This document shows, piece after piece, positions 1 to 64,000 of a stretch of 64,000 nucleotides of DNA (the first letter of the stretch is position 1; each line of letters opens with the position of its first letter). This DNA is from Streptomyces sp. NBC_01314 (lineage in GTDB: Bacteria > Actinomycetota > Actinomycetes > Streptomycetales > Streptomycetaceae), in NCBI RefSeq assembly GCF_041435215.1, contig NZ_CP108394.1, forward strand, positions 372,001-436,000, written 5' to 3'. The notes below the pieces were generated by a model. The model did not search any database, had not been told where the DNA came from, and saw nothing but the letters and a program-made list of their open reading frames with translations. The translations under genes and the position numbers were made by a program.

Positions 1-259
1 ACGGCAAGACACTCTGGCCGGTGCTCCTGCTCCTGTCGCTCGGCCTCGCGGCCGTCCGTGAGGCAGCGATGTCAGCGAAGCAGCGCAGCAGTAGCGCAGA
101 CGACATGAGTCATACGCCCGCCCGTCTTCGAGCTACCGGCCGGACGATCCTCGGTCACGTCAGGAAGCCAGATCAGCCGACACGGACCGGCGCGACACGG
201 CCGCTGCAGGCCACCCCGGGCAGTCGCGGCGCGGTCCACCCCAGCTCGCGAACCCACCT
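1..259. other. No recognisable gene at the window start
   Basis: Short open frames exist on both strands, but none resembles a known family or has a convincing ribosome binding site. The stretch may hold the end of a gene lying mostly outside the window, or simple intergenic DNA upstream of the PadR gene. Confidence 0.4.
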
Positions 260-274
260 ATGCATCTAGTTGCA
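260..274 (+). promoter_or_regulatory. Probable PadR operator
   Basis: ATGCATCTAGTTGCA is a near-perfect inverted repeat around a central CTAG. It closely resembles the ATGCAACTAGTTGCAT type of site bound by PadR regulators (family knowledge). A further TGCAT half site follows at 286-290. It sits 30 bases before the PadR start, so autoregulation is inferred. Confidence 0.6.
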
Positions 275-304
275 CAGCATCGATTTGCATATTACGGTGC
301 GCTC

Positions 305-853
305 ATGGCTTTGGAGCACGCGATTCTTGTGTCCTTGGCGGAAAAGTCCGCCACGGGATACGACCTGGCGCGCCGGTTCGACGCATCGATCGGTTACTTC
401 TGGAAGGCCAGCCACCAGCAGATCTACAAGGTGCTGGGCCGGATGGAGCGCGCCGGCTGGGTTGAGTTCGAGACCGTGGCCCAGGACGGGCGACCCGACA
501 AGAAGGTCTACGTTCTGACATCGGCTGGTCGCGATGAGCTGGGTGTGTGGACATCCCAGGCAACGCCGGTCGAGTACCTGCGCAGCGAGTTCGCGATCAA
601 ACTGCGTGCCCTGCCATTCGGAAACCCGACTGCGATCGTCGAAGATGTCCGCACCCGTCGCCGGGTGCACGAAGAACGCCTCGCCTACTACGCCGAGAGC
701 GCCGCGCGCTTCTATCCCGACCCCGACGCCCTGCGCCCGGACCAGATGGGCGCCTGGCTCGTGCTGCGCGGGGGAATGCTGGCCGAGGAGACCGCGCTGG
801 CCTGGTGCGACGAGATTCTGCAGCGGCTGGCGCCCGAGGAGACGGATCGATGA
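305..853 (+). CDS. PadR-family transcriptional regulator
   Basis: The protein has about 182 residues. Its first 80 residues form the PadR winged helix: MALEHAILVSLAEK, a GYDLARRFD segment, a QIYKVLGRME recognition region and KVYVLTSAGRDEL at the wing. The C-terminal half matches the helical dimerisation domain of the longer (Vir-like) PadR subclass. An in-frame ATG at 260 lies inside the probable operator, so the ATG at 305 is preferred. The gene heads a rightward group with a dienoyl-CoA reductase and an acyl-CoA dehydrogenase and probably represses that group. The ligand is unknown. Confidence 0.9.
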   Translation: MALEHAILVSLAEKSATGYDLARRFDASIGYFWKASHQQIYKVLGRMERAGWVEFETVAQDGRPDKKVYVLTSAGRDELGVWTSQATPVEYLRSEFAIKLRALPFGNPTAIVEDVRTRRRVHEERLAYYAESAARFYPDPDALRPDQMGAWLVLRGGMLAEETALAWCDEILQRLAPEETDR

Positions 854-922
854 GCCCCGACGCCCCGGACCAGGATGCTCAGGCAGGTCGGGACCGTCAG
901 CGCGATCAGCACGACATAGTAA

Positions 923-3195
<2,273 letters not shown>

Positions 3196-3297
3196 CCCCG
3201 GCCCGCGGTTCACCACCGTCCCTGAACAAACCTCCCCAACGGTGCGGCGCTGTGCCGAACCGCCCCTGTCCACGCGTCGAGAACGGTGAGAACCGCC

Positions 3298-5022
3298 ATG
3301 AGCTACAACCCACCGATCAATGAGTACGAGTTCTTCCTGCGCCGCGTCATGAACGGCGCCGAGCACCTGGCGGACGTGACCAACGGCGAATACGACATCG
3401 ACGACGTCGTGGCCATTCTGTGGCCGGCCGCCAAACTGGCCGCCGAGGTCCTGCAGGACACCAACGTCTCCGGCGACCGGGTCGCAGCGCGCATCGAGAA
3501 CGGGCAGGTCATCACCGCACCCGGCATGCGCGAGGCCTACGCGAAGTTCATCGGGGCGGGCTGGAGCAGCGTAGGCGCACCGGTCCAAGCCGGCGGCGCT
3601 CCCCGAATCGTCTCGGCAGCTCTCACCGAACTGTGGAGCGCTGCGAACCCTGCATTCGCCATGTGCAGCGGACTGACCCAAGGCGCCGTCGCCGCAATCT
3701 CCTGGTCCGGCACACCCGAACAGAAATCCGTCTACCTCGAGCCGATGGCCGAAGGCCGCTGGACCGGCACGATGAACCTGACGGAGCCCCAGGCCGGCAC
3801 AGACCTCGCCGCAATCCGCACCCTCGCTCGACCGCAGGACGATCAGACATGGCGTGTGAGCGGCCAGAAGATCTACATCTCCTGGGGCGACCACGACCTG
3901 ACCGAGAACATCGTGCACCTCGTGCTCGCTCGAACGCCGGACGCACCGGCAGGGCTACGGGGACTGTCACTGTTCATCGTCCCCAAATTCCTTCCCGACG
4001 CCGACGGCCGCCCGGGCCACGCGAACGGGGTCACCCCCATCGCACTCGAGCACAAGATGGGCATCAAAGGCAGCCCGACCTGCGTCCTGCAGTACGAGGA
4101 CGCAACCGGCTTTCTCCTGGGGGAGCTGAACCAGGGGCTCCCGGCGATGTTCGTGATGATGAACCTCAGCCGCCTCGGCGCCGGCATCTGGGCCCTCGGC
4201 ATCGCCGACCGCGCCCACCAGGCGGCTCAGCACTACGCCCACCATCGTGTCCAGGGCAGGGTCCTGGACGAGCCCGAAGGCACACCCATCGCCCGCCACC
4301 CCGACGTAGCGCGCCTGTTGTCCTCGTCGGCCGGCATCATCACCGCCATGCGTGGGCTGATGCTGCAAACCAGCATCCACCTCGACCGAGCATTCGCCGG
4401 CGACGCCGAGAGCTTCGAGCTCACCGACTTCCTCACCCCCGTCGTGAAGGGCTGGATAACCGAGGAAGCCATCGGGATCACCTCCGACGCCGTCCAGGTC
4501 CACGGCGGCGCCGGCTACATCGAGGACACCGGCGTCGCCCAGTACTACCGCGACGTCCGCATCGCTGCAATCTACGAAGGCACCACCGCGATCCAGGCCA
4601 ACGACTTCCTCGGCCGCAAGATCCTGCGAGATCGAGCCGGCACCGCCTCCCGCGTGCTCGACATGATCGAGACCGATGTTCGGCATCTGGCCGAAGCCGA
4701 GCACCCGGTAGCCGTCGCAACGGCCGAGCGAATGACGCGGTCCCTCGCCTCGATTCGAGACGTCACCGCCCTTCTGCTGGACCACGCAGCCGAGGGCCGC
4801 CGACGTGACGCCTACGCCGGCGGCGTCCCCTATCTCAAGATGTGGGGCCTGGTCCTCGGAGGCTGGATCCACGTCCGAACACTCCAGGCCGTCCTCGACA
4901 CCCGCGACGGCATCTCCGACCAGAGCCACCGCCGGATATCCGAAGCCAACGCCTACGGCGCTCACCACCTCAGCCGCGTCGCGGCGCACGCGCAGTCCGC
5001 GAGCGCAGGAGAAACCGGCTAG
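3298..5022 (+). CDS. Acyl-CoA dehydrogenase, long (DmdC-like) form
   Basis: The 574-residue flavoprotein has the extended form with an extra C-terminal helical domain, as in AcdA/DmdC-type enzymes. Visible motifs are MNLTEPQAGTDLAAIRT (FAD/substrate loop), IYISWGDHDL, and IAAIYEGTTAIQANDFLGRK, which carries the usual catalytic Glu of the family. It removes two hydrogens from an acyl-CoA and passes electrons to ETF. A GTG twelve bases upstream is in frame, but the ATG has the better-placed purine-rich sequence. The gene follows fadH by about 100 bases. Its TAG stop coincides with the target site of the IS630 element, whose first base regenerates the codon. Confidence 0.9.
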   Translation: MSYNPPINEYEFFLRRVMNGAEHLADVTNGEYDIDDVVAILWPAAKLAAEVLQDTNVSGDRVAARIENGQVITAPGMREAYAKFIGAGWSSVGAPVQAGGAPRIVSAALTELWSAANPAFAMCSGLTQGAVAAISWSGTPEQKSVYLEPMAEGRWTGTMNLTEPQAGTDLAAIRTLARPQDDQTWRVSGQKIYISWGDHDLTENIVHLVLARTPDAPAGLRGLSLFIVPKFLPDADGRPGHANGVTPIALEHKMGIKGSPTCVLQYEDATGFLLGELNQGLPAMFVMMNLSRLGAGIWALGIADRAHQAAQHYAHHRVQGRVLDEPEGTPIARHPDVARLLSSSAGIITAMRGLMLQTSIHLDRAFAGDAESFELTDFLTPVVKGWITEEAIGITSDAVQVHGGAGYIEDTGVAQYYRDVRIAAIYEGTTAIQANDFLGRKILRDRAGTASRVLDMIETDVRHLAEAEHPVAVATAERMTRSLASIRDVTALLLDHAAEGRRRDAYAGGVPYLKMWGLVLGGWIHVRTLQAVLDTRDGISDQSHRRISEANAYGAHHLSRVAAHAQSASAGETG

Positions 5023-8000
5023 TGTCCTGAGTCTTTGATTCGGTTCAGATATCCGGCGAGGCGTTCGAAGATCTCGTCGGCGGTCTTCGTCCAGACGAAA
5101 GGTCGGGGATCTTCGTTCCAGGTGGCGATCCAGGAGCGGATGTCTTTCTCCAGGGCCTGCACGTTCTTGTGGACGCCGCGCCGTATCTGCTTGTCCGTCA
5201 GCAGGCCGAACCAGCGCTCGTCGGGTAGGACCGCTGCATTGCTGCAGCGGTCCCCCCTCAGAACCGGCCGTGCCCGATTTCCAGGCAACCGGCTCAAGCA
5301 AGCTCTATGGCTCGCGGGCTGGTCAGAAGTGCTGGCGACTTGCCGATGCCGGTGGTCAGCCGACGGTGGCAGTGGGTGTGGATCAGACGTGGGGCGGCGG
5401 ATTTGTCCGGCTTGCCGTTGCCCGCATCAGCGATGATCGCGTGTTTCCGGATCGCCGTGCGGGTGACCTTGAGCCACTGTTCCCACTGGTCGGGAGTTTG
5501 CGGCTCGTGGTCGGCGTGCAGCAACAGCCCTCCGCAGACTGGACATCGGCCGTCCTGCTTCTGCAATAGATGCAGGGTGCCTTTGCCCAGCGGGAGTTTG
5601 CCGCGGCGACGCCGCTTGGCCCAGAAGTCGACCAGGGTGGGATCGTCGGTCGACGCCGTTCCTGGCACCATCCGGTGCCGGACGATCGGCGTCCAGGCGA
5701 ACTTGTAGAGGTAGAAACCGCTGGTGCGGTCCCCGAACACCCACCTGTCATACCTGAACGGGTTGAACATGCCGAAGTACCGGTCGGTCACCCAGCGCTT
5801 CGACTTGTTCGCGTGAGAGAACTTGGCCCACTTGTAGACCAGCCTCCACACGTAGGCGTCCAGCGAGTTGAACGCCCGCTTGGACACCCCGATCCGGTAG
5901 TAGGCGGCCCAGCCCTTGATGATCGGGTTGAGCTTGGCGATCACCGCGTCGGCGTTGGCCCCTCGCAGGGCCAGCATCTCGGCGGCGAGCCGTTCCCGGA
6001 TCCGCCACAGGGCCGCGTTGCTCGGCTTGGTCAGCAACTTGCCGCGATAGCGTCGGATGTTGAACCCCAGGAAGTCGCAGCCCTCATCGAGGTGGACAAC
6101 GCGCGTCTTGTCCTCGTTGAAAGCCAGTCCCCGGGGCGCGAGCCACGCGGCGAGCCGTGCCTTGACCTCCTCGGCTTGTTCCTGCGAGTGGCACAGGGCG
6201 AGGAGGTCGTCGGCGTAGACGACCAGAACCGGTGAGTCACGCGCCAAAATCGCGGCATCGCTGCCGAGAGTCTGGTAGCGGACTCCAGCGGCCTTTCCCA
6301 TTCCATGCAAAGCGATATTCAACAACGCGGGACTGATCACCCCGCCCTGAGGAGTTCCTTCCAACGTGGGGGCGAACCAACCTTTCTCGACCACGCCCGC
6401 CTTCAGCCATCCGGCGATCATTCCCCTTCCGGGAAACGAACCCAGCGACGTGAGCAGATTATCGTGGTCGATCCGGTCGAATGCCGCTTTCAAGTCGGCG
6501 TCGAGCACCCACAGGCGCTTGGCGGTCTTGCCGCACGCCGTCGTGTGGATGGCCACAATCGCGTCATGACAGCCACGGCCGGGACGGAAGCCGTAGACCT
6601 TCGGTTCCAGCCGTGCCTCCCACTCGGGCTCCAGCGCATTCAGTGCCAGAGCTTGGAGGCATCTGTCAGCGATCACGGGAATTCCGAGCGGGCGCTGTTT
6701 TCCATTCGCCTTGGCGATATACACCCGCTTGACGGGCTTGGGTTTCCACGGGGCCGCGCCATGCTGGACCCAGTCGGCCAGCTCGGCCTTTTCCTGGGGC
6801 GGCAGGACGACTTTCCCGTCAACCCCCGCCGTCTTGCGGCCAGCGTTGACCTCCGTGACCCGCCGCACACTCACGAGTGCGTTGGCGCGGGAGCGGAGCA
6901 TCAGCTTCTGCAGATTCCTGACCTTGGCCAGGTCTCCTGCCTGCGATGCCGTGAAGATGCGCTGCCGCAGACGCCGTACGTCGTCCTCGACCCTCCGCCA
7001 GTCGATCGACGGCCAGTCGGTGATCTCGCCCTCCGGTCCGTTCGCTATGCCGACGGCGGTCGCTGCGGCTTGCGCCGTCCCGGCCGCGTGTGTCGTCATG
7101 ACGTCCAACTTTTCCTTCGGTTCCGGTGTCTTCGGTCTTCGTGCCTTCACAAGCTCACCAGACCCACGTCAGCACCCTTTCAGGTCGGGGTATCGGCCCC
7201 TATCCGGCCAGTTATGCGGGAACCGCCGACGGAGGTGTCGGCATGTGGTTCCCGGTTTCCTGCTGCCTTTCGGCCACCGGCATTCGCTTGCTGGGTCTTC
7301 CTGCGCCCGCTGGAGATTTGGGCCTTACTTGCGGTTGGCTTACCAGGCCAGAAACTTATTGCCTGGACTCCATCGGGGTTGTCACGTTCCGCATGAGAGA
7401 GGTGCTGCCGGGGAGGGTGCCCTCTGCACCCCGGGGACGGCGGTGCACTCCCGACCGGTCAGATATCTCCGGTCGGCGCCTGCCACTTTTCAATGGCCAG
7501 TCCCTATCTCCCGCTGAAACAACCCATCGGCGAGAGTGCTCATGACGAGGCATCATCAAGGGTTCATTCGCATTCACCCGTCCGGCATTTCCCGGCCTGT
7601 AATCCCCGGATGGAACGGGAATCCTTGGACCTTTCCTCAGGCTTCGCACCCCGCGATCACTCGCGACGCACGCTGAGGCGGGAACGAGCCCTGTGCACTG
7701 GCTCGGGTCTACACCTTCGACATCGTCGAACCTCCTTGGTGATTCCCACTCTTCTCAAGCGACTTCGTGTCGCACGACCTGGTTGAGCCAGGAGGCGCTG
7801 GTCGGCGTGAAGTGCATATGGAACCGGGGGTGGGCCAGCAGCCACTTCTGGATCGCGGGGGTCTTGTGAGTGGCGTAGTTGTCGCAGATCAGGTGGACAT
7901 CGAGGTGCTCGGGCACCTCCTTGTCGAGCTTGGCCAGGAACTTCTTGAACTCCACCGCGCGGTGCCGGCGGTGGATGGAGGAGATGACCTCGCCGGTCGC

Positions 8001-8666
8001 AGCGTTCAGCGCGGCGAACAGGGCCGTCACCCCACCGCGCACATAGTCGTGGGTGCGGCGCTCGGGCATGCCGGGCATCATCGGCAGTACCGGCGCGGAC
8101 CGGTCCAGCGCCTGGATCTGCGACTTCTCGTCCACGCACAGCACGATCGCCCGCTCCGGCGGGTCCAGGTACAGACCGACGACGTCGCGGACCTTCTCGA
8201 TGAACTGCGGGTCCTTGGACAGCTTGAAGGTGTCCACCAGGTGCGGCTTGAGGCCGAAGGTCCGCCAGATCCTGGAGACCGTGGACTGCGACAAGCCGCT
8301 GGCCTCGGCCATCTCCCGCGTCGACCAGTGCGTGGCGTTCTTCGGGGTGGACTCCAGCGTGCGCACCACGACCTCCTCGACCTTCTCGTCGCTCACCGTG
8401 CGCGGCGGCCCTGGCCGCGGCTCGTCCGACAGGCCCTGAAGCCGATCGGACGCGAACCGCTTGCGCCACTTGGCCACCGTCACCGGGTGCACCCCAAGCT
8501 CCGTACCCACGACGGTATTTGAGCCACCCTGGGCGCAGGCCAGAACGATCCGGCACCGCAACGCCAAAGCCTGCGACGACGTCGCCCGCCGCGACCAGCG
8601 CAGCAACGTATCCCGCTCGTCGTCTGTCAGGACCACCTCGACCGTCGGCCGACCCATACGCGCCAT
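5019..8666 (-). CDS. IS630 transposase, split by a group II intron
   Basis: Exon 1 (8666 to 7776) encodes 297 residues: an N-terminal helix-turn-helix region, then the RNase H fold with DDE aspartates in VLCVDEKSQ and LICDNYATHK, ending at SASWLNQV. Exon 2 (5219 to 5019) encodes 66 residues beginning ERWFGLLTDKQIRRG. Joined, they give SWLNQVERWFG, the normal IS630 motif containing the third catalytic residue (Glu). The junction is between codons, immediately before that Glu codon. Without splicing, the protein would lose its catalytic Glu and C terminus. Functional transposase therefore depends on intron excision (inference). Confidence 0.92.
5220..7775 (-). mobile_element. Complete group II intron (retroelement)
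   Basis: On the minus strand the intron begins GTGCG (7775-7771), the group II 5' consensus, and ends with AC at 5221-5220. Domain V (5295-5261) starts GAGCC and ends CCGGTTC, with the AGC catalytic triad and a GAAA-type loop. Domain VI is a hairpin (5253-5228) with an unpaired A at 5226, seven bases from the 3' end, suited to be the branch point. The intron encodes its own reverse transcriptase/maturase. All expected parts are present, so it looks competent for splicing and mobility. Confidence 0.93.
5294..7099 (-). CDS. ltrA: Group II intron reverse transcriptase/maturase with HNH endonuclease
   Basis: The 601-residue LtrA-type protein contains the RT domain (RPLGIPVIADR, VYGFRPGRGCHDA, DLKAAFDRIDH, GTPQGGVISP, and YADD near residue 294). 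A maturase domain follows (LNPIIKGWAAYYRIGVSKRAF). At the C terminus is a Cys/His HNH nuclease (CPVCGG near 517, HTHCHRR near 573). It splices its host RNA and copies it into new DNA sites by target-primed reverse transcription. A start 51 bases further upstream is possible; the ATG at 7099 was chosen because the protein resembles family members from there on. The stop codon overlaps the first bases of domain V. Confidence 0.93.
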   Translation of the reverse strand: MTTHAAGTAQAAATAVGIANGPEGEITDWPSIDWRRVEDDVRRLRQRIFTASQAGDLAKVRNLQKLMLRSRANALVSVRRVTEVNAGRKTAGVDGKVVLPPQEKAELADWVQHGAAPWKPKPVKRVYIAKANGKQRPLGIPVIADRCLQALALNALEPEWEARLEPKVYGFRPGRGCHDAIVAIHTTACGKTAKRLWVLDADLKAAFDRIDHDNLLTSLGSFPGRGMIAGWLKAGVVEKGWFAPTLEGTPQGGVISPALLNIALHGMGKAAGVRYQTLGSDAAILARDSPVLVVYADDLLALCHSQEQAEEVKARLAAWLAPRGLAFNEDKTRVVHLDEGCDFLGFNIRRYRGKLLTKPSNAALWRIRERLAAEMLALRGANADAVIAKLNPIIKGWAAYYRIGVSKRAFNSLDAYVWRLVYKWAKFSHANKSKRWVTDRYFGMFNPFRYDRWVFGDRTSGFYLYKFAWTPIVRHRMVPGTASTDDPTLVDFWAKRRRRGKLPLGKGTLHLLQKQDGRCPVCGGLLLHADHEPQTPDQWEQWLKVTRTAIRKHAIIADAGNGKPDKSAAPRLIHTHCHRRLTTGIGKSPALLTSPRAIELA

Positions 8667-8724
8667 GAGCCCAGCCTACTTCTTCAGTGAATCAAAGACT
8701 CAGGACACTAGGGCCTGTACGGTC

Positions 8725-8768
8725 TTAGGCTCTGTCTCGTAGTCGGCCGACTACGGAACAGAGCCTAA
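8725..8768. terminator. Long hairpin, probable bidirectional terminator
   Basis: Two 22-base arms (beginning TTAGGCTCTGT and ending ACAGAGCCTAA) pair with only two mismatches, and the core CGTAGTCGGCCGACTACG is a perfect palindrome. It lies between the rightward acyl-CoA dehydrogenase and the leftward reductase genes. Before the IS630 insertion it was about 15 bases past the dehydrogenase stop codon. An old IS end is an alternative. Confidence 0.55.
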
Positions 8769-8809
8769 TTCATGACACTCCCGCCGTGACGCGGACCGGA
8801 CCGGTGCGG

Positions 8810-9781
<972 letters not shown>

Positions 9782-9841
9782 GGCGGAGACCTTCGCTTTC
9801 TGACTGTGGTGGGGGGCGTCGGCCGGGCAGCAGCCGTCTGC

Positions 9842-10840
9842 TCAGCGGTGCTTGACGCCAGCCTGAGCGGAAGGGGCGAGGGTGGGTTCGGTAACGGGGA
9901 CGTCGCCGAGGGCCTGGTCAACGGCCGCCAGCAGGTCGTCCGACAGCTTCACGCCGGAGGCGGCGGCGTTGGCGTGGACCTGTTCGGGGCGGGAGGCGCC
10001 GGTGATGGCGGAGGCGACTTCACCCTGGCGCAGGACCCAGGCCAGCGCCAGGATGGGCATGCTCATCCCGGCCTGCTCGGCGATGGGCGCGAGGCGCTGG
10101 ACCGCCTCCAGGATGGCGTCGCTGTAGACGAGGTCCTTCGACACCGCCATCGTCTCGCTGGCGAACCGGCTGCCTTCGGGGACAGGCTGTCCGGGCTTGT
10201 ACTTGCCGGTCAGGACGCCCTGGGCGAGGGGGGACCAGACGATCTGGGAGATGCCGTCCGCGGCACACAGGCCGAACACCTCGGCCTCGGGGGCCTGCCA
10301 GAGCATGGAGTACTGCGGCTGGGAGGAGACGAACAGGTCGGGGCCGACGATGTCGATCGCGGCCTGGATCTGCTCGGGGGTCCACTCGCTGAAGCCGAGG
10401 TAGCGAGCCTTGCCCTGCTGGACGACCTTCTGGAACGCCTCGATGGTGTCCTCGATGGGCACGGACGGGTCGAAGCGGTGCGCCTGGTACAGGTCGACGT
10501 AGTCGGTCTTCAGGCGCGTGAGGGAGGCGTCGATCTGCCGGGCGATCTGGGCGGGAGACAGGCCCTTGTCGGCCGGGTCGTCCGACATCGGGCCCCAGAC
10601 CTTGGTGGCCAGGATGTAGGAGTCGCGGGGGTGGGCCGAGAGGATCTCACCCCAGGCCGTCTCGGCAGCTCCCTGTCCGTAGACATTGGCGGTGTCGAAG
10701 AAGTTGATTCCGGCGTCGAAGGCCGCTTCGGTGCAGGCATGGGTCGCGTCGGCCTCGATGCCGCCAGCGTAGGTAAGCCACGAGCCGAGGGAGATCTCCG
10801 AGACCTGAAGGTCCGAGCTGCCGAGTGTGCGGTACCGCAT
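9842..10840 (-). CDS. Aldo/keto reductase (Kv-beta / YghZ-like)
   Basis: The 332-residue (alpha/beta)8-barrel NADPH-dependent aldehyde/ketone reductase carries the full catalytic tetrad: Asp and Tyr in FFDTANVYGQG, Lys in ILATKVWG, His in YQAHRFD. The C-terminal NADPH-binding loop ITGASRPEQVHAN is typical of AKR6/14-type enzymes. It lies 52 bases downstream of another AKR in the same direction, so the two are probably co-transcribed. The setting among other reductases and an exporter suggests detoxification of reactive carbonyls; the substrate is unknown. Confidence 0.9.
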   Translation of the reverse strand: MRYRTLGSSDLQVSEISLGSWLTYAGGIEADATHACTEAAFDAGINFFDTANVYGQGAAETAWGEILSAHPRDSYILATKVWGPMSDDPADKGLSPAQIARQIDASLTRLKTDYVDLYQAHRFDPSVPIEDTIEAFQKVVQQGKARYLGFSEWTPEQIQAAIDIVGPDLFVSSQPQYSMLWQAPEAEVFGLCAADGISQIVWSPLAQGVLTGKYKPGQPVPEGSRFASETMAVSKDLVYSDAILEAVQRLAPIAEQAGMSMPILALAWVLRQGEVASAITGASRPEQVHANAAASGVKLSDDLLAAVDQALGDVPVTEPTLAPSAQAGVKHR

Positions 10841-10892
10841 GGATGCTTGCTCCTTGCTGGTTCGATGTTCCGTGTTCCGTGTAAGTCCCTGG

Positions 10893-11915
10893 TCAGCGTC
10901 GGCGGGCCACCGGTTCCAGGGCGGGGTTGGCGAAGCTGCTGTCGGCCGGGTTGATGACCGTGCCGGGGGTGACGATGGCGTCGATGCGGTCCAGGACCGC
11001 GGGGTCCAGGACCACGTCGGCCGCAGGCAGTTGCGTATCCAGATGCTGGAGCGTGCGCGGGCCGATGAGGACCGAGACGACCGAGGGATGGTTGAGCGCG
11101 AACGCGATGGCCATCTCGATCAGCGTCATTCCGTTGTCCTCGGCCAGGTGGGCGAGGGCTTCGGCCGCCTCCAGCTTTCGCTGGTTGACCGGCAGGGACA
11201 TGTCGAAGCGGTCGGCGAGGCGCTGCCGGGCCGGGGACGGGGTGGGCAGGTCGGCGTCCTGGCGCCAGCGGCCCGAGAGCCAGCCACCGGCGAGCGGACT
11301 GTAGGTGATCACTCCCATGCCGTGCCGGGCCGCGGTGGGCAGGACGTCGGCCTCGATGCCTCGCACGAGCATGGAGTACGGGGCCTGTTCGCACACGAAC
11401 CGCTCCAGGCGCCTGTCGTGGGCGGCCCACTGGGCTTCGACGATCTGGCTGCCCGGGAAGGTGGAGGAGCCGAGGTAGCGGACCTTGCCCTGGCGTACCA
11501 GGTCCGTCAGGGCGCCCAAGGTCTCTTCGATGTCCGTGTCGGGTGAGGGCCGGTGCACCTGGTAGAGGTCGATGTAGTCGGTTCCCAGCCGGCGCAGCGA
11601 GTCCTCGACGGCCCGCATGATCCAGCGTCGGGAGTTGCCGCGCTGGTTGGGGTCGTCCCCCATGAGGTTGTGGAACTTGGTGGCCAGGACGATGTCGTCC
11701 CGGCGGCCTTTGATCGCCTGTCCGACGATCTCCTCGGACTCGCCGTGGGAGTAGACGTCGGCGGTGTCGATGAAGTTGATGCCGGCGTCCAGGGCGCGGT
11801 GGATGGTCCGGGTGGCCTCGTCGTGGTCGGGGTTGCCCCACGGGCCGAACATCATCGCGCCCAGGCACATCTTGCTGACGGACAGGCCGGTCCGGCCCAG
11901 CAGACGGTGCTCCAT
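10893..11915 (-). CDS. Aldo/keto reductase
   Basis: The 340-residue reductase is from the same superfamily but a different subgroup from its neighbour. Tetrad residues lie in NFIDTADVYSHGESEE (Asp, Tyr), VLATKFHN (Lys) and YQVHRPSPDTD (His). The ATG at 11915 has a GGAG sequence six bases upstream; the in-frame TTG twelve bases earlier has none. Two AKRs in a row plus an MFS exporter suggest an operon handling aldehydes or quinone-like compounds. Confidence 0.9.
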   Translation of the reverse strand: MEHRLLGRTGLSVSKMCLGAMMFGPWGNPDHDEATRTIHRALDAGINFIDTADVYSHGESEEIVGQAIKGRRDDIVLATKFHNLMGDDPNQRGNSRRWIMRAVEDSLRRLGTDYIDLYQVHRPSPDTDIEETLGALTDLVRQGKVRYLGSSTFPGSQIVEAQWAAHDRRLERFVCEQAPYSMLVRGIEADVLPTAARHGMGVITYSPLAGGWLSGRWRQDADLPTPSPARQRLADRFDMSLPVNQRKLEAAEALAHLAEDNGMTLIEMAIAFALNHPSVVSVLIGPRTLQHLDTQLPAADVVLDPAVLDRIDAIVTPGTVINPADSSFANPALEPVARRR

Positions 11916-11970
11916 GGTGATCTCCAACTGTCTTGTACGGCTTGCTCGGATCGAGGTGTCGGATGCCGGA

Positions 11971-11994
11971 CGGGGAGGGCCCGGCTTCCCCGTG
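11971..11994. terminator. Hairpin between MFS exporter and AKR
   Basis: ACGGGGA and TCCCCGT arms with a GC-rich centre lie just past the exporter stop codon and ahead of the next AKR start. It could end or attenuate exporter transcripts. No T run follows. Confidence 0.35.
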
Positions 11995-11999
11995 CGGTG

Positions 12000-13253
12000 T
12001 CAGCTTCGCGCTGCTTCCGTCTTGCGGTGGGAGGCGGCCAGCAGGCCCAGCGGCAGCAGGGCCGCGAGAGCGAAGGCGAAGCCGGTCAGCGACGGGCCTT
12101 TAAGGCCCAGGCTGGAGGTCAGGGCGATGCCGCCGAGCCAGGAACCGGTGGCGATGCCGACCTGGAAGGCGGACGTGGCCAGGGCCATGGGCAGGGACCG
12201 GCCAGCTCCGGCGATGCGGACGACCTCACCGACGACGATGGGGTTGTTGGCGAAGCCGGCTGCGCCGAGCAGTACGACCAGGACCACGGCCACGACGCTG
12301 TTGGTCGCCCACAGGGTGATGGCACCCAGGATCGCGGCCGTGACTGCGGTGGCCGGGATGAGCGTGGTGTAGGGCCGGCGGTCGCCGAGGCGTCCGCCGA
12401 CCGTGGTGCCGGCCAGGGCGCCGATGCCGAAGCCGAGCATCGCCAGCGGTACCACGGCACTCGCGAGGTGGGCCCGCTCGGTCAGCAGCGGGGCGACGTA
12501 GCTGTAGGCACCCATGATGCCGGCCTGGATGAGCGCGATGGCCAGGTAGACCAGCCACAGGCGCGGATGCTTGAGCGCGGCCGTCTCCGAGCGCAGAGAT
12601 GTGCCGGCGCGTGTGGTGTCGGCGGGCAGCTGGCGGGCCACCACCACGGCGGCGGCCACGGCGAGAGCGGCGAGCATCCAGAAGGGGGCCTGCCAGCCGC
12701 CCAGCTGGCCGGCTGCCGTACCGAGCGGGACGCCGACGATATTGGCGAGGGTGATGCCGCCGACCATCACACCCGTGGCACGGGTGCTGGCGGCCGGTCC
12801 CGCGGCGGCGGTCGCCACCACCGCGCCCACGGCCCAGAAGGTGCCATTGCCCAGCGCGGCGGCGACCCGGCCGACGAGCGCGAGCCCCAGGCTGGAGCTG
12901 AGCGCGCTGACGACGTGACCCGCGGCGAAGACCAGCAGCGCGGCGACCAGGGCCGAGCGACGCGGCAGGCGCCGGGTTGCAATCGACATCACGGGCGCGC
13001 CGATCATCATGCCGACGGCGAAGGCGCTGATCAGCGTCCCGGCGCTGGAGACGCTGACACCGAGGGCGCCGGAAATCTCCGGCAGCAGGCCGGAGACGAC
13101 GAACTCGCTGGTGCCCATGATGAAGGTGATGGCACCCAGCAGCCACACCACCGGCGGCAGCTTGACCTTCCCGGCAGGCGCTGCCGTGCCGCCGTCACCC
13201 GTGAGGGGTGCGGCGGCCGAGGGATCCGGCTTCGTGGACGAGGGGGAACTCAC
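12000..13253 (-). CDS. MFS exporter, DHA1 / Cmx (AraJ) type
   Basis: The protein has about 417 residues with twelve predicted membrane spans after a 35-residue polar, Pro/Ser-rich N terminus. The motif MGTSEFVVSGLLPEISGALG is the hallmark of the DHA1 Cmx/AraJ branch, which includes chloramphenicol and arabinose-efflux proteins. The loop-2 region TRRLPRRSAL fits motif A. It probably exports small hydrophobic compounds by proton antiport. The GTG at 13253 is preferred because AAGGA precedes it by seven bases. It is first in the leftward run with the AKR genes. Confidence 0.88.
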   Translation of the reverse strand: MSSPSSTKPDPSAAAPLTGDGGTAAPAGKVKLPPVVWLLGAITFIMGTSEFVVSGLLPEISGALGVSVSSAGTLISAFAVGMMIGAPVMSIATRRLPRRSALVAALLVFAAGHVVSALSSSLGLALVGRVAAALGNGTFWAVGAVVATAAAGPAASTRATGVMVGGITLANIVGVPLGTAAGQLGGWQAPFWMLAALAVAAAVVVARQLPADTTRAGTSLRSETAALKHPRLWLVYLAIALIQAGIMGAYSYVAPLLTERAHLASAVVPLAMLGFGIGALAGTTVGGRLGDRRPYTTLIPATAVTAAILGAITLWATNSVVAVVLVVLLGAAGFANNPIVVGEVVRIAGAGRSLPMALATSAFQVGIATGSWLGGIALTSSLGLKGPSLTGFAFALAALLPLGLLAASHRKTEAARS

Positions 13254-13682
13254 TGACGATCCTTTCAAGAGAGCCGGGGCGGGCCCCGGTCATCCGGAGG
13301 CGTTCCGGCAAAGCGGCATGCGCGCCGTAGGTGGTGCGGGCGGAGCACTTCTGGCCCGCCGCATTCCACGAAACCAGCAGTCGAGACCGGCAGACAGTCA
13401 CGCTTGTGAGGGGTAACAGCAGAGACCCCCTCATGCCGAGAACGTGAGCGTGTACACGGCGAATCGGGGTAACGGCCGCGGCACGGGAGGTGGGCCGTCT
13501 TTGCCGATGCTCGCGCAGCTGGTCAGCACCGACGCACGCCGGGCGGAGCAGATCGAGCCGGACCGCGACGGTGACGCCTCCTGCTACCTGCACGAGGCCG
13601 CCGCCCTGATCACGACAACGCCGGGCAACGCCTGAACCGGGCTGCCCGCCCGTCACCCGCAAGGAGATACCCAAGGACCTCG
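13254..13682. other. Intergenic stretch without a convincing gene
   Basis: It must hold the promoter of the leftward exporter operon. A short rightward frame (13444-13635) has no recognisable relatives and is probably debris, like the fragment that follows it. Confidence 0.4.
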
Positions 13683-13840
13683 GTGCTGTACCCGGGCCTG
13701 CTCGAGAACGGGCTGATCGTGCCGATCTTGCTGATCGGAGCCTCCGGCGCGGGCAAGTCGACGCTGGCCCGCGCTTGGCCGGCCTCGCAGGTGCTCTCGC
13801 TCGATGATCTGCGAGGCGTCGTGGGTGACGACTTCCCTGT
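13683..13840 (+). pseudogene. 5' fragment of a P-loop kinase/AAA ATPase gene
   Basis: The first 50 residues contain a clear Walker A motif (ILLIGASGAGKSTLARAW) followed by SQVLSLDDLRGVVGDD. That pattern matches AAA/polynucleotide-kinase-like Streptomyces proteins. After GDD the similarity stops and the frame runs into the promoter of the next gene. The remaining coding region, including Walker B, is absent, so this is a truncated remnant. Confidence 0.6.
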
Positions 13841-13943
13841 CCAGTCCTGCGTGGCGTCCCTGCCCCCGCTCTACGCGACCGAGGGCTTGGACCATGGAGG
13901 AGAACCAGCTCGGCGTGCTCGGCCTCATGCCGAACGCCGCCCG

Positions 13944-13979
13944 ACTTGCACCTGACGTTGGCGTCAGGTTTTAGCGTGG
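13944..13979 (+). promoter_or_regulatory. MerR-type promoter/operator, copy 1
   Basis: A TTGCAC -35-like hexamer is followed by the inverted repeat CCTGACGttggCGTCAGG and a TTTTAGCGT -10-like region. The wide spacer filled by a palindrome is the standard layout of MerR-activated promoters. It faces the quinone oxidoreductase gene at 14080. Near-identical copies lie at 15656 and 17698. Confidence 0.75.
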
Positions 13980-14079
13980 CTGCTGTTGGCGCTCCGCGGT
14001 TCCCTGTGGACCTCGCCTCCCTACGTCAACGATCTTCCGCGTCTGCTGTGAGCAGGTGCGACCGACAGCAGGAGTACTC

Positions 14080-15015
14080 ATGCGCGCAGTTGTTTACCGT
14101 TCGCTCGGCGGCCCGGACGTCGTCGAGGTCGCCGAAGTCGAAAAGCCTGTTCCGGGCTTGAGCGAGATTCGCATCAAGGTCCAGGCGGCCGCACTCAATC
14201 CGACCGATGTGGCGGCCTGGAGCGGGGGCTTCTTCCCCGCTCCGCCGGAGGGGGTCGCCTATGGCCTCGGCTGGGATGTCGCCGGCACTGTCGACGCCGT
14301 CGGCCCGGGGACCCACTGGAAGCCCGGGCAGAGCGTCATCGCGTTCAGCCACGGCTTGCCCCTGGGGCTGAACCGGGGCCAGGCCGAGTACATCGTGGTT
14401 CCTTCCCAGGCCATCGCCGCGGCGCCCGCCGGTGTCGACCCCGTCCACGCCGCCACCATCCCCCTCAACGGCCTGACCGCCGCCCAGTCCGTCGAGCTGC
14501 TCGGCATCCAGGCGGGCCAGACCGTGCTCATCACCGGGGCGGAGGGGGCGGTCGGCGGCTACGCGGTGCAGCTGGCCAAGCGCCGGGGAGCCGTGGTCAT
14601 CGCGACCGACCTGTCGCCCGAGGGCGAGTTCGCGACCAAGGTGGCAGGGGCCGACGTGTACGTGCCGGCGTCGCAGCCGCTCGTCGAGACCGTCCGCAAG
14701 GTGCGCCCCGAAGGAGTCGACGCCGTTCTGGACACGGCCAGGCTGGGGCAGACCGCCATCGGGGCGGTGGCGGACGGCGGCAGGTTCGTGACCACACGGC
14801 TCGACGCCCTGCCCCAGACCGAGCGGGGCATCCGGGTCCTCCTGACGCAGGTCGGCCCGGACGGAGCGACGCTTTCGACGCTGTCCGATCTGGCCGCGGC
14901 CGGAGACCTGGCGTTGCGTGTGGCCGCGACCTACCCGCTGCAGGAGGCCTCGAAGGCTTACGCGCGCATGGTCAAGGGCGGGCTCCAGGGGCGTGTCGTC
15001 CTCACCATGGAGTGA
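14080..15015 (+). CDS. NADP-dependent quinone oxidoreductase (zinc-independent MDR)
   Basis: The 311-residue medium-chain reductase is of the QOR type. The N-terminal GroES-like fold includes IRIKVQAAALNPTDVAAWSG, and the Rossmann half carries VLITGAEGAVGGYAVQLAKRRGA. No structural or catalytic zinc cysteines are visible. Such enzymes reduce quinones or alkenals with NADPH. The ATG follows CAGGAG by five bases. The MerR-type promoter upstream and the convergent MerR gene downstream make it a probable MerR target. Confidence 0.9.
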   Translation: MRAVVYRSLGGPDVVEVAEVEKPVPGLSEIRIKVQAAALNPTDVAAWSGGFFPAPPEGVAYGLGWDVAGTVDAVGPGTHWKPGQSVIAFSHGLPLGLNRGQAEYIVVPSQAIAAAPAGVDPVHAATIPLNGLTAAQSVELLGIQAGQTVLITGAEGAVGGYAVQLAKRRGAVVIATDLSPEGEFATKVAGADVYVPASQPLVETVRKVRPEGVDAVLDTARLGQTAIGAVADGGRFVTTRLDALPQTERGIRVLLTQVGPDGATLSTLSDLAAAGDLALRVAATYPLQEASKAYARMVKGGLQGRVVLTME

Positions 15016-15152
15016 GCACGCACCCTCTCGTACTCCTGTGACGCGACCGGCCGGGGCGCTCTGCGCCGTGGCCGGTCGCACCGTCCGGCGACCGTGCGGC
15101 AGCGGAAGGGGCACCGGCTCGTACGACCCTGCGGCCACGGTGAGGTCCGTCG

Positions 15153-15206
15153 CTGAATCGGCCTGCCGCACACTGCTGGTGACCAGTGTGCGGCAGGCCG
15201 ATTCAG
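15153..15206. terminator. Perfect 23-bp stem hairpin, bidirectional terminator
   Basis: The arms CTGAATCGGCCTGCCGCACA... and its exact complement (15153-15175 and 15184-15206) are separated by an 8-base loop. It lies between the convergent quinone oxidoreductase and merR genes, 18 bases past the merR stop. Confidence 0.8.
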
Positions 15207-15224
15207 GTGGTCCTGGGTACCGAT

Positions 15225-15623
15225 TCAGGCGGTGCCGGCGGTAGCGCCGCCGCGTACGGGGTGGCTGTGGTGCGGGTGGCTGGGGTCTGTCGCCACCGCG
15301 ATGATCTCGTCGAGGCGGGCGCGCACTGCTGTCAGGTCGCCGATCTGGCGGTCGATGCGGGCCCGTTCGGTGATGAGACTGTCGCTGAACCCGACGGGCG
15401 ATTCGCCCTCGTTCATGCACCGGGGCAGGACCTCGCGGACGAGCCTGCTCGACAGGCCGGCGGCGTACAACTGCTGGATCATCCTGACCCGGGCGACCGC
15501 GCCCTCCGGGTACTGCCGCTGCCCGCCGCCGGTGCGCGTGGCGCCGAGCAGTTTCTGCTCTTCGTAGTAACGCAGCGCCCGAACGCTGACCCCCGCCTGT
15601 TCGGCGACCTCTCCGATCCGCAT
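15225..15623 (-). CDS. MerR-family transcriptional regulator
   Basis: The 132-residue protein begins MRIGEVAEQAGVSVRALRYY, the MerR helix-turn-helix start, followed by the wing (TGGGQRQYPEGAVARVRMI) and a long dimerisation helix. No cysteine metal-binding loop is visible, so a redox or electrophile signal is more likely than a metal (inference). GCAGGAG precedes the ATG. An operator copy lies about 35 bases upstream, implying autoregulation. It probably activates the neighbouring oxidoreductase, SDR and DJ-1 genes. Confidence 0.9.
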   Translation of the reverse strand: MRIGEVAEQAGVSVRALRYYEEQKLLGATRTGGGQRQYPEGAVARVRMIQQLYAAGLSSRLVREVLPRCMNEGESPVGFSDSLITERARIDRQIGDLTAVRARLDEIIAVATDPSHPHHSHPVRGGATAGTA

Positions 15624-15655
15624 CGCTCCTGCTTTCCGATTGAGCGTCGCGTCAG

Positions 15656-15691
15656 AGTTGTATCTGACGTTAGTGGGAGGTTTCAGCGTAG
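15656..15691. promoter_or_regulatory. MerR-type operator, copy 2
   Basis: AGTTGTATCTGACGTTAGTG followed by GGAGGTTTCAGCGTAG aligns base for base with the copies at 13944 and 17698, with more mismatches. It lies directly upstream of merR. The weaker match suits an autoregulatory site. Confidence 0.6.
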
Positions 15692-15828
15692 CTGACGTCG
15701 ACATCACGGGCCTTTCATCTCGTCCGGCAGCAGCGGGCCAGATCACGGTGAATCAGGCGGACACATGCCGGCCTGGCGTATGGCATCCGCGGACGCCACG
15801 CGCCACGTCGGCGGCCGGAAAGGGAGGG

Positions 15829-16833
15829 TCAGTGGCGGGGCAGGAGGGTGCGCAGGCGTGCGGTGTGCTCGTCGATGGCCTGGGGGCCGTTGCTGGTGAG
15901 CAGGCGGACGCCTTCCTCCCAGATGACCTTGATGGCGGTCGGGTTGGTGGTCGTCTGTACCTGGTAGCCGGCGTTCCTGAGGGCTTCGTCGATGAAGTAG
16001 CCCATCCGTACCTTCTTGCCGGGGATCTTGAGGTAGCCGTTGCTGAGGACGAAGAGTTCGGCGGACTTGGCCACCGTGGTCACGCGGACGCCGTTGAAGG
16101 CGTGTTCGGGGTCGTTGACGACGGTGCCGTCGGGGCTCACCCGGTACTTGGCCGAGGCCATGGCGATGGGGGCGTGGCAGATCAGTGAGATCAGCACCTG
16201 GTTCTCCCGCAGGGTGTGCAGGAGTTCACCGAGCCAGGGGTTGTCGACGAAGTCGACCATGGGAGCGTGGCCGCCCGGCATGTGCACGAAGTCGAAGGCG
16301 CCCAGGTCGAAGGCGTCCTCGGGGTCACGGTGTCTGTGCACGAGCTGCTCGACGGACGGGAAGGTGTGCTCCGGCAGGTCCTGCATCGACTTGATCAGGT
16401 CGTCCCGCAGCACCACCACTTCCTTGTCGCTGCCCGGCAGCGCCTCGGAAACGGGCAGTCGGCCCAGGTAGCGGCGAGAGAGGGCGAGTTCGGCGTCACG
16501 GCGGGCGACAAGTTCCGGCCGCTTGGCGCGGAAGGTGTCGACATCGAAGCGGAACGCCTGTGCCGCGGTGGCCGAGACCGTTGCGGAGCTGAACTTGTCC
16601 GCGGCGTGCATCGACAGGGCCAGGCCGTTGATCTCGAGCTGCGGGACGATCCCGCCGGGGGTGGCGAAGGTGAAGTCGTACTCGTCGCCGAATTCCTTGA
16701 GGATCTGCGCCAGCTCGACCAGGTAGAACCCGGTGGATACGCCGGGGTGGCCTGCCGGTTCGATAAGCGGCAGAAGAGCAGCCGATGGGATGACGATCAG
16801 TGCCTTGGGCTTGGACGAGGTGGGGGTGTTCAT
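15829..16833 (-). CDS. DJ-1/PfpI-family (Hsp31-like) protein
   Basis: The 334-residue class I glutamine-amidotransferase-like fold has the nucleophile elbow LISLICHAPIAM, with a Cys-His pair, and the upstream acidic region FVHMPGGHAPMVDF. Members of this family act as glyoxalase III, protein deglycases or chaperones against methylglyoxal damage. The size and the inserted HRHRDPEDAF segment fit the longer Hsp31 subgroup. It lies 93 bases after the SDR gene in the same direction and is probably in the same MerR-controlled transcript. Confidence 0.88.
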   Translation of the reverse strand: MNTPTSSKPKALIVIPSAALLPLIEPAGHPGVSTGFYLVELAQILKEFGDEYDFTFATPGGIVPQLEINGLALSMHAADKFSSATVSATAAQAFRFDVDTFRAKRPELVARRDAELALSRRYLGRLPVSEALPGSDKEVVVLRDDLIKSMQDLPEHTFPSVEQLVHRHRDPEDAFDLGAFDFVHMPGGHAPMVDFVDNPWLGELLHTLRENQVLISLICHAPIAMASAKYRVSPDGTVVNDPEHAFNGVRVTTVAKSAELFVLSNGYLKIPGKKVRMGYFIDEALRNAGYQVQTTTNPTAIKVIWEEGVRLLTSNGPQAIDEHTARLRTLLPRH

Positions 16834-16926
16834 GGCGGGGCCTTCTTTTCGCTGTGCGAGCTGGGGGAATGGAGGGCGCGCTCCTCGGTTGCGGACCGTC
16901 GCGCCGTGGGGAGCGATCCCTGGATG

Positions 16927-17637
16927 TCAGGCGGCGGTCGTGGCCGGTGTGTAGATCACGGCGGGATCCAGGGCCAGGTCAGCCTTGGCCCGCGCGGACA
17001 GCGCGTCGGCGATGACCTCGGACTTCTCGGCCTCCACCCCGTCGAGCGCGGCCCTGACGACGTCGGCCGGATCGTTCTTCTCGAACAGCTGACCTTTAGC
17101 CATGTCGGTGTCGGTGGGTCCCATGTACACGCCGGTGACCAGAGTGTTCTGGCCGGCCAGTTCGAGGCGGACGCTGTTGGTCAGGCTCCAGGCGGCGGCC
17201 TTGGCCGCACTGTAGGCACCCCAGTGCTCGGAAGGGACCCAGGACGCCACCGACAGGACGTTGACGATCGCCCCGCCGCCACCCGCCTCCAGGATCGGGG
17301 CGAAGGCCCGGATCATGCGCAACGGGCCGTAGTAGGCGGTGTCCATCTCCAGTTCGATCTGGTCCAGATCCCCGTTGACCAGGCTATTGATGGTGATGAT
17401 CCCGGCGTTGTTGACCAGCAGCGTCACGTCCGAGGCGGCTTCCGCCACGGCGGCGACGGAGGCCGGGTCAGTGATGTCGAGCCGAAGCACCTCCGCTCCG
17501 GGCAGATCAACGCTCTCGGGGTTGCGTGCGGTGGCGTACACCTTGGACGCTCCCCGCTCCAGCAGCTGGGTGACGAAGTGGCGGCCGAGGCCGCGGCTCG
17601 CACCCGTGACGAGAGCGACGGAGTTGGCGATGTCCAT
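16927..17637 (-). CDS. Short-chain dehydrogenase/reductase
   Basis: The 236-residue classical SDR has cofactor motif TGASRGLGRH near residue 10, LLVNNAG near 75, and active site YSAAKAAA. It reduces or oxidises a carbonyl with NAD(P)H. It begins about 60 bases downstream of operator copy 3. Together with the DJ-1 protein and the quinone oxidoreductase it fits an electrophile or carbonyl stress response. The specific substrate cannot be read from the sequence. Confidence 0.9.
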   Translation of the reverse strand: MDIANSVALVTGASRGLGRHFVTQLLERGASKVYATARNPESVDLPGAEVLRLDITDPASVAAVAEAASDVTLLVNNAGIITINSLVNGDLDQIELEMDTAYYGPLRMIRAFAPILEAGGGGAIVNVLSVASWVPSEHWGAYSAAKAAAWSLTNSVRLELAGQNTLVTGVYMGPTDTDMAKGQLFEKNDPADVVRAALDGVEAEKSEVIADALSARAKADLALDPAVIYTPATTAA

Positions 17638-17697
17638 GGGAGTGGTCCTTCACGTAGGTATGCATCGTCGGAAGCGCCCTGATGGGCCCGACAACAG

Positions 17698-17733
17698 CCA
17701 CGCTAGAACCTCACGCTAACGTCAGGTGCAAGT
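17698..17733 (-). promoter_or_regulatory. MerR-type promoter/operator, copy 3
   Basis: On the minus strand it reads ACTTGCACCTGACGTTAGCG then TGAGGTTCTAGCGTGG. This differs from copy 1 at only a few positions and keeps the TTGCAC and TAGCGT boxes. It faces the SDR gene. Confidence 0.75.
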
Positions 17734-18102
17734 TTTTTCAGGGTGAGACCTCCACGAGGAGACAGATGCCGCTGCCTCACGGTGATCCCCGCGCCGTCGG
17801 GCGGGCGGGCGGCGGCCGACCAGCAGCAGCGGGCCGGAGTCTGGCCGGGTGGCTTCAAAGCCTGGCCTGGGGTGCGGGATTCGGAATGCTTGTCCGCCCC
17901 CGGCCTGCGGTGACTTCCGTGCGGCACGGACGCGACGGCGGCGCGGGGCGTGTAGAGCTGGGCGAAGGTGGTTTCCTCCCAGCCGCATGTCCGTCGATCC
18001 CCCGCTGCCCAGCGTCTCCTCCAGCCCTTCGCGCTGTCGACTGCGGTCTTGATCGTCGTTCGCGGGCGATTCTTCTCGAGGCTCGCGAGCCGCAGGATCA
18101 CC
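17734..18102. other. Intergenic stretch, nothing recognised
   Basis: It lies between the SDR promoter and the end of the tetR gene. Several frames are open, as is usual at this GC content, but none has family resemblance or a good ribosome binding site. Confidence 0.4.
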
Positions 18103-18732
18103 TCATGTTGTGGCATGCCGGGCGTCGGTGGGGTGGTGGGTGACGAGGAGTTGCCAGGTCAGTTCGGCCATCTCGTTCGGTGTGCGGGGGCTGTCGCGTT
18201 GGAGCCAGTCGGTGGCCACGCCGAGGAGTGCCCCGGCGGTGAATGCGGCGGGTACGTCGTGGGGGGTGTCGGTCGTCGAGACGCTGTCCGGCGCAGCGCC
18301 GGCGTTGAGGCGCACCGTGACGTGGACGCTGGCGCAGATTCGGCTGCGGATGTGGTCGATGACGCGGGCGCTGCCCTGCGGTCCCAGGAGGCTGCGGTAG
18401 AGGCCGGCGTGTTCGGCGAGGTTCTGGAAGAACGCGACGAGTGAGCGGGCGGGTTCCGCATCCGGGGCCGCCAGCGCGGGGTCGAGGGCGGGGAGGGACT
18501 CGATGAGGGTGTCGATCGTCGCGGTGCAGGCGGCCTCGGCCAGTTCGTGCACGTCCCGGTAGTGGTCGTAGAAGGTCGTGCGGTTCACCCCGGCCTGTTC
18601 CGCCACGTCCGCGACGCTGATCTGCCCCAGGTCCTGCTCCTCGACGAGCTTGATCAGCGCTCCCTGCAGGGCCGCGTGAGTACGCCGTACGCGGCGGTCG
18701 CCTGCCGGCGCGTTCCGTCGAGACGTGGTCAT
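18103..18732 (-). CDS. TetR-family transcriptional regulator
   Basis: The 209-residue protein has the DNA-binding domain in residues 14-60 (VRRTHAALQGALIKLVEEQ, ISVADVAEQAGVNRTTFYDH), followed by a C-terminal ligand domain of the TetR_C_33-like type. The frame stays open far upstream, but the ATG at 18732 sits at the start of family similarity and just inside the operator. The divergent ferredoxin and SDR genes are the obvious targets. Confidence 0.9.
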   Translation of the reverse strand: MTTSRRNAPAGDRRVRRTHAALQGALIKLVEEQDLGQISVADVAEQAGVNRTTFYDHYRDVHELAEAACTATIDTLIESLPALDPALAAPDAEPARSLVAFFQNLAEHAGLYRSLLGPQGSARVIDHIRSRICASVHVTVRLNAGAAPDSVSTTDTPHDVPAAFTAGALLGVATDWLQRDSPRTPNEMAELTWQLLVTHHPTDARHATT

Positions 18733-18748
18733 GGCCCACACTCTACCT

Positions 18749-18766
18749 AACCAACAAGTGTTGGTT
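18749..18766. promoter_or_regulatory. Probable TetR operator
   Basis: AACCAACAAGTGTTGGTT is a perfect inverted repeat (8-bp arms, 2-bp centre) 16 bases upstream of tetR. It lies in the divergent promoter region, and a weaker related half site follows at about 18769. Confidence 0.75.
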
Positions 18767-18829
18767 TTCCAACTAGTGTCGGATACTGTGTTGTCTGAAG
18801 TGGACGTTCCGGTCGAATGACGAACCCCC

Positions 18830-19030
18830 ATGAAGCTCACCGTGGACGAAACCAAGTGCGTGGGCGCCGGGCAGTGCGCCCTGATCGCCCCGACGTCTTT
18901 GATCACCGGGAAGAGGGAGACATCGTCGTACTGCTGACCGAGGCCCCCGGGGGCCTGGAGGAGGCAGCCCTTGGTACCGCAGGACTGATCTGCCCCGCCG
19001 GGTTCCACCCGCAAGGGGCTGAGAGCGCGG
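18830..19030 (+). pseudogene. 3Fe-4S ferredoxin, single-base frameshift
   Basis: It begins MKLTVDETKCVGAGQCALIA, the classic start of small actinobacterial [3Fe-4S] ferredoxins. At the C run near 18888-18891 one base is missing relative to the family pattern, and the reading continues in another frame (PDVFDHREEGDIVVLLTE, then LICPAG with the third cluster Cys). Such ferredoxins usually serve cytochrome P450s, and none is nearby. The frameshift in a homopolymer could be a sequencing error. Confidence 0.75.
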
Positions 19031-19140
19031 ACGACGGTCCCCAGTTCGAGATGACGGGTCGACATCAGACCCGCACATCCCCCACGAGGCGTTACCAGCA
19101 GACGATCGCTGCGGCGCCGGAACAGACAAGGAGTAGTGCA

Positions 19141-19914
19141 ATGCAGGGACTCAACGGAAAGCGCATCGTCGTCGCCGGAGGTGCCTCCGGGATCGGCGCG
19201 GCCACCGCCGAGCGGCTCGCGGCCGAGGGCGCGGCGGTGGTGGTCGGTGACGTCGACATCGACGCGGCCGAGGCCACCGCCAAGCGCATCACCAGTACGG
19301 GCGCAACGGCTTTCGCTGTCGAGTTCGACCTCGCCGATGAGCGTTCGGTACGTGCACTCGTCGACACCGCCGTCTCCCGACTCGGCGGAGTCGACGGCCT
19401 CTACAACGTCGCCGCCGACGTCTCGGCGGAGACCCTGGGCCGTGACGGCGACCTGCTCGACATGGACCCGGCCGTATGGCGGCGCACCCTGGAAGTGAAC
19501 CTGATCGGCTTCGCGCTCACCAGCCGCGCGGTCCTTCCCCTGCTGCTCGAACAAGGCGGTGGTGCCATCGTCAACACCTCCTCCCTCGCGGCGCACGTGG
19601 GCGACCACCAGCGCGCGGCGTACCAGACGAGCAAGGCGGGGATCAACGCACTCACCCGGCACATCGCCTCCCGCTGGGGCAAGCAGGGCATCCGCTGCAA
19701 CTGCGTGTCTCCCGGAGTCGTCCTGACCGAATCCGCGCAGAAGATGGCTCTGAGCCCGGAGGCGCTGGAGTTCACCCGCATGACGCTTCCCAGCACCCGC
19801 TTCGGCAAGCCGGAAGACCTGGCCGGCACAGTGGCCTTCCTCCTGTCCGACGACGGCGAGTGGATCAACGGGCAGGTCTGGTCGGTCAACGGCGGCGCGA
19901 TGCTCCGCGAGTAG
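19141..19914 (+). CDS. SDR-family oxidoreductase
   Basis: The 257-residue classical SDR has cofactor motif VVAGGASGIGAATAERLA, acidic GDVDIDAAEA (suggesting NAD preference), the family NNAG replaced by NVAA, active site AAYQTSKAGINAL, and the C-terminal INGQVWSVNGGAML typical of FabG-like members. The ATG is preceded by AAGGAG. It forms a probable operon with the ferredoxin upstream, under the TetR operator. The ferredoxin-SDR pairing often accompanies P450 or steroid/terpene oxidation. The substrate is unknown. Confidence 0.9.
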   Translation: MQGLNGKRIVVAGGASGIGAATAERLAAEGAAVVVGDVDIDAAEATAKRITSTGATAFAVEFDLADERSVRALVDTAVSRLGGVDGLYNVAADVSAETLGRDGDLLDMDPAVWRRTLEVNLIGFALTSRAVLPLLLEQGGGAIVNTSSLAAHVGDHQRAAYQTSKAGINALTRHIASRWGKQGIRCNCVSPGVVLTESAQKMALSPEALEFTRMTLPSTRFGKPEDLAGTVAFLLSDDGEWINGQVWSVNGGAMLRE

Positions 19915-20157
19915 CGACCACGAAGCCCTGCGAGCCCTTGGGCCTGCTCGCGGTTTTGATCGTGAGGTTGAGACAGGTCTTGGCCCCGTCGACGAGGGTG
20001 CCGGCGCAGGCGCGGTCGGGTACAAGTAGTTGCGCTCGAAGTCCGCGCAGCCTGCGGTCGCCGTCTCCAGGCCGCCCGCTCGTGTCGACCAGGTGGGCCG
20101 CAAAGACGGCGCGGCCCTCAGCCTCCAACGCGTCCAGCTCGTGGTCTTCGTGCTGTA

Positions 20158-20277
20158 CGTGATGTCACGGACCCGGGAAACGCCGCCAGCTACGTCCAGA
20201 CAGGGTTCGAGGGCATCTCGAACCCGGCTCAGTCCGTCGGCAACTTCTTCACCTGGCTCGCTGACCAGGCTGAGTAG
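20158..20277 (+). pseudogene. 3' remnant of an unidentified gene
   Basis: An in-frame stretch ending ISNPAQSVGNFFTWLADQAE then TAG reads like the true C terminus of a protein and sits just before the Dabb gene. No matching upstream part exists in this frame; the preceding 240 bases look like scrambled sequence. I do not recognise the family. Confidence 0.3.
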
Positions 20278-20310
20278 CCCCCCACCCCTTACGCCCCTCC
20301 TGGAGCTCAT

Positions 20311-20604
20311 ATGATCCGCCACCTGATCCTCTTCAAGCTCAACGAGGGCGTCGAGCGCAATGACCCGCGGGTCATGAAGGGTGTGGACGCCCTCCGCGCG
20401 CTCGACGGCAGCATCAAGGAGATCCGTTCCTGCGAGCTCGGCTGGAACTTCACCGACCGCCCCATCGCCTACGACTTCGCGGCCAACTTCGCGTTCGACG
20501 ACGTGGACGCGCTGCACACGTACTTCGAGCACCCGGACCACCAGGCGGGCGTGGCGCTGTGGCGCGAGATCGCCACGTGGATCATCGCCGACTACGAATT
20601 CTGA
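20311..20604 (+). CDS. Dabb-family stress-responsive A/B barrel protein
   Basis: The 97-residue single-domain protein has the Dabb pattern: MIRHLILFKLNEGV at the start, LGWNFTDRPIAYDFAANFAF in the middle, and HPDHQAGVALWREIA near the end. Dimeric ferredoxin-like barrels of this family occur in plants and actinobacteria. Some are polyketide cyclases and others are of unknown function. A GGAGCT ribosome binding site precedes the ATG. A T-run terminator follows. It appears to be a single-gene unit. Confidence 0.88.
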   Translation: MIRHLILFKLNEGVERNDPRVMKGVDALRALDGSIKEIRSCELGWNFTDRPIAYDFAANFAFDDVDALHTYFEHPDHQAGVALWREIATWIIADYEF

Positions 20605-20643
20605 TCCGCCGAACTCTCGAAGGGTACGGCCGCGCATCCCCGC

Positions 20644-20672
20644 CCCGCACTCGCACGGTGCAGGGCTTTTTT
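20644..20672 (+). terminator. Rho-independent terminator after the Dabb gene
   Basis: CCCGCAC and GTGCaGGG arms with a 7-base loop are followed by CTTTTTT, about 40 bases past the stop codon. Confidence 0.65.
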
Positions 20673-20729
20673 GCACCCGCTGCGCCTCCTGTCTTGAACT
20701 CTCGCGCAACATGGCGGTATCAGAGGGCG

Positions 20730-21134
20730 TTAAGTCCGTTTCTGATAGCGGCCGCGTCCGGTTTGTTCGAGGAGTCCTTGGCGGACGAGTCGTCCCAGGC
20801 GGGAGCGGGTGACGTTGATCGAGGGCTCGTCGGTGGGCAGGCCGAGGTGTTCGTGCAGATCGTGGACGCGGAACACCTTCCCGGGGTGCTCGTTGAACGT
20901 GGTCACGATGCGCTGGTAGACGGTGGCGGTGGCGGTCTCCGCGGGGGCTGTTGCGTGGTCGGGAGGGGTGAGGCCGTCGATGACCTTGCGGGTGGCGGCG
21001 AGCTCGGCCAGGCGGGCTTCGGTCTCGGCGAGGGCGGTGGTGAGCCGCTCGATCTGCTCGCGCAGGTGGTCGGCGCGGGCTGCGGTGTCATCGTGTTCGG
21101 TCTGCAGCAGCCGCAGGAGTTCGTGGACGTTCAC
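20730..21134 (-). CDS. IS-borne coiled-coil/winged-helix accessory protein
   Basis: The 134-residue protein starts with a GTG that overlaps the transposase stop (GTGA). The first 60 residues are a Glu/Arg/Leu-rich helix likely to form a coiled coil (LREQIERLTTALAETEARLA). The last 60 look like a winged helix (VYQRIVTTFNEHPGKVFRVHD, VTRSRLGRLVRQGLLEQTGR). The overlap implies translational coupling to the transposase, so it probably regulates or assists transposition (inference). I do not know a named family. Confidence 0.7.
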   Translation of the reverse strand: MNVHELLRLLQTEHDDTAARADHLREQIERLTTALAETEARLAELAATRKVIDGLTPPDHATAPAETATATVYQRIVTTFNEHPGKVFRVHDLHEHLGLPTDEPSINVTRSRLGRLVRQGLLEQTGRGRYQKRT

Positions 21135-21985
21135 GCGGCCAGATCCACGTCGTCCCGCCAGGTGGGGGCAGGGGTGGTGAGGCGGCGGAGCATGCCGGCG
21201 GTGGAGGCCCAGTAGACGCGGGAGGCCGCGTTGTCGGGTCGGTGGTCGTAGTCGCGGGCGAGGCGCCGGTGCAGCATGAGGGTGCCGTTGGCCTGTTCGA
21301 CCACCCACCGCTTCGGCTGCGGGACGAAGCCCTTGCCTTCGTCGTCGGGGTTGCGTCGGACCACCTCGACGGTGATGTCCTTCACCGCCCCGTGGATGAT
21401 CACGGCGTCTTTGAAACCCTGGTCGGCCAGGACTTTTTCCAGGCGCGTCCCGCATCGTTCGGCCGCCTGGTCCAGCAGGGCGATGCCGGCCTCGTTGTCG
21501 TGCGCGCTCGCGGCGAGGATCACCACGCCGATGATCAGGCCCAGCACGTCGACGGCGAGTCCCCGCTTCCTGCCGGGCGTTTTCTTGTGCGCGTCCAGTC
21601 CCGTCGTCTCCTTCGGCACCCCGGCCGCCACGCGGACGGACTGGGTGTCGATGATCACCAGGGACGGGTCCTCTAATCGTCTGGACCGCTCCCGCACCTG
21701 GCAGCGCAGGATCTCCTGGATCCGCTGGTCAAGGCCGTCCTGGCGCCACAGGGTGAAGTAGTAGAACACCGCCGACCAGGCCGGGAGGTCATGTGGCAGG
21801 AGCCGCCACTGACAGCCCGTCCGGTTCTGGTAGAGCAGCGCGTTCACGACCTCGCGCAGGTCGCAGGAACCTGGGGCCCCGGTCGCCGACCGGGCCACCC
21901 GCTCCTGCTTCCACGCGGTGACCAGCGGCTCGATCAGCGCCCACTGCTCGTCGGACAAGTCGGTTGCGTACGGCATCCGTTCCAT
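21131..21985 (-). CDS. IS5-family transposase
   Basis: The 284-residue DDE transposase begins [20 protein letters not shown], has the N-terminal [20 protein letters not shown] region, a first Asp in [12 protein letters not shown], a second in VLADQGFKD, and the C-terminal [20 protein letters not shown] segment with the catalytic Glu. The length is complete and no frameshift is seen, so it may be active. An upstream start at 22018 is possible, but the chosen ATG matches the family start. Confidence 0.9.
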
Positions 21986-22088
21986 GCCCGCGACTCCATC
22001 ATGCACACGACATGACACGAGGGAGGAACCACCCCATCACCCACGAACGGGTGACACCATATCACCAGGAACGGGACTTAACGCCCTC

Positions 22089-22285
22089 TCAGGTCGGGAC
22101 CATCGGGCTGATCAAGGCCATCGGCCGGTTCGATCCGGACCGGGCGTGCAGTTCCCGACGTTCGCGATGCCGACCGTCATTGGCGAGATCAAGCGGTACT
22201 TCCGCGACAACGTCCGCACGGTCCACGTCCCGCGCCGGCTGCACGACCAACGGGCCACGGAGCGGCAGCCACGAGGGACGCACTG
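22089..22285 (+). pseudogene. Fragment of a SigB/SigF-type sigma factor gene
   Basis: Immediately right of the IS5 element the sequence encodes [13 protein letters not shown]. After a frame change it gives [20 protein letters not shown] and [14 protein letters not shown], which are regions 2 and 3 of SigB/SigF-group sigma factors. The N-terminal part and region 4 are missing. It is broken by the frameshift, the IS and the following IS30 remnant. Confidence 0.75.
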
Positions 22286-22579
22286 ATCGAGACCGTGAAG
22301 CACCTCTCGCGGCATCTGCGGCGATTCCTCGCCTGGGACCAGGGCGGTGAGGTGGCCGCTCACCGGGCGTTCACCGTAGCCACGGACATCCCTGTCTACT
22401 TCTGGACCCAGCAGCCCTGGCAGCGCGGATCGAACGAGAACACCAACGGCCTGCTATGGCAGTACGTCCGCAAGGGGACCGATCTCAACGTCCACACCCG
22501 TGAGCACCTGGACGCCGTCGCCGTAACACTCGGCTGGGAAACCCCAGCCGAGTGCCTGTCTGATCTGCTCGCGGCCTGA
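22286..22579 (+). pseudogene. 3' fragment of an IS30-family transposase
   Basis: The reading frame carries FLAWDQGGEVAAHRAFTVAT and PWQRGSNENTNGLLWQYVRK, with the DDE glutamate in the SNENTNG motif. It ends LGWETPAECLSDLLAA, the usual IS30 C terminus. Short internal deletions remove the CxPH and NgRPRK segments, and the N-terminal half is absent. It is dead transposase debris joined to the sigma-factor fragment. Confidence 0.8.
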
Positions 22580-22698
22580 TCAACCGACCACGTGTTGCGT
22601 CGATCCCTGGAATTCGCCCATCGCCTGCGAGAACGGGGTGCCGAGCGTGAAGCGCTCCGCACCCCGGCACGTTCATGTATTCAGCAGTCCGTGGTCGG

Positions 22699-23214
22699 CT
22701 AGGCGTCGCAGGCGCCGTCGTAGGTGGTGCGGACACGGGCCAGGAGTGAGTGCAGGGTGTCGCGCTCCTGCGGGGTGAGGTCGGCGAAGAGCTCGTCCTC
22801 GACGCGGCCGATGGCGGCGTCGAGCTTGGTAACGGCGGCCGTGCCCGCTTCGGTGATCTCGACGATGTGACGGCGGCGGTCGGCCGGATCACGGCGCCGT
22901 CGTACCAGATCGCGGTCCTCCAGCGCGTTGAGGAGAGCGACCAGGACGCTGGGGTCTACGCGCAGCCGGGCACCGAGGTCGCGCTGGCCGAGCTGACCGC
23001 CGTCGAGGTACATCAGCACGACGGCTTGGCGGGGCGTGACCTCGGAGGCGGTGAGTGCCTCACGGATCCAGGTGTCGGTGGCTCCACCATGCCGCGCCAG
23101 GAGCAGGGCGAGGCGGGAGTCGGGACCGCCGGATTCGGGGGTGTCGTCGCTGATGGGGGAGCTGACGGGAGCGCTGGTGGCGGGGGCGGTGCCCTCGGAT
23201 CGTTCGCTGGCCAT
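22699..23214 (-). CDS. MarR-family transcriptional regulator
   Basis: The 171-residue protein has a disordered Ser/Pro-rich N terminus of about 30 residues, then the MarR winged helix: VTPRQAVVLMYLDGGQLGQRDLGARLRVDPSVLVALLNALEDRDLVRR, recognisable by the recognition helix and the DPADRRRHIVEIT wing. It starts at the ATG at 23214; a longer frame exists but is less likely. It is divergent from a DoxX gene, with a palindromic site between them, and probably represses both. Confidence 0.9.
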   Translation of the reverse strand: MASERSEGTAPATSAPVSSPISDDTPESGGPDSRLALLLARHGGATDTWIREALTASEVTPRQAVVLMYLDGGQLGQRDLGARLRVDPSVLVALLNALEDRDLVRRRRDPADRRRHIVEITEAGTAAVTKLDAAIGRVEDELFADLTPQERDTLHSLLARVRTTYDGACDA

Positions 23215-23252
23215 GGTCCGACCGTAGCAAGCAAGGAAACAATCGGTTGCAG

Positions 23253-23263
23253 TCAATCATTGA
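23253..23263. promoter_or_regulatory. Probable MarR operator
   Basis: TCAATCATTGA is a perfect inverted repeat with a 1-bp centre in the AT-rich region between the divergent marR and doxX genes. It lies next to a TTGCAG that could be a -35 box. Confidence 0.6.
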
Positions 23264-23350
23264 AGCACTTACATTATTTTCCGCCACTCATCGCTTGCCG
23301 CCCTCTATTCCCGGACCGGTCGGCGGTCCCCTCTCCCTCCGGAGTTCTCC

Positions 23351-23701
23351 GTGTTTATCGCCTATGTCGTCCTCGCTGTCGTGGTGTCCCTGCTGCTGGT
23401 CTTCTCTGCCGTTCCCGACATCACCCGCGATCCGAAGATCACAGAGCCGCTCAAGGCGCTCGGGGTGCCCGACAGCTGGTTCTTGCCGCTCGGCCTGGTC
23501 AAGATCGCGGGCGCTCTGGGGCTGCTGGCCGGCATCGTCTTCCGACCGTTGGGCATCGCGGCGGCGATCGGTGTCGTCCTGTACTTCCTGGGCGCCGTGA
23601 TCACGCACGTCCGTGGAGGCGACGCGAAGGGGAGCGGCATCCCGGCCGCCATCATGCTCGTTGCCGTGGCGCCGCTGGTGCTGGGGTTCGCGAGTCTCTG
23701 A
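23351..23701 (+). CDS. DoxX-family membrane protein
   Basis: The 116-residue protein has four predicted membrane helices: residues 2-20, 45-65, 67-90 and 97-115. The first helix ends VFSAVPDITRDP, and ALGVPDSWFLPLGLVKIAGA is typical of DoxX-like proteins. These small proteins occur near redox or electrophile-responsive regulators and are thought to contribute to redox homeostasis at the membrane. The GTG start follows CGGAG by six bases. It is divergent from marR. Confidence 0.85.
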   Translation: MFIAYVVLAVVVSLLLVFSAVPDITRDPKITEPLKALGVPDSWFLPLGLVKIAGALGLLAGIVFRPLGIAAAIGVVLYFLGAVITHVRGGDAKGSGIPAAIMLVAVAPLVLGFASL

Positions 23702-24319
23702 TCCTGCTCCACGAGCGCGATCGGACCAGCTCACGATCACACGGCGCAGCCACTGTCAGACGCCTGCCTCCAGCGCCGGGGCTGGAGACAAGTCGCTCCG
23801 GGACGGCTGGCGCCGGCAGTGTCCGGGACGGCCCACGCCGGACGCCCCGGACACTGCCCAGCCTCGGGCTTGCGGGCGGCTGCCGCGCGCAGTCCGGGTC
23901 GGGTCGCCAGCAGTGCCCAGGTGGCCGACCATCGGCTTCAGGGGACCGATCGGCACAGATGCCCCGGCCAAGTCATGCCTCGCCCGGCCCCGCATGAGAC
24001 ATGACGTCCAGATGAGGAGACCGTTGGTGGCAGGACCATGAGATGGCGGAGGCGTCCGCCGGCTCATGCCGCCGCGGCGAGCGAAGAGAGGTGGACGAGG
24101 GTGTGACGCGGACGGCTGCGTGCGGCGGTCGGTAGCGGAGTCCTTCCGGTCGGCGGCAGCCCTGTGCCACTGCCGCTGCAGGTTGCGTGGAGAAGGGCGC
24201 CGGTGGAGAAGACGCGGAAGGGAAGCCTCCCGGGCCGGTGACCTCGCAGCAGCGGAGCGGTCGTCGCACCGGGCGCGTGCGCCTTGGCGACCTGCGCCCA
24301 TGCGCACTCATGTGAGTAG
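23702..24319. other. Non-coding or scrambled stretch
   Basis: No frame shows family resemblance. Short direct and inverted GC-rich repeats occur (for example GTCCGGG and CCCGGAC around 23820-23850). Given the transposase and ligase debris to the right, it is probably decayed DNA. Confidence 0.4.
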
Positions 24320-24480
24320 GGAGAACAGATGCGCCGACGATCGCCTCGCTCGTCTCACGGACCTTGTATTTCTGCCAGCCCCTCACCGACGGGCGGTAGG
24401 CGTCGTCCAGCCTCTTGAAGACCACCCCCTCCATCCCAGCCGACGCCCACGTCAGCCACTCGCGCACGACGTCGGGGCGT
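24320..24480 (-). pseudogene. Fragment of an ATP-dependent DNA ligase gene
   Basis: The minus strand encodes DVVREWLTWASAGMEGVVFK followed by RLDDAYRPSVRGWQKYKVRE and TSEAIVGA. That is motif IV-V of LigC/LigD-type ATP-dependent ligases, with the Lys-rich motif V in RGWQKYK. Similarity stops at both ends. The upstream side abuts an IS5-type transposase remnant, suggesting insertion and deletion. The catalytic lysine motif I is not present. Confidence 0.7.
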
Positions 24481-24491
24481 CGGCCGGCTGA

Positions 24492-24522
24492 AGGCGCCTG
24501 GCTGGCGCCCGGCCAGGCGCCT
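24492..24522. repeat. Stem-loop at the left edge of the IS5 remnant
   Basis: AGGCGCCTGGC and GCCAGGCGCCT arms with a 9-base loop lie between the ligase fragment and the transposase. It may be part of an old IS end. Confidence 0.45.
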
Positions 24523-25341
24523 GCTCGATCTCTCTGATGCCCGCTGGGAGTTGATTGAGCCGGTGCTCTCAGCCCGGCGCTTCGAGCGCCGCGGCAGGGC
24601 CCTGGACTTCGGCCGGCCGCCCGAGCATGACCTGCGCGAAATCATGAACGCGATCTTGTACGTGGACCGCACCGGCGTGCGATGGCGCTACCTCCCGCAC
24701 GACTTCCCGAACTGGAACACGGTCTACGGCTACTTCGTCAAGTGGCAACAGGAAGGAGTGTTCACCCAGCTCAACGGCCTGCTCCGGCAACTCTTGCGGG
24801 AGAAGGAAGGACGGGACGCCGAGCCATCGGCCTGTGTGATCGACGCCCAGAGCGTCAAGACCTCCAGCAGCGTTCATGCCTCCAGCCAGGGCATCGACGC
24901 AGGGAAGAAGATCGTGGGCAGAAAGCGGAACATCGTCACCGACACCATCGGACTCCTGCTTGCCGTGCTGGTCACCGCGGCGAGCGTGCAGGACTCCGTA
25001 GCTGGCACCCGGCTCCTGGACCAGGTCGCCGCCGAACACCCCGGCATCCGCAAGGTGTGGGTCGACGGCGGCTACCGCCAGCACCTCGTCGAGCACGCAG
25101 CCACCCTCGGCATCGACATGGAAATCACCGCCCGCACCCCTGGGAGGGGGATTCACCCCGATCCCGAAGCGGTAAGCGGTCGAACGAACCTACGGCTGGC
25201 TGATGTTCCACCGACGTCTCGCCCGTGACTACGAGCCCCTGCCCGCCCGCTCCGAAGCCGTGATCCACCTCGCCATGACCGACCTGATGGCCCGCCGCCT
25301 CACCGATGAGGCCACCATCTCCTGGCGCGACCCGACACCAT
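24523..25341 (+). pseudogene. IS5-family transposase, frameshifted
   Basis: The frame opens without a start codon (LLDLSDARWELIEPVLSARR) and contains NAILYVDRTGVRWRYLPHDF, the first Asp in ACVIDAQSVKTSSS, and the second in VWVDGGYRQ. Near 25175 the frame shifts, and the rest follows in another frame ([20 protein letters not shown], ending ISWRDPTP). It differs clearly from the IS5 element at 20723. Lacking a start and broken, it should be inactive. Confidence 0.82.
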
Positions 25342-25388
25342 AGGCTAAACAGCAGATTCCGGGATAAAACATCAGAAGCAAACGACCT

Positions 25389-26249
25389 CTAAGAGGCGGC
25401 CGCGTCCCGGTTCTGGCTCGCTGCCCAGCTGGCCAGCAGCTTCAGGGCGTCCGCGGCCGGGGTGTAAGGATCGGCGCTGTACACGGTGATGGACAGCCCC
25501 TCGTCGCCGGGCAGGGCCAGCGACTCGTGCACCAGCTCCATCTCGCCCACCGCCGGATGGTGGAACCGCTTGGTTCCCTCGGTGAAGACGTGCACGTCGT
25601 GCGCGCCCCACATGGTGCGGAAGGCGTCGCTGCGGGTGGACAGCTCACCGATCAGGTTCGACAGCTCCCGGTCGTAGGGGTTGTTGGCTGCCTCGACCCG
25701 CAGCACCCCGACCCCGTCGCGGGCCACGCGTTCCCAGTCGGGGAACAGCCGGGCGGCGCGGGGGTCGAGGAAGACGAACCGGCAGGTGTTGACCGGCTCC
25801 GCCTCGAACACCTCGCTGAACAAAGCGCGGGCGAGCGGATTGGCCGCCAGAATGTCCATTCGGTTGTTGCGCACGTACGCCGGCTGGTCGTGAAGTCCCT
25901 CGACGATGCGCAGCACACTCGGCCGCACGGTGGCCTTCTTCGGGCGGTGCCGGACCCGGGCCCCACTGGTGTTGGCCGCCCGGGCGAGCGCGTAGAGGTG
26001 ATCCCGCTCGGTGTCGTCCAGCCGCAGGGCCTGGGCGAGGGCGTCCAAGACGCTGTCGGAGACCCCGGTGAGGTTGCCGCGCTCCAGGCGCGTGTAGTAC
26101 TCGACGCTCATCCCGGCGAGCATCGCGACCTCACCGCGGCGCAGCCCGGGCACCCGCCGCTGCCCGTACACCGGCATGCCCGCCTGCTTCGGTGTGATCT
26201 TGGCGCGGCGGGACTTGAGGAACGCGCTGACTTCGGCCCGGTTGTCCAT
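25389..26249 (-). CDS. Helix-turn-helix regulator with MmyB-like ligand domain
   Basis: The 286-residue protein has an XRE-type helix-turn-helix in residues 8-85 (VPGLRRGEVAMLAGMSVEYY, TRLERGNLTGVSDSVLDALA). A PAS-like MmyB domain follows (QPAYVRNNRMDILAANPLAR, WGAHDVHVFTEGTKRFHHPA). MmyB regulators bind fatty-acid-like ligands and, in Streptomyces, often sit beside the reductase genes they control. No partner gene is obvious here: an IS6 element lies behind it and a broken transposase ahead. Confidence 0.9.
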   Translation of the reverse strand: MDNRAEVSAFLKSRRAKITPKQAGMPVYGQRRVPGLRRGEVAMLAGMSVEYYTRLERGNLTGVSDSVLDALAQALRLDDTERDHLYALARAANTSGARVRHRPKKATVRPSVLRIVEGLHDQPAYVRNNRMDILAANPLARALFSEVFEAEPVNTCRFVFLDPRAARLFPDWERVARDGVGVLRVEAANNPYDRELSNLIGELSTRSDAFRTMWGAHDVHVFTEGTKRFHHPAVGEMELVHESLALPGDEGLSITVYSADPYTPAADALKLLASWAASQNRDAAAS

Positions 26250-26400
26250 GGATCCCAGCGTAGGAAAGCGAAGCGATCAGTGGGGGTCCCTGTCAGTACC
26301 CCTCACAGCATGGACTCCCATGAACTCCGCCCTTGTCATAAAGAACGTCATCGACACCCGTCTCTTGCCCGAGAGTCAGTCCTCACCGGACTGTCGCGCT

Positions 26401-27261
26401 GGCACTGTCACGTTGGCTGACCGGTGGGATGATCTTCGGATCGATCAGGCTGGGAGGGGTCGTCCGTGGGGAGTGCGTCGCTGTCGTACAAGGGGCACCG
26501 GTATCCGGTCGAGGTGATCTCCCACTGTGTGTGGCTGTACTTCCGTTTCCCGCTGTCGTTCCGCGAGGTCGAGGAGCTGATGCTTGAGCGCGGCGTGACC
26601 GTCTCGTACGAGACGGTACGGCGGTGGTGCGGCAAGTTCGGTCAGCAGTACGCCAACGCGCTGCACCGCCGACAGCCTCGACCTGGGGACAAGTGGCACC
26701 TGGACGAGGTCTTCGTCAAGATCAATGGGGAACAGAAGTACCTGTGGCGGGCCGGCGACCAGGACGGCAACGTCCTGGACGTCCTGGTGCAGAACCGGCG
26801 AGACAAGGCCGCGGCCAGACGCTTCTTGCGCCGCCTGCTGAAGAACACGGGTGCGGTGCCGCGGGTGATCGTCACCGACAAGCTCCGCTCCTACGGCGCC
26901 GCCCTCCGCGAGGTCATGCCCTGCGTCGAGCACCGCTCCCACAAGGGGCTGAACAACCGGGCGGAGAACAGCCACCAGCCAACAAGGCAGCGCGAACGGG
27001 CGATGAAAGGCTTCCGCGGCACCGGCGCAGCCCAGCGGTTCCTGTCCGCGTTCAGCGGCATCTCACCCCACTTCCGACCCCGACGCCACCGGCTGTCCGC
27101 ACACCACTACCGAGCCGAAATGAGCATCCGCTTCGCAATCTGGGAGCAGATCACCGGCGCCGCCTACCCCTCCACCACGGCCTGAGCACAGCCCGGAACC
27201 GGGCTCCACCACGCCACGACGCACCATCAGACACCTACCCACCCAACAACGTGACAGCGCC
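26401..27261 (+). mobile_element. IS6-family element, copy 1
   Basis: Terminal repeats GGCACTGTCACGTTG (from 26401) and its near complement (CAACGTGACAGCGCC, ending 27261) bracket one transposase gene. The size is 861 bp. No 8-bp target duplication is visible at the flanks, which is common for IS6 elements after recombination. A diverged second copy of exactly the same length lies at 41280-42140. Confidence 0.85.
26466..27185 (+). CDS. IS6-family transposase
   Basis: The 239-residue protein has the IS6 layout. An N-terminal helix-turn-helix (FREVEELMLERGVTVSYETV) precedes the DDE fold, with Asp in KWHLDEVFVKING, Asp in VIVTDKLRSYGAA and Glu in NRAENSHQPTRQRER. All catalytic residues are present and the frame is intact. 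IS6 elements move by replicative cointegrate formation or by targeted conservative joining to another copy. Confidence 0.92.
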   Translation: MGSASLSYKGHRYPVEVISHCVWLYFRFPLSFREVEELMLERGVTVSYETVRRWCGKFGQQYANALHRRQPRPGDKWHLDEVFVKINGEQKYLWRAGDQDGNVLDVLVQNRRDKAAARRFLRRLLKNTGAVPRVIVTDKLRSYGAALREVMPCVEHRSHKGLNNRAENSHQPTRQRERAMKGFRGTGAAQRFLSAFSGISPHFRPRRHRLSAHHYRAEMSIRFAIWEQITGAAYPSTTA

Positions 27262-27617
27262 TCCGCCACCGCTGTGACCTGCACCGACCCGAGCAGAACA
27301 CCGCCTCCGCCGCCATCGTCTGCGGCAGCGGATCACCACACTCCCGGCAGTACCGCCGAGCCGTCCCGCCAGCCCTCACAACTCAGATCATCCAGGCGCA
27401 CGCACCTCACGGCCAGGGATCAAAAACACCTACTGAAGATTCTGGGACACAGCCGTGCCCCGCCAGGCACCCCACATGGGGAACTGGGCGGGGCACCGCC
27501 GAGTCCGGGGGCCCGCAGCCGAGTGCGGCCGCTCAGGTTTCGGGCATGACCCGACCCGCCCCACTCACCTCCAGCAGCCGGCCCAGATGATCACGGCGCT
27601 ACTGCACGGAGCTCGGT
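27262..27617. other. Intergenic stretch between IS6 and the CRISPR array
   Basis: No gene is recognised. The sequence is unusually C-rich on the plus strand and has no promoter-like AT-rich box. Confidence 0.4.
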
Positions 27618-27963
27618 GGGACCATCCCCGCGGATACGGGGAGCAGGACTCCGGTGCCGTCCGTGTGGGCCTCGATGAGGGACCTTCCCCGCTCGCGCGG
27701 GGAGCAGGAGGCCGGGCTGACCCATGCCGAAGCGGCCGAGGGGCCATCCCCGCTCGTGCGGGGAGCAGCCTCACCTGCGAGTTTGCGTCACGCATGCGCC
27801 GTTCGCAGGCACTTTCATCGAATGGGTCATATCGCCCACCTAAAGCTGAACCGGCGCTAGCTCAACCCGACGAGGTGTCGTCCCTGCGGGTGCGGGGAGC
27901 ACGTCTCGAGGTCTGCGGGGTTGAAGAGGTAGGCGGGACCATCCCCGCGGGTGCGGGGAGCAC
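27618..27963 (-). CRISPR. Degenerate orphan type I-E CRISPR array
   Basis: There are five 29-bp repeats at 27618, 27679, 27740, 27874 and 27935. The 61-bp period (32-bp spacers) holds within 27618-27768 and within 27874-27963. Read on the minus strand, the repeat matches the Streptomyces type I-E form (starting GTGCTCCCCGC, ending GGGATGGTCCC in the best copy, 27935). Copies differ in the hairpin loop, and the one at 27874 has about five changes. A 105-bp gap separates the two blocks. No cas gene is present in the window, so the array is orphaned. Confidence 0.85.
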
Positions 27964-27989
27964 GCGGTTTCGTTGGTGTGATCGCCAGT

Positions 27990-28834
27990 TGACGGCCGAC
28001 AGGGGGCGGGTCTCCATGTTCGTCGCGGGCGCGGCCAGCGCAGCGAAGTGGGGTCGGACACCCCGGCGACGGTGGCAACCAGCAGCACGGCGGGGCAGCG
28101 GCGCCCGGACGATCTCCGGCGGGGTCTCGGTTTCCAGCTCGGTGAACTGCCGCTCGGTGTAAAGGCAGTGCCAGATCCCCGGGGCGGTCCGGCCGGCCCG
28201 GCCGCGCCGCTGCCGCAGCCCGTGCTGAGAATGCGGTACCGGTTCGGTCGACTCGATGGCGGTTGCCGGATCCCAGAAGGAGCGGTTGATCAGACCGGTG
28301 TCCACGACGTGGCGGATGCCGTCGATGGTCAGCGAGGTCTCCGCCCGGGTTGGTGGCGAAAATTACTCGGTAGCGGGTGCCGCGCCGACGACTCTCCGGC
28401 CGCAGGGCGCGGCTCCGTTGGGCGGCGGGCAGCTCGCCGTACAGCGGCAGCAGCTCAAGCGCGTCGGCGATCCGGCCCATTTCTGGCTCTGCTCCGATGA
28501 GTTGGGTGGTCTCCTTGATGGCGGTCGTGATACCGCCGCGTCCGGTGAGGAAGACCAGAACGTCTCCCTGGTGGCACTCGACGTCGGCCGGGATGTCGGC
28601 GGGCCGGTCGCCGGTGGCTATCCAGCGCAGCAGTTCCACCACGGTGGACGCGGCGCGGGCCGGCATCTGGGCGGGCCAGGAGGCGACGGGCAGTTCCGGA
28701 CCGGCCCACCAGCGTTCATACACCTCGTGAATGACCTTGCTGCGCATCCGGGACACCAGGACATCGCCGCACGCCGGGGATTCCCGGAGCCCCACATCCT
28801 TCAACTGTGCCCTCAAGACGCTGTACGGCATCAC
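27990..28834 (-). pseudogene. Fragment of a DEAH-box (HrpA-like) helicase gene
   Basis: The minus strand encodes GDVLVFLTGRGGITTAIKET, LLPLYGELPAAQRSRAL and VIFATN. After a one-base frameshift near 28345 it gives AETSLTIDGIRHVVDTGLIN and RQRRGRAGRTAPGIW, then ERQFTELETETPPEIVRAPL. These are the second RecA domain motifs IV-VI of HrpA/HrpB-type helicases. The first RecA domain (Walker A, DEAH box) and the C terminus are missing. The 3' end breaks off just before the CRISPR repeats. The motifs are those of DEAH RNA helicases, not Cas3. Confidence 0.78.
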
Positions 28835-28989
28835 CCCACGCGACCACCGCCACCAGACCCAGCACCCCGGAATGACTGCAGTGCGCTGAGAGCCAACAAC
28901 CGTGCACCGGATGCCAACAACACCATGAACATATCCAGCATGCTCATGCCCAGTCCGGTAACGCCAACCGAAGCGAGAGGTCCCCCCTC

Positions 28990-29403
28990 ATGCGAGCCGA
29001 CATTTTCAAGGGCACGCGGCACATGCTGGCCACTGCCGCCGCCACCGCCAGCCTGCTGGTCGGGTTCACTGGCGCCGCCCAGGCCGAGAACTCCAGCCCG
29101 GAAGCTGCGGCTGCGGCTGAATGCACCGACTGGTGGGGTCCGAACATTGACACCGGCTCGGGCAGGCTGAGGAGCTCCTACAACCTCAAAAACGCCCCCT
29201 ATGCGAGGTGTGACAGTGTTGCCTCCCTGGGATCCAACACCCTCATATACTTTCACTGCTGGGCCGAGAACGACCACGGAAATTGGTGGGTCTACGGGAG
29301 AGTCGCGAACACTCAAACGATGGGATGGATGTCCGTAGACAATTTCTCGAGCTACACGAGCGATTCCAGCGCCGGAGCGAAACCCCGCTGCAACCTGAAT
29401 TAG
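28990..29403 (+). CDS. Small secreted SH3-like protein
   Basis: The 137-residue protein has a Sec signal peptide (positive start MRADIFKGTR, hydrophobic core MLATAAATASLLVGF, cleavage after AQA near residue 32). The mature part has three or four cysteines (AECTDWW, ARCDSVA, FHCWAEN, PRCNLN) and the patch GNWWVYGRVANTQTMGWMSV, like bacterial SH3 folds of Streptomyces exoproteins. Function unknown; it could bind cell wall. A purine-rich sequence (GCGAGAGG) precedes the ATG by about ten bases. Confidence 0.8.
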   Translation: MRADIFKGTRHMLATAAATASLLVGFTGAAQAENSSPEAAAAAECTDWWGPNIDTGSGRLRSSYNLKNAPYARCDSVASLGSNTLIYFHCWAENDHGNWWVYGRVANTQTMGWMSVDNFSSYTSDSSAGAKPRCNLN

Positions 29404-29706
29404 GCTTTCCTTTTCGCACGGCCCGCCGGTTGCCTTGAGTACCAGCGCTTCGGACCACCTCGGCTTACAGTGGTTTGACATTGCAGCCCCCGGGGAGAGC
29501 AGGCTCAAGGCGGGCCCCGGGCGTCATCGCTCGGGGCCTCATGCTGCCGACCCCCCGCACCCGAGGTCGCGGCCTCAGCGCAAGCCGCGCCGCCCACGCT
29601 GCGGGGGAAAACCAGCCGAACGCAGAGTGGTTCGGCACCGCGTTCCACTCCACCGAGAGCACGCAATCGGGAGGCCGGCTACATATGTGGCCCTGGGGCG
29701 TTGCGC
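29404..29706. other. Intergenic stretch, nothing recognised
   Basis: It lies between the secreted protein and a decayed regulator gene. There is no clear terminator or small gene. Confidence 0.35.
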
Positions 29707-30753
29707 ATGCTGCGGGTCCGTTTCACATCGGAAGACCTGCGGAATGTCGCGGAAGATCACTATTGCCCATCGCGTGGATCCGATATGGGAGATCCTGCTC
29801 AGCCTGCAGGAGGACTTCAATCCCTTGGTGTTCGGTGAATTGCGCCGCCGCACGGCTGCCGCGCTTCCCTCCAGAACCCGATTGCTACTGGAACTCGCGC
29901 GACCATGGGGCTATTCCCCGGACTTCCTGACTCCGGGCCGGGCCGGGGCGGGGCAGAATTTCCCGATCAGCTCGAACGCGTCCTGTGCACGCCCACACAC
30001 ACGACTCCGGAACGATCTGGTCCAACTGGCACGGGAAGGCTCCACGACGCCTCCCGTCGCCCAGCTCGCAGCCGGTTCCAGCCAGCTGATGTGCCACCTC
30101 GGAAGTGCACTGACCACCTACCACGAGATCGCCCTCGCCCCCTATGACTACCGTGCCAGGAGTCCGTCGAAGCCGACCTGTTGCGGCGCGGCCAGGCGCT
30201 GCTAACCGGCGACGTCGACGGCTTGTTCGCCGGACTCCGTCCGCGACTGGAGTGGCAGCCTCCGCTCCTCAGGATCCCGGTCTATGCCGATCAAAAGATC
30301 CACCTCGACGGTCGCGGGATCGTCCTCGTCCCGTCCTTCCTCTGCCGCATCCAGCCCATCATGCTCCTGGACAGCACCCTGCCACCCGTTCTCGTCTACC
30401 CCGTGAAGCCGCAGTTCGGCTGGCTGCGGCCCACGACGTCCACCGGGGAGACGAGTCGCGCCGAGGCACTCGGCGCGCTCCTGGGCCGCGCCCGGGGTGC
30501 CGTCCTGGAGGCCGCCGCGGCCGGCGGCAACACCAGTCAGCCGGCGCAGCGGGCGGGGGTGGCGTTACCGGTCGTCAGCCGCCACACCGCCGTGCTGCGG
30601 GAAGCCGGCCTGCTGTCGATCCGGCGCAGGGCCAACTCCGCGTATCACCGCGCGACTCCGCTCGGCCTCGCCCGTACTGAACGGCCAAGTGCCCCCCTGA
30701 CCCATGAGTTTGCGGTGGGCGGCAAACACTGTCCGCCCACCGGGCGGGCCTGA
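29707..30753 (+). pseudogene. ArsR-like winged-helix regulator, several frameshifts
   Basis: Pieces in alternating frames reassemble the large Streptomyces ArsR-type regulator family. They are MLRVRFTSEDLRNV, then IAHRVDPIWEILLSLQEDFN and ARPWGYSPDFLTPG, then EFPDQLERVLCTPTH, then RLRNDLVQLAREG, then VEADLLRRGQALLTGDVDGL and the C-terminal winged helix (LPVVSRHTAVLREAGLLSIR). The total span of about 349 codons equals the usual length. At least four frame changes make it a pseudogene, unless the assembly has local base errors. The last 190 codons form one intact frame from 30181. Confidence 0.72.
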
Positions 30754-30804
30754 CACAGTGTCCGCGGCAAGAGCGGATCACTGTGCGAACCCGGGAGGAC
30801 CCTG

Positions 30805-32550
30805 ATGTCACCGCATGCACCGGAGGGACCGAGCCGCCGCAGCCTCGTCGTGGGCGCCGTCGCGGTCGCGGCAGGACTCTCCGCCGAGCGGACCGCGGCC
30901 GCCGACTCCTCACGCGGTGCTCCCGGCGGGCAGAGAACGCGTACGGCCGCCATACCGGCCGGCACAGCCGACACCGTCACCGTGGGACCGGGCCACACCG
31001 CCCGGACCCTGGCCCCGTGGGGCACACCGCTCCAGGCCGGTGCCGCAGCCCGACATGACGACGCCGCAGGTCAGACGCGTCAGGTGGGCACACACCACAG
31101 CGGTCTGCACTTCGAGCCACTGACGGCCGCCGGCCAGGGCCTGCTGGTGATCAGCCACGAGTACGTCGACGAGTCGCTGCTCTCCTCCGACGGCCCGCGC
31201 ACCGACACAGCCGACGGGCACCTCGCCAAGGCGCTCGCGGCGACAGGCGTGTCGGTCGTCCACGTCCGGCGGCATGCCGAGGGCTGGCGTACGGTCACCT
31301 CGCGCCGCAACTGGCGGATCACCGGATCGACACCCGTCACCTTTTCAGGCCCCGTCACCGCGGACCATCCGGAGCTCCGCACCCCGTACGCCGCACGCGG
31401 TGTGCTGGGAGCGAGCTTCAGCGGTTCGACGCCGTGGGGGACATACCTGGCGTGCGAGGAGAACTTCAACCGCTTCTTCGGCACGGACGACGCCTCGTGG
31501 AGACCCGATGAGCTTCAGCGGCGCTACGGCCTCAACTCCTTCGGCTACGGGCATCGGTGGCACCGGGCGGACGAGCGGTACGACCTGGCCGCGCACCCCC
31601 GTGAGGCCAACCGGCACGGCTGGATCGCCGAGATCGACCCTCTGCGGCCGGGCAGCACACCGGTCAAGCGCACGACGCTGGGCCGGTTCAAGCACTCGGG
31701 CGCGACCCTCGTCGAGGCGCACGGCAAGGCCGTCGTCTACAGCGGGGACGACGAGAACGGTGGCTACCTGTACAAGTTCGTCGGCGGTACCCCGTGGCGA
31801 CAGCGGCTGATGCAGCAGAAGAGCCCGCTGAACGACGGGACGCTGTACGTGGCCCGGTTCGAGGAGGACGGTTCGGGCCGCTGGCTCCCGCTCGTCCACG
31901 GACAGGGGCCCCTGCTGCGCCGCAACGGTTGGCGCGACCAGGCCGACGTCCTGCTGCGGGCCCGGCAGGCCGCTGACGCCCTGCGGGGCACTCCCCTCGA
32001 CCGCCCGCAACAGACCGCGGTCCACCCGCGTACGGGTTACGGCTACCTGGCCCTCGCGGGCGGCACGTCGACCACCGTCTGCGGACCGGACCCGGCGGCG
32101 GCGCGCACGGCGAGCCCGGCCGCCGGCAACCGGCACGGGCACATCCTGCGCTGGCGTGAGCAGGGCGGCGATGCCACGGCCGCCGCCTTCCGCTGGGAGT
32201 TCTTCGCGACGGGCGGGGAGCTCTTCAGCTCGCCCAAAGGCCTGTCCTTCGACCGCGCCGGCCGACTGTGGATCTCCACTGGGCACTCCGGTGATGCGTA
32301 CCAACTCCTCGGCAACAACGCCCTGTTCGTGGCCGATCCGACGACGGGAGTGCTCAGTCGGGTGGCCACGGGACCGCGCGGCGCCGAACTGACCGGGATT
32401 GCGCACACCCCCGACGGGCGGGAGGTGTTCGTCAATGTCCAGCACCCCGGCGAACGAGGGGCGGACGACCCGGGGGCCGCAAGTGCCTGGCCCGGCCACG
32501 ATCCAGCCGATCGCCCGCGTTCGGCCGTTGTGGCGCTGGCCCGGAGCTGA
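30805..32550 (+). CDS. Tat-exported DUF839/PhoX-family protein
   Basis: The 581-residue protein starts MSPHAPEGPSRRSLVVGAVA, a twin-arginine signal (SRRSLVV) typical of folded cofactor-bearing exports. The mature part has the PhoX beta-propeller signatures YLACEENFNRFFG, GWIAEIDPLRPGS, RFKHSGATLVEAHGKAVVYS and DDENGGYLYKFV. PhoX enzymes are Ca/Fe-dependent alkaline phosphatases of the cell surface, but many DUF839 proteins have not been tested. Good GGAGGA ribosome binding site before the ATG. No Pho box was recognised upstream. Confidence 0.88.
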   Translation: MSPHAPEGPSRRSLVVGAVAVAAGLSAERTAAADSSRGAPGGQRTRTAAIPAGTADTVTVGPGHTARTLAPWGTPLQAGAAARHDDAAGQTRQVGTHHSGLHFEPLTAAGQGLLVISHEYVDESLLSSDGPRTDTADGHLAKALAATGVSVVHVRRHAEGWRTVTSRRNWRITGSTPVTFSGPVTADHPELRTPYAARGVLGASFSGSTPWGTYLACEENFNRFFGTDDASWRPDELQRRYGLNSFGYGHRWHRADERYDLAAHPREANRHGWIAEIDPLRPGSTPVKRTTLGRFKHSGATLVEAHGKAVVYSGDDENGGYLYKFVGGTPWRQRLMQQKSPLNDGTLYVARFEEDGSGRWLPLVHGQGPLLRRNGWRDQADVLLRARQAADALRGTPLDRPQQTAVHPRTGYGYLALAGGTSTTVCGPDPAAARTASPAAGNRHGHILRWREQGGDATAAAFRWEFFATGGELFSSPKGLSFDRAGRLWISTGHSGDAYQLLGNNALFVADPTTGVLSRVATGPRGAELTGIAHTPDGREVFVNVQHPGERGADDPGAASAWPGHDPADRPRSAVVALARS

Positions 32551-32611
32551 GCTCCGACCGAGCAGCGGTCGTCGAGTACAAGGCGAGTACGAGTACGAGG
32601 AAGGACGCGAC

Positions 32612-34423
32612 GTGGTCTACATCGTTCCCCGTTCAGCATGGGGCGCCAAACCGGCCAAGCAGCCGGAAGAAGGCTCATGGGCCCCTTGGAACGGCGGGGT
32701 CGTCATCCACCATCACGGGTCCGGCGATGGTTACCCCAAGGCCAACCATCAGGACTGCTACAACCAGGTGCTGGGAATCCAGGACCAGGCGATGAACGTG
32801 TCCTGGTTCGAGGAAGAGATCCTCGGCAAAGACGTCTACGACGACATCCCGTACAACTTCCTTGTCTGCCAGCACGGATGGGTCTTCGAGGGACGGGGCC
32901 TCGGCGTCCGTTCCGCTGCCAACGGCAGGGAGATTGCCGGTTCCAACCAGAACTACTTCGCCGTCATGGGGATGATCGAGCTGGACGACGCGCCCTCACA
33001 GGCGATGCTCACCTCGATCAAAGAGCTGATCGCGCAACTGCGCCAGGAGAAGACATGGCCTGCGGGTAAACTGATCAAGGGCCATCGTGAACTGTTGTCC
33101 TCCAAGGAGTGCCCCGGCCAGCTGTTCCCGTACGTGACCAACGGGTCACTGGAACCCAGCCCGCCTGCACCGGTGCCGGTGCCGGTGCCGGTGCCGGCCT
33201 CAGTGCCGATCTACTCACGTGCCGACTGGGGCGCTCGCCCACCCAACGCCGTCACATGGGTCGAGCCAAGCGCCAGAACGGGCTTCACCGTCCACTACTC
33301 CGCCGGCCCGTCCTCGCAGACCCCACGGCAGATCCAGAACTACCACATGGATTCCAACAGCTGGGTCGACATCGGCTACAACTTCCTCGTCGACCGGGCC
33401 GGCCGGGTCTACGAAGGCCGCGGCTGGTACGTGGAGGGAGCCCACGCCACCAGCCACAACACCACGCACATAGGCGTCTGCTTCATCGGCCGCGACGGTG
33501 AGGCGACCGCCGCCGCCCTGTCGGCCGTCCGCGCCCTCTACACCTATGCCAACCAACTCACGAACAAGACTCTCGCCAGGACCTGGCACGGCGGCCTCCC
33601 CGGCCAGTCCACCGAATGCCCAGGCTCCTCGCTGCGCGCATGGGTTCAGGGAGGCATGGTCGGTGACGACGTCCCGGTCACCGGCGGCTCCGGCGACACC
33701 AGCGGCGGCGGCATGAGCTCGGTGCGCACGGTGGCCGCCCAGCAGCGGGCCGTCAACGGTCTCGGCCACTCGCCCGCCATAGCGGTGGACGGCCTCTGGG
33801 GTCCGAAGACCGATGCGGGAGTGCGGTGGTTGCAGACGAAGGTCGGTGTCACGTCCGACGGTCTGTGGGGCCCGGGAACCGAAGCCGCGTACCGAGCCGC
33901 GACGGGTGACAGCGCCACGGGGGGCATGGCCTCCGTCCGCTCGATCACCAAGCAGCAGTCGGCCGTCAACGGTCTCGGCCACTCGCCCGCCATAGTGGTG
34001 GACGGCCTCTGGGGTCCGAAGACCGATGCGGGAGTGCGGTGGTTGCAGACGAAGGTCGGTGTCACGTCCGACGGTCTGTGGGGCCCGGGAACCGAAGCCG
34101 CGTACAACGCCTACCTGGACGAAGGCGCGCTCCTGACCGTCGACGGCGCCTTCGGCGCCGCCACCATCGAGGCCACCCAACGCGCCATCGGCGTCACGGC
34201 CGACGGCCAGTGGGGACCGGGCTCCATCCGTGGCCTGCAGAACCACCTCAACACGTGGAGCGCGGCAGGGCTGACCGTCGACGGAGCCATGGGGCCGGGC
34301 ACGATCAGGGCTCTTCAACGGCACCTCAACACGATGGTCTCGGCTGGTCTGACGGTAGACGGCCTCTGGGGCTCTGCAACTGTCAGCGCCCTTCAGAGAG
34401 CGCTGAACCTCGCCAAATTCTGA
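32612..34423 (+). CDS. Two-domain peptidoglycan-recognition amidase with cell-wall repeats
   Basis: The protein has 603 residues. Domain 1 (about 1-175) is an N-acetylmuramoyl-L-alanine amidase/PGRP fold with zinc ligands in VVIHHHG, KGHRELL and the Cys of KECPG. A PVPVPVPVPASVP linker follows near 186. Domain 2 (about 200-345) is a second PGRP fold (FTVHYSAG, TWHGGLP, STECPG). Then four or more peptidoglycan-binding repeats with the (V)DGLWGP motif run to the end. No signal peptide is present, as in phage endolysins. The GTG start follows GAAGGAC. It may be a prophage-type lysin or a leaderless wall hydrolase. Confidence 0.88.
   Translation: MVYIVPRSAWGAKPAKQPEEGSWAPWNGGVVIHHHGSGDGYPKANHQDCYNQVLGIQDQAMNVSWFEEEILGKDVYDDIPYNFLVCQHGWVFEGRGLGVRSAANGREIAGSNQNYFAVMGMIELDDAPSQAMLTSIKELIAQLRQEKTWPAGKLIKGHRELLSSKECPGQLFPYVTNGSLEPSPPAPVPVPVPVPASVPIYSRADWGARPPNAVTWVEPSARTGFTVHYSAGPSSQTPRQIQNYHMDSNSWVDIGYNFLVDRAGRVYEGRGWYVEGAHATSHNTTHIGVCFIGRDGEATAAALSAVRALYTYANQLTNKTLARTWHGGLPGQSTECPGSSLRAWVQGGMVGDDVPVTGGSGDTSGGGMSSVRTVAAQQRAVNGLGHSPAIAVDGLWGPKTDAGVRWLQTKVGVTSDGLWGPGTEAAYRAATGDSATGGMASVRSITKQQSAVNGLGHSPAIVVDGLWGPKTDAGVRWLQTKVGVTSDGLWGPGTEAAYNAYLDEGALLTVDGAFGAATIEATQRAIGVTADGQWGPGSIRGLQNHLNTWSAAGLTVDGAMGPGTIRALQRHLNTMVSAGLTVDGLWGSATVSALQRALNLAKF
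33751..34105 (+). repeat. Recent 213-bp-period duplication inside the amidase gene
   Basis: Bases 33751-33892 and 33964-34105 are the same 142-bp sequence with about one mismatch. Each encodes one copy of a DGLWGPKTDAGVRWLQTKVG peptidoglycan-binding unit. The near identity shows a very recent in-frame duplication, or gene conversion. Confidence 0.9.
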
Positions 34424-34464
34424 CCCGCGACTTCGAGTCCCCATTCGAGCCGGGGCGGTTCAGG

Positions 34465-34491
34465 GGGTGCCCCGACGTGGTCGGAGCACCC
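34465..34491. terminator. Hairpin between convergent genes
   Basis: GGGTGCCCCGAC and GTCGGAGCACCC arms (one mismatch, 3-base loop) lie 42 bases past the amidase stop and 25 bases past the end of the leftward gene. Confidence 0.65.
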
Positions 34492-34515
34492 GCATTGGGT
34501 GTTCGGGGGCCTGTT

Positions 34516-34869
34516 TCAGGCTGCGGTGCGACGGCCGTGGGAGTCCTGCCGGATGGATGGTTGACCGGCAGGGCTGGTCTTGTGCCAGGTGCGGCAGACG
34601 GCGATGACTGCGTCGTATCCAACAGTGAGGGCGGTCAGGCCGAGTGCCATGACGGTGTCGCTGTCGTGGAGGACGTGGGTGAAGTGCAGGGTGGCGGTGG
34701 CGGCTATCGCGGGGACGGCAAGTGTGCCGGCTGGGCGGCGAATGGCCTTGATGTTGGTGTACCAGCAGGCCCGGACGTCTTTGGGCGGGATCACGCTGAA
34801 GCGCCATCCGGGGCTGGTCTGCGGTGCGTCACCCTGAGGGGTGTCGGGGATGAGGGTGAGGTTGTTCAT
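34516..34869 (-). CDS. Hypothetical membrane protein
   Basis: The 117-residue protein has a Pro-rich N terminus and two likely membrane helices (residues 50-70, AGTLAVPAIAATATLHF; and 75-95, VMALGLTALTVGYDAVIAV), and a basic C-terminal tail. AAGGA lies seven bases before the ATG. The start MNNLTLIPDTPQGD resembles plasmid/ICE-borne Streptomyces proteins, but I do not recognise a family. It follows a larger hypothetical in the same direction by 74 bases and may share its transcript. Confidence 0.6.
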   Translation of the reverse strand: MNNLTLIPDTPQGDAPQTSPGWRFSVIPPKDVRACWYTNIKAIRRPAGTLAVPAIAATATLHFTHVLHDSDTVMALGLTALTVGYDAVIAVCRTWHKTSPAGQPSIRQDSHGRRTAA

Positions 34870-34943
34870 GTGCGCTGTCCTTGGTGGGCGGCCGGAGCGT
34901 TCCGGCCGGGTCCGGGCAGGGGTCGGTGCACGGTGGTGACGGG

Positions 34944-35564
34944 TCAGTCGTCCGCCTCGTAGTCGAACAGGTCGTCGTCATCCTCGTCTTCGAGGAAGGC
35001 GTCGATGGGGTTGAGCTGTTCGAGGAGCGCGGTTTCGTGCGCGAGGACGCGGCTGACGCGGCGGGCGTCCCAGATGTTGCGGGCGATGACGAGGCCGTCA
35101 CCGAAGGGGACTTCGCCGGTGACGGCCTTGTACATGTACTTGCTGGCTTCCCAGGGCTTTTCCAGGAGCTCGCCACTGCCTTGGAGCCGGACGATCATTC
35201 CGTGGCCGATGGCGACGGGCAGGATCGCGGAGTCCAGGACGTGCTCGGTGAAGTGGACCGCCACGGGCACGGCCCCGCCGAGGACGGCCTGGACGATGGC
35301 GGCGGTGGTGTCGTAGGGGAAGAGGGGTTCCTTGTAGTGCCGGCGGATCCGGGGTGCGAGGTGTTCCAGGGAGCGGGGAAGCAGGACGTAGTCGGGTGCG
35401 GGGTCGGCGACGACGGGGTCGCCGACCATGGCCTGCCAGCCGTCAGCGAGGGTCAGACGCCAGGATCCGGAGCAGTCCGAGAGCAGTGCGGTGCTGGGGG
35501 TGACGGTGGCGGCGTACAGGGGGTGGTGGGGGACGTGGCGGGCAGCCGTTGAGAACTTCGGCAA
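34944..35564 (-). CDS. Hypothetical protein with acidic tail
   Basis: The 206-residue soluble protein includes LYAATVTPSTALLSDCSGSW, LADGWQAMVGDPVVADPAPD and AVHFTEHVLDSAILPVAIGH. It ends in an Asp/Glu-rich tail (EDEDDDDLFDYEADD), which suggests a nucleic-acid-mimic or partner-binding role (speculative). The best start is the TTG at 35564; the frame also runs on upstream into a broken HNH gene. Family not recognised. Acid tails occur in some phage and plasmid proteins. Confidence 0.55.
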   Translation of the reverse strand: MPKFSTAARHVPHHPLYAATVTPSTALLSDCSGSWRLTLADGWQAMVGDPVVADPAPDYVLLPRSLEHLAPRIRRHYKEPLFPYDTTAAIVQAVLGGAVPVAVHFTEHVLDSAILPVAIGHGMIVRLQGSGELLEKPWEASKYMYKAVTGEVPFGDGLVIARNIWDARRVSRVLAHETALLEQLNPIDAFLEDEDDDDLFDYEADD

Positions 35565-35890
35565 GTGCGGCCTGTCGGCGGGGTCGACGGAGAGCTGGTA
35601 GCGGGTCTTGTCGGCGACCCAGTCGGCGGCGTACTGGCAGTGGCACCCCTGGTGCGGCGGGAGCCATGTGCCCGGGTCCTGGTCCGACTTGGAGCGGTTG
35701 CTGGCCGCGGAGACCGCGATCAGCGCGCGTTCGTCGTCCTGGTCGTTGGCGTACGCCTCACGCAGTTGGGCGGTCCACGCGCGTGCTCCGCTGTCCCAGG
35801 CTTCGGCGAGCAGGACGAGGTGGTCGGCGTCCAGGCTGCGGGCGCTGTCGAAGTGCCGGTCGTCGTAGGGGCAGGAAGAGTCTGATTTCA
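35450..35890 (-). pseudogene. HNH endonuclease gene fragment, frameshifted
   Basis: The minus strand encodes ARSLDADHLVLLAEAWDSGA, REAYANDQDDERALIAVSAA and SNRSKSDQDPGTWLPP, then CQYAADWVADKTRYQLSVDP. This is the catalytic D-H, N and surrounding region of the common secreted HNH nucleases of Streptomyces. After a frameshift near 35575 the normal ending continues (QAALAEVLNGCP). The N-terminal half and signal peptide are missing beyond 35890. Confidence 0.78.
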
Positions 35891-35994
35891 GCCTCCGTAT
35901 AAAACGGAGGGAAGTTCTCCGGTAAGCCAGGGGTGTCCCCCTTCGACGACGACCGGCTGTACGAAGCCGTCAGCACGCTGTCAGGCACTCACGC

Positions 35995-36015
35995 ACCCAA
36001 CAACGTTACAGCGCC
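35995..36015 (-). repeat. Lone IS6-type terminal repeat
   Basis: CCCAACAACGTTACAGCGCC matches the right-hand end of the two IS6 elements in this window (CCCAACAACGTGACAGCGCC) with one mismatch. No transposase or left end is nearby. It is a scar of a former IS6 copy, now four bases from the end of the lipoprotein gene. Confidence 0.65.
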
Positions 36016-36018
36016 CTT

Positions 36019-37473
36019 CTACGAGCCGAAGTCCATCGTCTTCACGAAGCGGCGGTCCGTCACCGACGGACCGTCCTTCGTGCCCGCCAGCACCCAGTAA
36101 CCGGCTTCTTTCCGGGGCGTGTTGAAGCCGAACGTGCCGATCAGCAGCTCGTCCCGGCCGTCCGCATCCAGATCGCACAGCACCAGATCCCACCCGAACT
36201 CGTCCCTGTCGCCGGAGTGCGTCGGCTTGCCACCGAGGCCGATGGAGTACCGGTCGATCCGTGTCGGGGTTTCGGTGGTGAGGCCGTCGGGGGTGCCCAG
36301 CCGGACCGAGACCCGGCCGATGCGGCGGTCCTCGCCGAGCGACTCGGTGGCCAGGTCCGCGTAGCCGTCGCCGTTGATGTCCCCGGTGACGGCGCGGGAC
36401 AGGTGGAGCCTGTGGAGGTCGGTGGTGGAGCGGCCCTGCCCAGGGCCCTGCTTGCTGCCGTAGACGACATGCGTTCCGCCGGTGTTCCCCGTCAGCAGAT
36501 CCACGCGCTTGTCGCCGTTGAAATCGGCGGCGACCAGCGGCTCCCCGCCGGAGGAGGTGTCCTCCGCCCTGATGCCGGGGACGGGCGCCGCCTCGCTGAG
36601 GCCTTTCTCCGTGCCGCGGTAGTACGAGCTGCCGTCGACCTCCGGCATGTCGTCGTCTTCGAAGCGGGCGTCCTCCTCGTCGTACTGCGCCTTCGTCACG
36701 AGGTCGTCGCGGCCGTCGCCGTCGAAATCGCCGATCGCGGTGTGTACCACGGGCACCCAGCCCTCGTGGCTGACATCGATCCGGGTGGTGGTGCGGGGTG
36801 TCGCGTGGGAGCGGTTGAACGGGCCGTGCAGGACGGTGGCGTACTGCCGCTTGCCCTGGTGGCCGGAGTCGCTCACTGCCTCGTCGAGGGTGAGGAGATC
36901 GAGCGCGCCGTCCCCGTCGACATCTCCGGTTCCGATGGGCTTCGCGATGCTGCGCGAAAGCACGGTGGCACCGGCGGCATCCTTGGAGCCGCCCCAGACG
37001 ATGCGCCGATTCGAGGTGTACTTCCCGTCGGGACTGCTCAGCACGTTGTCGACGACGACATCGGCATGGCCGTCGTCGTCCAGGTCTCCGGTGAACTGGG
37101 CCGACCGGTCCTGATAGGCGGGGGCGGAGGTCAGCCGGGGATCAGGCTTCGCCCAGCGGTGCGCGAGCCGTACGGCCTTCGCCGGGTCGAGGCCGGAGGG
37201 CGAGGCGAGGGCGACGAAGCGGTTGTTGTACCACTTGCCGCCGGTCTTCGGATGCTTGTACCAGCCGTTGACGAGGGCGTCGTCCTTTCCGTCGCCGTTG
37301 AAGTCGCGGCGGTTGACCCCGCCCTGGTCCTGCCGGGCAGGGGCGGACCAGGCGGGGGCCGGCCCGCTTGGCGTCTCCTCGGACGAGCCCTTGTTTCCGC
37401 CCTCGGAGGAGCAGGCCGCGACGACGGCAGCCACGCAGAGGACGGCGGCCAGGCGGAGATACGGACGGTGCAT
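36019..37473 (-). CDS. FG-GAP/VCBS repeat lipoprotein
   Basis: The 484-residue protein starts MHRPYLRLAAVLCVAAVVAA followed by Cys-Ser-Ser-Glu-Gly-Gly, a lipoprotein signal with lipobox VAAC. The mature part is a beta-propeller of FG-GAP units with calcium-loop motifs: DFNGDGKDD, DLDDDGHAD, DVDGDGALD, DFDGDGRDD, DFNGDKRVD, DINGDGYAD and DLDADGRDE, seven in all. Such propellers mediate surface binding or serve as integrin-like scaffolds. Function unknown. The IS6 scar lies directly past its stop. Confidence 0.9.
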   Translation of the reverse strand: MHRPYLRLAAVLCVAAVVAACSSEGGNKGSSEETPSGPAPAWSAPARQDQGGVNRRDFNGDGKDDALVNGWYKHPKTGGKWYNNRFVALASPSGLDPAKAVRLAHRWAKPDPRLTSAPAYQDRSAQFTGDLDDDGHADVVVDNVLSSPDGKYTSNRRIVWGGSKDAAGATVLSRSIAKPIGTGDVDGDGALDLLTLDEAVSDSGHQGKRQYATVLHGPFNRSHATPRTTTRIDVSHEGWVPVVHTAIGDFDGDGRDDLVTKAQYDEEDARFEDDDMPEVDGSSYYRGTEKGLSEAAPVPGIRAEDTSSGGEPLVAADFNGDKRVDLLTGNTGGTHVVYGSKQGPGQGRSTTDLHRLHLSRAVTGDINGDGYADLATESLGEDRRIGRVSVRLGTPDGLTTETPTRIDRYSIGLGGKPTHSGDRDEFGWDLVLCDLDADGRDELLIGTFGFNTPRKEAGYWVLAGTKDGPSVTDRRFVKTMDFGS

Positions 37474-37840
37474 GCCGCCAGTGTGCGCACCCGGGTGTCA
37501 CAGGGCGGTAGAGGCCAGATCCCGATGCGGAGCTGCAGGCCGGCGATCGCCGGCCTGTCCAGCAGGGCGTGCAGCCACGGCCAGTGGTGGCGGCGAGGCT
37601 CAGACATGGCGCCTTGAGCTTGGCATCGTTGCCCAGCCGATCGGCCTCTGAGAGCGGGCACGGAGCTGTGGGGGCCGAAGGGGATGACCCAACTGGCGGG
37701 CACCCGGCGCAGGTCAAGTTTGTCGTGATCGTTCAGTACACACGCAAGACTAAGGACGGGAGGTACGAAGCCGGCCGTGGACAGAAGATCGGCGTCATCA
37801 ACGCCTTCTGCCGAAACCAGTCACAAAACAAGTGCCCCAC
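37474..37840. other. Intergenic stretch, nothing recognised
   Basis: It lies between the divergent lipoprotein and hypothetical genes, so it must contain their promoters. A relatively AT-rich patch at 37716-37830 is the likely place. No gene is seen. Confidence 0.45.
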
Positions 37841-38464
37841 ATGGATGAACCAGTGATCGATTCCGAAGACCGAGAGCAGCAGGCGGCTGTCAGCCGCCTG
37901 CTGCTGTACTACCTCAACGCGCCCATCGCTGAGGGCTGCCGCCTGCGCGGGGTCCTGCCCGCCCCGGGCGCCGTCCGGATCGCCGTCCATGCCGGAGACG
38001 ACGAGGACGGCATGACCTTCCTGTACGAGATCCCCCACGACACCGTCGCCCCCTACTACATCCCCGGCATCCTGCGCACCGTCCTGGCCGGCACCCAGCT
38101 CTACAGCAGCAGCGACATCAGCGAAGCCATGGGAATGACCGTCATCCGCCTCCGTCCCGCGGAGCTCACCCCGGACCCAGAACCCGAACAAGGCCAGGCA
38201 CTCACCGTCCTGCGCGCCTTGTCGAACCCCGATGACGAGGAGAACCCCTTCCTGATCGGGTTCCTGCTCATGGGCCACAGCCTGTTGCGCCTATACGTGC
38301 AGCGTCCCGATCACCCAGGCATCATCGGCGTTGACACCCGCCTCACGGGTACGCCCACCGCGCTGATCGCCTCCCTTCCGAGCCTCATCGAAGAAGAGCA
38401 GCACCAATGCCCGTCCTCCGACGACCCCCACTGCGATCTCCTCGTGGACCTGACCGACTGGTAG
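37841..38464 (+). CDS. Hypothetical protein
   Basis: The 207-residue acidic soluble protein includes REQQAAVSRLLLYYLNAPIA, DGMTFLYEIPHDTVAPYYIP, and LIGFLLMGHSLLRLYVQRPD in the C-terminal half. The ending is CPSSDDPHCDLLVDLTDW with two Cys. The ATG at 37841 is preferred; a GTG nine bases earlier is in frame, and neither has a good ribosome binding site. No family recognised. Its coherent amino-acid composition suggests it is real. Confidence 0.6.
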   Translation: MDEPVIDSEDREQQAAVSRLLLYYLNAPIAEGCRLRGVLPAPGAVRIAVHAGDDEDGMTFLYEIPHDTVAPYYIPGILRTVLAGTQLYSSSDISEAMGMTVIRLRPAELTPDPEPEQGQALTVLRALSNPDDEENPFLIGFLLMGHSLLRLYVQRPDHPGIIGVDTRLTGTPTALIASLPSLIEEEQHQCPSSDDPHCDLLVDLTDW

Positions 38465-38956
38465 CACATCCGAGCCGCGCCTGGCAGATGACGTCTCCTG
38501 CCAGGACCAGCCGTGTGCAGCCATGCACTCTGGCTTCGCGAATGCCCCGGCACCCCGACGTCCTCGCCGCCCAGCGGAAGGAGCGTGCTCCCATCCGCAG
38601 CGAGAAGCTCCTGCGCTGGGGCGGACGACCAACGAAAGTCGCGTTACCTCGATCAGGGCACCGGCAACACGGGCGCCATGACCGATGATCGTGAGGCTCT
38701 GCAGGCCGGCTGCACATCGAGCTGGGACTCGCCTTGGCCAGCCTGGTAGCGCTTTCTTGACGGATGGGAATGCGCCATGCCATCGAAGGGCCCGGGTCGA
38801 TCTGCAGCGGGTTCGCGCTCGCCGCTGTTCTGACCGCTCGTTGACCAAGCCAACGGGCACCTCGCCGTTGGCGGGGCGCGGTCACGGCCGACCGACCGGC
38901 CGGGTCTCGGCCGAGTTCGGCTGCCCCCGCCAGGTCCGGCACCTGACCCAGCACGG
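38465..38956. other. Intergenic stretch, nothing recognised
   Basis: There is no convincing gene on either strand. It lies between two convergent hypothetical genes and may be decayed coding sequence. Confidence 0.4.
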
Positions 38957-38982
38957 GGTCCCCACCACCGGCGGTGGGGACC
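38957..38982 (-). terminator. Hairpin after the leftward partial gene
   Basis: GGTCCCCACC and GGTGGGGACC arms form a perfect 10-bp stem with a 6-base loop, about 32 bases beyond the stop codon of the gene ending at 39015. Confidence 0.65.
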
Positions 38983-39014
38983 TGCAGCTTTGACGTCTGC
39001 ACAGGGTAGTGCCG

Positions 39015-39676
39015 CTATGGGTTGTCGTAGCGGTCATGAAGGATCTTGACGGTGTCGGTCCACGCGCTGTCGGCCTGCTGGGGCAGGTGGTGGCCAGCAT
39101 AGTTGACCAGCTGCAGGTAGATCGGGTGCATTGATCCCGCCTCGGTGGTGATCAGGGCAGTGAGCAAGGCAGGGCGCTGGGGTTTGGCACTGCGAGGGCG
39201 AGCGGTGGGCGTGACCCGCCGAAGCACCTGCACCTGATCAGACTCCGGCAGCTCCCCCAGGTCCTTGACCTGAGCACACAAATCGGCGAAGGCCACAGTC
39301 TTCCCCAGCCGGGCTGCGTGCTCCAGGACGTCCCGGACCGTGTCGGCAAGGCCGGCCGCATCGAAGCGCACGGAGCGGGGAGCCGCAGGAGGAATGTGCA
39401 ACGCCCGGGTACGCACCGGCGACTGAGGGGCACGCAGCACGGGTGCGGACTGCGCCGGAGCTGTCTGACATGCCTGGACCTGGGAGCGCTGGGCGTCGGT
39501 GAGCCAGGCGGAAGCCTGTTCCGCGGCCTGGGCGAGCTGGCGGCGCTGGGGAGGTGTGATGATCGGAAACCCGAGGCGTTTCCCCTCCGCAAGGTTGCCC
39601 AGTAGTCGCTGGACCCTCTGCAGAGCCTTGCGCTCCTGAAAGGTCGGTTCGCGCGGTGTCGGCAGGCCGACGGCCC
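39015..39676 (-). pseudogene. C-terminal part of a larger unidentified protein
   Basis: One frame is open from about 39676 to the stop at 39015. It encodes FQERKALQRVQRLLGNLAEG, GFPIITPPQRRQLAQAAEQA, and a C-terminal winged-helix-like stretch (KTVAFADLCAQVKDLGELPE, ending TDTVKILHDRYDNP). No ATG, GTG or TTG occurs before the GTG at 39440, which is well inside the coherent sequence. The 5' part of the gene therefore seems to be lost where it meets the next gene. The tail resembles domains attached to large actinobacterial helicase-like proteins; this is only a suspicion. Confidence 0.5.
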
Positions 39677-40012
39677 GTTCCAGCCTCAGAGATCACCTGG
39701 GACCCCAAGAGCGACGACCCCCAGGGCTACCTGGCGACAGCCATCGAGGGCGACCAGCTCGCCTACGCGCTGGAGGCTCTCGGCGATCCGGACGACGTGG
39801 GACTGAAGGGGGCATCGCCGGAGATCGCACTGCAGGCCGCAGTGTGCACGGCACTGCTGGAGCGGCGCTCCGCCCTCCAGGTCGTCCGGCTCCGTGACGA
39901 CCACAAGCTCTCGTGGCGACGAATCGCCGCAGCGATCCTCGACGCCCCCGAAAAGCAGTCGTCGGTCCGACGGATGTACGACTCCGGCCGCCGCAACCTG
40001 GGCACCCCCTGA
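39656..40012 (+). CDS. Hypothetical protein with helix-turn-helix-like segment
   Basis: The 118-residue protein includes YLATAIEGDQLAYALEALGD and the segment LRDDHKLSWRRIAAAILDAP, which has the spacing of a recognition helix. A GTG start follows an AAGGTCG sequence. The neighbouring tiny coiled-coil gene follows by 45 bases and both end at a strong terminator, so they form a small rightward unit. Family not recognised. A role in regulating a mobile element is a guess. Confidence 0.6.
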   Translation: MSAGRRPVPASEITWDPKSDDPQGYLATAIEGDQLAYALEALGDPDDVGLKGASPEIALQAAVCTALLERRSALQVVRLRDDHKLSWRRIAAAILDAPEKQSSVRRMYDSGRRNLGTP

Positions 40013-40057
40013 TCACCACCCGGCAAAGCCAACGACCGACTGGGGAAGGAGAAGTTC

Positions 40058-40177
40058 ATGTCCGAGCAGACGTCGCCCGAGGTGATGGAAGCCCTGCGAC
40101 AAGCCGCCATCGCGCAGGAGGAAGCCTCGCGGCAGCTGGCAGAAGAGATAGCGAGGCTGGCCGAGGAAGGCACGTGA
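40058..40177 (+). CDS. 39-residue coiled-coil small protein
   Basis: It has an ATG preceded by GGAAGGAG at ideal distance, and encodes MSEQTSPEVMEALRQAAIAQ continuing EEASRQLAEEIARLAEEGT. The Ala/Glu/Leu heptad-like pattern predicts one amphipathic helix. The excellent ribosome binding site and the perfect terminator right after it argue that it is a true gene despite its size. Confidence 0.65.
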   Translation: MSEQTSPEVMEALRQAAIAQEEASRQLAEEIARLAEEGT

Positions 40178-40202
40178 CCATCAGTCGCCCATCGCTTCGG
40201 TG

Positions 40203-40241
40203 CCGTGGGCCTGCGCCAGACTTCCTGGCGCAGGCCCACGG
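40203..40241 (+). terminator. Perfect 16-bp stem terminator
   Basis: CCGTGGGCCTGCGCCA and its exact complement are separated by 7 bases. It lies 25 bases past the small protein stop codon. Confidence 0.8.
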
Positions 40242-40491
40242 CGTGGTCGTCTGCATACCGTACGGCGGCACAGTGGCATCCAAAATCTCCGCCGGACGAT
40301 ATCCCAGGCACCCATGTAACTGCAGGTCACAGGGGCTGGGATGGTTCCACCCTGCTTGATCGGCCGTCGGCTGTTGCGCCCGGCCGCTGTGAGCGCTGAT
40401 GCTTTTGGTGCCGCACCGACCAGGCCCGGGCCGACCAGCCGGCCTCGCCGCGGCATCCACGTCCACACACACGATCCACGGGGGAACACCC

Positions 40492-41115
40492 ATGTCCATG
40501 CGCATCCGAACGAGCGCTCTCACCGCACTCGCCGTCGCCGCCCTCGCGGCGGGCACGGTCCTTACCGCACCGGCCGCGGGCGCCGCGACGAAGGCCGCCG
40601 CGCCCACGTTCCTGTCGGCGTCCCAGCTGCCGCCGCACCCGACGTCGTCCTGGACCGCCGGGCCGGTCACCGAGGGGTTCCCGGAGGCACTCGGCCTCTG
40701 CCTGAGCACGGAGGGCGTGCTCGACTACGACTACCGGCACCGGGAGTTCCGGACCGACCTGGACACCAGCGCCGTGCAGCTGACCGTCGTGACGGGCACA
40801 GCCGGTCAGGCCAAGGCCCTGGCGAAGCACTACGACGACCTGATCCGCACCTGCGCCGACCGCCTCGAGGAGAACGACCCGGACGTCGACGCCGAGGGCC
40901 GGGACTACGGCACGCTGCCGGTCGAGGAGGGCGCCCACGTCCGCGGCCTCAACACCGAGACGTCCTGGGGCGCCAACGACGTCGCCCTGCTGTCGGTCGG
41001 ACGGGACGGCAGGACCGTCACCGTCGTCAAGTGGGGACAGATGGGCGACTTCGTGAACGCGCCCGTGACCGCCTTCAAAAAGGCCACGACCACAGCCGTC
41101 AACAAGCTGTACTGA
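40492..41115 (+). CDS. Secreted sensor-like protein
   Basis: The 207-residue protein has a Sec signal peptide (MSMRIRTSALTALAVAALAA, cleavage near AAGAA at residue 33). The mature domain carries two cysteines (ALGLCLSTEG and LIRTCADRLE) and a pattern seen in PknH-like extracellular sensor domains of Streptomyces (AVQLTVVTGTAGQAKALAKH, VTVVKWGQMGDFVNAPVTAF). The ligand is unknown. A GGGGGAA ribosome binding site precedes the ATG and a terminator follows, so it is a single-gene unit. Confidence 0.82.
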   Translation: MSMRIRTSALTALAVAALAAGTVLTAPAAGAATKAAAPTFLSASQLPPHPTSSWTAGPVTEGFPEALGLCLSTEGVLDYDYRHREFRTDLDTSAVQLTVVTGTAGQAKALAKHYDDLIRTCADRLEENDPDVDAEGRDYGTLPVEEGAHVRGLNTETSWGANDVALLSVGRDGRTVTVVKWGQMGDFVNAPVTAFKKATTTAVNKLY

Positions 41116-41138
41116 CCGGCCAGCCACCGCAACGGGCC

Positions 41139-41178
41139 GGGGCCGTCCTTCCGCCACGGGGGCAGGAAGGACGGCCCC
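41139..41178 (+). terminator. 14-bp stem terminator
   Basis: GGGGCCGTCCTTCC and GGAAGGACGGCCCC arms, perfectly paired with a 12-base loop, 24 bases past the stop codon. Confidence 0.75.
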
Positions 41179-41279
41179 GTACCGGTCATCACTTTGCATC
41201 GAAATTGTTCGACGCGGTCAGAGCCCAGCAGGATGGCGCTACCGCGCGGCCGCCCCGACGCTCGTATTACCAGGTCCGG

Positions 41280-42140
41280 GCACTGTCACGTTGTCTGACC
41301 GGTGGGATGATCTTCTGGTTGATCAGCCTGGGAAGGGTCGTCCGTGGGGAGCGCGTCGCTGTCGTACAAGGGGCACCGGTACCCGGTCGAGGTCATCTCC
41401 CAGGCGGTGTGGCTGTACCACCGCTTCCCGCTCGGCTTCCGCGAGGTCGAGGAGCTCATGCTCGGGCGCGGCGTGACCGTCTCCTACGAGACGATCCGCC
41501 GCTGGTGCGCCAAGTTCGGGCAGGCCTACGCAGGCGCGCTGCGCCGCAGGCAGCCCCGGCCCGGTGACAAGTGGCACCTGGACAAGGTCTTCATCAAGAT
41601 CAACGGGCGGTTGCAGTACCTGTGGCGGGCCGTCGACCAAAACGGCAACGTCCTGGACGTTCTGGTGCAGAACCGGCGGAACAAGACCGCGGCCAGGCGC
41701 TTCTTCCGCAGGCTGATGAAGAGGACGGGCGCGGTGCCGCGGGTGGTCGTCACCGACAAGCTCCGCTCCTGCGGCGCCGCCCACCGCGAGGTCATGCCCT
41801 GCGTCGGGCACCGCCGGTCGAAGTACCTGAACAACCGGGCCGAGAACAGCCACCAGCCGACCCGGCAGCGTGAACGGGCGATGAAGGGCTTCCGCTCCGT
41901 GGGCGGGGCCCAGCGGTTCCTGTCCGCGTTCAGCGGTATCTCGCCCCACTTCCGGCCCCGCCGCCATCCGATGCCCGCCCACGACTACCGCGCCGAGATG
42001 ACCGTCCGCTTCGCCATCTGGGAGCAGATCACCGGCGTCGCCGGCCTTGCCACCGGGGCCTGAGCACAGGCCCGGCTCCCAAGCCCACCCTGCCCCCACG
42101 CGCCGTCAGACAGTCACACAGCCAACAACGTGACAACGCC
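41280..42140 (+). mobile_element. IS6-family element, copy 2
   Basis: The left end GGCACTGTCACGTTGT and right end ACAACGTGACAACGCC bracket an 861-bp element with the same structure and orientation as copy 1, but clearly diverged in sequence. No 8-bp duplication is seen. Its right end truncates a group II intron remnant, so this element arrived later or mediated a deletion there. Confidence 0.85.
41344..42063 (+). CDS. IS6-family transposase
   Basis: The 239-residue transposase is collinear with the one at 26466. The catalytic residues are kept: Asp in KWHLDKVFIKING, Asp in VVVTDKLRSCGAA, and Glu in NRAENSHQPTRQRER. Substitutions are spread along the whole protein, so the two copies did not arise by recent duplication within this window. 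The frame is intact. Confidence 0.92.
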   Translation: MGSASLSYKGHRYPVEVISQAVWLYHRFPLGFREVEELMLGRGVTVSYETIRRWCAKFGQAYAGALRRRQPRPGDKWHLDKVFIKINGRLQYLWRAVDQNGNVLDVLVQNRRNKTAARRFFRRLMKRTGAVPRVVVTDKLRSCGAAHREVMPCVGHRRSKYLNNRAENSHQPTRQRERAMKGFRSVGGAQRFLSAFSGISPHFRPRRHPMPAHDYRAEMTVRFAIWEQITGVAGLATGA

Positions 42141-42377
42141 CCCCACCTGACCTGGAAACAACTGCGGCGCCGCTACTACGGGGCGGACCGCATCACCGAG
42201 GGTGGAATCGTCCTCTACAACCCGGCGAAGATGCGGGTCCAGCGCTACCAGTTCCGGGGAGCACAGATCAGCACGCCCTACAACATCGCCGAGGTCGACC
42301 CCGACGGAGCACGCTTCCGCCGGACGAACCACGACGATGTGGCCTTCGTCGGCCAGGTCAGCGAATACCTCGCCTGA
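42141..42377 (+). pseudogene. C-terminal end of a second group II intron RT/maturase
   Basis: Immediately after the IS6 end the frame encodes HLTWKQLRRRYYGADRITEG, then GIVLYNPAKMRVQRYQFRGA and ends VGQVSEYLA. That matches the C-terminal tail following the maturase domain of another class of group II intron proteins (TWK...RRR, NPA...RYR.RG). The rest was removed by the IS6 insertion. The stop codon is followed closely by a domain V hairpin, as expected. Confidence 0.7.
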
Positions 42378-42395
42378 TCCAGCGGATCACGTGGA

Positions 42396-42487
42396 GAGCC
42401 GGATGCTCGGCCAACGGGCACGTCCGGTTCGGCGGGCGGGGACGGGAAGACCGGCACTGGAAACGGTGCACGGCGTCCCGTCCCCGA
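42396..42487 (+). ncRNA. Domains V and VI of a truncated group II intron
   Basis: Bases 42396-42430 start GAGCCGGATG and end CACGTCCGGTTC, a standard 35-base domain V with the AGC triad. A long domain VI-like hairpin follows (GGGGACGGGA ... TCCCGTCCCC). The 5' domains are gone. The following bases resume an istB gene, so this is the intron's 3' end; the exact last base is uncertain. Confidence 0.72.
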
Positions 42488-42738
42488 CCCAACACCTCGA
42501 ACTCGACCGGAGGGGCGCCGAGATGCTCTTCCAAGTTCTGACGGGACGCGAGGAGAAGAACAGCATTGTGGCGGCATCCAACGCGGCGTTCACCGGCTGG
42601 AGCACGACCTTCACCGACCCCCGGCTCTGCACCGCCATCGTGGACCGCCTCACCTTCAACGCCACGATCATCGAGACCGGCACCGAGTCCTACCGCCTCG
42701 CCCACTCCAAGGCCCAGGCCGAACGCGCCGCCAGCTGA
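42488..42738 (+). pseudogene. 3' fragment of IS21 istB (ATPase) gene
   Basis: It encodes HLELDRRGAEMLFQVLTGRE, SNAAFTGWSTTFTDPRLCTA and IVDRLTFNATIIETGTESYR, ending AERAAS. This is the sensor and C-terminal region of IstB, the AAA+ helper of IS21 transposition. The 5' portion with the Walker motifs lay upstream of the group II intron and has been lost. The istA gene is not present. Confidence 0.82.
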
Positions 42739-42761
42739 CCCGTCGCCTCTCTGGTGCCGGA

Positions 42762-43120
42762 TCAGTCCTTGCGTCCCGTCGCGGCGACGGTGACACCGAG
42801 GCCGATCATCGTGAGCCCGCCGATTCCCCCGACCAGAGAGAGCCGCTGAGGTGAGCGGGCAAACCAGTCCCGTCCGGTTGCCGCGATCAGTCCCCACAGG
42901 CTGTCGGAGGCCACTGCGATGATGTTGAAGACCAACCCGAGCACCAGCATCTGAACTACGACGTGTCCTTGGGCGTGGTCGACGAACTGCGGCAGCACGG
43001 CGGCGAAGAACACAATGGTCTTGGGGTTGGCCACACCGACGGCGAACCCCTCCCACAACGTCCGCAGGCCGCCTTGCGTGGCCTTGTCACCAGTGGCCTC
43101 ACCCCCTCCGACGCCATGCG
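42762..43120 (-). pseudogene. C-terminal half of a LysE/RhtB-family exporter
   Basis: The minus strand encodes LWEGFAVGVANPKTIVFFAA, VLPQFVDHAQGHVVVQMLVL and further membrane segments, ending GVTVAATGRKD. The NPK motif and FFxAxLPQF pattern are diagnostic of LysE/RhtB amino-acid exporters. The first three membrane helices and the start are missing; upstream sequence in this frame is unrelated. Confidence 0.75.
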
Positions 43121-43329
43121 CTGAAGGGCTTGGCCCGCACGGCTGTTCAGGCCCGAATCGACGCATTCTCACGCGGTCCCGGCTCACGTGTCCCGTACTC
43201 CGGAACGGTAACTGGCAGGCTCCGTCCGTGCTCACGTCTCCTGGCGTGGAACCCGCCGCTCCAGATGGTGGTCCGGACCAGGTACAGCGCCACCAGCCCT
43301 TCCCCCGCGATCCAGGAGGTGCACAGGCC

Positions 43330-44862
43330 GTGCCGCGAGAGTCCACAGCGCTGCCGCTAGGCGGATTCGCCCTTGACCGCAACCTGCCCGAGCCTCTCTA
43401 CCAACAGCTCTACGAAAGGCTCAAGGACTCGATCTGCAGCGGGCAACTCCGACCCGGTGTCCGGCTGCCCGCCACTCGGACGCTCGCCCAGGAACTCCGG
43501 GTTTCCAGGAACACCGTGCTGGTCGCCTACGAACGGCTTGTGACGGAACGGTTCGCCACCGGACAGGTGGGGTCGGGCACCCACGTGGCCGTCCACAACC
43601 GTGAGAGACGGGGGGACGGGGGAACGCCGAGGGTGACCCGGCTGCCGACTCCGCCCGAGGAGCCGGGCCGGACGTCCCGGTTCTCCGGGACCGCACGGCT
43701 GATGCTCCAGGCCACGCGCACGTTCGACGGGCGGTACCCGGCCTCGCAGACCGCCGCCGCGCAGCCCTTCGTCCTCGGCGTGCCGGCGCTGGACCTCTTC
43801 CCGGCCAAACTCTGGTCCCGCGTCGTCTCGCGCCGTGCCGCCCGGCTGCCGAACTCCCTGATGCACGTCCAGGACCCGATCGGATACTGGCCCTTACGCA
43901 AAGAGCTGGCCACCTATCTGGGCCTGGCGCGCGGGGTGTCCTGCACGGCGGAACAGGTGGTGATCACGAGCAGTACGCGGACCATCACCCATCTGCTGGC
44001 CCGCGTCCTGCTGGAGCCCGGGGAGCAGGTGCTGGTCGAGAACCCGGGGTTTCCCGGTGGCCGGGCCGCGCTCGTGGCCGCCGGTGTCGTCCCCTGCCCG
44101 GTGGACGTCGATCACGAGGGGCTGTGCGTCTCCTCGGGCGAGAGCCGCTACCCCTCGGCACGCATGGCTCTCGTGACCCCCAACAACCAGTTCCCGACGG
44201 GCTGCCGTATGACGGACTTCAGGCGCGGCCGACTGCTCGACTGGGCGGCGCGGTCGGACGGCTGGGTGATCGAGGACGACTACGACGGGGAGTTCTCCTC
44301 GGGCAGTCCGGTCCCGCCGCTCCAGCAGACGGACACCTCGAACCGGGTCATCTACCTGGGCACCCTGAACAAGGTGATGTTCCCCGCCCTGCGGCTCGCC
44401 TACGCCGTGGTTCCGCCCGATCTCGTCGACGTCGTCGCCGCCGCCCAGCACTTCGCGTACGGGGCGCCGCCTGTGCTCGAACAGGCGGCTGTGCGCGACT
44501 TCATGGCGGACCATCACTTCGCCCGCCACATCCGCCGGATGCGCCAGGCCTACCAGGAGCGGCGGGAAGCCTGCGTCCACGCGCTGTACGACCAGTTCGG
44601 CAGCCTGGTGCGGGTCATGCCACCGACGGCCGGCACACATCTGGTCGCCGGGTTCCCGCCGGGTACGGACGAGCACCGGCTGGCCCGGCTCAGCTGCCGT
44701 TCGGGGGCCACTGTCTACCCGCTCGCCTCCTACCACTCCACCGGGACGACCCCCGTTCCGGCACTTGTCCTCGGCTATGGCGCCACCCCACCCGAGCAGG
44801 CGGTCCTCGGTGTGCGCCGGATCGCCGCCGCGTTCGAGCAGTCCACCCGCGCGACGGAATGA
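43330..44862 (+). CDS. MocR/PdxR-type regulator (GntR + aminotransferase)
   Basis: The protein has 510 residues. Residues 15-85 form a GntR winged helix (LYQQLYERLKDSICSGQLRP, LAQELRVSRNTVLVAYERLV). Residues 130-505 form a fold-type I aminotransferase domain with PLP lysine near 348 in LGTLNKVMFPALRLAYAV and the Asp motif WVIEDDYDGEF. MocR proteins sense PLP or amino-compound adducts. The GTG at 43330 has CAGGAGGTG upstream. It is convergent with the end of the PABA/nitrate operon and is the nearest intact regulator, so it is a candidate controller of that cluster. Because the ligand is likely an amine, a link to PABA chemistry is possible but unproven. Confidence 0.88.
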   Translation: MPRESTALPLGGFALDRNLPEPLYQQLYERLKDSICSGQLRPGVRLPATRTLAQELRVSRNTVLVAYERLVTERFATGQVGSGTHVAVHNRERRGDGGTPRVTRLPTPPEEPGRTSRFSGTARLMLQATRTFDGRYPASQTAAAQPFVLGVPALDLFPAKLWSRVVSRRAARLPNSLMHVQDPIGYWPLRKELATYLGLARGVSCTAEQVVITSSTRTITHLLARVLLEPGEQVLVENPGFPGGRAALVAAGVVPCPVDVDHEGLCVSSGESRYPSARMALVTPNNQFPTGCRMTDFRRGRLLDWAARSDGWVIEDDYDGEFSSGSPVPPLQQTDTSNRVIYLGTLNKVMFPALRLAYAVVPPDLVDVVAAAQHFAYGAPPVLEQAAVRDFMADHHFARHIRRMRQAYQERREACVHALYDQFGSLVRVMPPTAGTHLVAGFPPGTDEHRLARLSCRSGATVYPLASYHSTGTTPVPALVLGYGATPPEQAVLGVRRIAAAFEQSTRATE

Positions 44863-45043
44863 CCGTCGCATGACCTTGCCCATGTCGATGCCCATGCCCG
44901 TGCGGGGGGGACCCATCCGTCATGCCCACGCCGGTCCGGGGCGGCACCGACGCGGCGACCATGACGATCGAAGAGGTCGCGGACCTGGTCCAGGGGCGGG
45001 GAGCGCCGGTGGACGGGGCTGTGGGCAGCGCCTTCACGGTCAG

Positions 45044-46591
45044 TCATACGGGGCTCCCTGTCACCGTTGTCGCGGTTGTCGCGGTTGTCGCGGCGGTGCC
45101 GATGCCGGGGGCGGCGAGCCCTTCGCCGAGGAGTGCGGCCACGGTCTCCGCGCAGCTACCGCACCCGCTGCCGGCGCGGGTGCGGTGCCTCACCGCCGCC
45201 AGGTCGGCGCAGCCGCCACGGACGGCGGAGCGGACCGTGCCCGCCGGGACGTTGTGGCAGTGGCAGATCGTCGTCTCGTCGGGCAGTGGTCCGACGGCCG
45301 CCGACCGCCCCGGAAGCGGTCCGGGGACGACGAGTTCCTCGACGGGGGCGGGCAGCGGCCGGCCGCTGCTCACGAGACGGCGCAGCGCCGCGTAGCCGGA
45401 AGTGTCCCCCACGAACATCCCGCCGAGCAGCCGCCCCTCGCCCAAGACGCGCAGGCTGCGGTACACCCCGGCCCGGGTATCGAGGTGGGTCGCCTCGAAT
45501 GCGCCGGGCGCCGCCTCGGGCTGTCCACCGAAGCAGGCGACCTCCACGCCGAGCAGCTTCAGCCGGGTCGCCGTGTCCCAGCCGGTGAAGGTCTTCGTGC
45601 CGCCGGCCAGTCGGTCGGCGACCACCTGGGCCATGGCGTTGCCCGGGGCCAGCAGTCCATGCGCGCGCCCGTCGGGGGTGAGCGCGCAGTCCCCGATCGC
45701 GTAGACGTGCTCGTCCTCCGTGCGGCAGGTCTCGTCGACGACGATCCCGCCCCGCTCCCCCACGGCGATCCCGCAGGACCGGGCGAGTTCGTCGCGGGGG
45801 CGTACCCCCGCCGCGAACACGACCACGTCGGCGCCGACGTGGACGGGCCGCGCGCCGTCGGGCGGCTGGAGCCGTACGCCGGTGGCCCGGTGGCGCGCGT
45901 CGGTCTCCACGGCGGTGAGGCGGGTGCCCGTGTGTACGGCGATGTCCAGGTCCTCGATGTGGCGGCGCAGCGTCCAGCCGCCGTACTCGTCCAGTTGGCG
46001 GGGCATCAGCCAGGGGGAGAACTCGACGACATGGATGGTCAGTCCGAGGGCCCGTAGCGCGCCCGCGGCCTCCAGGCCCAGCAGCCCGCCGCCGATCACC
46101 GCGCCCACGCCCGCCCCACCGGCCGCGCCGGCCGTTTCGCAGTGCGCCCGGATGGCCCGTACGTCCGCGGCCGTCCGGTAGGCGAAGCAGCCGGTGGCGT
46201 CGGCTCCGGATACGGGCGGGACGAAGGAGCGGGAGCCGGTGGCGAGGACCAGGACGTCGTAGTCGATGACACGGCCGGCGGCCGTGGTCACCCGGCGGCG
46301 ACCGCGGTCGACCGCGACGGCCGGGTCGCCGAGACGGGTCCGGATGCCCGTACGGTCGCCGAAGCCGGGCTCGCCGAGGAGCAGGCCCGCGGGTCCGGTC
46401 CGCCGGAACAGCCGGCTTTCCGGCTCGGTCTCCTGGAAGTACCGGGACAGGTGGATGCGGTCGTAGGGCGGTATGTCCTCCTCGGCGACCACCGTGACCT
46501 GCCAGTCCCCCAGCGCGCCCCGGGCGTCCAGGGCCGTCAGCAGGGCGTGACCGACCATCCCGTAGCCGACCAGGACCAGGCGGCCGCTCAT
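45044..46591 (-). CDS. NirB/NasB-like FAD-NAD(P)H reductase with BFD [2Fe-2S] domain, no siroheme domain
   Basis: The 515-residue protein has an FAD motif VLVGYGMVGHAL near 9, EEDIPPYDRIHLSRYF, an NAD motif GGGLLGLEAAGAL near 169, FAD motif VYAIGDCALTPDG, and a BFD-like cluster (ICHCHNVPAG near 441, GSGCGSC near 475). This equals the N-terminal half of NirB. The siroheme/[4Fe-4S] nitrite reductase half is absent. In assimilatory systems such proteins (NasB-like) feed electrons to the nitrate reductase. The start overlaps the upstream gene's stop (ATGA). Last gene of the operon; the tail has an AATTATTATT low-complexity run. Confidence 0.88.
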   Translation of the reverse strand: MSGRLVLVGYGMVGHALLTALDARGALGDWQVTVVAEEDIPPYDRIHLSRYFQETEPESRLFRRTGPAGLLLGEPGFGDRTGIRTRLGDPAVAVDRGRRRVTTAAGRVIDYDVLVLATGSRSFVPPVSGADATGCFAYRTAADVRAIRAHCETAGAAGGAGVGAVIGGGLLGLEAAGALRALGLTIHVVEFSPWLMPRQLDEYGGWTLRRHIEDLDIAVHTGTRLTAVETDARHRATGVRLQPPDGARPVHVGADVVVFAAGVRPRDELARSCGIAVGERGGIVVDETCRTEDEHVYAIGDCALTPDGRAHGLLAPGNAMAQVVADRLAGGTKTFTGWDTATRLKLLGVEVACFGGQPEAAPGAFEATHLDTRAGVYRSLRVLGEGRLLGGMFVGDTSGYAALRRLVSSGRPLPAPVEELVVPGPLPGRSAAVGPLPDETTICHCHNVPAGTVRSAVRGGCADLAAVRHRTRAGSGCGSCAETVAALLGEGLAAPGIGTAATTATTATTVTGSPV

Positions 46592-47943
46592 CCGTCACCT
46601 CCGAGTGCCGAGACCAGGTGGAGGCGGTCCGGGGGCAACGGTTCGGCCGCCTCGTAGGCCCGGCGCACCGTGTCGACGGTGGACAGGTCGCCGAGCAGGA
46701 TGCCGCCCACGACGCGATCGTCCCGGGTGACGATCTTCTTGTAGACGCGCCGCCGGTCGTCCGAGACGGAGAGCACGTCGGTCCTGGCCCCGCCTCGGAC
46801 GCCACCCCCGACACCGGTGGTGGCCTCGCCGAACACCGCCAGGTCGACCTTCCCCGCGATGAGCCGGGTGAGCGTGCGGGACCCCGTGAACCGGGCGTGC
46901 CGCTCGTGCCCGGACAACCTCGCCGCGAGCACCTCGGCCTGCTGCCAGGCCGGCACGGCCGTGTCGTGCACGACCCCGCGATGCTCCGCACAGTCCCCGA
47001 TGGCGTACACGTCCGGATCGCCGACACTGGCCAACGTGTCATCGACCACCACCCCCGCCCGCACCAGGAGCCCCGCCGCACGCGCGAGCCCGACCCGCGG
47101 CCGTGTACCGCACGCGACCACGACGAGATCGGCGGCGACCACCCGCCCGTCCCCGAGCAGCACCCCACGGCCCCCGTGACGCCCGGCCGACGCCACAAGC
47201 CGCACGCCCCCGGGCCCCCCGGCCGAACCCGACGCCGACACTCCGGCATCCCCCGGGCCCGCGGCCCGAGCCGCTGCCACCCCGGTCCCGCCCCCGTGAC
47301 CGTCGACCGGGCCCACCGCGGGCGTTCCCGTCCGTACCGTGATGCCCGCGTCCTCCAGGACGCCGCGGAGCAGGGCTCCGGCCCGCCTGTCCAGGTGGCG
47401 GTGGAGCAGATGGGGGCCCCGGTGGACGAGGGTGACCGGGAGGGTGCGGGCGGCGAGTGCGAGGGCGGTTTCCACGCCCAGGAGACCGCCGCCGATGACC
47501 GCGGGGGTGCGGGCGTCGGCACAGTCGGCGGTCAGGTGCCGGCAGTCGGCGAGGGTGTGGAGGTGGTGTTCGCCCGAGGCCGGGCGGGTCTGTGGCCAGG
47601 GGTGGTGGGGGCTGCTGCCGGTCGCCAGGACCAGCGCGTCGTAGGCGTGCTCGGTGCCGGTGGAGTCGATGACCGTGCGGGTGGCCCGGTGCACGGCGAC
47701 GACACGGACGCCGGCCCGCAGGTCGATGCCGGGCGGCAGCGGCAGGGCGATGTCCTCGGGGCGGTGGTGACCGGCCAGGACGCCGGTCAGGAGCGGGCGG
47801 TTGTAGGCGGGGCGGTGTTCGCCGTCGAAGACGGTGATCCGGACGTTGGGGTTCAAGGCCGTCAGCAGGCGGACGAAGCGCGCCCCCGCCATACCGCAGC
47901 CGACCACGAGAACGCGGCACGCGGCGCCGTCTTCCCTTCCCAC
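46588..47943 (-). CDS. FAD-dependent NAD(P)H oxidoreductase (rubredoxin-reductase/NirB-like)
   Basis: The 451-residue pyridine nucleotide-disulphide-type flavoprotein has VLVVGCGMAGARFVRLL near 12, EHRPAYNRPLLTGVLAG, second dinucleotide motif AVIGGGLLGVETALALA near 150, and FAD-binding DVYAIGDCAEH. A Gly/Ala-rich insertion follows around 235-260. No cluster cysteines are visible. It lies 27 bases after nasA and overlaps the next reductase by four bases, so it is probably another electron donor for the nitrate reductase. An exact paralogue function cannot be assigned. Confidence 0.82.
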   Translation of the reverse strand: MGREDGAACRVLVVGCGMAGARFVRLLTALNPNVRITVFDGEHRPAYNRPLLTGVLAGHHRPEDIALPLPPGIDLRAGVRVVAVHRATRTVIDSTGTEHAYDALVLATGSSPHHPWPQTRPASGEHHLHTLADCRHLTADCADARTPAVIGGGLLGVETALALAARTLPVTLVHRGPHLLHRHLDRRAGALLRGVLEDAGITVRTGTPAVGPVDGHGGGTGVAAARAAGPGDAGVSASGSAGGPGGVRLVASAGRHGGRGVLLGDGRVVAADLVVVACGTRPRVGLARAAGLLVRAGVVVDDTLASVGDPDVYAIGDCAEHRGVVHDTAVPAWQQAEVLAARLSGHERHARFTGSRTLTRLIAGKVDLAVFGEATTGVGGGVRGGARTDVLSVSDDRRRVYKKIVTRDDRVVGGILLGDLSTVDTVRRAYEAAEPLPPDRLHLVSALGGDG

Positions 47944-47970
47944 GGTTACCTCCAGGGACCGATCGACCGA

Positions 47971-50121
47971 TCACAGGGCTTGTACGGCGGTCGCCGCACA
48001 CGGCCGCCCCGGCGGGCGGGAAGGGAACGCGGCCACCGGTGCCACGCGTACGGCGCACACCTTGAACTCGGGCATGCGCGAGACCGGGTCGAGCGCGGGG
48101 TTGGTGACCGTGTTGGCCCGACCCGGCCCGGACCAGTGGAAGGGCATGAACACCACGTCCGGGCGGATGTCGGTGCTCAGCCTGGCCGGGGCCACAGCCG
48201 TCCCCCGCCTGCTGGTCACCGTCACCGGCTCACCGTCCACCACCCCGAGCCGACCGGCCGTGGAGGGGTGGATCTCGACGTACGGCTCCGGCGCGGCGGC
48301 CCGTGACGCGGCCACCCGACGGGTCTGCGCCCCGCTCTGGTACTGGGCCAGCACCCGCCCGGTGACCAGGTACAGCGGATACCGCTCGTCGGGGGTCTCG
48401 GCCACCGGCCGGTGGTGGACCGGCACCATGCGGGCCCGGCCGTCGGGCGTCGCGAAGGACTCCAGGAACAGCCGGGGCGTCCCGGGGTGTCCGTCCGCGG
48501 GGCACGGCCAGAACACCCCGTTCTCCTCGCTGATCCGTTCGTAGCTGATCCCCGCGTAGTCGGCCCGGCCGCCGGCCGACGCGGCCCGCAGTTCGTCGAA
48601 GACCAGGCGCGGATCGGCCGGAAAGCCCTCGGTGCGGCCCAGCCGGGCCGCGAGGGCGGACAGGATCTCCAGGTCGGTGCGCACCTGGGCGGGCGGCTCG
48701 ACGGCCTTGCGGCGCAGGATCACCCTGCCCTCCAGGTTGGTCAGGGTGCCGGTCTCCTCCGCCCACTGCGCCGACGGCAGGACGACATCGGCGAGTTCGG
48801 CCGTCTCGGACCGTACGACGTCCACGACCACCAGCAGGTCCAGCGACCGCAGCCGCCGCTCCACATGATCCGCGTGCGGCGCCGACACGACCGGGTTGGA
48901 CCCGATGACCAGCATCGCCCGGACCCCGTCGGGCGTGCCCGCGGTGTCGAGCATCTCGTAGGCCGAGGTGCCGGGGCCGGGCAGTTCCCCGGGGGCGACG
49001 CCCCAGAGGCGGGCGATGTGCTCCCGCGCCGCCGGGTCGGTCAGGCTGCGGTAGCCGGGCAGTTGGTCGGCCTTCTGCCCGTGCTCGCGCCCGCCCTGCC
49101 CGTTGCCCTGGCCGGTCAGGCAGCCGTATCCGCTGTACGGCCGGCCCGCCTTCCCCAGGGCCAGACAGAGGTTGATCCAGCCGTGCACCGTGTCGGTGCC
49201 TTTGCTGTGCTGTTCGCTGCCGCGGGCCGTGAGCACCATTCCGGTGGGCGCCTGGGCGAACATCCGTACGGCTTCGCGTATCTGATGGGCGGGCACACCG
49301 GTCAGCCCTTCGACGCGGGCCGGCCAGTACTCCATCGCGGTGGCGCGCACGGCCTCGAATCCCGTCGTCCGGGCGGCGACGAAGTCCTCGTCGACATGGC
49401 CCTCGGCGAGGGCTATGTGCAGCATGCCGAGGGCCAGGGCCAGGTCGGTGCCGGGCAGGAGGCGCACGTGCAGGTCGGCCCGCGCGGCGGTGCGGGTGCG
49501 GCGGGGGTCCACCACGATCAACCGCCCACCGCGGTCGGCCAGTCGGGTCAGGTGGCGCAGGGCGGGCGGCATCGTGTCGGCCAGGTTGCTTCCGACCAGC
49601 AGGACGCAGTCGGTCCCGGCGACGTCGGCGAGCGGGAAGGGCAGCCCCCGGTCCAGGCCGAAGGCCCGGTTGACGGCCGCCGCCGCCGACGACATGCAGA
49701 ACCGGCCGTTGTAGTCGATCGCCGACGTACGGAGCGCGACCCGGGCGAACTTGCCCAGCAGATACGCCTTCTCGTTGGTCAGCCCGCCACCGCCGAACAC
49801 CCCGACGGCGTCCGGCCCGTACGCGGTCTGTGCCGACCGGATGCCCGAGACCACGCGCCGGAGCGCCTCGTCCCAGGTGGCGGGCCGCAACGCCCCGCTC
49901 CGGCCGTCGCGGACCAGCGGTGTGCCGAGCCGGGCCGCCGGGTCCAGCAGGTCGGTGGCGTTCTGCCCCTTCCCGCACAGCGCCCCCTGGTTGACCGGGA
50001 ACTCCGGCCATCCGGTGAGCGCGAGCGGCGCCGCTCCGCCCTGGTCGGGCCGCAGCACCGTCCCGCACTGCAGGGCGCAGTACGGGCAGTGCGTACGGAC
50101 GGCGTCGGCCGGCTCGTTCAT
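47971..50121 (-). CDS. nasA: Assimilatory-type nitrate reductase catalytic subunit
   Basis: The 716-residue molybdopterin oxidoreductase starts with C12-x2-C15-x3-C19...C49 for a [4Fe-4S] cluster (RTHCPYCALQCG, NQGALCGKG). The Mo-bis-MGD domains contain DYNGRFCMSSAAAAVNRAFG (the Cys is the likely Mo ligand), LLVGSNLADTMPP, IVVDPRRTRTA, and the C-terminal LVTGRVLAQYQSGAQTRR. It reduces nitrate to nitrite in the cytoplasm. The ATG overlaps the pabAB stop (ATGA at 50118-50121). Nitrate reductase translation is therefore coupled to PABA synthase, an unexpected pairing for simple nitrogen assimilation. Confidence 0.92.
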   Translation of the reverse strand: MNEPADAVRTHCPYCALQCGTVLRPDQGGAAPLALTGWPEFPVNQGALCGKGQNATDLLDPAARLGTPLVRDGRSGALRPATWDEALRRVVSGIRSAQTAYGPDAVGVFGGGGLTNEKAYLLGKFARVALRTSAIDYNGRFCMSSAAAAVNRAFGLDRGLPFPLADVAGTDCVLLVGSNLADTMPPALRHLTRLADRGGRLIVVDPRRTRTAARADLHVRLLPGTDLALALGMLHIALAEGHVDEDFVAARTTGFEAVRATAMEYWPARVEGLTGVPAHQIREAVRMFAQAPTGMVLTARGSEQHSKGTDTVHGWINLCLALGKAGRPYSGYGCLTGQGNGQGGREHGQKADQLPGYRSLTDPAAREHIARLWGVAPGELPGPGTSAYEMLDTAGTPDGVRAMLVIGSNPVVSAPHADHVERRLRSLDLLVVVDVVRSETAELADVVLPSAQWAEETGTLTNLEGRVILRRKAVEPPAQVRTDLEILSALAARLGRTEGFPADPRLVFDELRAASAGGRADYAGISYERISEENGVFWPCPADGHPGTPRLFLESFATPDGRARMVPVHHRPVAETPDERYPLYLVTGRVLAQYQSGAQTRRVAASRAAAPEPYVEIHPSTAGRLGVVDGEPVTVTSRRGTAVAPARLSTDIRPDVVFMPFHWSGPGRANTVTNPALDPVSRMPEFKVCAVRVAPVAAFPSRPPGRPCAATAVQAL

Positions 50122-52301
50122 CGGAGCCCGCCCTCCGCGGCCCTCGTCGGTGCCACTCGATCGGTCGTGGACGCGGCGTCCTGGCCGGACGTACCCGCGA
50201 GCAGCACCCGCAGCGATGTGGCCGCCTTCAGCAGCATCTCCTCGTATTCCTCGACGAGATCGGAGTCGAGCACGATGGCGCCACCGGCGCCGGCGTGCAG
50301 ACCCTCCTCCGTCAGTACGGCGGTCCGGATGACGATGTTCAGATCGGCCGTGCCGTTGCAGGAGAGGAAGCCGATGGCACCCGAGTAGACGCCGCGTGCC
50401 TGGGTCTCCAGGGAGTCGATGATGTCCATCGTCCGCAGTTTCGGCGCACCCGTCATCGAGCCGCCGGGGAAGCAGGCGCGGACGCAGTCCAGGGCGTCCA
50501 CCTCGGCGCGGAGCCGGCCGCGGACGGTGGACACCAGCTGGTGCACGGTGGCATAGGTCTCCGTGCGCATCAGCCGGGGAACGGTGACGCTGCCGACCTC
50601 GCACACACGGCCGAGGTCGTTGCGGAGCAGGTCGACGATCATGAGGTTCTCGGCCCGGACCTTGGCGCTCGTCGTCAGTTCCCGGCGCAGCCTGGAGTCC
50701 TCCGCCTCGTCCGCGCCGCGCCGGGCGGTGCCCTTGATGGGCTTGGTCTCGACCATGCCGTCGCGGGTGATGCGCAGGAACCGCTCCGGGGAGGAGCAGG
50801 CGATCTCCATCCCGTCCAGGCGCAGATAGGCGGCGTACGGGGCGGGGTTGGAGCGTCTGAGGGACCGGTAGAAGCGCAGTCCGTCGGCGGGGCGGGGGGC
50901 CTGGACGGCGTTGGTCAGGCAGATCTCGTAGCTCTCCCCGGCGAGCAGCTCCTGTTTGCAGGCGTCTATGTCGGCGAGGTACCGGGCGCGGTCGCGCACG
51001 AGTGCCGGTTCCAGCAGCGCGTTGTCGACGGCCTGCTGGTCGGGTACGGGGGTCGGCCGGGGGCGGGGCAGCGCGGCGAGCACGGCGGCGGTCTTCTCCA
51101 GCCACACCGTCGTGTCGCGGTCGGAGCGCGGGCTGCCGTCGCTGAGGGCCAGCAGATAGGTGGCGCCCTGCTGGTGGTCGACCGCGATCAGCCGGTCGGC
51201 GAAGATCCAGAACGCGTCCGGGGTGGGCGAGGTGTGCTGCGCGGTGGCACCGCAGTCGGCCTTCAGCTCGTAGCCGAAGTAGCCGACGTAACCGCAGGAG
51301 AAGTCGACGGGCAGGGCGGGGTTCTCGACGCGGCGGGCGCGCAGCGCCGTCTGGAGGTAGTCGAAGACGGTGCCGTCGACCCGTTGGGTCTCCCCGTCCG
51401 CCGACGTGACCTCGACGGCGCCGTCGCCGACGCGGTAGCGGACGATCTCGGAGAGCGGACCGGAGGCGTCGCCGAGGAACGAGAAGCGGGACAGCCGCGG
51501 GTCGATCAGGGAGCTGTCGAGCCAGAAGGCGTGCGAGGAGTCGGCGAAGAGCCGGGTGAAGGCGGCCTCGGTCTCCACCGCCGACTCCATGATCCGGGAG
51601 TGCAGGCGGTAGGGGCGTGGCTCGACGGGCCGGGGTGCGGGCCGCGAGCCGGTCTCCACGGGTACCAGGTGGGCCCCGGGGCGGACCGGCGTCCGGCGGC
51701 GCGAGGAACCGCGCTTGTGGTGGAACCGCTCCGTGAGATCGCGGAAGTTGCCCAGCAGCTCGTACCCGAACTCCGTGGCGACGGACTCGGGGTGGAACTG
51801 CACGCCCCACAGCGGGCGGGTACGGTGCCGAAGGCCCATCAGCACCCCGTCCTCCGCCCACGCTGTCGCCTCCAGCTCCGGCGGCAGCGGCTCCGGCACG
51901 CACAGCGAGTGGTAGCGCACGGCGGTGAAGTACTGCGGAAGGCCGTGGAAGAGCTCCCGTCCGTCATGGCGCACGGCGGTGAGGTGCCCGTGCCTGGCCG
52001 CAGGCGCCCGTACTATCTCCGCGCCCGACCCGGCGGCGATGCCCTGGTGGCCCAGACACACGCCGAGCACGGGCAGGCGGGCGGATTCGATGATCGGCGC
52101 ACACGCGCCGAAGTCCTTCGGCCGGGTGGGATCGCCCGGGCCGGGAGAGATCACCACGTTGTCGAAGTCGTTCAGGTCGAGCTTCGCGCAGTCCGGTGAG
52201 TCGTTGTGCAGGACCACGGGCTCGACCCCGTTCACCTGCGCGATCAGCTGGAAGAGGTTGTAGGTGTACGAGTCGTGGTTGTCGACGAGCAGGGTCCGCA
52301 T
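50118..52301 (-). CDS. pabAB: Aminodeoxychorismate synthase, fused PabA-PabB
   Basis: The protein has 727 residues. Residues 1-200 are a glutamine amidotransferase (VDNHDSYTYNLFQLI, nucleophile in GVCLGHQG near 80, HPES near 168). Residues 230-715 are chorismate-binding. The key motif is PIKGTARRG near 519: Lys here marks PabB, while anthranilate synthases have PIAGT and phenazine PhzE differs. FPGGSMTGAPKLRTMDI and the C-terminal AGGAIV complete the family. It converts chorismate and glutamine to 4-amino-4-deoxychorismate. Fused PabAB is typical of antibiotic clusters (candicidin, chloramphenicol) rather than folate synthesis. GGGAG precedes the ATG. Confidence 0.94.
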   Translation of the reverse strand: MRTLLVDNHDSYTYNLFQLIAQVNGVEPVVLHNDSPDCAKLDLNDFDNVVISPGPGDPTRPKDFGACAPIIESARLPVLGVCLGHQGIAAGSGAEIVRAPAARHGHLTAVRHDGRELFHGLPQYFTAVRYHSLCVPEPLPPELEATAWAEDGVLMGLRHRTRPLWGVQFHPESVATEFGYELLGNFRDLTERFHHKRGSSRRRTPVRPGAHLVPVETGSRPAPRPVEPRPYRLHSRIMESAVETEAAFTRLFADSSHAFWLDSSLIDPRLSRFSFLGDASGPLSEIVRYRVGDGAVEVTSADGETQRVDGTVFDYLQTALRARRVENPALPVDFSCGYVGYFGYELKADCGATAQHTSPTPDAFWIFADRLIAVDHQQGATYLLALSDGSPRSDRDTTVWLEKTAAVLAALPRPRPTPVPDQQAVDNALLEPALVRDRARYLADIDACKQELLAGESYEICLTNAVQAPRPADGLRFYRSLRRSNPAPYAAYLRLDGMEIACSSPERFLRITRDGMVETKPIKGTARRGADEAEDSRLRRELTTSAKVRAENLMIVDLLRNDLGRVCEVGSVTVPRLMRTETYATVHQLVSTVRGRLRAEVDALDCVRACFPGGSMTGAPKLRTMDIIDSLETQARGVYSGAIGFLSCNGTADLNIVIRTAVLTEEGLHAGAGGAIVLDSDLVEEYEEMLLKAATSLRVLLAGTSGQDAASTTDRVAPTRAAEGGLR

Positions 52302-52375
52302 GGCGATCTCCCTGGAGTGGCACGGCGCGGCCCTCACCGAGGGCTCGGCTGCTGGGGTTGTCTTCGAGGTGCCGG

Positions 52376-53797
52376 TTACACGGCGAGCTTGGCGACCATG
52401 TCCGCCATGGTCATGAGCTGCTCGTTGTTGAGCCGGGGGTCGCACAACGACTCGTAGGCGTCACCCAGATCGGATTCGCAGGCCACCCGGGTACCGCCCA
52501 CGCACTCGGTCACCTCGGCGGCGGCGGCCTCCAGATGCACCCCGCCGGGCCACTCGCCCATGCCGCGCAGGACCTCGAAGAAGTCCGTCACCTCGTCCAG
52601 CATGTCCTTGAGGTGGCGGGTCTTGACGCCGGTGCCGGTCGCCGTGGTGTTGCCGTGCATGGGGTCCGACATCCAGACCACGGGGTGGCCCGCCCGGCGT
52701 ACGGCGGTGACGACAGCCGGGAGCAGTCCGCGCAGCTCGAGGGCGCCCAACCGGCAGATCAGGGTGAGCCGGCCCGGCCTGCGGTACGGGTCGAGCCGCT
52801 CGCAGAGGCGCACGATCTCGGCAGGCTCCGCGCCGGGGCCGATCTTGACGGCGACCGGATTGGCGATGCCCGCCAGGAACTCCACATGGGCGTCGCCGAC
52901 GCGCCGGGTGCGGTCGCCGATCCACGGCAGATGCGTGGACAGCAGAAACCATTCACCGGTGACGGGATCCTGGCGGGTCAGCGGGCTCTCGTAGTCCAGG
53001 AGCAGCGCCTCGTGGCTGGTCCACAGCCCGGTGTGGCGCCAGTTCCCGCCTTCGGTCCAGCGGGTCTGCCCGTACCCCTGCACGAGCGAGCGCAGTGAGC
53101 CGTCGGGGACGGCTTCCTCGCACCGGTTCCACAGCACCTCACGGGCGGCCGCGGGATCCCAGGCCTGCGGGGCGAACGCACTCGCCGTCTCATGGGCGAG
53201 GGCGGCGAGTTCGCGCAGGACGTTCCTCGCCGTGTAGTAGCCGGACAGCATCCGGTACGGGTCGGGCCTGCGGTCGTCCTCGTGCGGCTCCGGCCCGTTG
53301 ACCGTGAGCCCCCGGAAGACCGGCAACTGTCGGCCGTCCACCTCCTCGACGGCCGCCGAGCGGGGCTTGGCGAACTGACCCGCCAGTCGGCCGACGGTGA
53401 CCACGGGCATGTCCAGGCGTGTGCTGACGCGTTCCGCCACGGCGCCCAGCACCCGGTGCTTGTCCCGGGCACCGGTGACGGCCGCGGGGCCGAGCGGCTC
53501 GGCGCAGTCGCCGCCCTGGAGCACGAATGCCTCCCGGTTCTGCACCCGGGCCAGGGCCGCTAGAACGCTGCGGACGTCGCTGGGCGTGGTGAGGGCCGGC
53601 AGCAGGGCGAGACGGTCGGTGACGGCGGCCACGTCGTCGGGATCGGGCCACTGCGGCTGCTGGCATATCGGCAGTCCCCGCCAGGCGGGCGGGTGCCAGG
53701 ACGACGTGCTGAGACCGGCCTCGGACTCCTCGCCTCCCTGGGTGTCGTGGGCGTGGTCGGCCGGGCCGACCGGTTCGAGCAGGGGCGGAACGGGCAT
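52376..53797 (-). CDS. Class II 3-deoxy-D-arabino-heptulosonate-7-phosphate synthase
   Basis: The 473-residue plant-like (type II) DAHP synthase has metal ligands in LQGGDCAEPLG (Cys), SDPMHGNT (His), VHLEAAAAEVTEC (Glu) and CDPRLNNEQ (Asp). Substrate loops include TVGRLAGQFAKPRS and WTSHEALLLDYE. It condenses PEP and erythrose 4-phosphate, the first shikimate step. A copy inside an operon with pabAB and pabC serves to raise chorismate supply, as phzC does in phenazine clusters. CAGGAG lies before the ATG. 74 bases separate it from pabAB. Confidence 0.93.
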   Translation of the reverse strand: MPVPPLLEPVGPADHAHDTQGGEESEAGLSTSSWHPPAWRGLPICQQPQWPDPDDVAAVTDRLALLPALTTPSDVRSVLAALARVQNREAFVLQGGDCAEPLGPAAVTGARDKHRVLGAVAERVSTRLDMPVVTVGRLAGQFAKPRSAAVEEVDGRQLPVFRGLTVNGPEPHEDDRRPDPYRMLSGYYTARNVLRELAALAHETASAFAPQAWDPAAAREVLWNRCEEAVPDGSLRSLVQGYGQTRWTEGGNWRHTGLWTSHEALLLDYESPLTRQDPVTGEWFLLSTHLPWIGDRTRRVGDAHVEFLAGIANPVAVKIGPGAEPAEIVRLCERLDPYRRPGRLTLICRLGALELRGLLPAVVTAVRRAGHPVVWMSDPMHGNTTATGTGVKTRHLKDMLDEVTDFFEVLRGMGEWPGGVHLEAAAAEVTECVGGTRVACESDLGDAYESLCDPRLNNEQLMTMADMVAKLAV

Positions 53798-53927
53798 GCG
53801 GGTGCTCCTGTTGCGGATCGAGAACGGCGTGGCGTCGTGGCGTCGTTACGTCGTGGCGTCGTGGAAGAGGCGGAACAGGGAGGGGTGAAAACAGGGAGAG
53901 CGAAACAGAGAGAGGCGTCCCCGCGGC

Positions 53928-54587
53928 TCAGAATTTCTTGCCGAGCTCCTGTGCCTGGGCGTGTGCGTTGCGGCGCAGGAGATCGGCGTCCTCGGTGATC
54001 TGATGCGCTCTCAACTGGATCGTGGAAATGTCGGTGACCCCCGCCCACCGCAACCAGCCGTCGAACGCCGGGGTCTGGTGGTCTTCACCGAAAGCGGGCG
54101 GCAGACCCGGCCCGTAGATCGAGCTGGTGTAAACAACCACCGCTTTCTTTCCCTTGAGCAGACCGGTGTAGCCCGAGTCCCGGTCGAAGGAGAAAAGCAT
54201 GCGGGCCTGGCTCACCACGTCGATGAAGTGCTTGAGGACATAGGGAATTCCGAAATTCCACATGGGCACGCTGAACACATATTTGTCGTAGCTGTCGAAG
54301 TGCTCGAAGGTGCGCCGGACCGCCTCCCAGGCCACGGCGCCCTCCCCCTCGGCCCGTCCCCCGGACGCCTCCGCCCGCTTGGCCTCGACCGCCGCCGCCC
54401 CGAACTCGGGAAGCCGTTCCCGCCAGAGGTCGAGGACGTCGGCCGTCGCGCCGGGACTGGTCTGGCGGTAGGCGGTGACGAGGGTCTCGGCGATGGCCCT
54501 GGACTGCGAGCGCTCACCCATGGGGGAGGCGACGATGTGCAGCAGACGCGTGACGTCCACCTGTTCCGCATGTGCGTTCGGGTTCAT
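53928..54587 (-). CDS. FMN-dependent NADH:azoreductase/quinone reductase (AzoR-like)
   Basis: The 219-residue flavodoxin-like protein includes LLHIVASPMGERSQSRAIAE (FMN phosphate loop), YVFSVPMWNFGIPYVLKHFI and VVVYTSSIYGPG, all hallmarks of AzoR. These enzymes reduce azo bonds, quinones and some nitro compounds. The start overlaps the luxC-like stop by four bases, tying it to acid reduction. In a pathway that may form diazo or azo species it could be a tailoring or self-protection enzyme (inference). Confidence 0.9.
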   Translation of the reverse strand: MNPNAHAEQVDVTRLLHIVASPMGERSQSRAIAETLVTAYRQTSPGATADVLDLWRERLPEFGAAAVEAKRAEASGGRAEGEGAVAWEAVRRTFEHFDSYDKYVFSVPMWNFGIPYVLKHFIDVVSQARMLFSFDRDSGYTGLLKGKKAVVVYTSSIYGPGLPPAFGEDHQTPAFDGWLRWAGVTDISTIQLRAHQITEDADLLRRNAHAQAQELGKKF

Positions 54588-56017
54588 CTGATGACCGCCT
54601 TGGAGCGCATGAGGAACTCCGCGAGATAGCCGTCGTGCGGGACGCCCGGCGCCATCCAGTGCGTGGGGTGGTGTCCGACATGGACGTTGCTGATGCTCGG
54701 CTCGTCGACCAGACGCTCGACGAGCCGTTCGTCCCGGCCGATCACGGTGAGCACCAGGGTGTTCCGCAGCGGTCCGACGCCGTCCTTGGGCGACCAGGGG
54801 GCCACCCAGACACAGGGGAAGGGGAGTTCGGTGCCGAGCTGCGGCGCGTCCGGCCGGTCCAACTGGATCACGGCGGGGCGCAGTACGGCGCTGCCGTCGC
54901 CCAGTTCGTCGACGATCCCGTCGCCGCCCAGCCACAGGGTCGCGCCGTCCGCCTGGCCGAGCAGGTACTTCTCCAGCCTGCGCGCGTCGGCGGTGGGCTG
55001 GACGGGCAGGACCGCCTTGTCGTCCTCCGGCGGCAGGCTGGGCAGCCCGGCCAGCCGCTCGGCGATGGCCTCGGCAACCGGTGCCGGGTCGCCGGCCACG
55101 AAGACGGCGGTGGCGTTGACGCAGGCGACCCCGCCCTCGTCCCGGATCGAGGCGACCATCGTGTCGAGCGCGGACGACAGGCCCGCGCCCACGCCCGTGT
55201 CCACGTCCGCCAGCAGGATCTTGGACCGCCCGGGGCCCTGGGTCAGTACGTTCGGATGCGCCCGGTACTTCTCCACCACCGCGTCGCCGCCGTACACGAG
55301 CGACAGGTCGGCGCCCCGGACGATGTCGTCGGCCACGTGGTGGTCGGTGGGCAGCAGCAGGAGCCGGTCGTCGCCGATCCCCGCCTCGCGCAACGCCGTC
55401 ACCAGCCGGTGCGGGGTGAAGGGCTCCCGTCCGGAGGGCCGTACCGCGACCCGGTAGCCCAGCACCAGCGCTTCGAGCCACAGGCCGTGCACGCCGGGAT
55501 GGTTGCCGGCGGCGTGCACGGCGAAGACGTCACCTCGCCGGGCCCAGACCGCGCCGCCGCCCCGAGTCCGCGGGTCCCGCCAGTGGTCGACCGTCGCCGT
55601 GGGGCGGGCGCAGCGCACGGTGCGGTCCACCTCGGCCGCCGCGCGCTCGATCCGGGCGGTGGCGGACCTCACCACCGCGACCGGCACACCGGAGACCCGG
55701 CTCACGAGACGCTGGTACTCCGGGGCCGACAGGCCGCCCACCGTGCCGTTCGCGAACGCGTGCCCCGCTCGGGCGATGACCTCGGCCAATGCACCGGAGC
55801 CTGCCGGGCCGGCGGCGCGCAGCGCGGACAGGCCGCGCTGGACGAACAGCCGTGGCACCTGGCTGAGTTCGGCGACCGGCTGCCCGGTGACATCGGCCAC
55901 GGTCAGTCGGTTCCGAGCCCGGAAGGCACCGCGTGAACCGAGGGCGTCGAGCTGGATCGGGCCGCCCGCCGGTGGGTCCACCGGTGCGTCCATCGGCCCG
56001 CCCCTCAGGCCGCCCAT
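54584..56017 (-). CDS. LuxC-like acyl-CoA/acyl-enzyme reductase
   Basis: The 477-residue aldehyde-dehydrogenase-fold protein matches the acyl-CoA reductase (LuxC) family. Nucleophilic Cys lies in GGVACVNATAVFV near 285, cofactor region includes VHAAGNHPGVHGLWLEALVL, and ELPFPCVWVAPWSP is near the end. It reduces an enzyme-bound or CoA thioester to an aldehyde with NADPH. Its ATG overlaps the LuxE-like stop by one base (TGATG), so the two are made together, as in fatty acid reductase pairs. No luxAB luciferase is present, so the substrate is more likely an aromatic acid. Confidence 0.88.
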   Translation of the reverse strand: MGGLRGGPMDAPVDPPAGGPIQLDALGSRGAFRARNRLTVADVTGQPVAELSQVPRLFVQRGLSALRAAGPAGSGALAEVIARAGHAFANGTVGGLSAPEYQRLVSRVSGVPVAVVRSATARIERAAAEVDRTVRCARPTATVDHWRDPRTRGGGAVWARRGDVFAVHAAGNHPGVHGLWLEALVLGYRVAVRPSGREPFTPHRLVTALREAGIGDDRLLLLPTDHHVADDIVRGADLSLVYGGDAVVEKYRAHPNVLTQGPGRSKILLADVDTGVGAGLSSALDTMVASIRDEGGVACVNATAVFVAGDPAPVAEAIAERLAGLPSLPPEDDKAVLPVQPTADARRLEKYLLGQADGATLWLGGDGIVDELGDGSAVLRPAVIQLDRPDAPQLGTELPFPCVWVAPWSPKDGVGPLRNTLVLTVIGRDERLVERLVDEPSISNVHVGHHPTHWMAPGVPHDGYLAEFLMRSKAVIR

Positions 56018-57111
56018 CAGTAGACACCTTCGATGACGACCTCGTCGTCGAAGGTCCGGACGGGGCTGACATCGGCCACCGAGTCGCCGAGTTGTCCGGC
56101 CTCGGGGCGGATCCGGGTGGCGACGTCGCGTTCCAGGTTGTTGGGGAGCAGGGCGCTGCGGCTGACGTGGTTCATGACGACCTGGCCGCGTGCACCGTAG
56201 GGAACCGGCTGCCCCGTCTCGGGGTCGACGACCGAGAAGGAGATGTGGGGCGCGAAGGGATCGAAGACGCACTCGTCCTCGCTGCCGGCGCGCTCGACGG
56301 CCCCGCAGAGGATCATGGTGCTGCCGTAGTTCCCGAACAGCTGGACGTCGGGGAAGACCTCGGTCCGGAACAGGTGCCTGCTGTCGGCGTCCATGTGGGC
56401 CCCGCTCCAGATGATGACCTGGATCTTCTCGTTCACCAGCTTGACGAGGTGTTCGTGCTGCGCGAGCCGCTCCAACAGCGGGGGCGTGATGACCAGTACG
56501 CCGATGTCCTGGGTCTCCAGCAGGAACTCGCCCTGGGCCAGAAGGTGCTCGACATAGCGGCCGGCCTCGTCGCCGCGCCCCTCGGCGATGCATTTCTTCA
56601 CCCAGCGCGGATCGAGGTCGATGGTGGAGGTGAAGCCGCCCCGGCGCCGCGCCTGGCGGGCAACGACCTCCCCCCACAGATGGGGGCCGCTGGGGATCAT
56701 GGCCAGCCAGTGGGCGTCACGGGGGTGACCGCGTTCGTCCATCCGCCCGGTGGACCAGGTCACATACCTGTCCATCCAGTCGGCGAGGTAGGCGACCCGC
56801 TTGGGTGCGCCGGTCGTGCCGCCGCTCTCGTAGACGCCGATCACCTCGGTCGACGGACCGTAGCCCTGGGGGATGAGGTCCCGGGCGGGCACGTCGCGCA
56901 ATTCGTTGACGATGTTGGGGAACAGCCGGAGGTCGTCGAAGGTGCGGACGTCCCGGCGCGGATCGAAGTCCAGGGTCCGCGCCCTGCGGAGCCAGTACGG
57001 CGAACCCGTCTCGGGGCCGAAGTGCCACCGCATGGCGGCCTGGATGAACTCCTCCGGATCGGGGACCTGGTCCGGGGGAAAGGTGAGGACGGGGTCTGAG
57101 GCGACTGCCAT
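56017..57111 (-). CDS. LuxE/EhpF-like acid-activating (acyl-adenylating) enzyme
   Basis: The 364-residue ANL-type enzyme includes IGVYESGGTTGAPKRVAYLA (phosphate loop), DRYVTWSTGRMDERG, QLFGNYGSTMILCGAVERAG and HISFSVVDPETGQPVPYGAR. It resembles LuxE acyl-protein synthetases and especially EhpF, which activates an aromatic carboxylate for reduction in griseoluteate (phenazine) biosynthesis (known family). AAGGAGA precedes the ATG. With the overlapping LuxC-like gene it probably reduces a carboxylic acid such as PABA or a derivative to an aldehyde (inference). Confidence 0.85.
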   Translation of the reverse strand: MAVASDPVLTFPPDQVPDPEEFIQAAMRWHFGPETGSPYWLRRARTLDFDPRRDVRTFDDLRLFPNIVNELRDVPARDLIPQGYGPSTEVIGVYESGGTTGAPKRVAYLADWMDRYVTWSTGRMDERGHPRDAHWLAMIPSGPHLWGEVVARQARRRGGFTSTIDLDPRWVKKCIAEGRGDEAGRYVEHLLAQGEFLLETQDIGVLVITPPLLERLAQHEHLVKLVNEKIQVIIWSGAHMDADSRHLFRTEVFPDVQLFGNYGSTMILCGAVERAGSEDECVFDPFAPHISFSVVDPETGQPVPYGARGQVVMNHVSRSALLPNNLERDVATRIRPEAGQLGDSVADVSPVRTFDDEVVIEGVY

Positions 57112-57168
57112 GTTTTCTCCTTCAAACCGGGTGCGGACCGGGGTTCGGACCAGGGTGCGGACCAGGGT

Positions 57169-58545
57169 TCAGACCGAGAGGACGACGTCGGGACGGGAAT
57201 CGTGGGCGGTCCGTGGGCGGGGGCGGCGCCGGAGATAGACCGCCCAGGTGACCGTGGCGCAGGCGGCGTAGAAGACCAGGAATCCGGTGAACGCCGGGAC
57301 CCCGCTGCCCCAGCCGGCGAAGGACGCGCGGAACGCCAGGTTGATGAGCACCCCGCCGAGCGCGCCGAGGGCACCGGTCACCCCGATGAGCGCGCCCGAC
57401 AGCCGTCGGGCCCGCGCCAGCCGGGCCCGCGTGCTCGCGCCGCCCTCGTCGCCTCCGCCGTCCTGGAGCGCCTTCGCCAGAAAGATCGCCGGGATCATCT
57501 TGTACGTCGATCCGTTGCCCGCCCCGGCCAGTGCGAGAAGCACGACGAAGTCGGCGACGAACAGACCGAGCGAGTCCGTGCGCGACGCCACGACGGCGAC
57601 CCCGGTGCAGAGCATCAGCGCCACGAACACGGCGAAGGTGACCCTGGCACCGCCGATCCGGTCGGCCAGCCGGCCGCCGCCCGGCCGGGTCAGCGAGCCG
57701 AGCAGCGGCCCGAGGAACGTGAGCGACGCGGCCTGGAGCGGCGTACGGTCGAACTGTGTCTGGAGCACCAGGCCGAACGCGAAGCAGTAGCCGATGAACG
57801 AACCGAACGTGCCGAGGTAGAGCAGGGACATCACCCAGCAGTGGGCGTCCCGCAGGACGTCCCTGAGGGCGTCGGTGTCGTTGCGGTTGCCGGGCAGGTC
57901 GTCCATGAAGAGCGCGGCGCACACAGCGGCGACGACGATCGCCGGAACGAAGACCCCCAGCAGCAGCCGGGGTTCGGCCGCGCCCACCGTGCCCAGCACC
58001 GCGAGGGCGGCCAGCTGGGTCACGGCGACGCCCAGATTGCCGCCACCCGCGTTCAGGCCGAGCGCCCAGCCCTTGTGGCGCTGCGGGAAGAAGGCGTTGA
58101 TGTTCGCCATGGACGAGGCGAAGTTGCCGCCGCCGAGACCGGCCACGGCGGACACCAGCAGCAGCGTGCCCAGCGAGGTGCCGGGGCGCAGGTACACCGC
58201 CGCCAGCACCGTGGGCACCAGCAGCACAGCCGCGCTGAGGACGGTCCAGGTACGTCCGCCGAACCAGCCCACGGCAAGCGTGTACGGAATCCTCAGTACG
58301 GCTCCGACCAGCGTCGGCGTGGAGACGAGCAGGAACTTGTCCGCCGGGGACAGCCCGTACTCCGGCCCCAGGAACAGCACCAGCACGGACCACAGGCTCC
58401 AGACGGAGAACCCGACGTGCTCGGCGAGGATCGAGAACGCCAGATTCCGCATCGCGACCCGCCGCCCCGTACGCCGCCAGAACACCTCGTCCTCCGGATC
58501 CCAGTACCGGATTCCGCGCGGGCCGCTCTTCACCACGGCGCTCAT
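57169..58545 (-). CDS. narK: NarK-family nitrate/nitrite transporter
   Basis: The 458-residue MFS protein has twelve membrane spans. Both nitrate signatures are visible: GLGGGNFASSMANINAFFP in helix 5 and ALAGAGNGSTYKMIPAIF in helix 11. The N-terminal RYWDPEDEVFWRRTG is the usual NarK/NasA start in actinobacteria. It imports nitrate or exports nitrite. AGGAGG lies six bases before the ATG. Its location between the DsbA-like gene and luxE/luxC puts nitrate transport inside the biosynthetic operon. Confidence 0.92.
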   Translation of the reverse strand: MSAVVKSGPRGIRYWDPEDEVFWRRTGRRVAMRNLAFSILAEHVGFSVWSLWSVLVLFLGPEYGLSPADKFLLVSTPTLVGAVLRIPYTLAVGWFGGRTWTVLSAAVLLVPTVLAAVYLRPGTSLGTLLLVSAVAGLGGGNFASSMANINAFFPQRHKGWALGLNAGGGNLGVAVTQLAALAVLGTVGAAEPRLLLGVFVPAIVVAAVCAALFMDDLPGNRNDTDALRDVLRDAHCWVMSLLYLGTFGSFIGYCFAFGLVLQTQFDRTPLQAASLTFLGPLLGSLTRPGGGRLADRIGGARVTFAVFVALMLCTGVAVVASRTDSLGLFVADFVVLLALAGAGNGSTYKMIPAIFLAKALQDGGGDEGGASTRARLARARRLSGALIGVTGALGALGGVLINLAFRASFAGWGSGVPAFTGFLVFYAACATVTWAVYLRRRPRPRTAHDSRPDVVLSV

Positions 58546-58952
58546 CGACAACCTCCTGAAGCAGACGGACATGCCACGCCGCGAGCGAGAACGGCGCGCG
58601 GGAGAAGGACGGGCGAACCAGAACGACGAACGGGCCGGGCGAGGTAAGGGGCGGAGCGGGGCGGTCGAGCCAGGCGGCGATACGAGCCGTTTGGGGGGAC
58701 ACACCGGCTGCGGAGCGAGCGGAGCGATTCCGTACCGACGCGTCGGCACGGCGCCGCCGCCCGCCGGCGGTGTCGAGCCGTGGCACCGGGCCGGGCTCCG
58801 CCCACCGGCAGTCGGGCGGAGCCACGGCACCGGGCCGGTGCGCCGCCGGTCGGCGACGCCCGTGCATGACGCCGGCCGGTCGGCGACACCCGTGCACGAC
58901 GCCCGTCGGCCGACCGCGTCGAACAGCGGTCGTGGCGGTGTCGTGACCGCGC
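58546..58952. other. 407-bp gap with tandem repeat and hairpin
   Basis: It contains a 26-bp unit (GCCGGTCGGCGACGCCCGTG...) at 58845-58870 and again at 58875-58900 with two changes. A partial third copy follows. It also holds a hairpin (GCTCCGCCC at 58795-58803, GGGCGGAGC at 58814-58822). The gap could carry a terminator for the upstream genes and a second promoter for narK onward. No gene is seen. Confidence 0.6.
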
Positions 58953-59642
58953 TCATCCTTGGGCGGGTTCCACCGCTTTGGTCAGGATCCGGCGGTAGAT
59001 CGAGGGGTCGTCGGACTTCAGGGCGACGGCACTGTCGCCGGGTGGCCCCACCCAGTGGTAGTCGACCCCGGGGTTGGGCCAGGAACCGCCGTCCGGAGTG
59101 AACAGGTGCGGGCTCGTGGTCGCGCCGCCGGGGGCGAAGTCGGCGACGTGGGCGAGCGTGGCGGCACGCGCGCGCCCGGCGTCCAGCGCTTCGCCCAGGG
59201 CCCCGGCGTCCACCTCGGGCACCGACCCGGCGACGCCGAGCACCACATGACGCATCGTGATGCAGGCACTGTCGGCGAAGAACGCTCTGCGCAACGCCCG
59301 GTCGAGGGCTTCGCTCGCCGCCAGGCCCTGCTCCTTGGCCGCCTGCACCGCCTCCGCCGCGAGCAGCCTGCTCACCGGCCAGCGCCAGTCGGGCTCCACC
59401 CAGGGTTGCCACCCCGCGTCGGGCTCCATCTCCGCCGCGACCGGGATCTCGGCGTCGATGACCGGCTTGGGCAGTGTGCCCCGGTTGACCACTTCCAGCA
59501 GGACGGCGCGGTGGTCGAACCGTACGACCTCGGCCAGGTCCAGCTCGGCGCGGGTCCGCCACAGCCGCTGGACGGCGACATGCGCCCAGGGGCAGGCGAG
59601 GTCCGCGTAGACCGCCACCGTGCCCGGCAGAACGCTGATCAT
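58953..59642 (-). CDS. DsbA-fold oxidoreductase/isomerase with CPWA motif
   Basis: The 229-residue protein starts VAVYADLACPWAHVAVQRLW, the DsbA/FrnE-type thioredoxin fold. The second Cys of a CxxC site is replaced by Ala. The core continues with a helical insertion (WPVSRLLAAEAVQAAKEQGL) and TTSPHLFTPDGG, the cis-Pro region. Related proteins include FrnE-like and 2-hydroxychromene-2-carboxylate isomerases, which use glutathione or mycothiol instead of a disulphide. The ATG at 59642 is preferred over an in-frame GTG at 59675. Its role in the pathway is unknown. Confidence 0.8.
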   Translation of the reverse strand: MISVLPGTVAVYADLACPWAHVAVQRLWRTRAELDLAEVVRFDHRAVLLEVVNRGTLPKPVIDAEIPVAAEMEPDAGWQPWVEPDWRWPVSRLLAAEAVQAAKEQGLAASEALDRALRRAFFADSACITMRHVVLGVAGSVPEVDAGALGEALDAGRARAATLAHVADFAPGGATTSPHLFTPDGGSWPNPGVDYHWVGPPGDSAVALKSDDPSIYRRILTKAVEPAQG

Positions 59643-59751
59643 GTGCCAGGGGTCCCTTCTGACGTGCTGGTACACACCCGGTCCGGCCCCCGCCCCGCGG
59701 ACCGTCCCGGACGGGTGTGCGCCGGGACGTCCGCGGAGGCGGCGGTACGGG

Positions 59752-61554
59752 TCAGGCGGCCTTGGCCTGCCGGCGCCGGGTGGTCGTCGATTCCGGGCTG
59801 CTCGGCGCGGTGCGCGCCGAACGGGTGCGGGCGATGTCGAGCCCGTGGTCGTCGTCGGAGAGGAGCACCTTCTCGTAGGTGGTGCGCACCTCGCGCTTGA
59901 GCACCTTGCCGGTCACGCCGAGCGGGATGTCGTTCTCGCCCTTGACCAGCACGACCGCGGAGACCTCGTGCATACCGGCCTTGCGCAGCGCCCCGTTGAG
60001 CTGGGCCAGCAGCTCGCGCGAGGTCAGTTCGCAGCGCTCGGCCAGCCGGACCACGGCGACCGGTTCGGACAGCTCCTCGTCGGCGGGGCTGATGGCGGCG
60101 GCCACGACACAGTCCACGGCCTGGCGGCACGCCTTCAGGACGATCTCTTCCGTGGGCAGGCTGTAGACGGGCCCGCGGGCGGTGTGGATGACGTCGGTGG
60201 CCCGGTCGTACTGGTAGAAGCGCCCCTGCTCGTCGTAGTACCCGATGTCACCGGTGAGCCAGAACCCGTCGTGCTTCGAACGGTGCGTCAGGTCGGGGTC
60301 GTTCCAGTACCCCAGCGTCTCGGTCGGGGTCTTGACCGCGATGAACCCGATCTCGTTCGGGCCCAGCCGCTTGCCGTGCTCGTCGTAGACGGTGGCCTCC
60401 TCCACGATGGGCTCCGGGTAGCCCACGCACCGCTTGTAGGCGTCGGTGTCCGGGCCGTGGATGTTCTGGAACACGGCCATGCCCACCTCGGTCGAGGCGA
60501 GTCCGTCGATGTACCGCGAGCCCTGCCGCCACTTGCCGCCGACGCGGTGCCTGCCCAGCCGTACCAGCTCACGGACGTGGGCCTCGTGCGAGGCGTCGGC
60601 CGTGCTGAGCCAGGTGGTCACCCGTGCAGCCGCCGACGGCTCCACGCCCAGCGCCGCCAGCTCGCCGAAGGTGATGGGGAAGGCGATGACCACCGTCGGC
60701 TTCCACCAGCGCATGGCCTCGGCCACCGCCGGCCCCCGCTGCTCCTCCATCACCAGGGTGGGCACCCCGGTCAGGGTGGCCATCATCATGTAGCTGAGGC
60801 CGGAGCCGTGGGACGGGGGGAACACCAGCAGGTTCTTGTCGTCGACGCCGGAGGGCATCGTGAGGATGCGGGGGCGTTTGCCCGCGAAGAACTGGCGGTG
60901 ACCGAGGATCGGCGCCTTGGGCATGCCCGTGGTGCCCGAGGAGTGCGCGATCAGCACCGGGTCGTGGTCACCGTGCATGTACGGATAGCCGACGGGCAGC
61001 GGGCCCACGCGGCCCGCCGAGTCCACTTCCTCCTGCGCGACCGTGAAGCCGAACCCGTCCGGGCTGTCGGCGGCCGCCAGCAAGGTCACCAGCCGGTCGG
61101 CGTCGGCGACGACCCCACGCGGCTCCAGTCGCTTCAGATAGCGCGCCGCGGTCTGGGGCGCCATGTTCGGATTCACCGGGGCGGGAATGGCGCCGATGCT
61201 GTTCAGGGCCATGAAGTGGACGAAGTTGGCGATGCCGTCGCCGCTGTAGATGCCGACCCGGTCGCCACGTCCCACACCGGCGGCGTGGAACCAGCGCGCG
61301 TACCGCTCGGTCGCGTCCCGCAGATCCGCCAGGGAGTAGGCACGGAGGTCCTTCTCGCCGCCGCCGCGCGGCAGGTGGTACAGCAGCGGGGCGTCCAGGT
61401 CGGCCGCCCGGTCGAGGGTGTGCCAGAGGAAGGTCCCCACACCGAGGGAGCGCTCGGACACCAGCTCCAGCCGCGCGCGCAGCCCGCGGTGCGAAGGGCC
61501 CAGTTTCATTCGGCGGACGGACGCCAGATGCCGCTGCAGGGATCGGATCTTCAT
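59752..61554 (-). CDS. Acyl-CoA synthetase / aryl-acid ligase (ANL superfamily)
   Basis: The 600-residue adenylating enzyme includes core motif IAHSSGTTGMPKAPILG, LASTEVGMAVFQN, GFWLTGDIGYYDEQGRFYQY, RATDVIHTARG and the C-terminal catalytic Lys region GVTGKVLKREVRTTYEK. It would make an acyl-AMP then a CoA thioester. The N terminus of about 45 residues is longer than usual, and a basic Arg/Ser-rich tail follows the ligase domain. AAGGAGA precedes the ATG. In this operon it may activate PABA or a PABA-derived acid, or a lipid partner for it; the substrate code cannot be read. Confidence 0.85.
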   Translation of the reverse strand: MKIRSLQRHLASVRRMKLGPSHRGLRARLELVSERSLGVGTFLWHTLDRAADLDAPLLYHLPRGGGEKDLRAYSLADLRDATERYARWFHAAGVGRGDRVGIYSGDGIANFVHFMALNSIGAIPAPVNPNMAPQTAARYLKRLEPRGVVADADRLVTLLAAADSPDGFGFTVAQEEVDSAGRVGPLPVGYPYMHGDHDPVLIAHSSGTTGMPKAPILGHRQFFAGKRPRILTMPSGVDDKNLLVFPPSHGSGLSYMMMATLTGVPTLVMEEQRGPAVAEAMRWWKPTVVIAFPITFGELAALGVEPSAAARVTTWLSTADASHEAHVRELVRLGRHRVGGKWRQGSRYIDGLASTEVGMAVFQNIHGPDTDAYKRCVGYPEPIVEEATVYDEHGKRLGPNEIGFIAVKTPTETLGYWNDPDLTHRSKHDGFWLTGDIGYYDEQGRFYQYDRATDVIHTARGPVYSLPTEEIVLKACRQAVDCVVAAAISPADEELSEPVAVVRLAERCELTSRELLAQLNGALRKAGMHEVSAVVLVKGENDIPLGVTGKVLKREVRTTYEKVLLSDDDHGLDIARTRSARTAPSSPESTTTRRRQAKAA

Positions 61555-61658
61555 CTCGACTCTCCTTGACTCTGTGCTGAACTGGTGGGGGCGCGCGGTT
61601 CGTCGGTGAACGGGGGCGGAAGCGTCGAGCCGGGGGCCCCGCGGCTCCACGGCGGTTC

Positions 61659-62453
61659 TCACCTCGCGGGCAGCGGCGCCAGGAGCGAGTCCAGGTGGGC
61701 CTGCCACAGGCCGTCGGCGAAGGGGGCGGGCGGCGCCGGTTCGCCGCCCGGCTCCCAGCCGGTCACGACCCGGATGCCGTGCAGGGCACTGGTGATCCAC
61801 ACCTCGCACCTCGTGAGGCGGGCGGGGGCGACCCGCATATGACGCACCGTCACCCCGAGGTGGGCGGCCCGGTCGAGCAGCAGCCTCCGGGTGACGCCCG
61901 GCAGGATCCGGCCGTCGTCCGGGGCGGTGCACAGGTCACCACCGTCCCACCACAGCAGGCTGCTGAAGGCTCCCTCGACCGCGTGGCCGTCCTCGTCGAG
62001 CAGGATCGCCTCGTCGGCGCCGTGGAGCCTGGCCTGCTTGCGAAGCCTGCCCTGGGCGGCGAAGTCGGGGCCCTTGAACCGGGGACGGGTCCGGGGGTCG
62101 ACGCAGTCCGCCACCCACACCCTGGCGGTGTCCCGCAACCGGGGGGCGCGGCGCAGTCGCAGCGCGAGCCTGGGCGACGGGCCGGCCAGCAGTTCGAGCC
62201 GGGGGAACCACGCTCCGGTCCGCGGCAGTTCCGCGGTGACCGCGGCGCGGAATTCCGCGATCTCGGCCCGGTCGACGCCATAGGAACCGACGGCCTCCGA
62301 GAACCGGTCCCAGTGCATTTCGTAACCCCGAACCCGGCCTTCGTCAACCAGCCATGAATCGGCTATGACCATTCCCTGGTCATTCTCCTCGGCAGTGAGC
62401 CCGCCGACGGAACTCCATACGAGAAAGGATTGGCTGCCTATTTCAGTACGCAT
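61659..62453 (-). CDS. pabC: Aminotransferase class IV, probable aminodeoxychorismate lyase
   Basis: The 264-residue fold-type IV PLP enzyme carries the likely PLP Lys in RPRFKGPDFAAQG, then ADEAILLDEDGHAVEGAFSS and ILPGVTRRLLLDRAAHLGVT, typical of PabC/IlvE. It completes PABA by eliminating pyruvate from aminodeoxychorismate. With PabAB and DAHP synthase in one operon, ADC lyase is the best assignment, though a D- or branched-chain aminotransferase cannot be excluded. The ATG at 62453 has GAGGAG upstream. It is the first gene of the operon. Confidence 0.85.
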   Translation of the reverse strand: MRTEIGSQSFLVWSSVGGLTAEENDQGMVIADSWLVDEGRVRGYEMHWDRFSEAVGSYGVDRAEIAEFRAAVTAELPRTGAWFPRLELLAGPSPRLALRLRRAPRLRDTARVWVADCVDPRTRPRFKGPDFAAQGRLRKQARLHGADEAILLDEDGHAVEGAFSSLLWWDGGDLCTAPDDGRILPGVTRRLLLDRAAHLGVTVRHMRVAPARLTRCEVWITSALHGIRVVTGWEPGGEPAPPAPFADGLWQAHLDSLLAPLPAR

Positions 62454-62637
62454 GACGGTGACACTCCTCATCCGGGCGGCGAACTCCGGCGACGAACTCC
62501 GGCTGCGAAGTTCCCCTTTCCATGAAGGTAATGAATGCGGGAATGGAGCAACAGAGCCATGTACGGGCCGTAACGAGGGGGCCAATCCCGACGTATACGA
62601 AGACGCATGCGAAACAGTGGCTCCCCGGCCGCCCGTG
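62454..62637 (-). promoter_or_regulatory. Probable promoter region of the PABA/nitrate operon
   Basis: This gap, fenced upstream by a 29-bp-stem hairpin, is the only place for the main promoter of the twelve-gene run. It is less GC-rich than its surroundings. I do not see a clear palindromic operator. Confidence 0.5.
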
Positions 62638-62697
62638 CCGGCGCGCGACTGAGCGCGGTGACCCCGGACGGGGTCACCGCGCTCAGTCGCGCGCCGG
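62638..62697. terminator. Perfect 29-bp stem terminator
   Basis: Arms 62638-62666 and 62669-62697 (starting CCGGCGCGCGACTGAGCGCG) are exact complements with a 2-base centre. It follows the MHS transporter stop (62705) by seven bases and isolates the operon from upstream transcription. Confidence 0.85.
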
Positions 62698-62704
62698 TGG
62701 CGCG

Positions 62705-64000
62705 TCAGACCGCGAAGTCGCGGTCACGCGTCTCCGGCAGCGCCAGTACGCACAGCAGACTGACCAGGCACAGCCCTCCCGCGTAGACGCCGAGGACGAG
62801 CGGCGACTTCCACTGGGAGTTCAGCCAGGTCGCGACCAGCGGGGCGAACCCGCCGCCGAGGGTGTTGGCGAGGATGAAGGTCGCCGAGGCTCCCGTGTAA
62901 CGCAGCCGGGCCGGGAACAACTCCGGCAGGAAGGCCGCGATCGGCGCGAACATCAGGATGAACAGCAGCAGTCCCACGGTGAAGGCCCCGGTGATGACCA
63001 GCCCGTTGCCGGTCTGCATGGAGCCGAACATGGGCAGCGCCCACACCACGCACCCGCTGGCCCCGGCTATGATCACCGGCCGCCGCCCCACCTTGTCGGC
63101 CAGCCGGGCGACCGGTATCACCGCGGCGGCCGTGATGCCCGCGGCGACGCTCGCGGCGGCCAGCATCGTGTTCTGCGCGATGCCGAGCGCCTTCGGCCCG
63201 TACGACAGGCTGTAGACGATCGTCAGGTAGTAGACGGCCGAGCCGCCGGCCGCCGCGCCGATGCCGAGCAGCAACTGTCCCGGGTACTCCTTGACCAGGG
63301 CGCCCAGCGGGAACCGGGGGGCGGCGGGGCGGTCGGCCGGGGACTGGCTGCTGAACACCGGTGACTCGCTGACCCGGGTACGCACCCAGAACCCGACGAC
63401 GATGAGCAGCGTGCTCAGCAGGAACGGCACCCGCCACGCCCCGTCGGCGAAACCGTCCCGGCCAGCGACGGCGATCGTCGGCAGGATCACCGCGCTCGAC
63501 AGCAGGAAGCCCAGCAGCGCGCCGATCTGGGGAATGGACGCGTACATCGCCCGCCGCCCCGGCGGAGCGTGCTCGGCGGCCAGCAGCACCGCGCCGCCCC
63601 ACTCGCCGCCCATGCTCACGCCCTGCAGCAGCCGGAGGGCCACCAGGAGCACCGGGGCGAGGATGCCCACGGTCTCGTACGTCGGCAGCAGGCCGACACC
63701 GACCGTGGCGATGCCCATCAGCACCAGCGAGGTCACCAGGGCCCGCTTGCGGCCGAGCCGGTCGCCGATCGTCCCGAACAGCACGACGCCGATGGGGCGG
63801 GCGAGGAATGCGGCGGTGAAGGTGAGGAAGGCCGCGAGGGTCGAGACCGTGGAGTTGCCGGACGGGAAGAAGGCCGGGCCCAGGACGAGCGCCGCGGCCG
63901 TACCGTACACAGCGAAGTCGTAGTACTCGATCGTGGTGCCGACGAGGCTGGCGACGGCGACGCGCGAGACGTTCTCCTTGGCCGCGGGTGGTGGGGCGGG
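62705..64000 (-). CDS. MHS-family MFS transporter (5' end beyond the window)
   Basis: At least 431 residues of a metabolite:H+ symporter lie inside the window. The N-terminal part encoded at the edge reads VGTTIEYYDFAVYGTAAALV, the MHS family signature. The motif GDRLGRKRALVTSL is motif A, and LRLLQGVSMGGEWGGAVLLA and LPELFPARLRYTGASATFIL are also diagnostic. Substrates in this family include osmolytes, shikimate, citrate and aromatic acids. Its own terminator separates it from the PABA operon, but an aromatic-acid transport role for the cluster is possible. The start codon is not in view. Confidence 0.88.
   Translation of the reverse strand, partial: PAPPPAAKENVSRVAVASLVGTTIEYYDFAVYGTAAALVLGPAFFPSGNSTVSTLAAFLTFTAAFLARPIGVVLFGTIGDRLGRKRALVTSLVLMGIATVGVGLLPTYETVGILAPVLLVALRLLQGVSMGGEWGGAVLLAAEHAPPGRRAMYASIPQIGALLGFLLSSAVILPTIAVAGRDGFADGAWRVPFLLSTLLIVVGFWVRTRVSESPVFSSQSPADRPAAPRFPLGALVKEYPGQLLLGIGAAAGGSAVYYLTIVYSLSYGPKALGIAQNTMLAAASVAAGITAAAVIPVARLADKVGRRPVIIAGASGCVVWALPMFGSMQTGNGLVITGAFTVGLLLFILMFAPIAAFLPELFPARLRYTGASATFILANTLGGGFAPLVATWLNSQWKSPLVLGVYAGGLCLVSLLCVLALPETRDRDFAV

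Follow-up and report, generated by a model that had tools for sequence, protein, structure and literature searches.

A run of twelve consecutive genes, all on the minus strand, in Streptomyces sp. NBC_01314 is likely to be a specialised-metabolite operon, in which nitrite derived from nitrate would diazotise an arylamine derived from p-aminobenzoate (PABA) and the acid group would be reduced to an aldehyde. The window, i.e. the whole stretch of 64,000 nt analyzed here, covers positions 372,001-436,000 of the forward strand of NZ_CP108394.1 (GCF_041435215.1), and the run occupies positions 45044-62453 within it (Table 1). As the cluster appears to make PABA and nitrite and to join the two through an enzyme of a type that creates reactive nitrogen-nitrogen bonds, its product is probably an unusual nitrate-fed metabolite with a nitrogen-nitrogen bond; the reactions, their order and this product are what we infer from sequence. 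A joint supply of PABA and nitrite together with acid-to-aldehyde reduction, possibly leading to such a metabolite, had already been suggested in an earlier note, and is now supported by a diazotase homologue, by nitrate genes with a separate NasA clade and no nitrite-reducing half, and by co-inheritance of the set.

Table 1. Features of the operon and its flanks (positions in the window).
Feature	Position	Strand	Basis
MocR-type GntR/aminotransferase regulator	43330..44862 (open frame from 43015)	+	Pfam GntR and Aminotran_1_2
FAD reductase 2 (FAD2), NirB first half plus BFD [2Fe-2S] domain	45044..46591	-	Pyr_redox_2 and Fer2_BFD
FAD reductase 1 (FAD1), resembles first part of NirB	46588..47943	-	TIGR02374 241 bits, partial
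NasA-type molybdenum nitrate reductase	47971..50121	-	best model NasC 820 bits, cut-off 1100
Fused PabAB aminodeoxychorismate synthase	50118..52301	-	TIGR00553 pabB 358 bits, over cut-off 328
Class II DAHP synthase	52376..53797	-	Pfam 493 bits; TIGR01358 451 bits, cut-off 615
FMN-dependent NADH-azoreductase-like flavoprotein	53928..54587	-	PDB azoreductases E 1e-19; NCBIfam below cut-off
Aldehyde-dehydrogenase-type (ALDH-type) acyl reductase, EhpF partner	54584..55993	-	Pfam Aldedh 34 bits
EhpF-type carboxylate-activating enzyme	56017..57111	-	PDB EhpF E 8e-81 over residues 14-364
NarK-family nitrate/nitrite transporter	57169..58572 (start may be 58536 or nearby)	-	TIGR00886 291 bits, cut-off 312
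Cytosolic DsbA/kappa-GST-fold protein, single CPWxH cysteine	58953..59642	-	
ATP-dependent diazotase / N-nitrosating enzyme homologue, ANL superfamily	59752..61554	-	NCBIfam and PDB matches
PabC-like class IV PLP enzyme, probable aminodeoxychorismate lyase	61659..62453	-	Pfam Aminotran_4 98 bits
MFS transporter, runs past window end	62705..64000	-	conserved neighbour

Synteny across Streptomyces, raised in the earlier note as a check, was found to hold: S. scabiei, S. caniscabiei and S. dysideae each share all twelve genes with their order unchanged, and the full set is also present in two further species, split across broken contigs. The set is thus co-inherited, and selection on its genes is purifying, with dN/dS values of 0.11-0.50 in every gene pair compared. 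Because the gene order is kept across species and dN/dS lies in this range, the cluster is more than a chance arrangement, and the twelve-gene cluster is confirmed as real and conserved. The idea that overlapping starts and stops bind most of the genes was overstated, since overlaps (each of them ATGA) were found at three of the eleven junctions, namely ALDH-type reductase/azoreductase, PabAB/NasA and FAD1/FAD2. With the starts used here, the remaining eight junctions have gaps of 23-380 nt, the 380 nt lying between the DsbA-fold and NarK genes and allowing for a second promoter. As for the flanks, the MocR-type regulator is situated beside the cluster in four out of five sister species (66-85% identity), while the contig of the fifth ends before it. 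The MFS transporter is found at 93-96% in three sister species and at 79% in S. torulosus, but relatives at 73-78% also occur in other diazotase loci, and its membership in the cluster is uncertain.

The gene families assigned in the earlier note stood overall, with the exceptions of two that are taken up below and of a weakly matched PabC. The class II DAHP synthase, PabAB and PabC would together provide p-aminobenzoate. The fused PabAB (727 aa), singled out before for its PIKGT lysine, was borne out by a pabB score above cut-off and by a PIKGT motif at residue 521, the lysine of which we take to be the hallmark residue of PabAB aminodeoxychorismate synthase. For the PabC-like protein the Aminotran_4 fold was recognised, but its scores against aminodeoxychorismate-lyase models were at most 46 bits, with cut-offs of 177 and above, so that PabC is a probable, weakly supported assignment. 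An additional PabAB (64%) and an additional class II DAHP synthase (41%) are encoded elsewhere in the genome. Together with the separate clade of the operon NasA (see below), these second copies suggest that PabAB, DAHP synthase and NasA of the operon are dedicated copies.

On the nitrate side, NarK would import nitrate, which NasA would convert to nitrite, powered by FAD1 and FAD2. FAD2 covers positions 1-470 out of 794 in TIGR02374, and a Pfam domain search found no siroheme nitrite-reductase domain (NIR_SIR) in either FAD1 or FAD2. The Streptomyces assimilatory nas/nir systems likewise combine NasA, a FAD partner and a NirB-type protein, but their NirB has 867-888 aa and includes NIR_SIR (in five loci read whole), whereas FAD2 has 515 aa and does not. 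The operon is consequently not a complete nitrate assimilation set, and since the siroheme half of NirB is missing, nitrite should accumulate, no operon protein being predicted to reduce it further. A complete assimilatory NirB with NIR_SIR is encoded elsewhere in the genome (C1:7620477-7622891), and this housekeeping enzyme could drain operon nitrite. In the NasA tree, the operon NasA forms its own clade (support 100/99) beside the assimilatory NasA. Nitrate genes occurring apart from the PABA genes in close relatives had been named as a case against the proposal; this check did not go against it, as the operon NasA clade was seen with this gene set alone (5 out of 5 rows).

The protein previously described as an ANL ligase belongs to the ANL superfamily and is a diazotase homologue. 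Its top NCBIfam model was 3-aminoavenalumate diazotase (AvaA6, 366 bits), followed by a second model at 161 bits, with CoA-ligase models scoring far below the first. The N-nitrosylase Tri17 was among the four best PDB matches (E<=1.4e-77), after which E-values dropped to 6.8e-21. As 366 bits falls short of the AvaA6 equivalog cut-off of 975, the substrate is presumably its own; judged by its scores, the protein is a relative of AvaA6 and not AvaA6 itself. When its own genome was searched with it, the protein retrieved itself at 1370 bits, one paralogue at 305 and others at no more than 96. In an alignment with 30 relatives S206-G210, E356 and K550 are invariant; these would correspond to the ATP-binding loop and to the Glu and C-terminal Lys conserved among ANL enzymes, the presumed catalytic positions. 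Orthologues at 61-67% are found in other genera. The enzyme would activate nitrite with ATP and convert the PABA-derived arylamine to an arenediazonium. This central enzyme had been overlooked in the earlier note.

The EhpF-type enzyme and the ALDH-type reductase would turn the carboxylate into an aldehyde, either before or after diazotisation. The two genes adjoin each other in all of the 75 other loci, and the reductase carries an ACVN cysteine motif. Its description as LuxC-like was not upheld, as Pfam listed Aldedh alone, and no LuxC match, at E 1e-3. Processing of the diazonium might then fall to the azoreductase-like flavoprotein and to the DsbA/kappa-GST-fold protein, most likely by reduction to the hydrazine level or by thiol trapping.

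An operon reductase might instead expel the diazonium nitrogen as N2, leaving a benzaldehyde, benzyl alcohol or phenol without nitrogen. AvaA7/CmaA7-type N2 removal is described for the avenalumic acid (PMC11705231) and p-coumaric acid (PMC10777205) pathways. The flavoprotein could be seen as a candidate for this step, and among the operon proteins no acyl- or glycosyl-transferase was called that could preserve a nitrogen-nitrogen product. The azoreductase family is, however, known for N=N reduction rather than for N2 loss, an amine made merely for removal would be costly, and no AvaA7 homologue was recognised, although the AvaA7 sequence itself was not among the queries; we thus regard this outcome as unlikely. 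Less likely still is some other nitrosation, giving an N-nitroso, C-nitroso or nitro compound, or a nitrosothiol via the DsbA-fold protein, with the diazotase homologue acting as a Tri17-like N-nitrosylase. The structural match to Tri17 and the thiol-type fold of the DsbA-like protein are in line with this, but the top curated family is an arylamine diazotase, the operon supplies an arylamine, and Tri17 itself is reported to convert anilines to diazo compounds as well (PMC11705231). A chance fusion of unrelated neighbours, in which a normal set of nitrate assimilation genes became joined to a PABA-aldehyde cluster and the ANL protein is a CoA ligase, is very improbable: NasA-type matches do occur in 372 out of 392 Streptomyces genomes (E<=1e-100, some being other molybdoenzymes), and the one NasA among 75 other diazotase loci (L124) belongs to an adjoining ordinary nas operon, but here NarK is placed between the DsbA-fold and EhpF genes and NasA overlaps PabAB, an order kept in other species, and both the restricted NasA clade and the low CoA-ligase scores argue against it.

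The favoured pathway, nitrate-fed diazotisation, was compared with known systems. Like the clusters for cremeomycin, avenalumic acid, p-coumaric acid and spinamycin, which are fed by the aspartate-nitrosuccinate (ANS) route, the operon has a homologue of the CreM/AvaA6-type ATP-dependent arylamine diazotase and a nitrite supply of its own. It differs in having NarK-NasA-FAD-FAD and not creE/creD, in its expected substrate (PABA, as against 3,4-AHBA or 3-aminophenyl), and in the added acid-to-aldehyde reduction. No creE or creD match was obtained by tblastn at E 1e-3 in the window, the upstream stretch (L081), the sister loci L001-L005 or the flanks L083-L088, while creE/creD occur in 31 of the 75 other diazotase loci. 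It counts against the proposal that known diazotase clusters for the most part carry no nitrate genes, NasA being present in 1 of these 75. In L154, whose stretch as read holds no nitrate genes, the diazotase, PabAB, EhpF and the reductase occur together with creE/creD, and this locus may represent a parallel in which creE/creD take the place of the nitrate genes; L009 has PABA and aldehyde genes and no nitrite source within its stretch. Both speak against a strict link between nitrate and PABA genes.

In 13 out of 43 chosen loci (L021, L024, L046, L195 and nine more), creE-creD is likewise followed by a NarK-NasA-FAD-FAD cassette. As in the operon, four nitrate genes include a NirB-type protein that stops short, but the NasA belongs to a separate clade and the cassette is joined to ANS genes; two such genomes (G007 and G008) gave no diazotase match. 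One of these cassettes (L195) is located about 320 kb away in the same genome and could also provide nitrite for the operon. In grixazone biosynthesis, the activator and reductase GriC/GriD convert an acid of the aminobenzoate type to an aromatic aldehyde (PMC10179220). The operon likewise has an AMP-forming activator and a reductase, compared through the EhpF match, with PABA or its diazonium as the expected substrate. Alanosine clusters, for which nitrate-derived nitrogen in the N-N bond has been suggested as well, are said to take nitrite from nitrate/nitrite reductases (PMC11705231), described as non-dedicated (PMC12154649), whereas here the reductases are inside the biosynthetic operon.

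In its type alone, the proposed product resembles agaritine, a fungal 4-hydroxymethyl-phenylhydrazine derivative, sharing the PABA-derived ring, reduced carboxylate and N-N bond. More tentatively, Streptomyces may have co-opted nitrate reductase, an enzyme of the nitrogen cycle, on two or more occasions as a source of nitrite dedicated to N-N chemistry (in the PABA/diazotase operon and next to creE-creD), the accompanying NirB-type protein being devoid of the siroheme half in both cases, and the operon may make a reactive, agaritine-like PABA-derived aldehyde or alcohol bearing a diazonium or hydrazine with its distal nitrogen directly from nitrate.

One compilation of diazo clusters drew, as described there, on searches with creD, creE and creM together, with azpL, or with the ava cluster (PMC13061610); a diazotase cluster without creD/creE and ava-type genes would escape all of these. 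ANS genes are furthermore reported missing from 72 of 134 ava-related clusters (PMC10777205), for which three explanations are put forward there, an alternative nitrous acid route being one. A concrete candidate for filling this gap in nitrite source is nitrate reduction, although the ava-type loci that were read showed no nitrate-reduction genes. If the proposal is true, a nitrogen-cycle enzyme would be tied to specialised metabolism, metabolite output would depend on nitrate, and a diazotase for simple PABA-type anilines would exist.

Gene calls and Pfam and NCBIfam matches in the window gave the families of the twelve genes as first named in the earlier note, save for the corrections made here. 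In the direction of transcription, on the minus strand, they encode a PabC-like protein, an ANL enzyme, a DsbA-fold protein, NarK, an EhpF-like protein, an aldehyde-dehydrogenase-type reductase, an azoreductase-like protein, a class II DAHP synthase, a fused PabAB, NasA and two FAD reductases (FAD1 and FAD2). Overlaps had been said to bind most of these genes, which overstated the case, as 3 of the 11 junctions overlap, each by ATGA, the other gaps being 23–380 nt. Likewise, the reductase had been called LuxC-like, and its Pfam match is Aldedh, not LuxC. A PabC-like gene is indeed present, but aminodeoxychorismate-lyase models match it weakly.

What had been named an ANL ligase stood as an ANL enzyme, but its best NCBIfam model and PDB matches mark it, on sequence, as a diazotase homologue. 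The model is the 3-aminoavenalumate diazotase AvaA6 (366 bits, with the next model at 161), and since the score is below the AvaA6 cut-off of 975 bits, the enzyme is a relative, probably with a substrate of its own. The top four PDB matches had E≤1.4e-77, against 6.8e-21 for the next one down. Among these four, 9BQ0 and 8TF7 belong to Tri17, the triacsin N-nitrosylase, which according to a passage of PMC11705231 also converts anilines to diazo compounds. A plain CoA ligase was set aside on the model scores, the diazotase model being far ahead. When the own genome was searched, the cluster diazotase scored 1370 bits, one paralogue 305 and the remainder at most 96. A tree was built from 81 diazotase-family proteins by a quick method, with long-branch warnings; it serves solely to show the unity of the six cluster diazotases, which formed a single clade with support 100. 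Orthologues at 61–67% were found, among the matches listed, in Kitasatospora sp. NPDC054939, Actinoplanes teichomyceticus, Micromonospora sp. NPDC048894 and Rhizocola hellebori, hosts that were not reached by searches of 394 genomes from the class and 394 from the family.

In most known diazotase clusters, as stated in part of PMC11705231, nitrite is made from aspartate by CreE and CreD. Queries of the creD/creE type (E 1e-3) gave no match within the window or its upstream stretch, nor in any of the five sister loci or the flanks read for three of these. The CreD query scored 790 bits with the nitrosuccinate-lyase model (cut-off 650) and matched PDB CreD at E 2e-178, while the CreE label comes from its position beside the lyase and a PDB match that bears just the name 'FAD-binding protein'. 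In place of creE/creD, the operon holds NarK, NasA and two flavoproteins resembling the first half of NirB. FAD2 spans positions 1–470 of the 794-position NirB model, with a BFD [2Fe-2S] domain and no NIR_SIR domain; the assimilatory NirB of the genome, at 867 aa, has both nitrite-reductase domains. With flavoproteins that lack the nitrite-reductase half, the operon should make nitrite and go no further, and FAD1 and FAD2 would supply electrons to NasA. Simple nitrate assimilation was set aside, the siroheme half being absent.

The NasA of the cluster was, judging from the tree, recruited separately. Among 24 proteins (one from the window, four from sister loci, 11 from the 13 creD-linked loci and eight from assimilatory loci; L197 and L196, which ends inside NasA, were left out), the five of the cluster formed one clade (100/99) beside the eight assimilatory ones (90/91). 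A third clade of eleven proteins (100/100), apart from that of the cluster, adjoins creE-creD. The eight loci were termed assimilatory by position or neighbors, NirB being read whole in five (867–888 aa), truncated at the edge of the stretch in L124 and outside the stretch in L240 and L242. NasA-type matches at E≤1e-100 occurred in at least 372 of 392 genomes, a count into which some other molybdoenzymes fall, this limit being reached by matches of about 40% identity.

NarK and NasA lie directly downstream of creE-creD in 13 of the 43 loci examined, which were not a random draw, namely 40 high-scoring places chosen among the matches listed together with L021 (Streptomyces sp. TBY4), L024 (S. 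katrae) and L046 (Kitasatospora paracochleata). The latter three have creE-creD-NarK-NasA-FAD-FAD, all in the same orientation, the second FAD protein being just 390–403 aa long, and two of their three genomes gave no diazotase-family match at E 1e-40. EhpF, reductase and N-acetyltransferase-like genes, labeled by eye, stand beside the cassette in all three, as do PhzE/PhzD-like genes, also labeled by eye, in L046. One of the 13 (L195) is a second nitrate cassette of the own genome, with this gene order; matched again near C1:11.23 Mb, it lies close to each end of the main contig, C1. L195 also has genes for an ANL protein and for a protein that looks like SRPBCC.

The diazotase search gave 76 places in 66 of 392 genomes, four being this cluster; the other 72 and three added ones make the 75 loci that were read, over 18–20 kb each, with more distant genes outside the view. 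Gene starts in the loci are approximate, as genes were called by a simple codon-position script, and the labels cremeomycin-like, ava-like, PapC-like, PhzE/PhzD-like and lysine-aminomutase type come mostly from gene content or general background. Of the 75, 31 carry both creE and creD at ≥45% identity (29 with stricter limits), whereas only one, L124, has NasA within the stretch read, as part of an ordinary nas operon; this rarity counts against a general rule of nitrate-fed diazotases. A parallel in logic is L154, where creE (cut) and creD lie with DAHP synthase, PabAB (49%) and chorismate mutase, along with genes for EhpF (57%), the reductase (57%), a diazotase, a prephenate-dehydrogenase-like protein and an Rv2466c-like protein of the DsbA fold. 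As the ANS genes there replace the nitrate genes, the analogy suggests NasA as a substitute for CreE/CreD in the cluster.

In twelve loci (L148, L149, L151, L152, L154, L156, L157, L159, L160, L162, L163 and L164) the diazotase is of a type that goes with PabAB and a prephenate-dehydrogenase-like gene; ten have a related DsbA-fold protein, that of L154 being Pfam Rv2466c-like (mycothiol-dependent nitroreductase), and creE/creD were found in only part of the twelve. Homology between the DsbA-fold protein of the cluster and the Rv2466c-like protein near PabAB/PapC-type diazotases was not adopted, the profile comparison giving a probability of 5.6. A DNA search with the former gave, among the matches listed, only sister Streptomyces and two metagenome clusters above 60% identity. 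Six other loci (L166, L172, L176, L177, L178 and L179) make up a diazotase type with four further genes common to all, one resembling lysine 2,3-aminomutase by eye; gene grouping showed no creE/creD in them. Another diazotase of the own genome (38%) sits in an ava-like locus (L082), where the 18 kb covered contain no creE/creD; it may also need nitrite from elsewhere.

The cluster is a conserved unit, its genes being inherited together. Synteny across Streptomyces bore out the gene set: S. caniscabiei, S. dysideae and S. scabiei 87.22 each have all twelve genes in identical order. In S. torulosus and S. ossamyceticus the set lies on broken contigs, the NasA (79%) and FAD genes of S. torulosus being on a separate contig. 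The dN/dS was 0.11–0.50 across all gene pairs compared. The genome has a further fused PabAB (64%), a further class II DAHP synthase (41%) and further NasA copies, and those of the cluster therefore look dedicated. One genome per species was also scanned with a reductase alignment, confirming 319 loci, and among the best 80 of these EhpF adjoins the reductase in all 75 outside the cluster, none of which has its gene set. One of them, L073, has EhpF, reductase, creE, creD and DAHP synthase, and is not diazotase-free, because a diazotase piece (44% over residues 400–560) lies at its very edge; four others of the 75 have only 25–27% ANL matches. L009 (S. lincolnensis) has EhpF and reductase together with PabC (43%) and PabAB (58%), and no nitrite gene lies within its stretch.

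The neighboring MocR gene is kept in four of the five sister species (66–85%), and the 15 genes called beyond it had no matches in the sister loci. This unmatched stretch includes an IS240-type transposase gene next to MocR and a gene for an FG-GAP repeat protein of 484 aa. Directly upstream of the cluster are an MFS transporter and a ring-cleavage operon with a Rieske dioxygenase, a LigB-type ring-opening enzyme and a DmpG-type aldolase. Although both are conserved in S. scabiei and S. caniscabiei, the ring-cleavage genes were dropped as a pathway part, being matched only partly in S. dysideae.

Positions of the cluster, its neighbors and related loci in the own genome
Feature	Position	Strand
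Twelve-gene cluster	window 45044–62453	minus
Diazotase homologue	window 59752–61554	minus
MocR gene	window 43330–44862	plus
15 genes unmatched in sister loci	window 22.7–43.1 kb	
IS240-type DDE transposase	window 41344–42063	plus
FG-GAP repeat protein	window 36019–37473	minus
MFS transporter	window 62705–64000	
Upstream stretch with MFS transporter and aromatic ring-cleavage operon (L081)	C1:434705–449534	
Second nitrate cassette (L195)	C1:92000–111900	
Second diazotase (L082)	C1:8582146–8583813	

From the families present, PABA would be synthesized by the operon's own enzymes, nitrate would be reduced to nitrite, and a PABA-derived amine would be diazotised in an ATP-dependent step, with EhpF and the reductase converting carboxylate to aldehyde. 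A similar role is described in part of PMC10179220 for GriC/GriD with 3,4-AHBA, the likeness being one of description. The azoreductase-like and DsbA-fold proteins may act on the diazonium; we favor either its reduction to a hydrazine level or its capture by a thiol, the main rival being loss of N2.

In the open-access full-text literature, we found no paper on a nitrate reductase within a diazotase or nitrosuccinate cluster. Nitrate/nitrite reductases are proposed in a section of PMC11705231 to feed the N-N bond of alanosine, and are regarded in a passage of PMC12154649 as non-dedicated enzymes. The kinds of enzyme are already known; what appears to be new is how they are combined, the pathway having in nitrate a nitrite source of its own. 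The creE-creD-linked nitrate cassettes, with their third NasA clade, are a separate finding in their own right.
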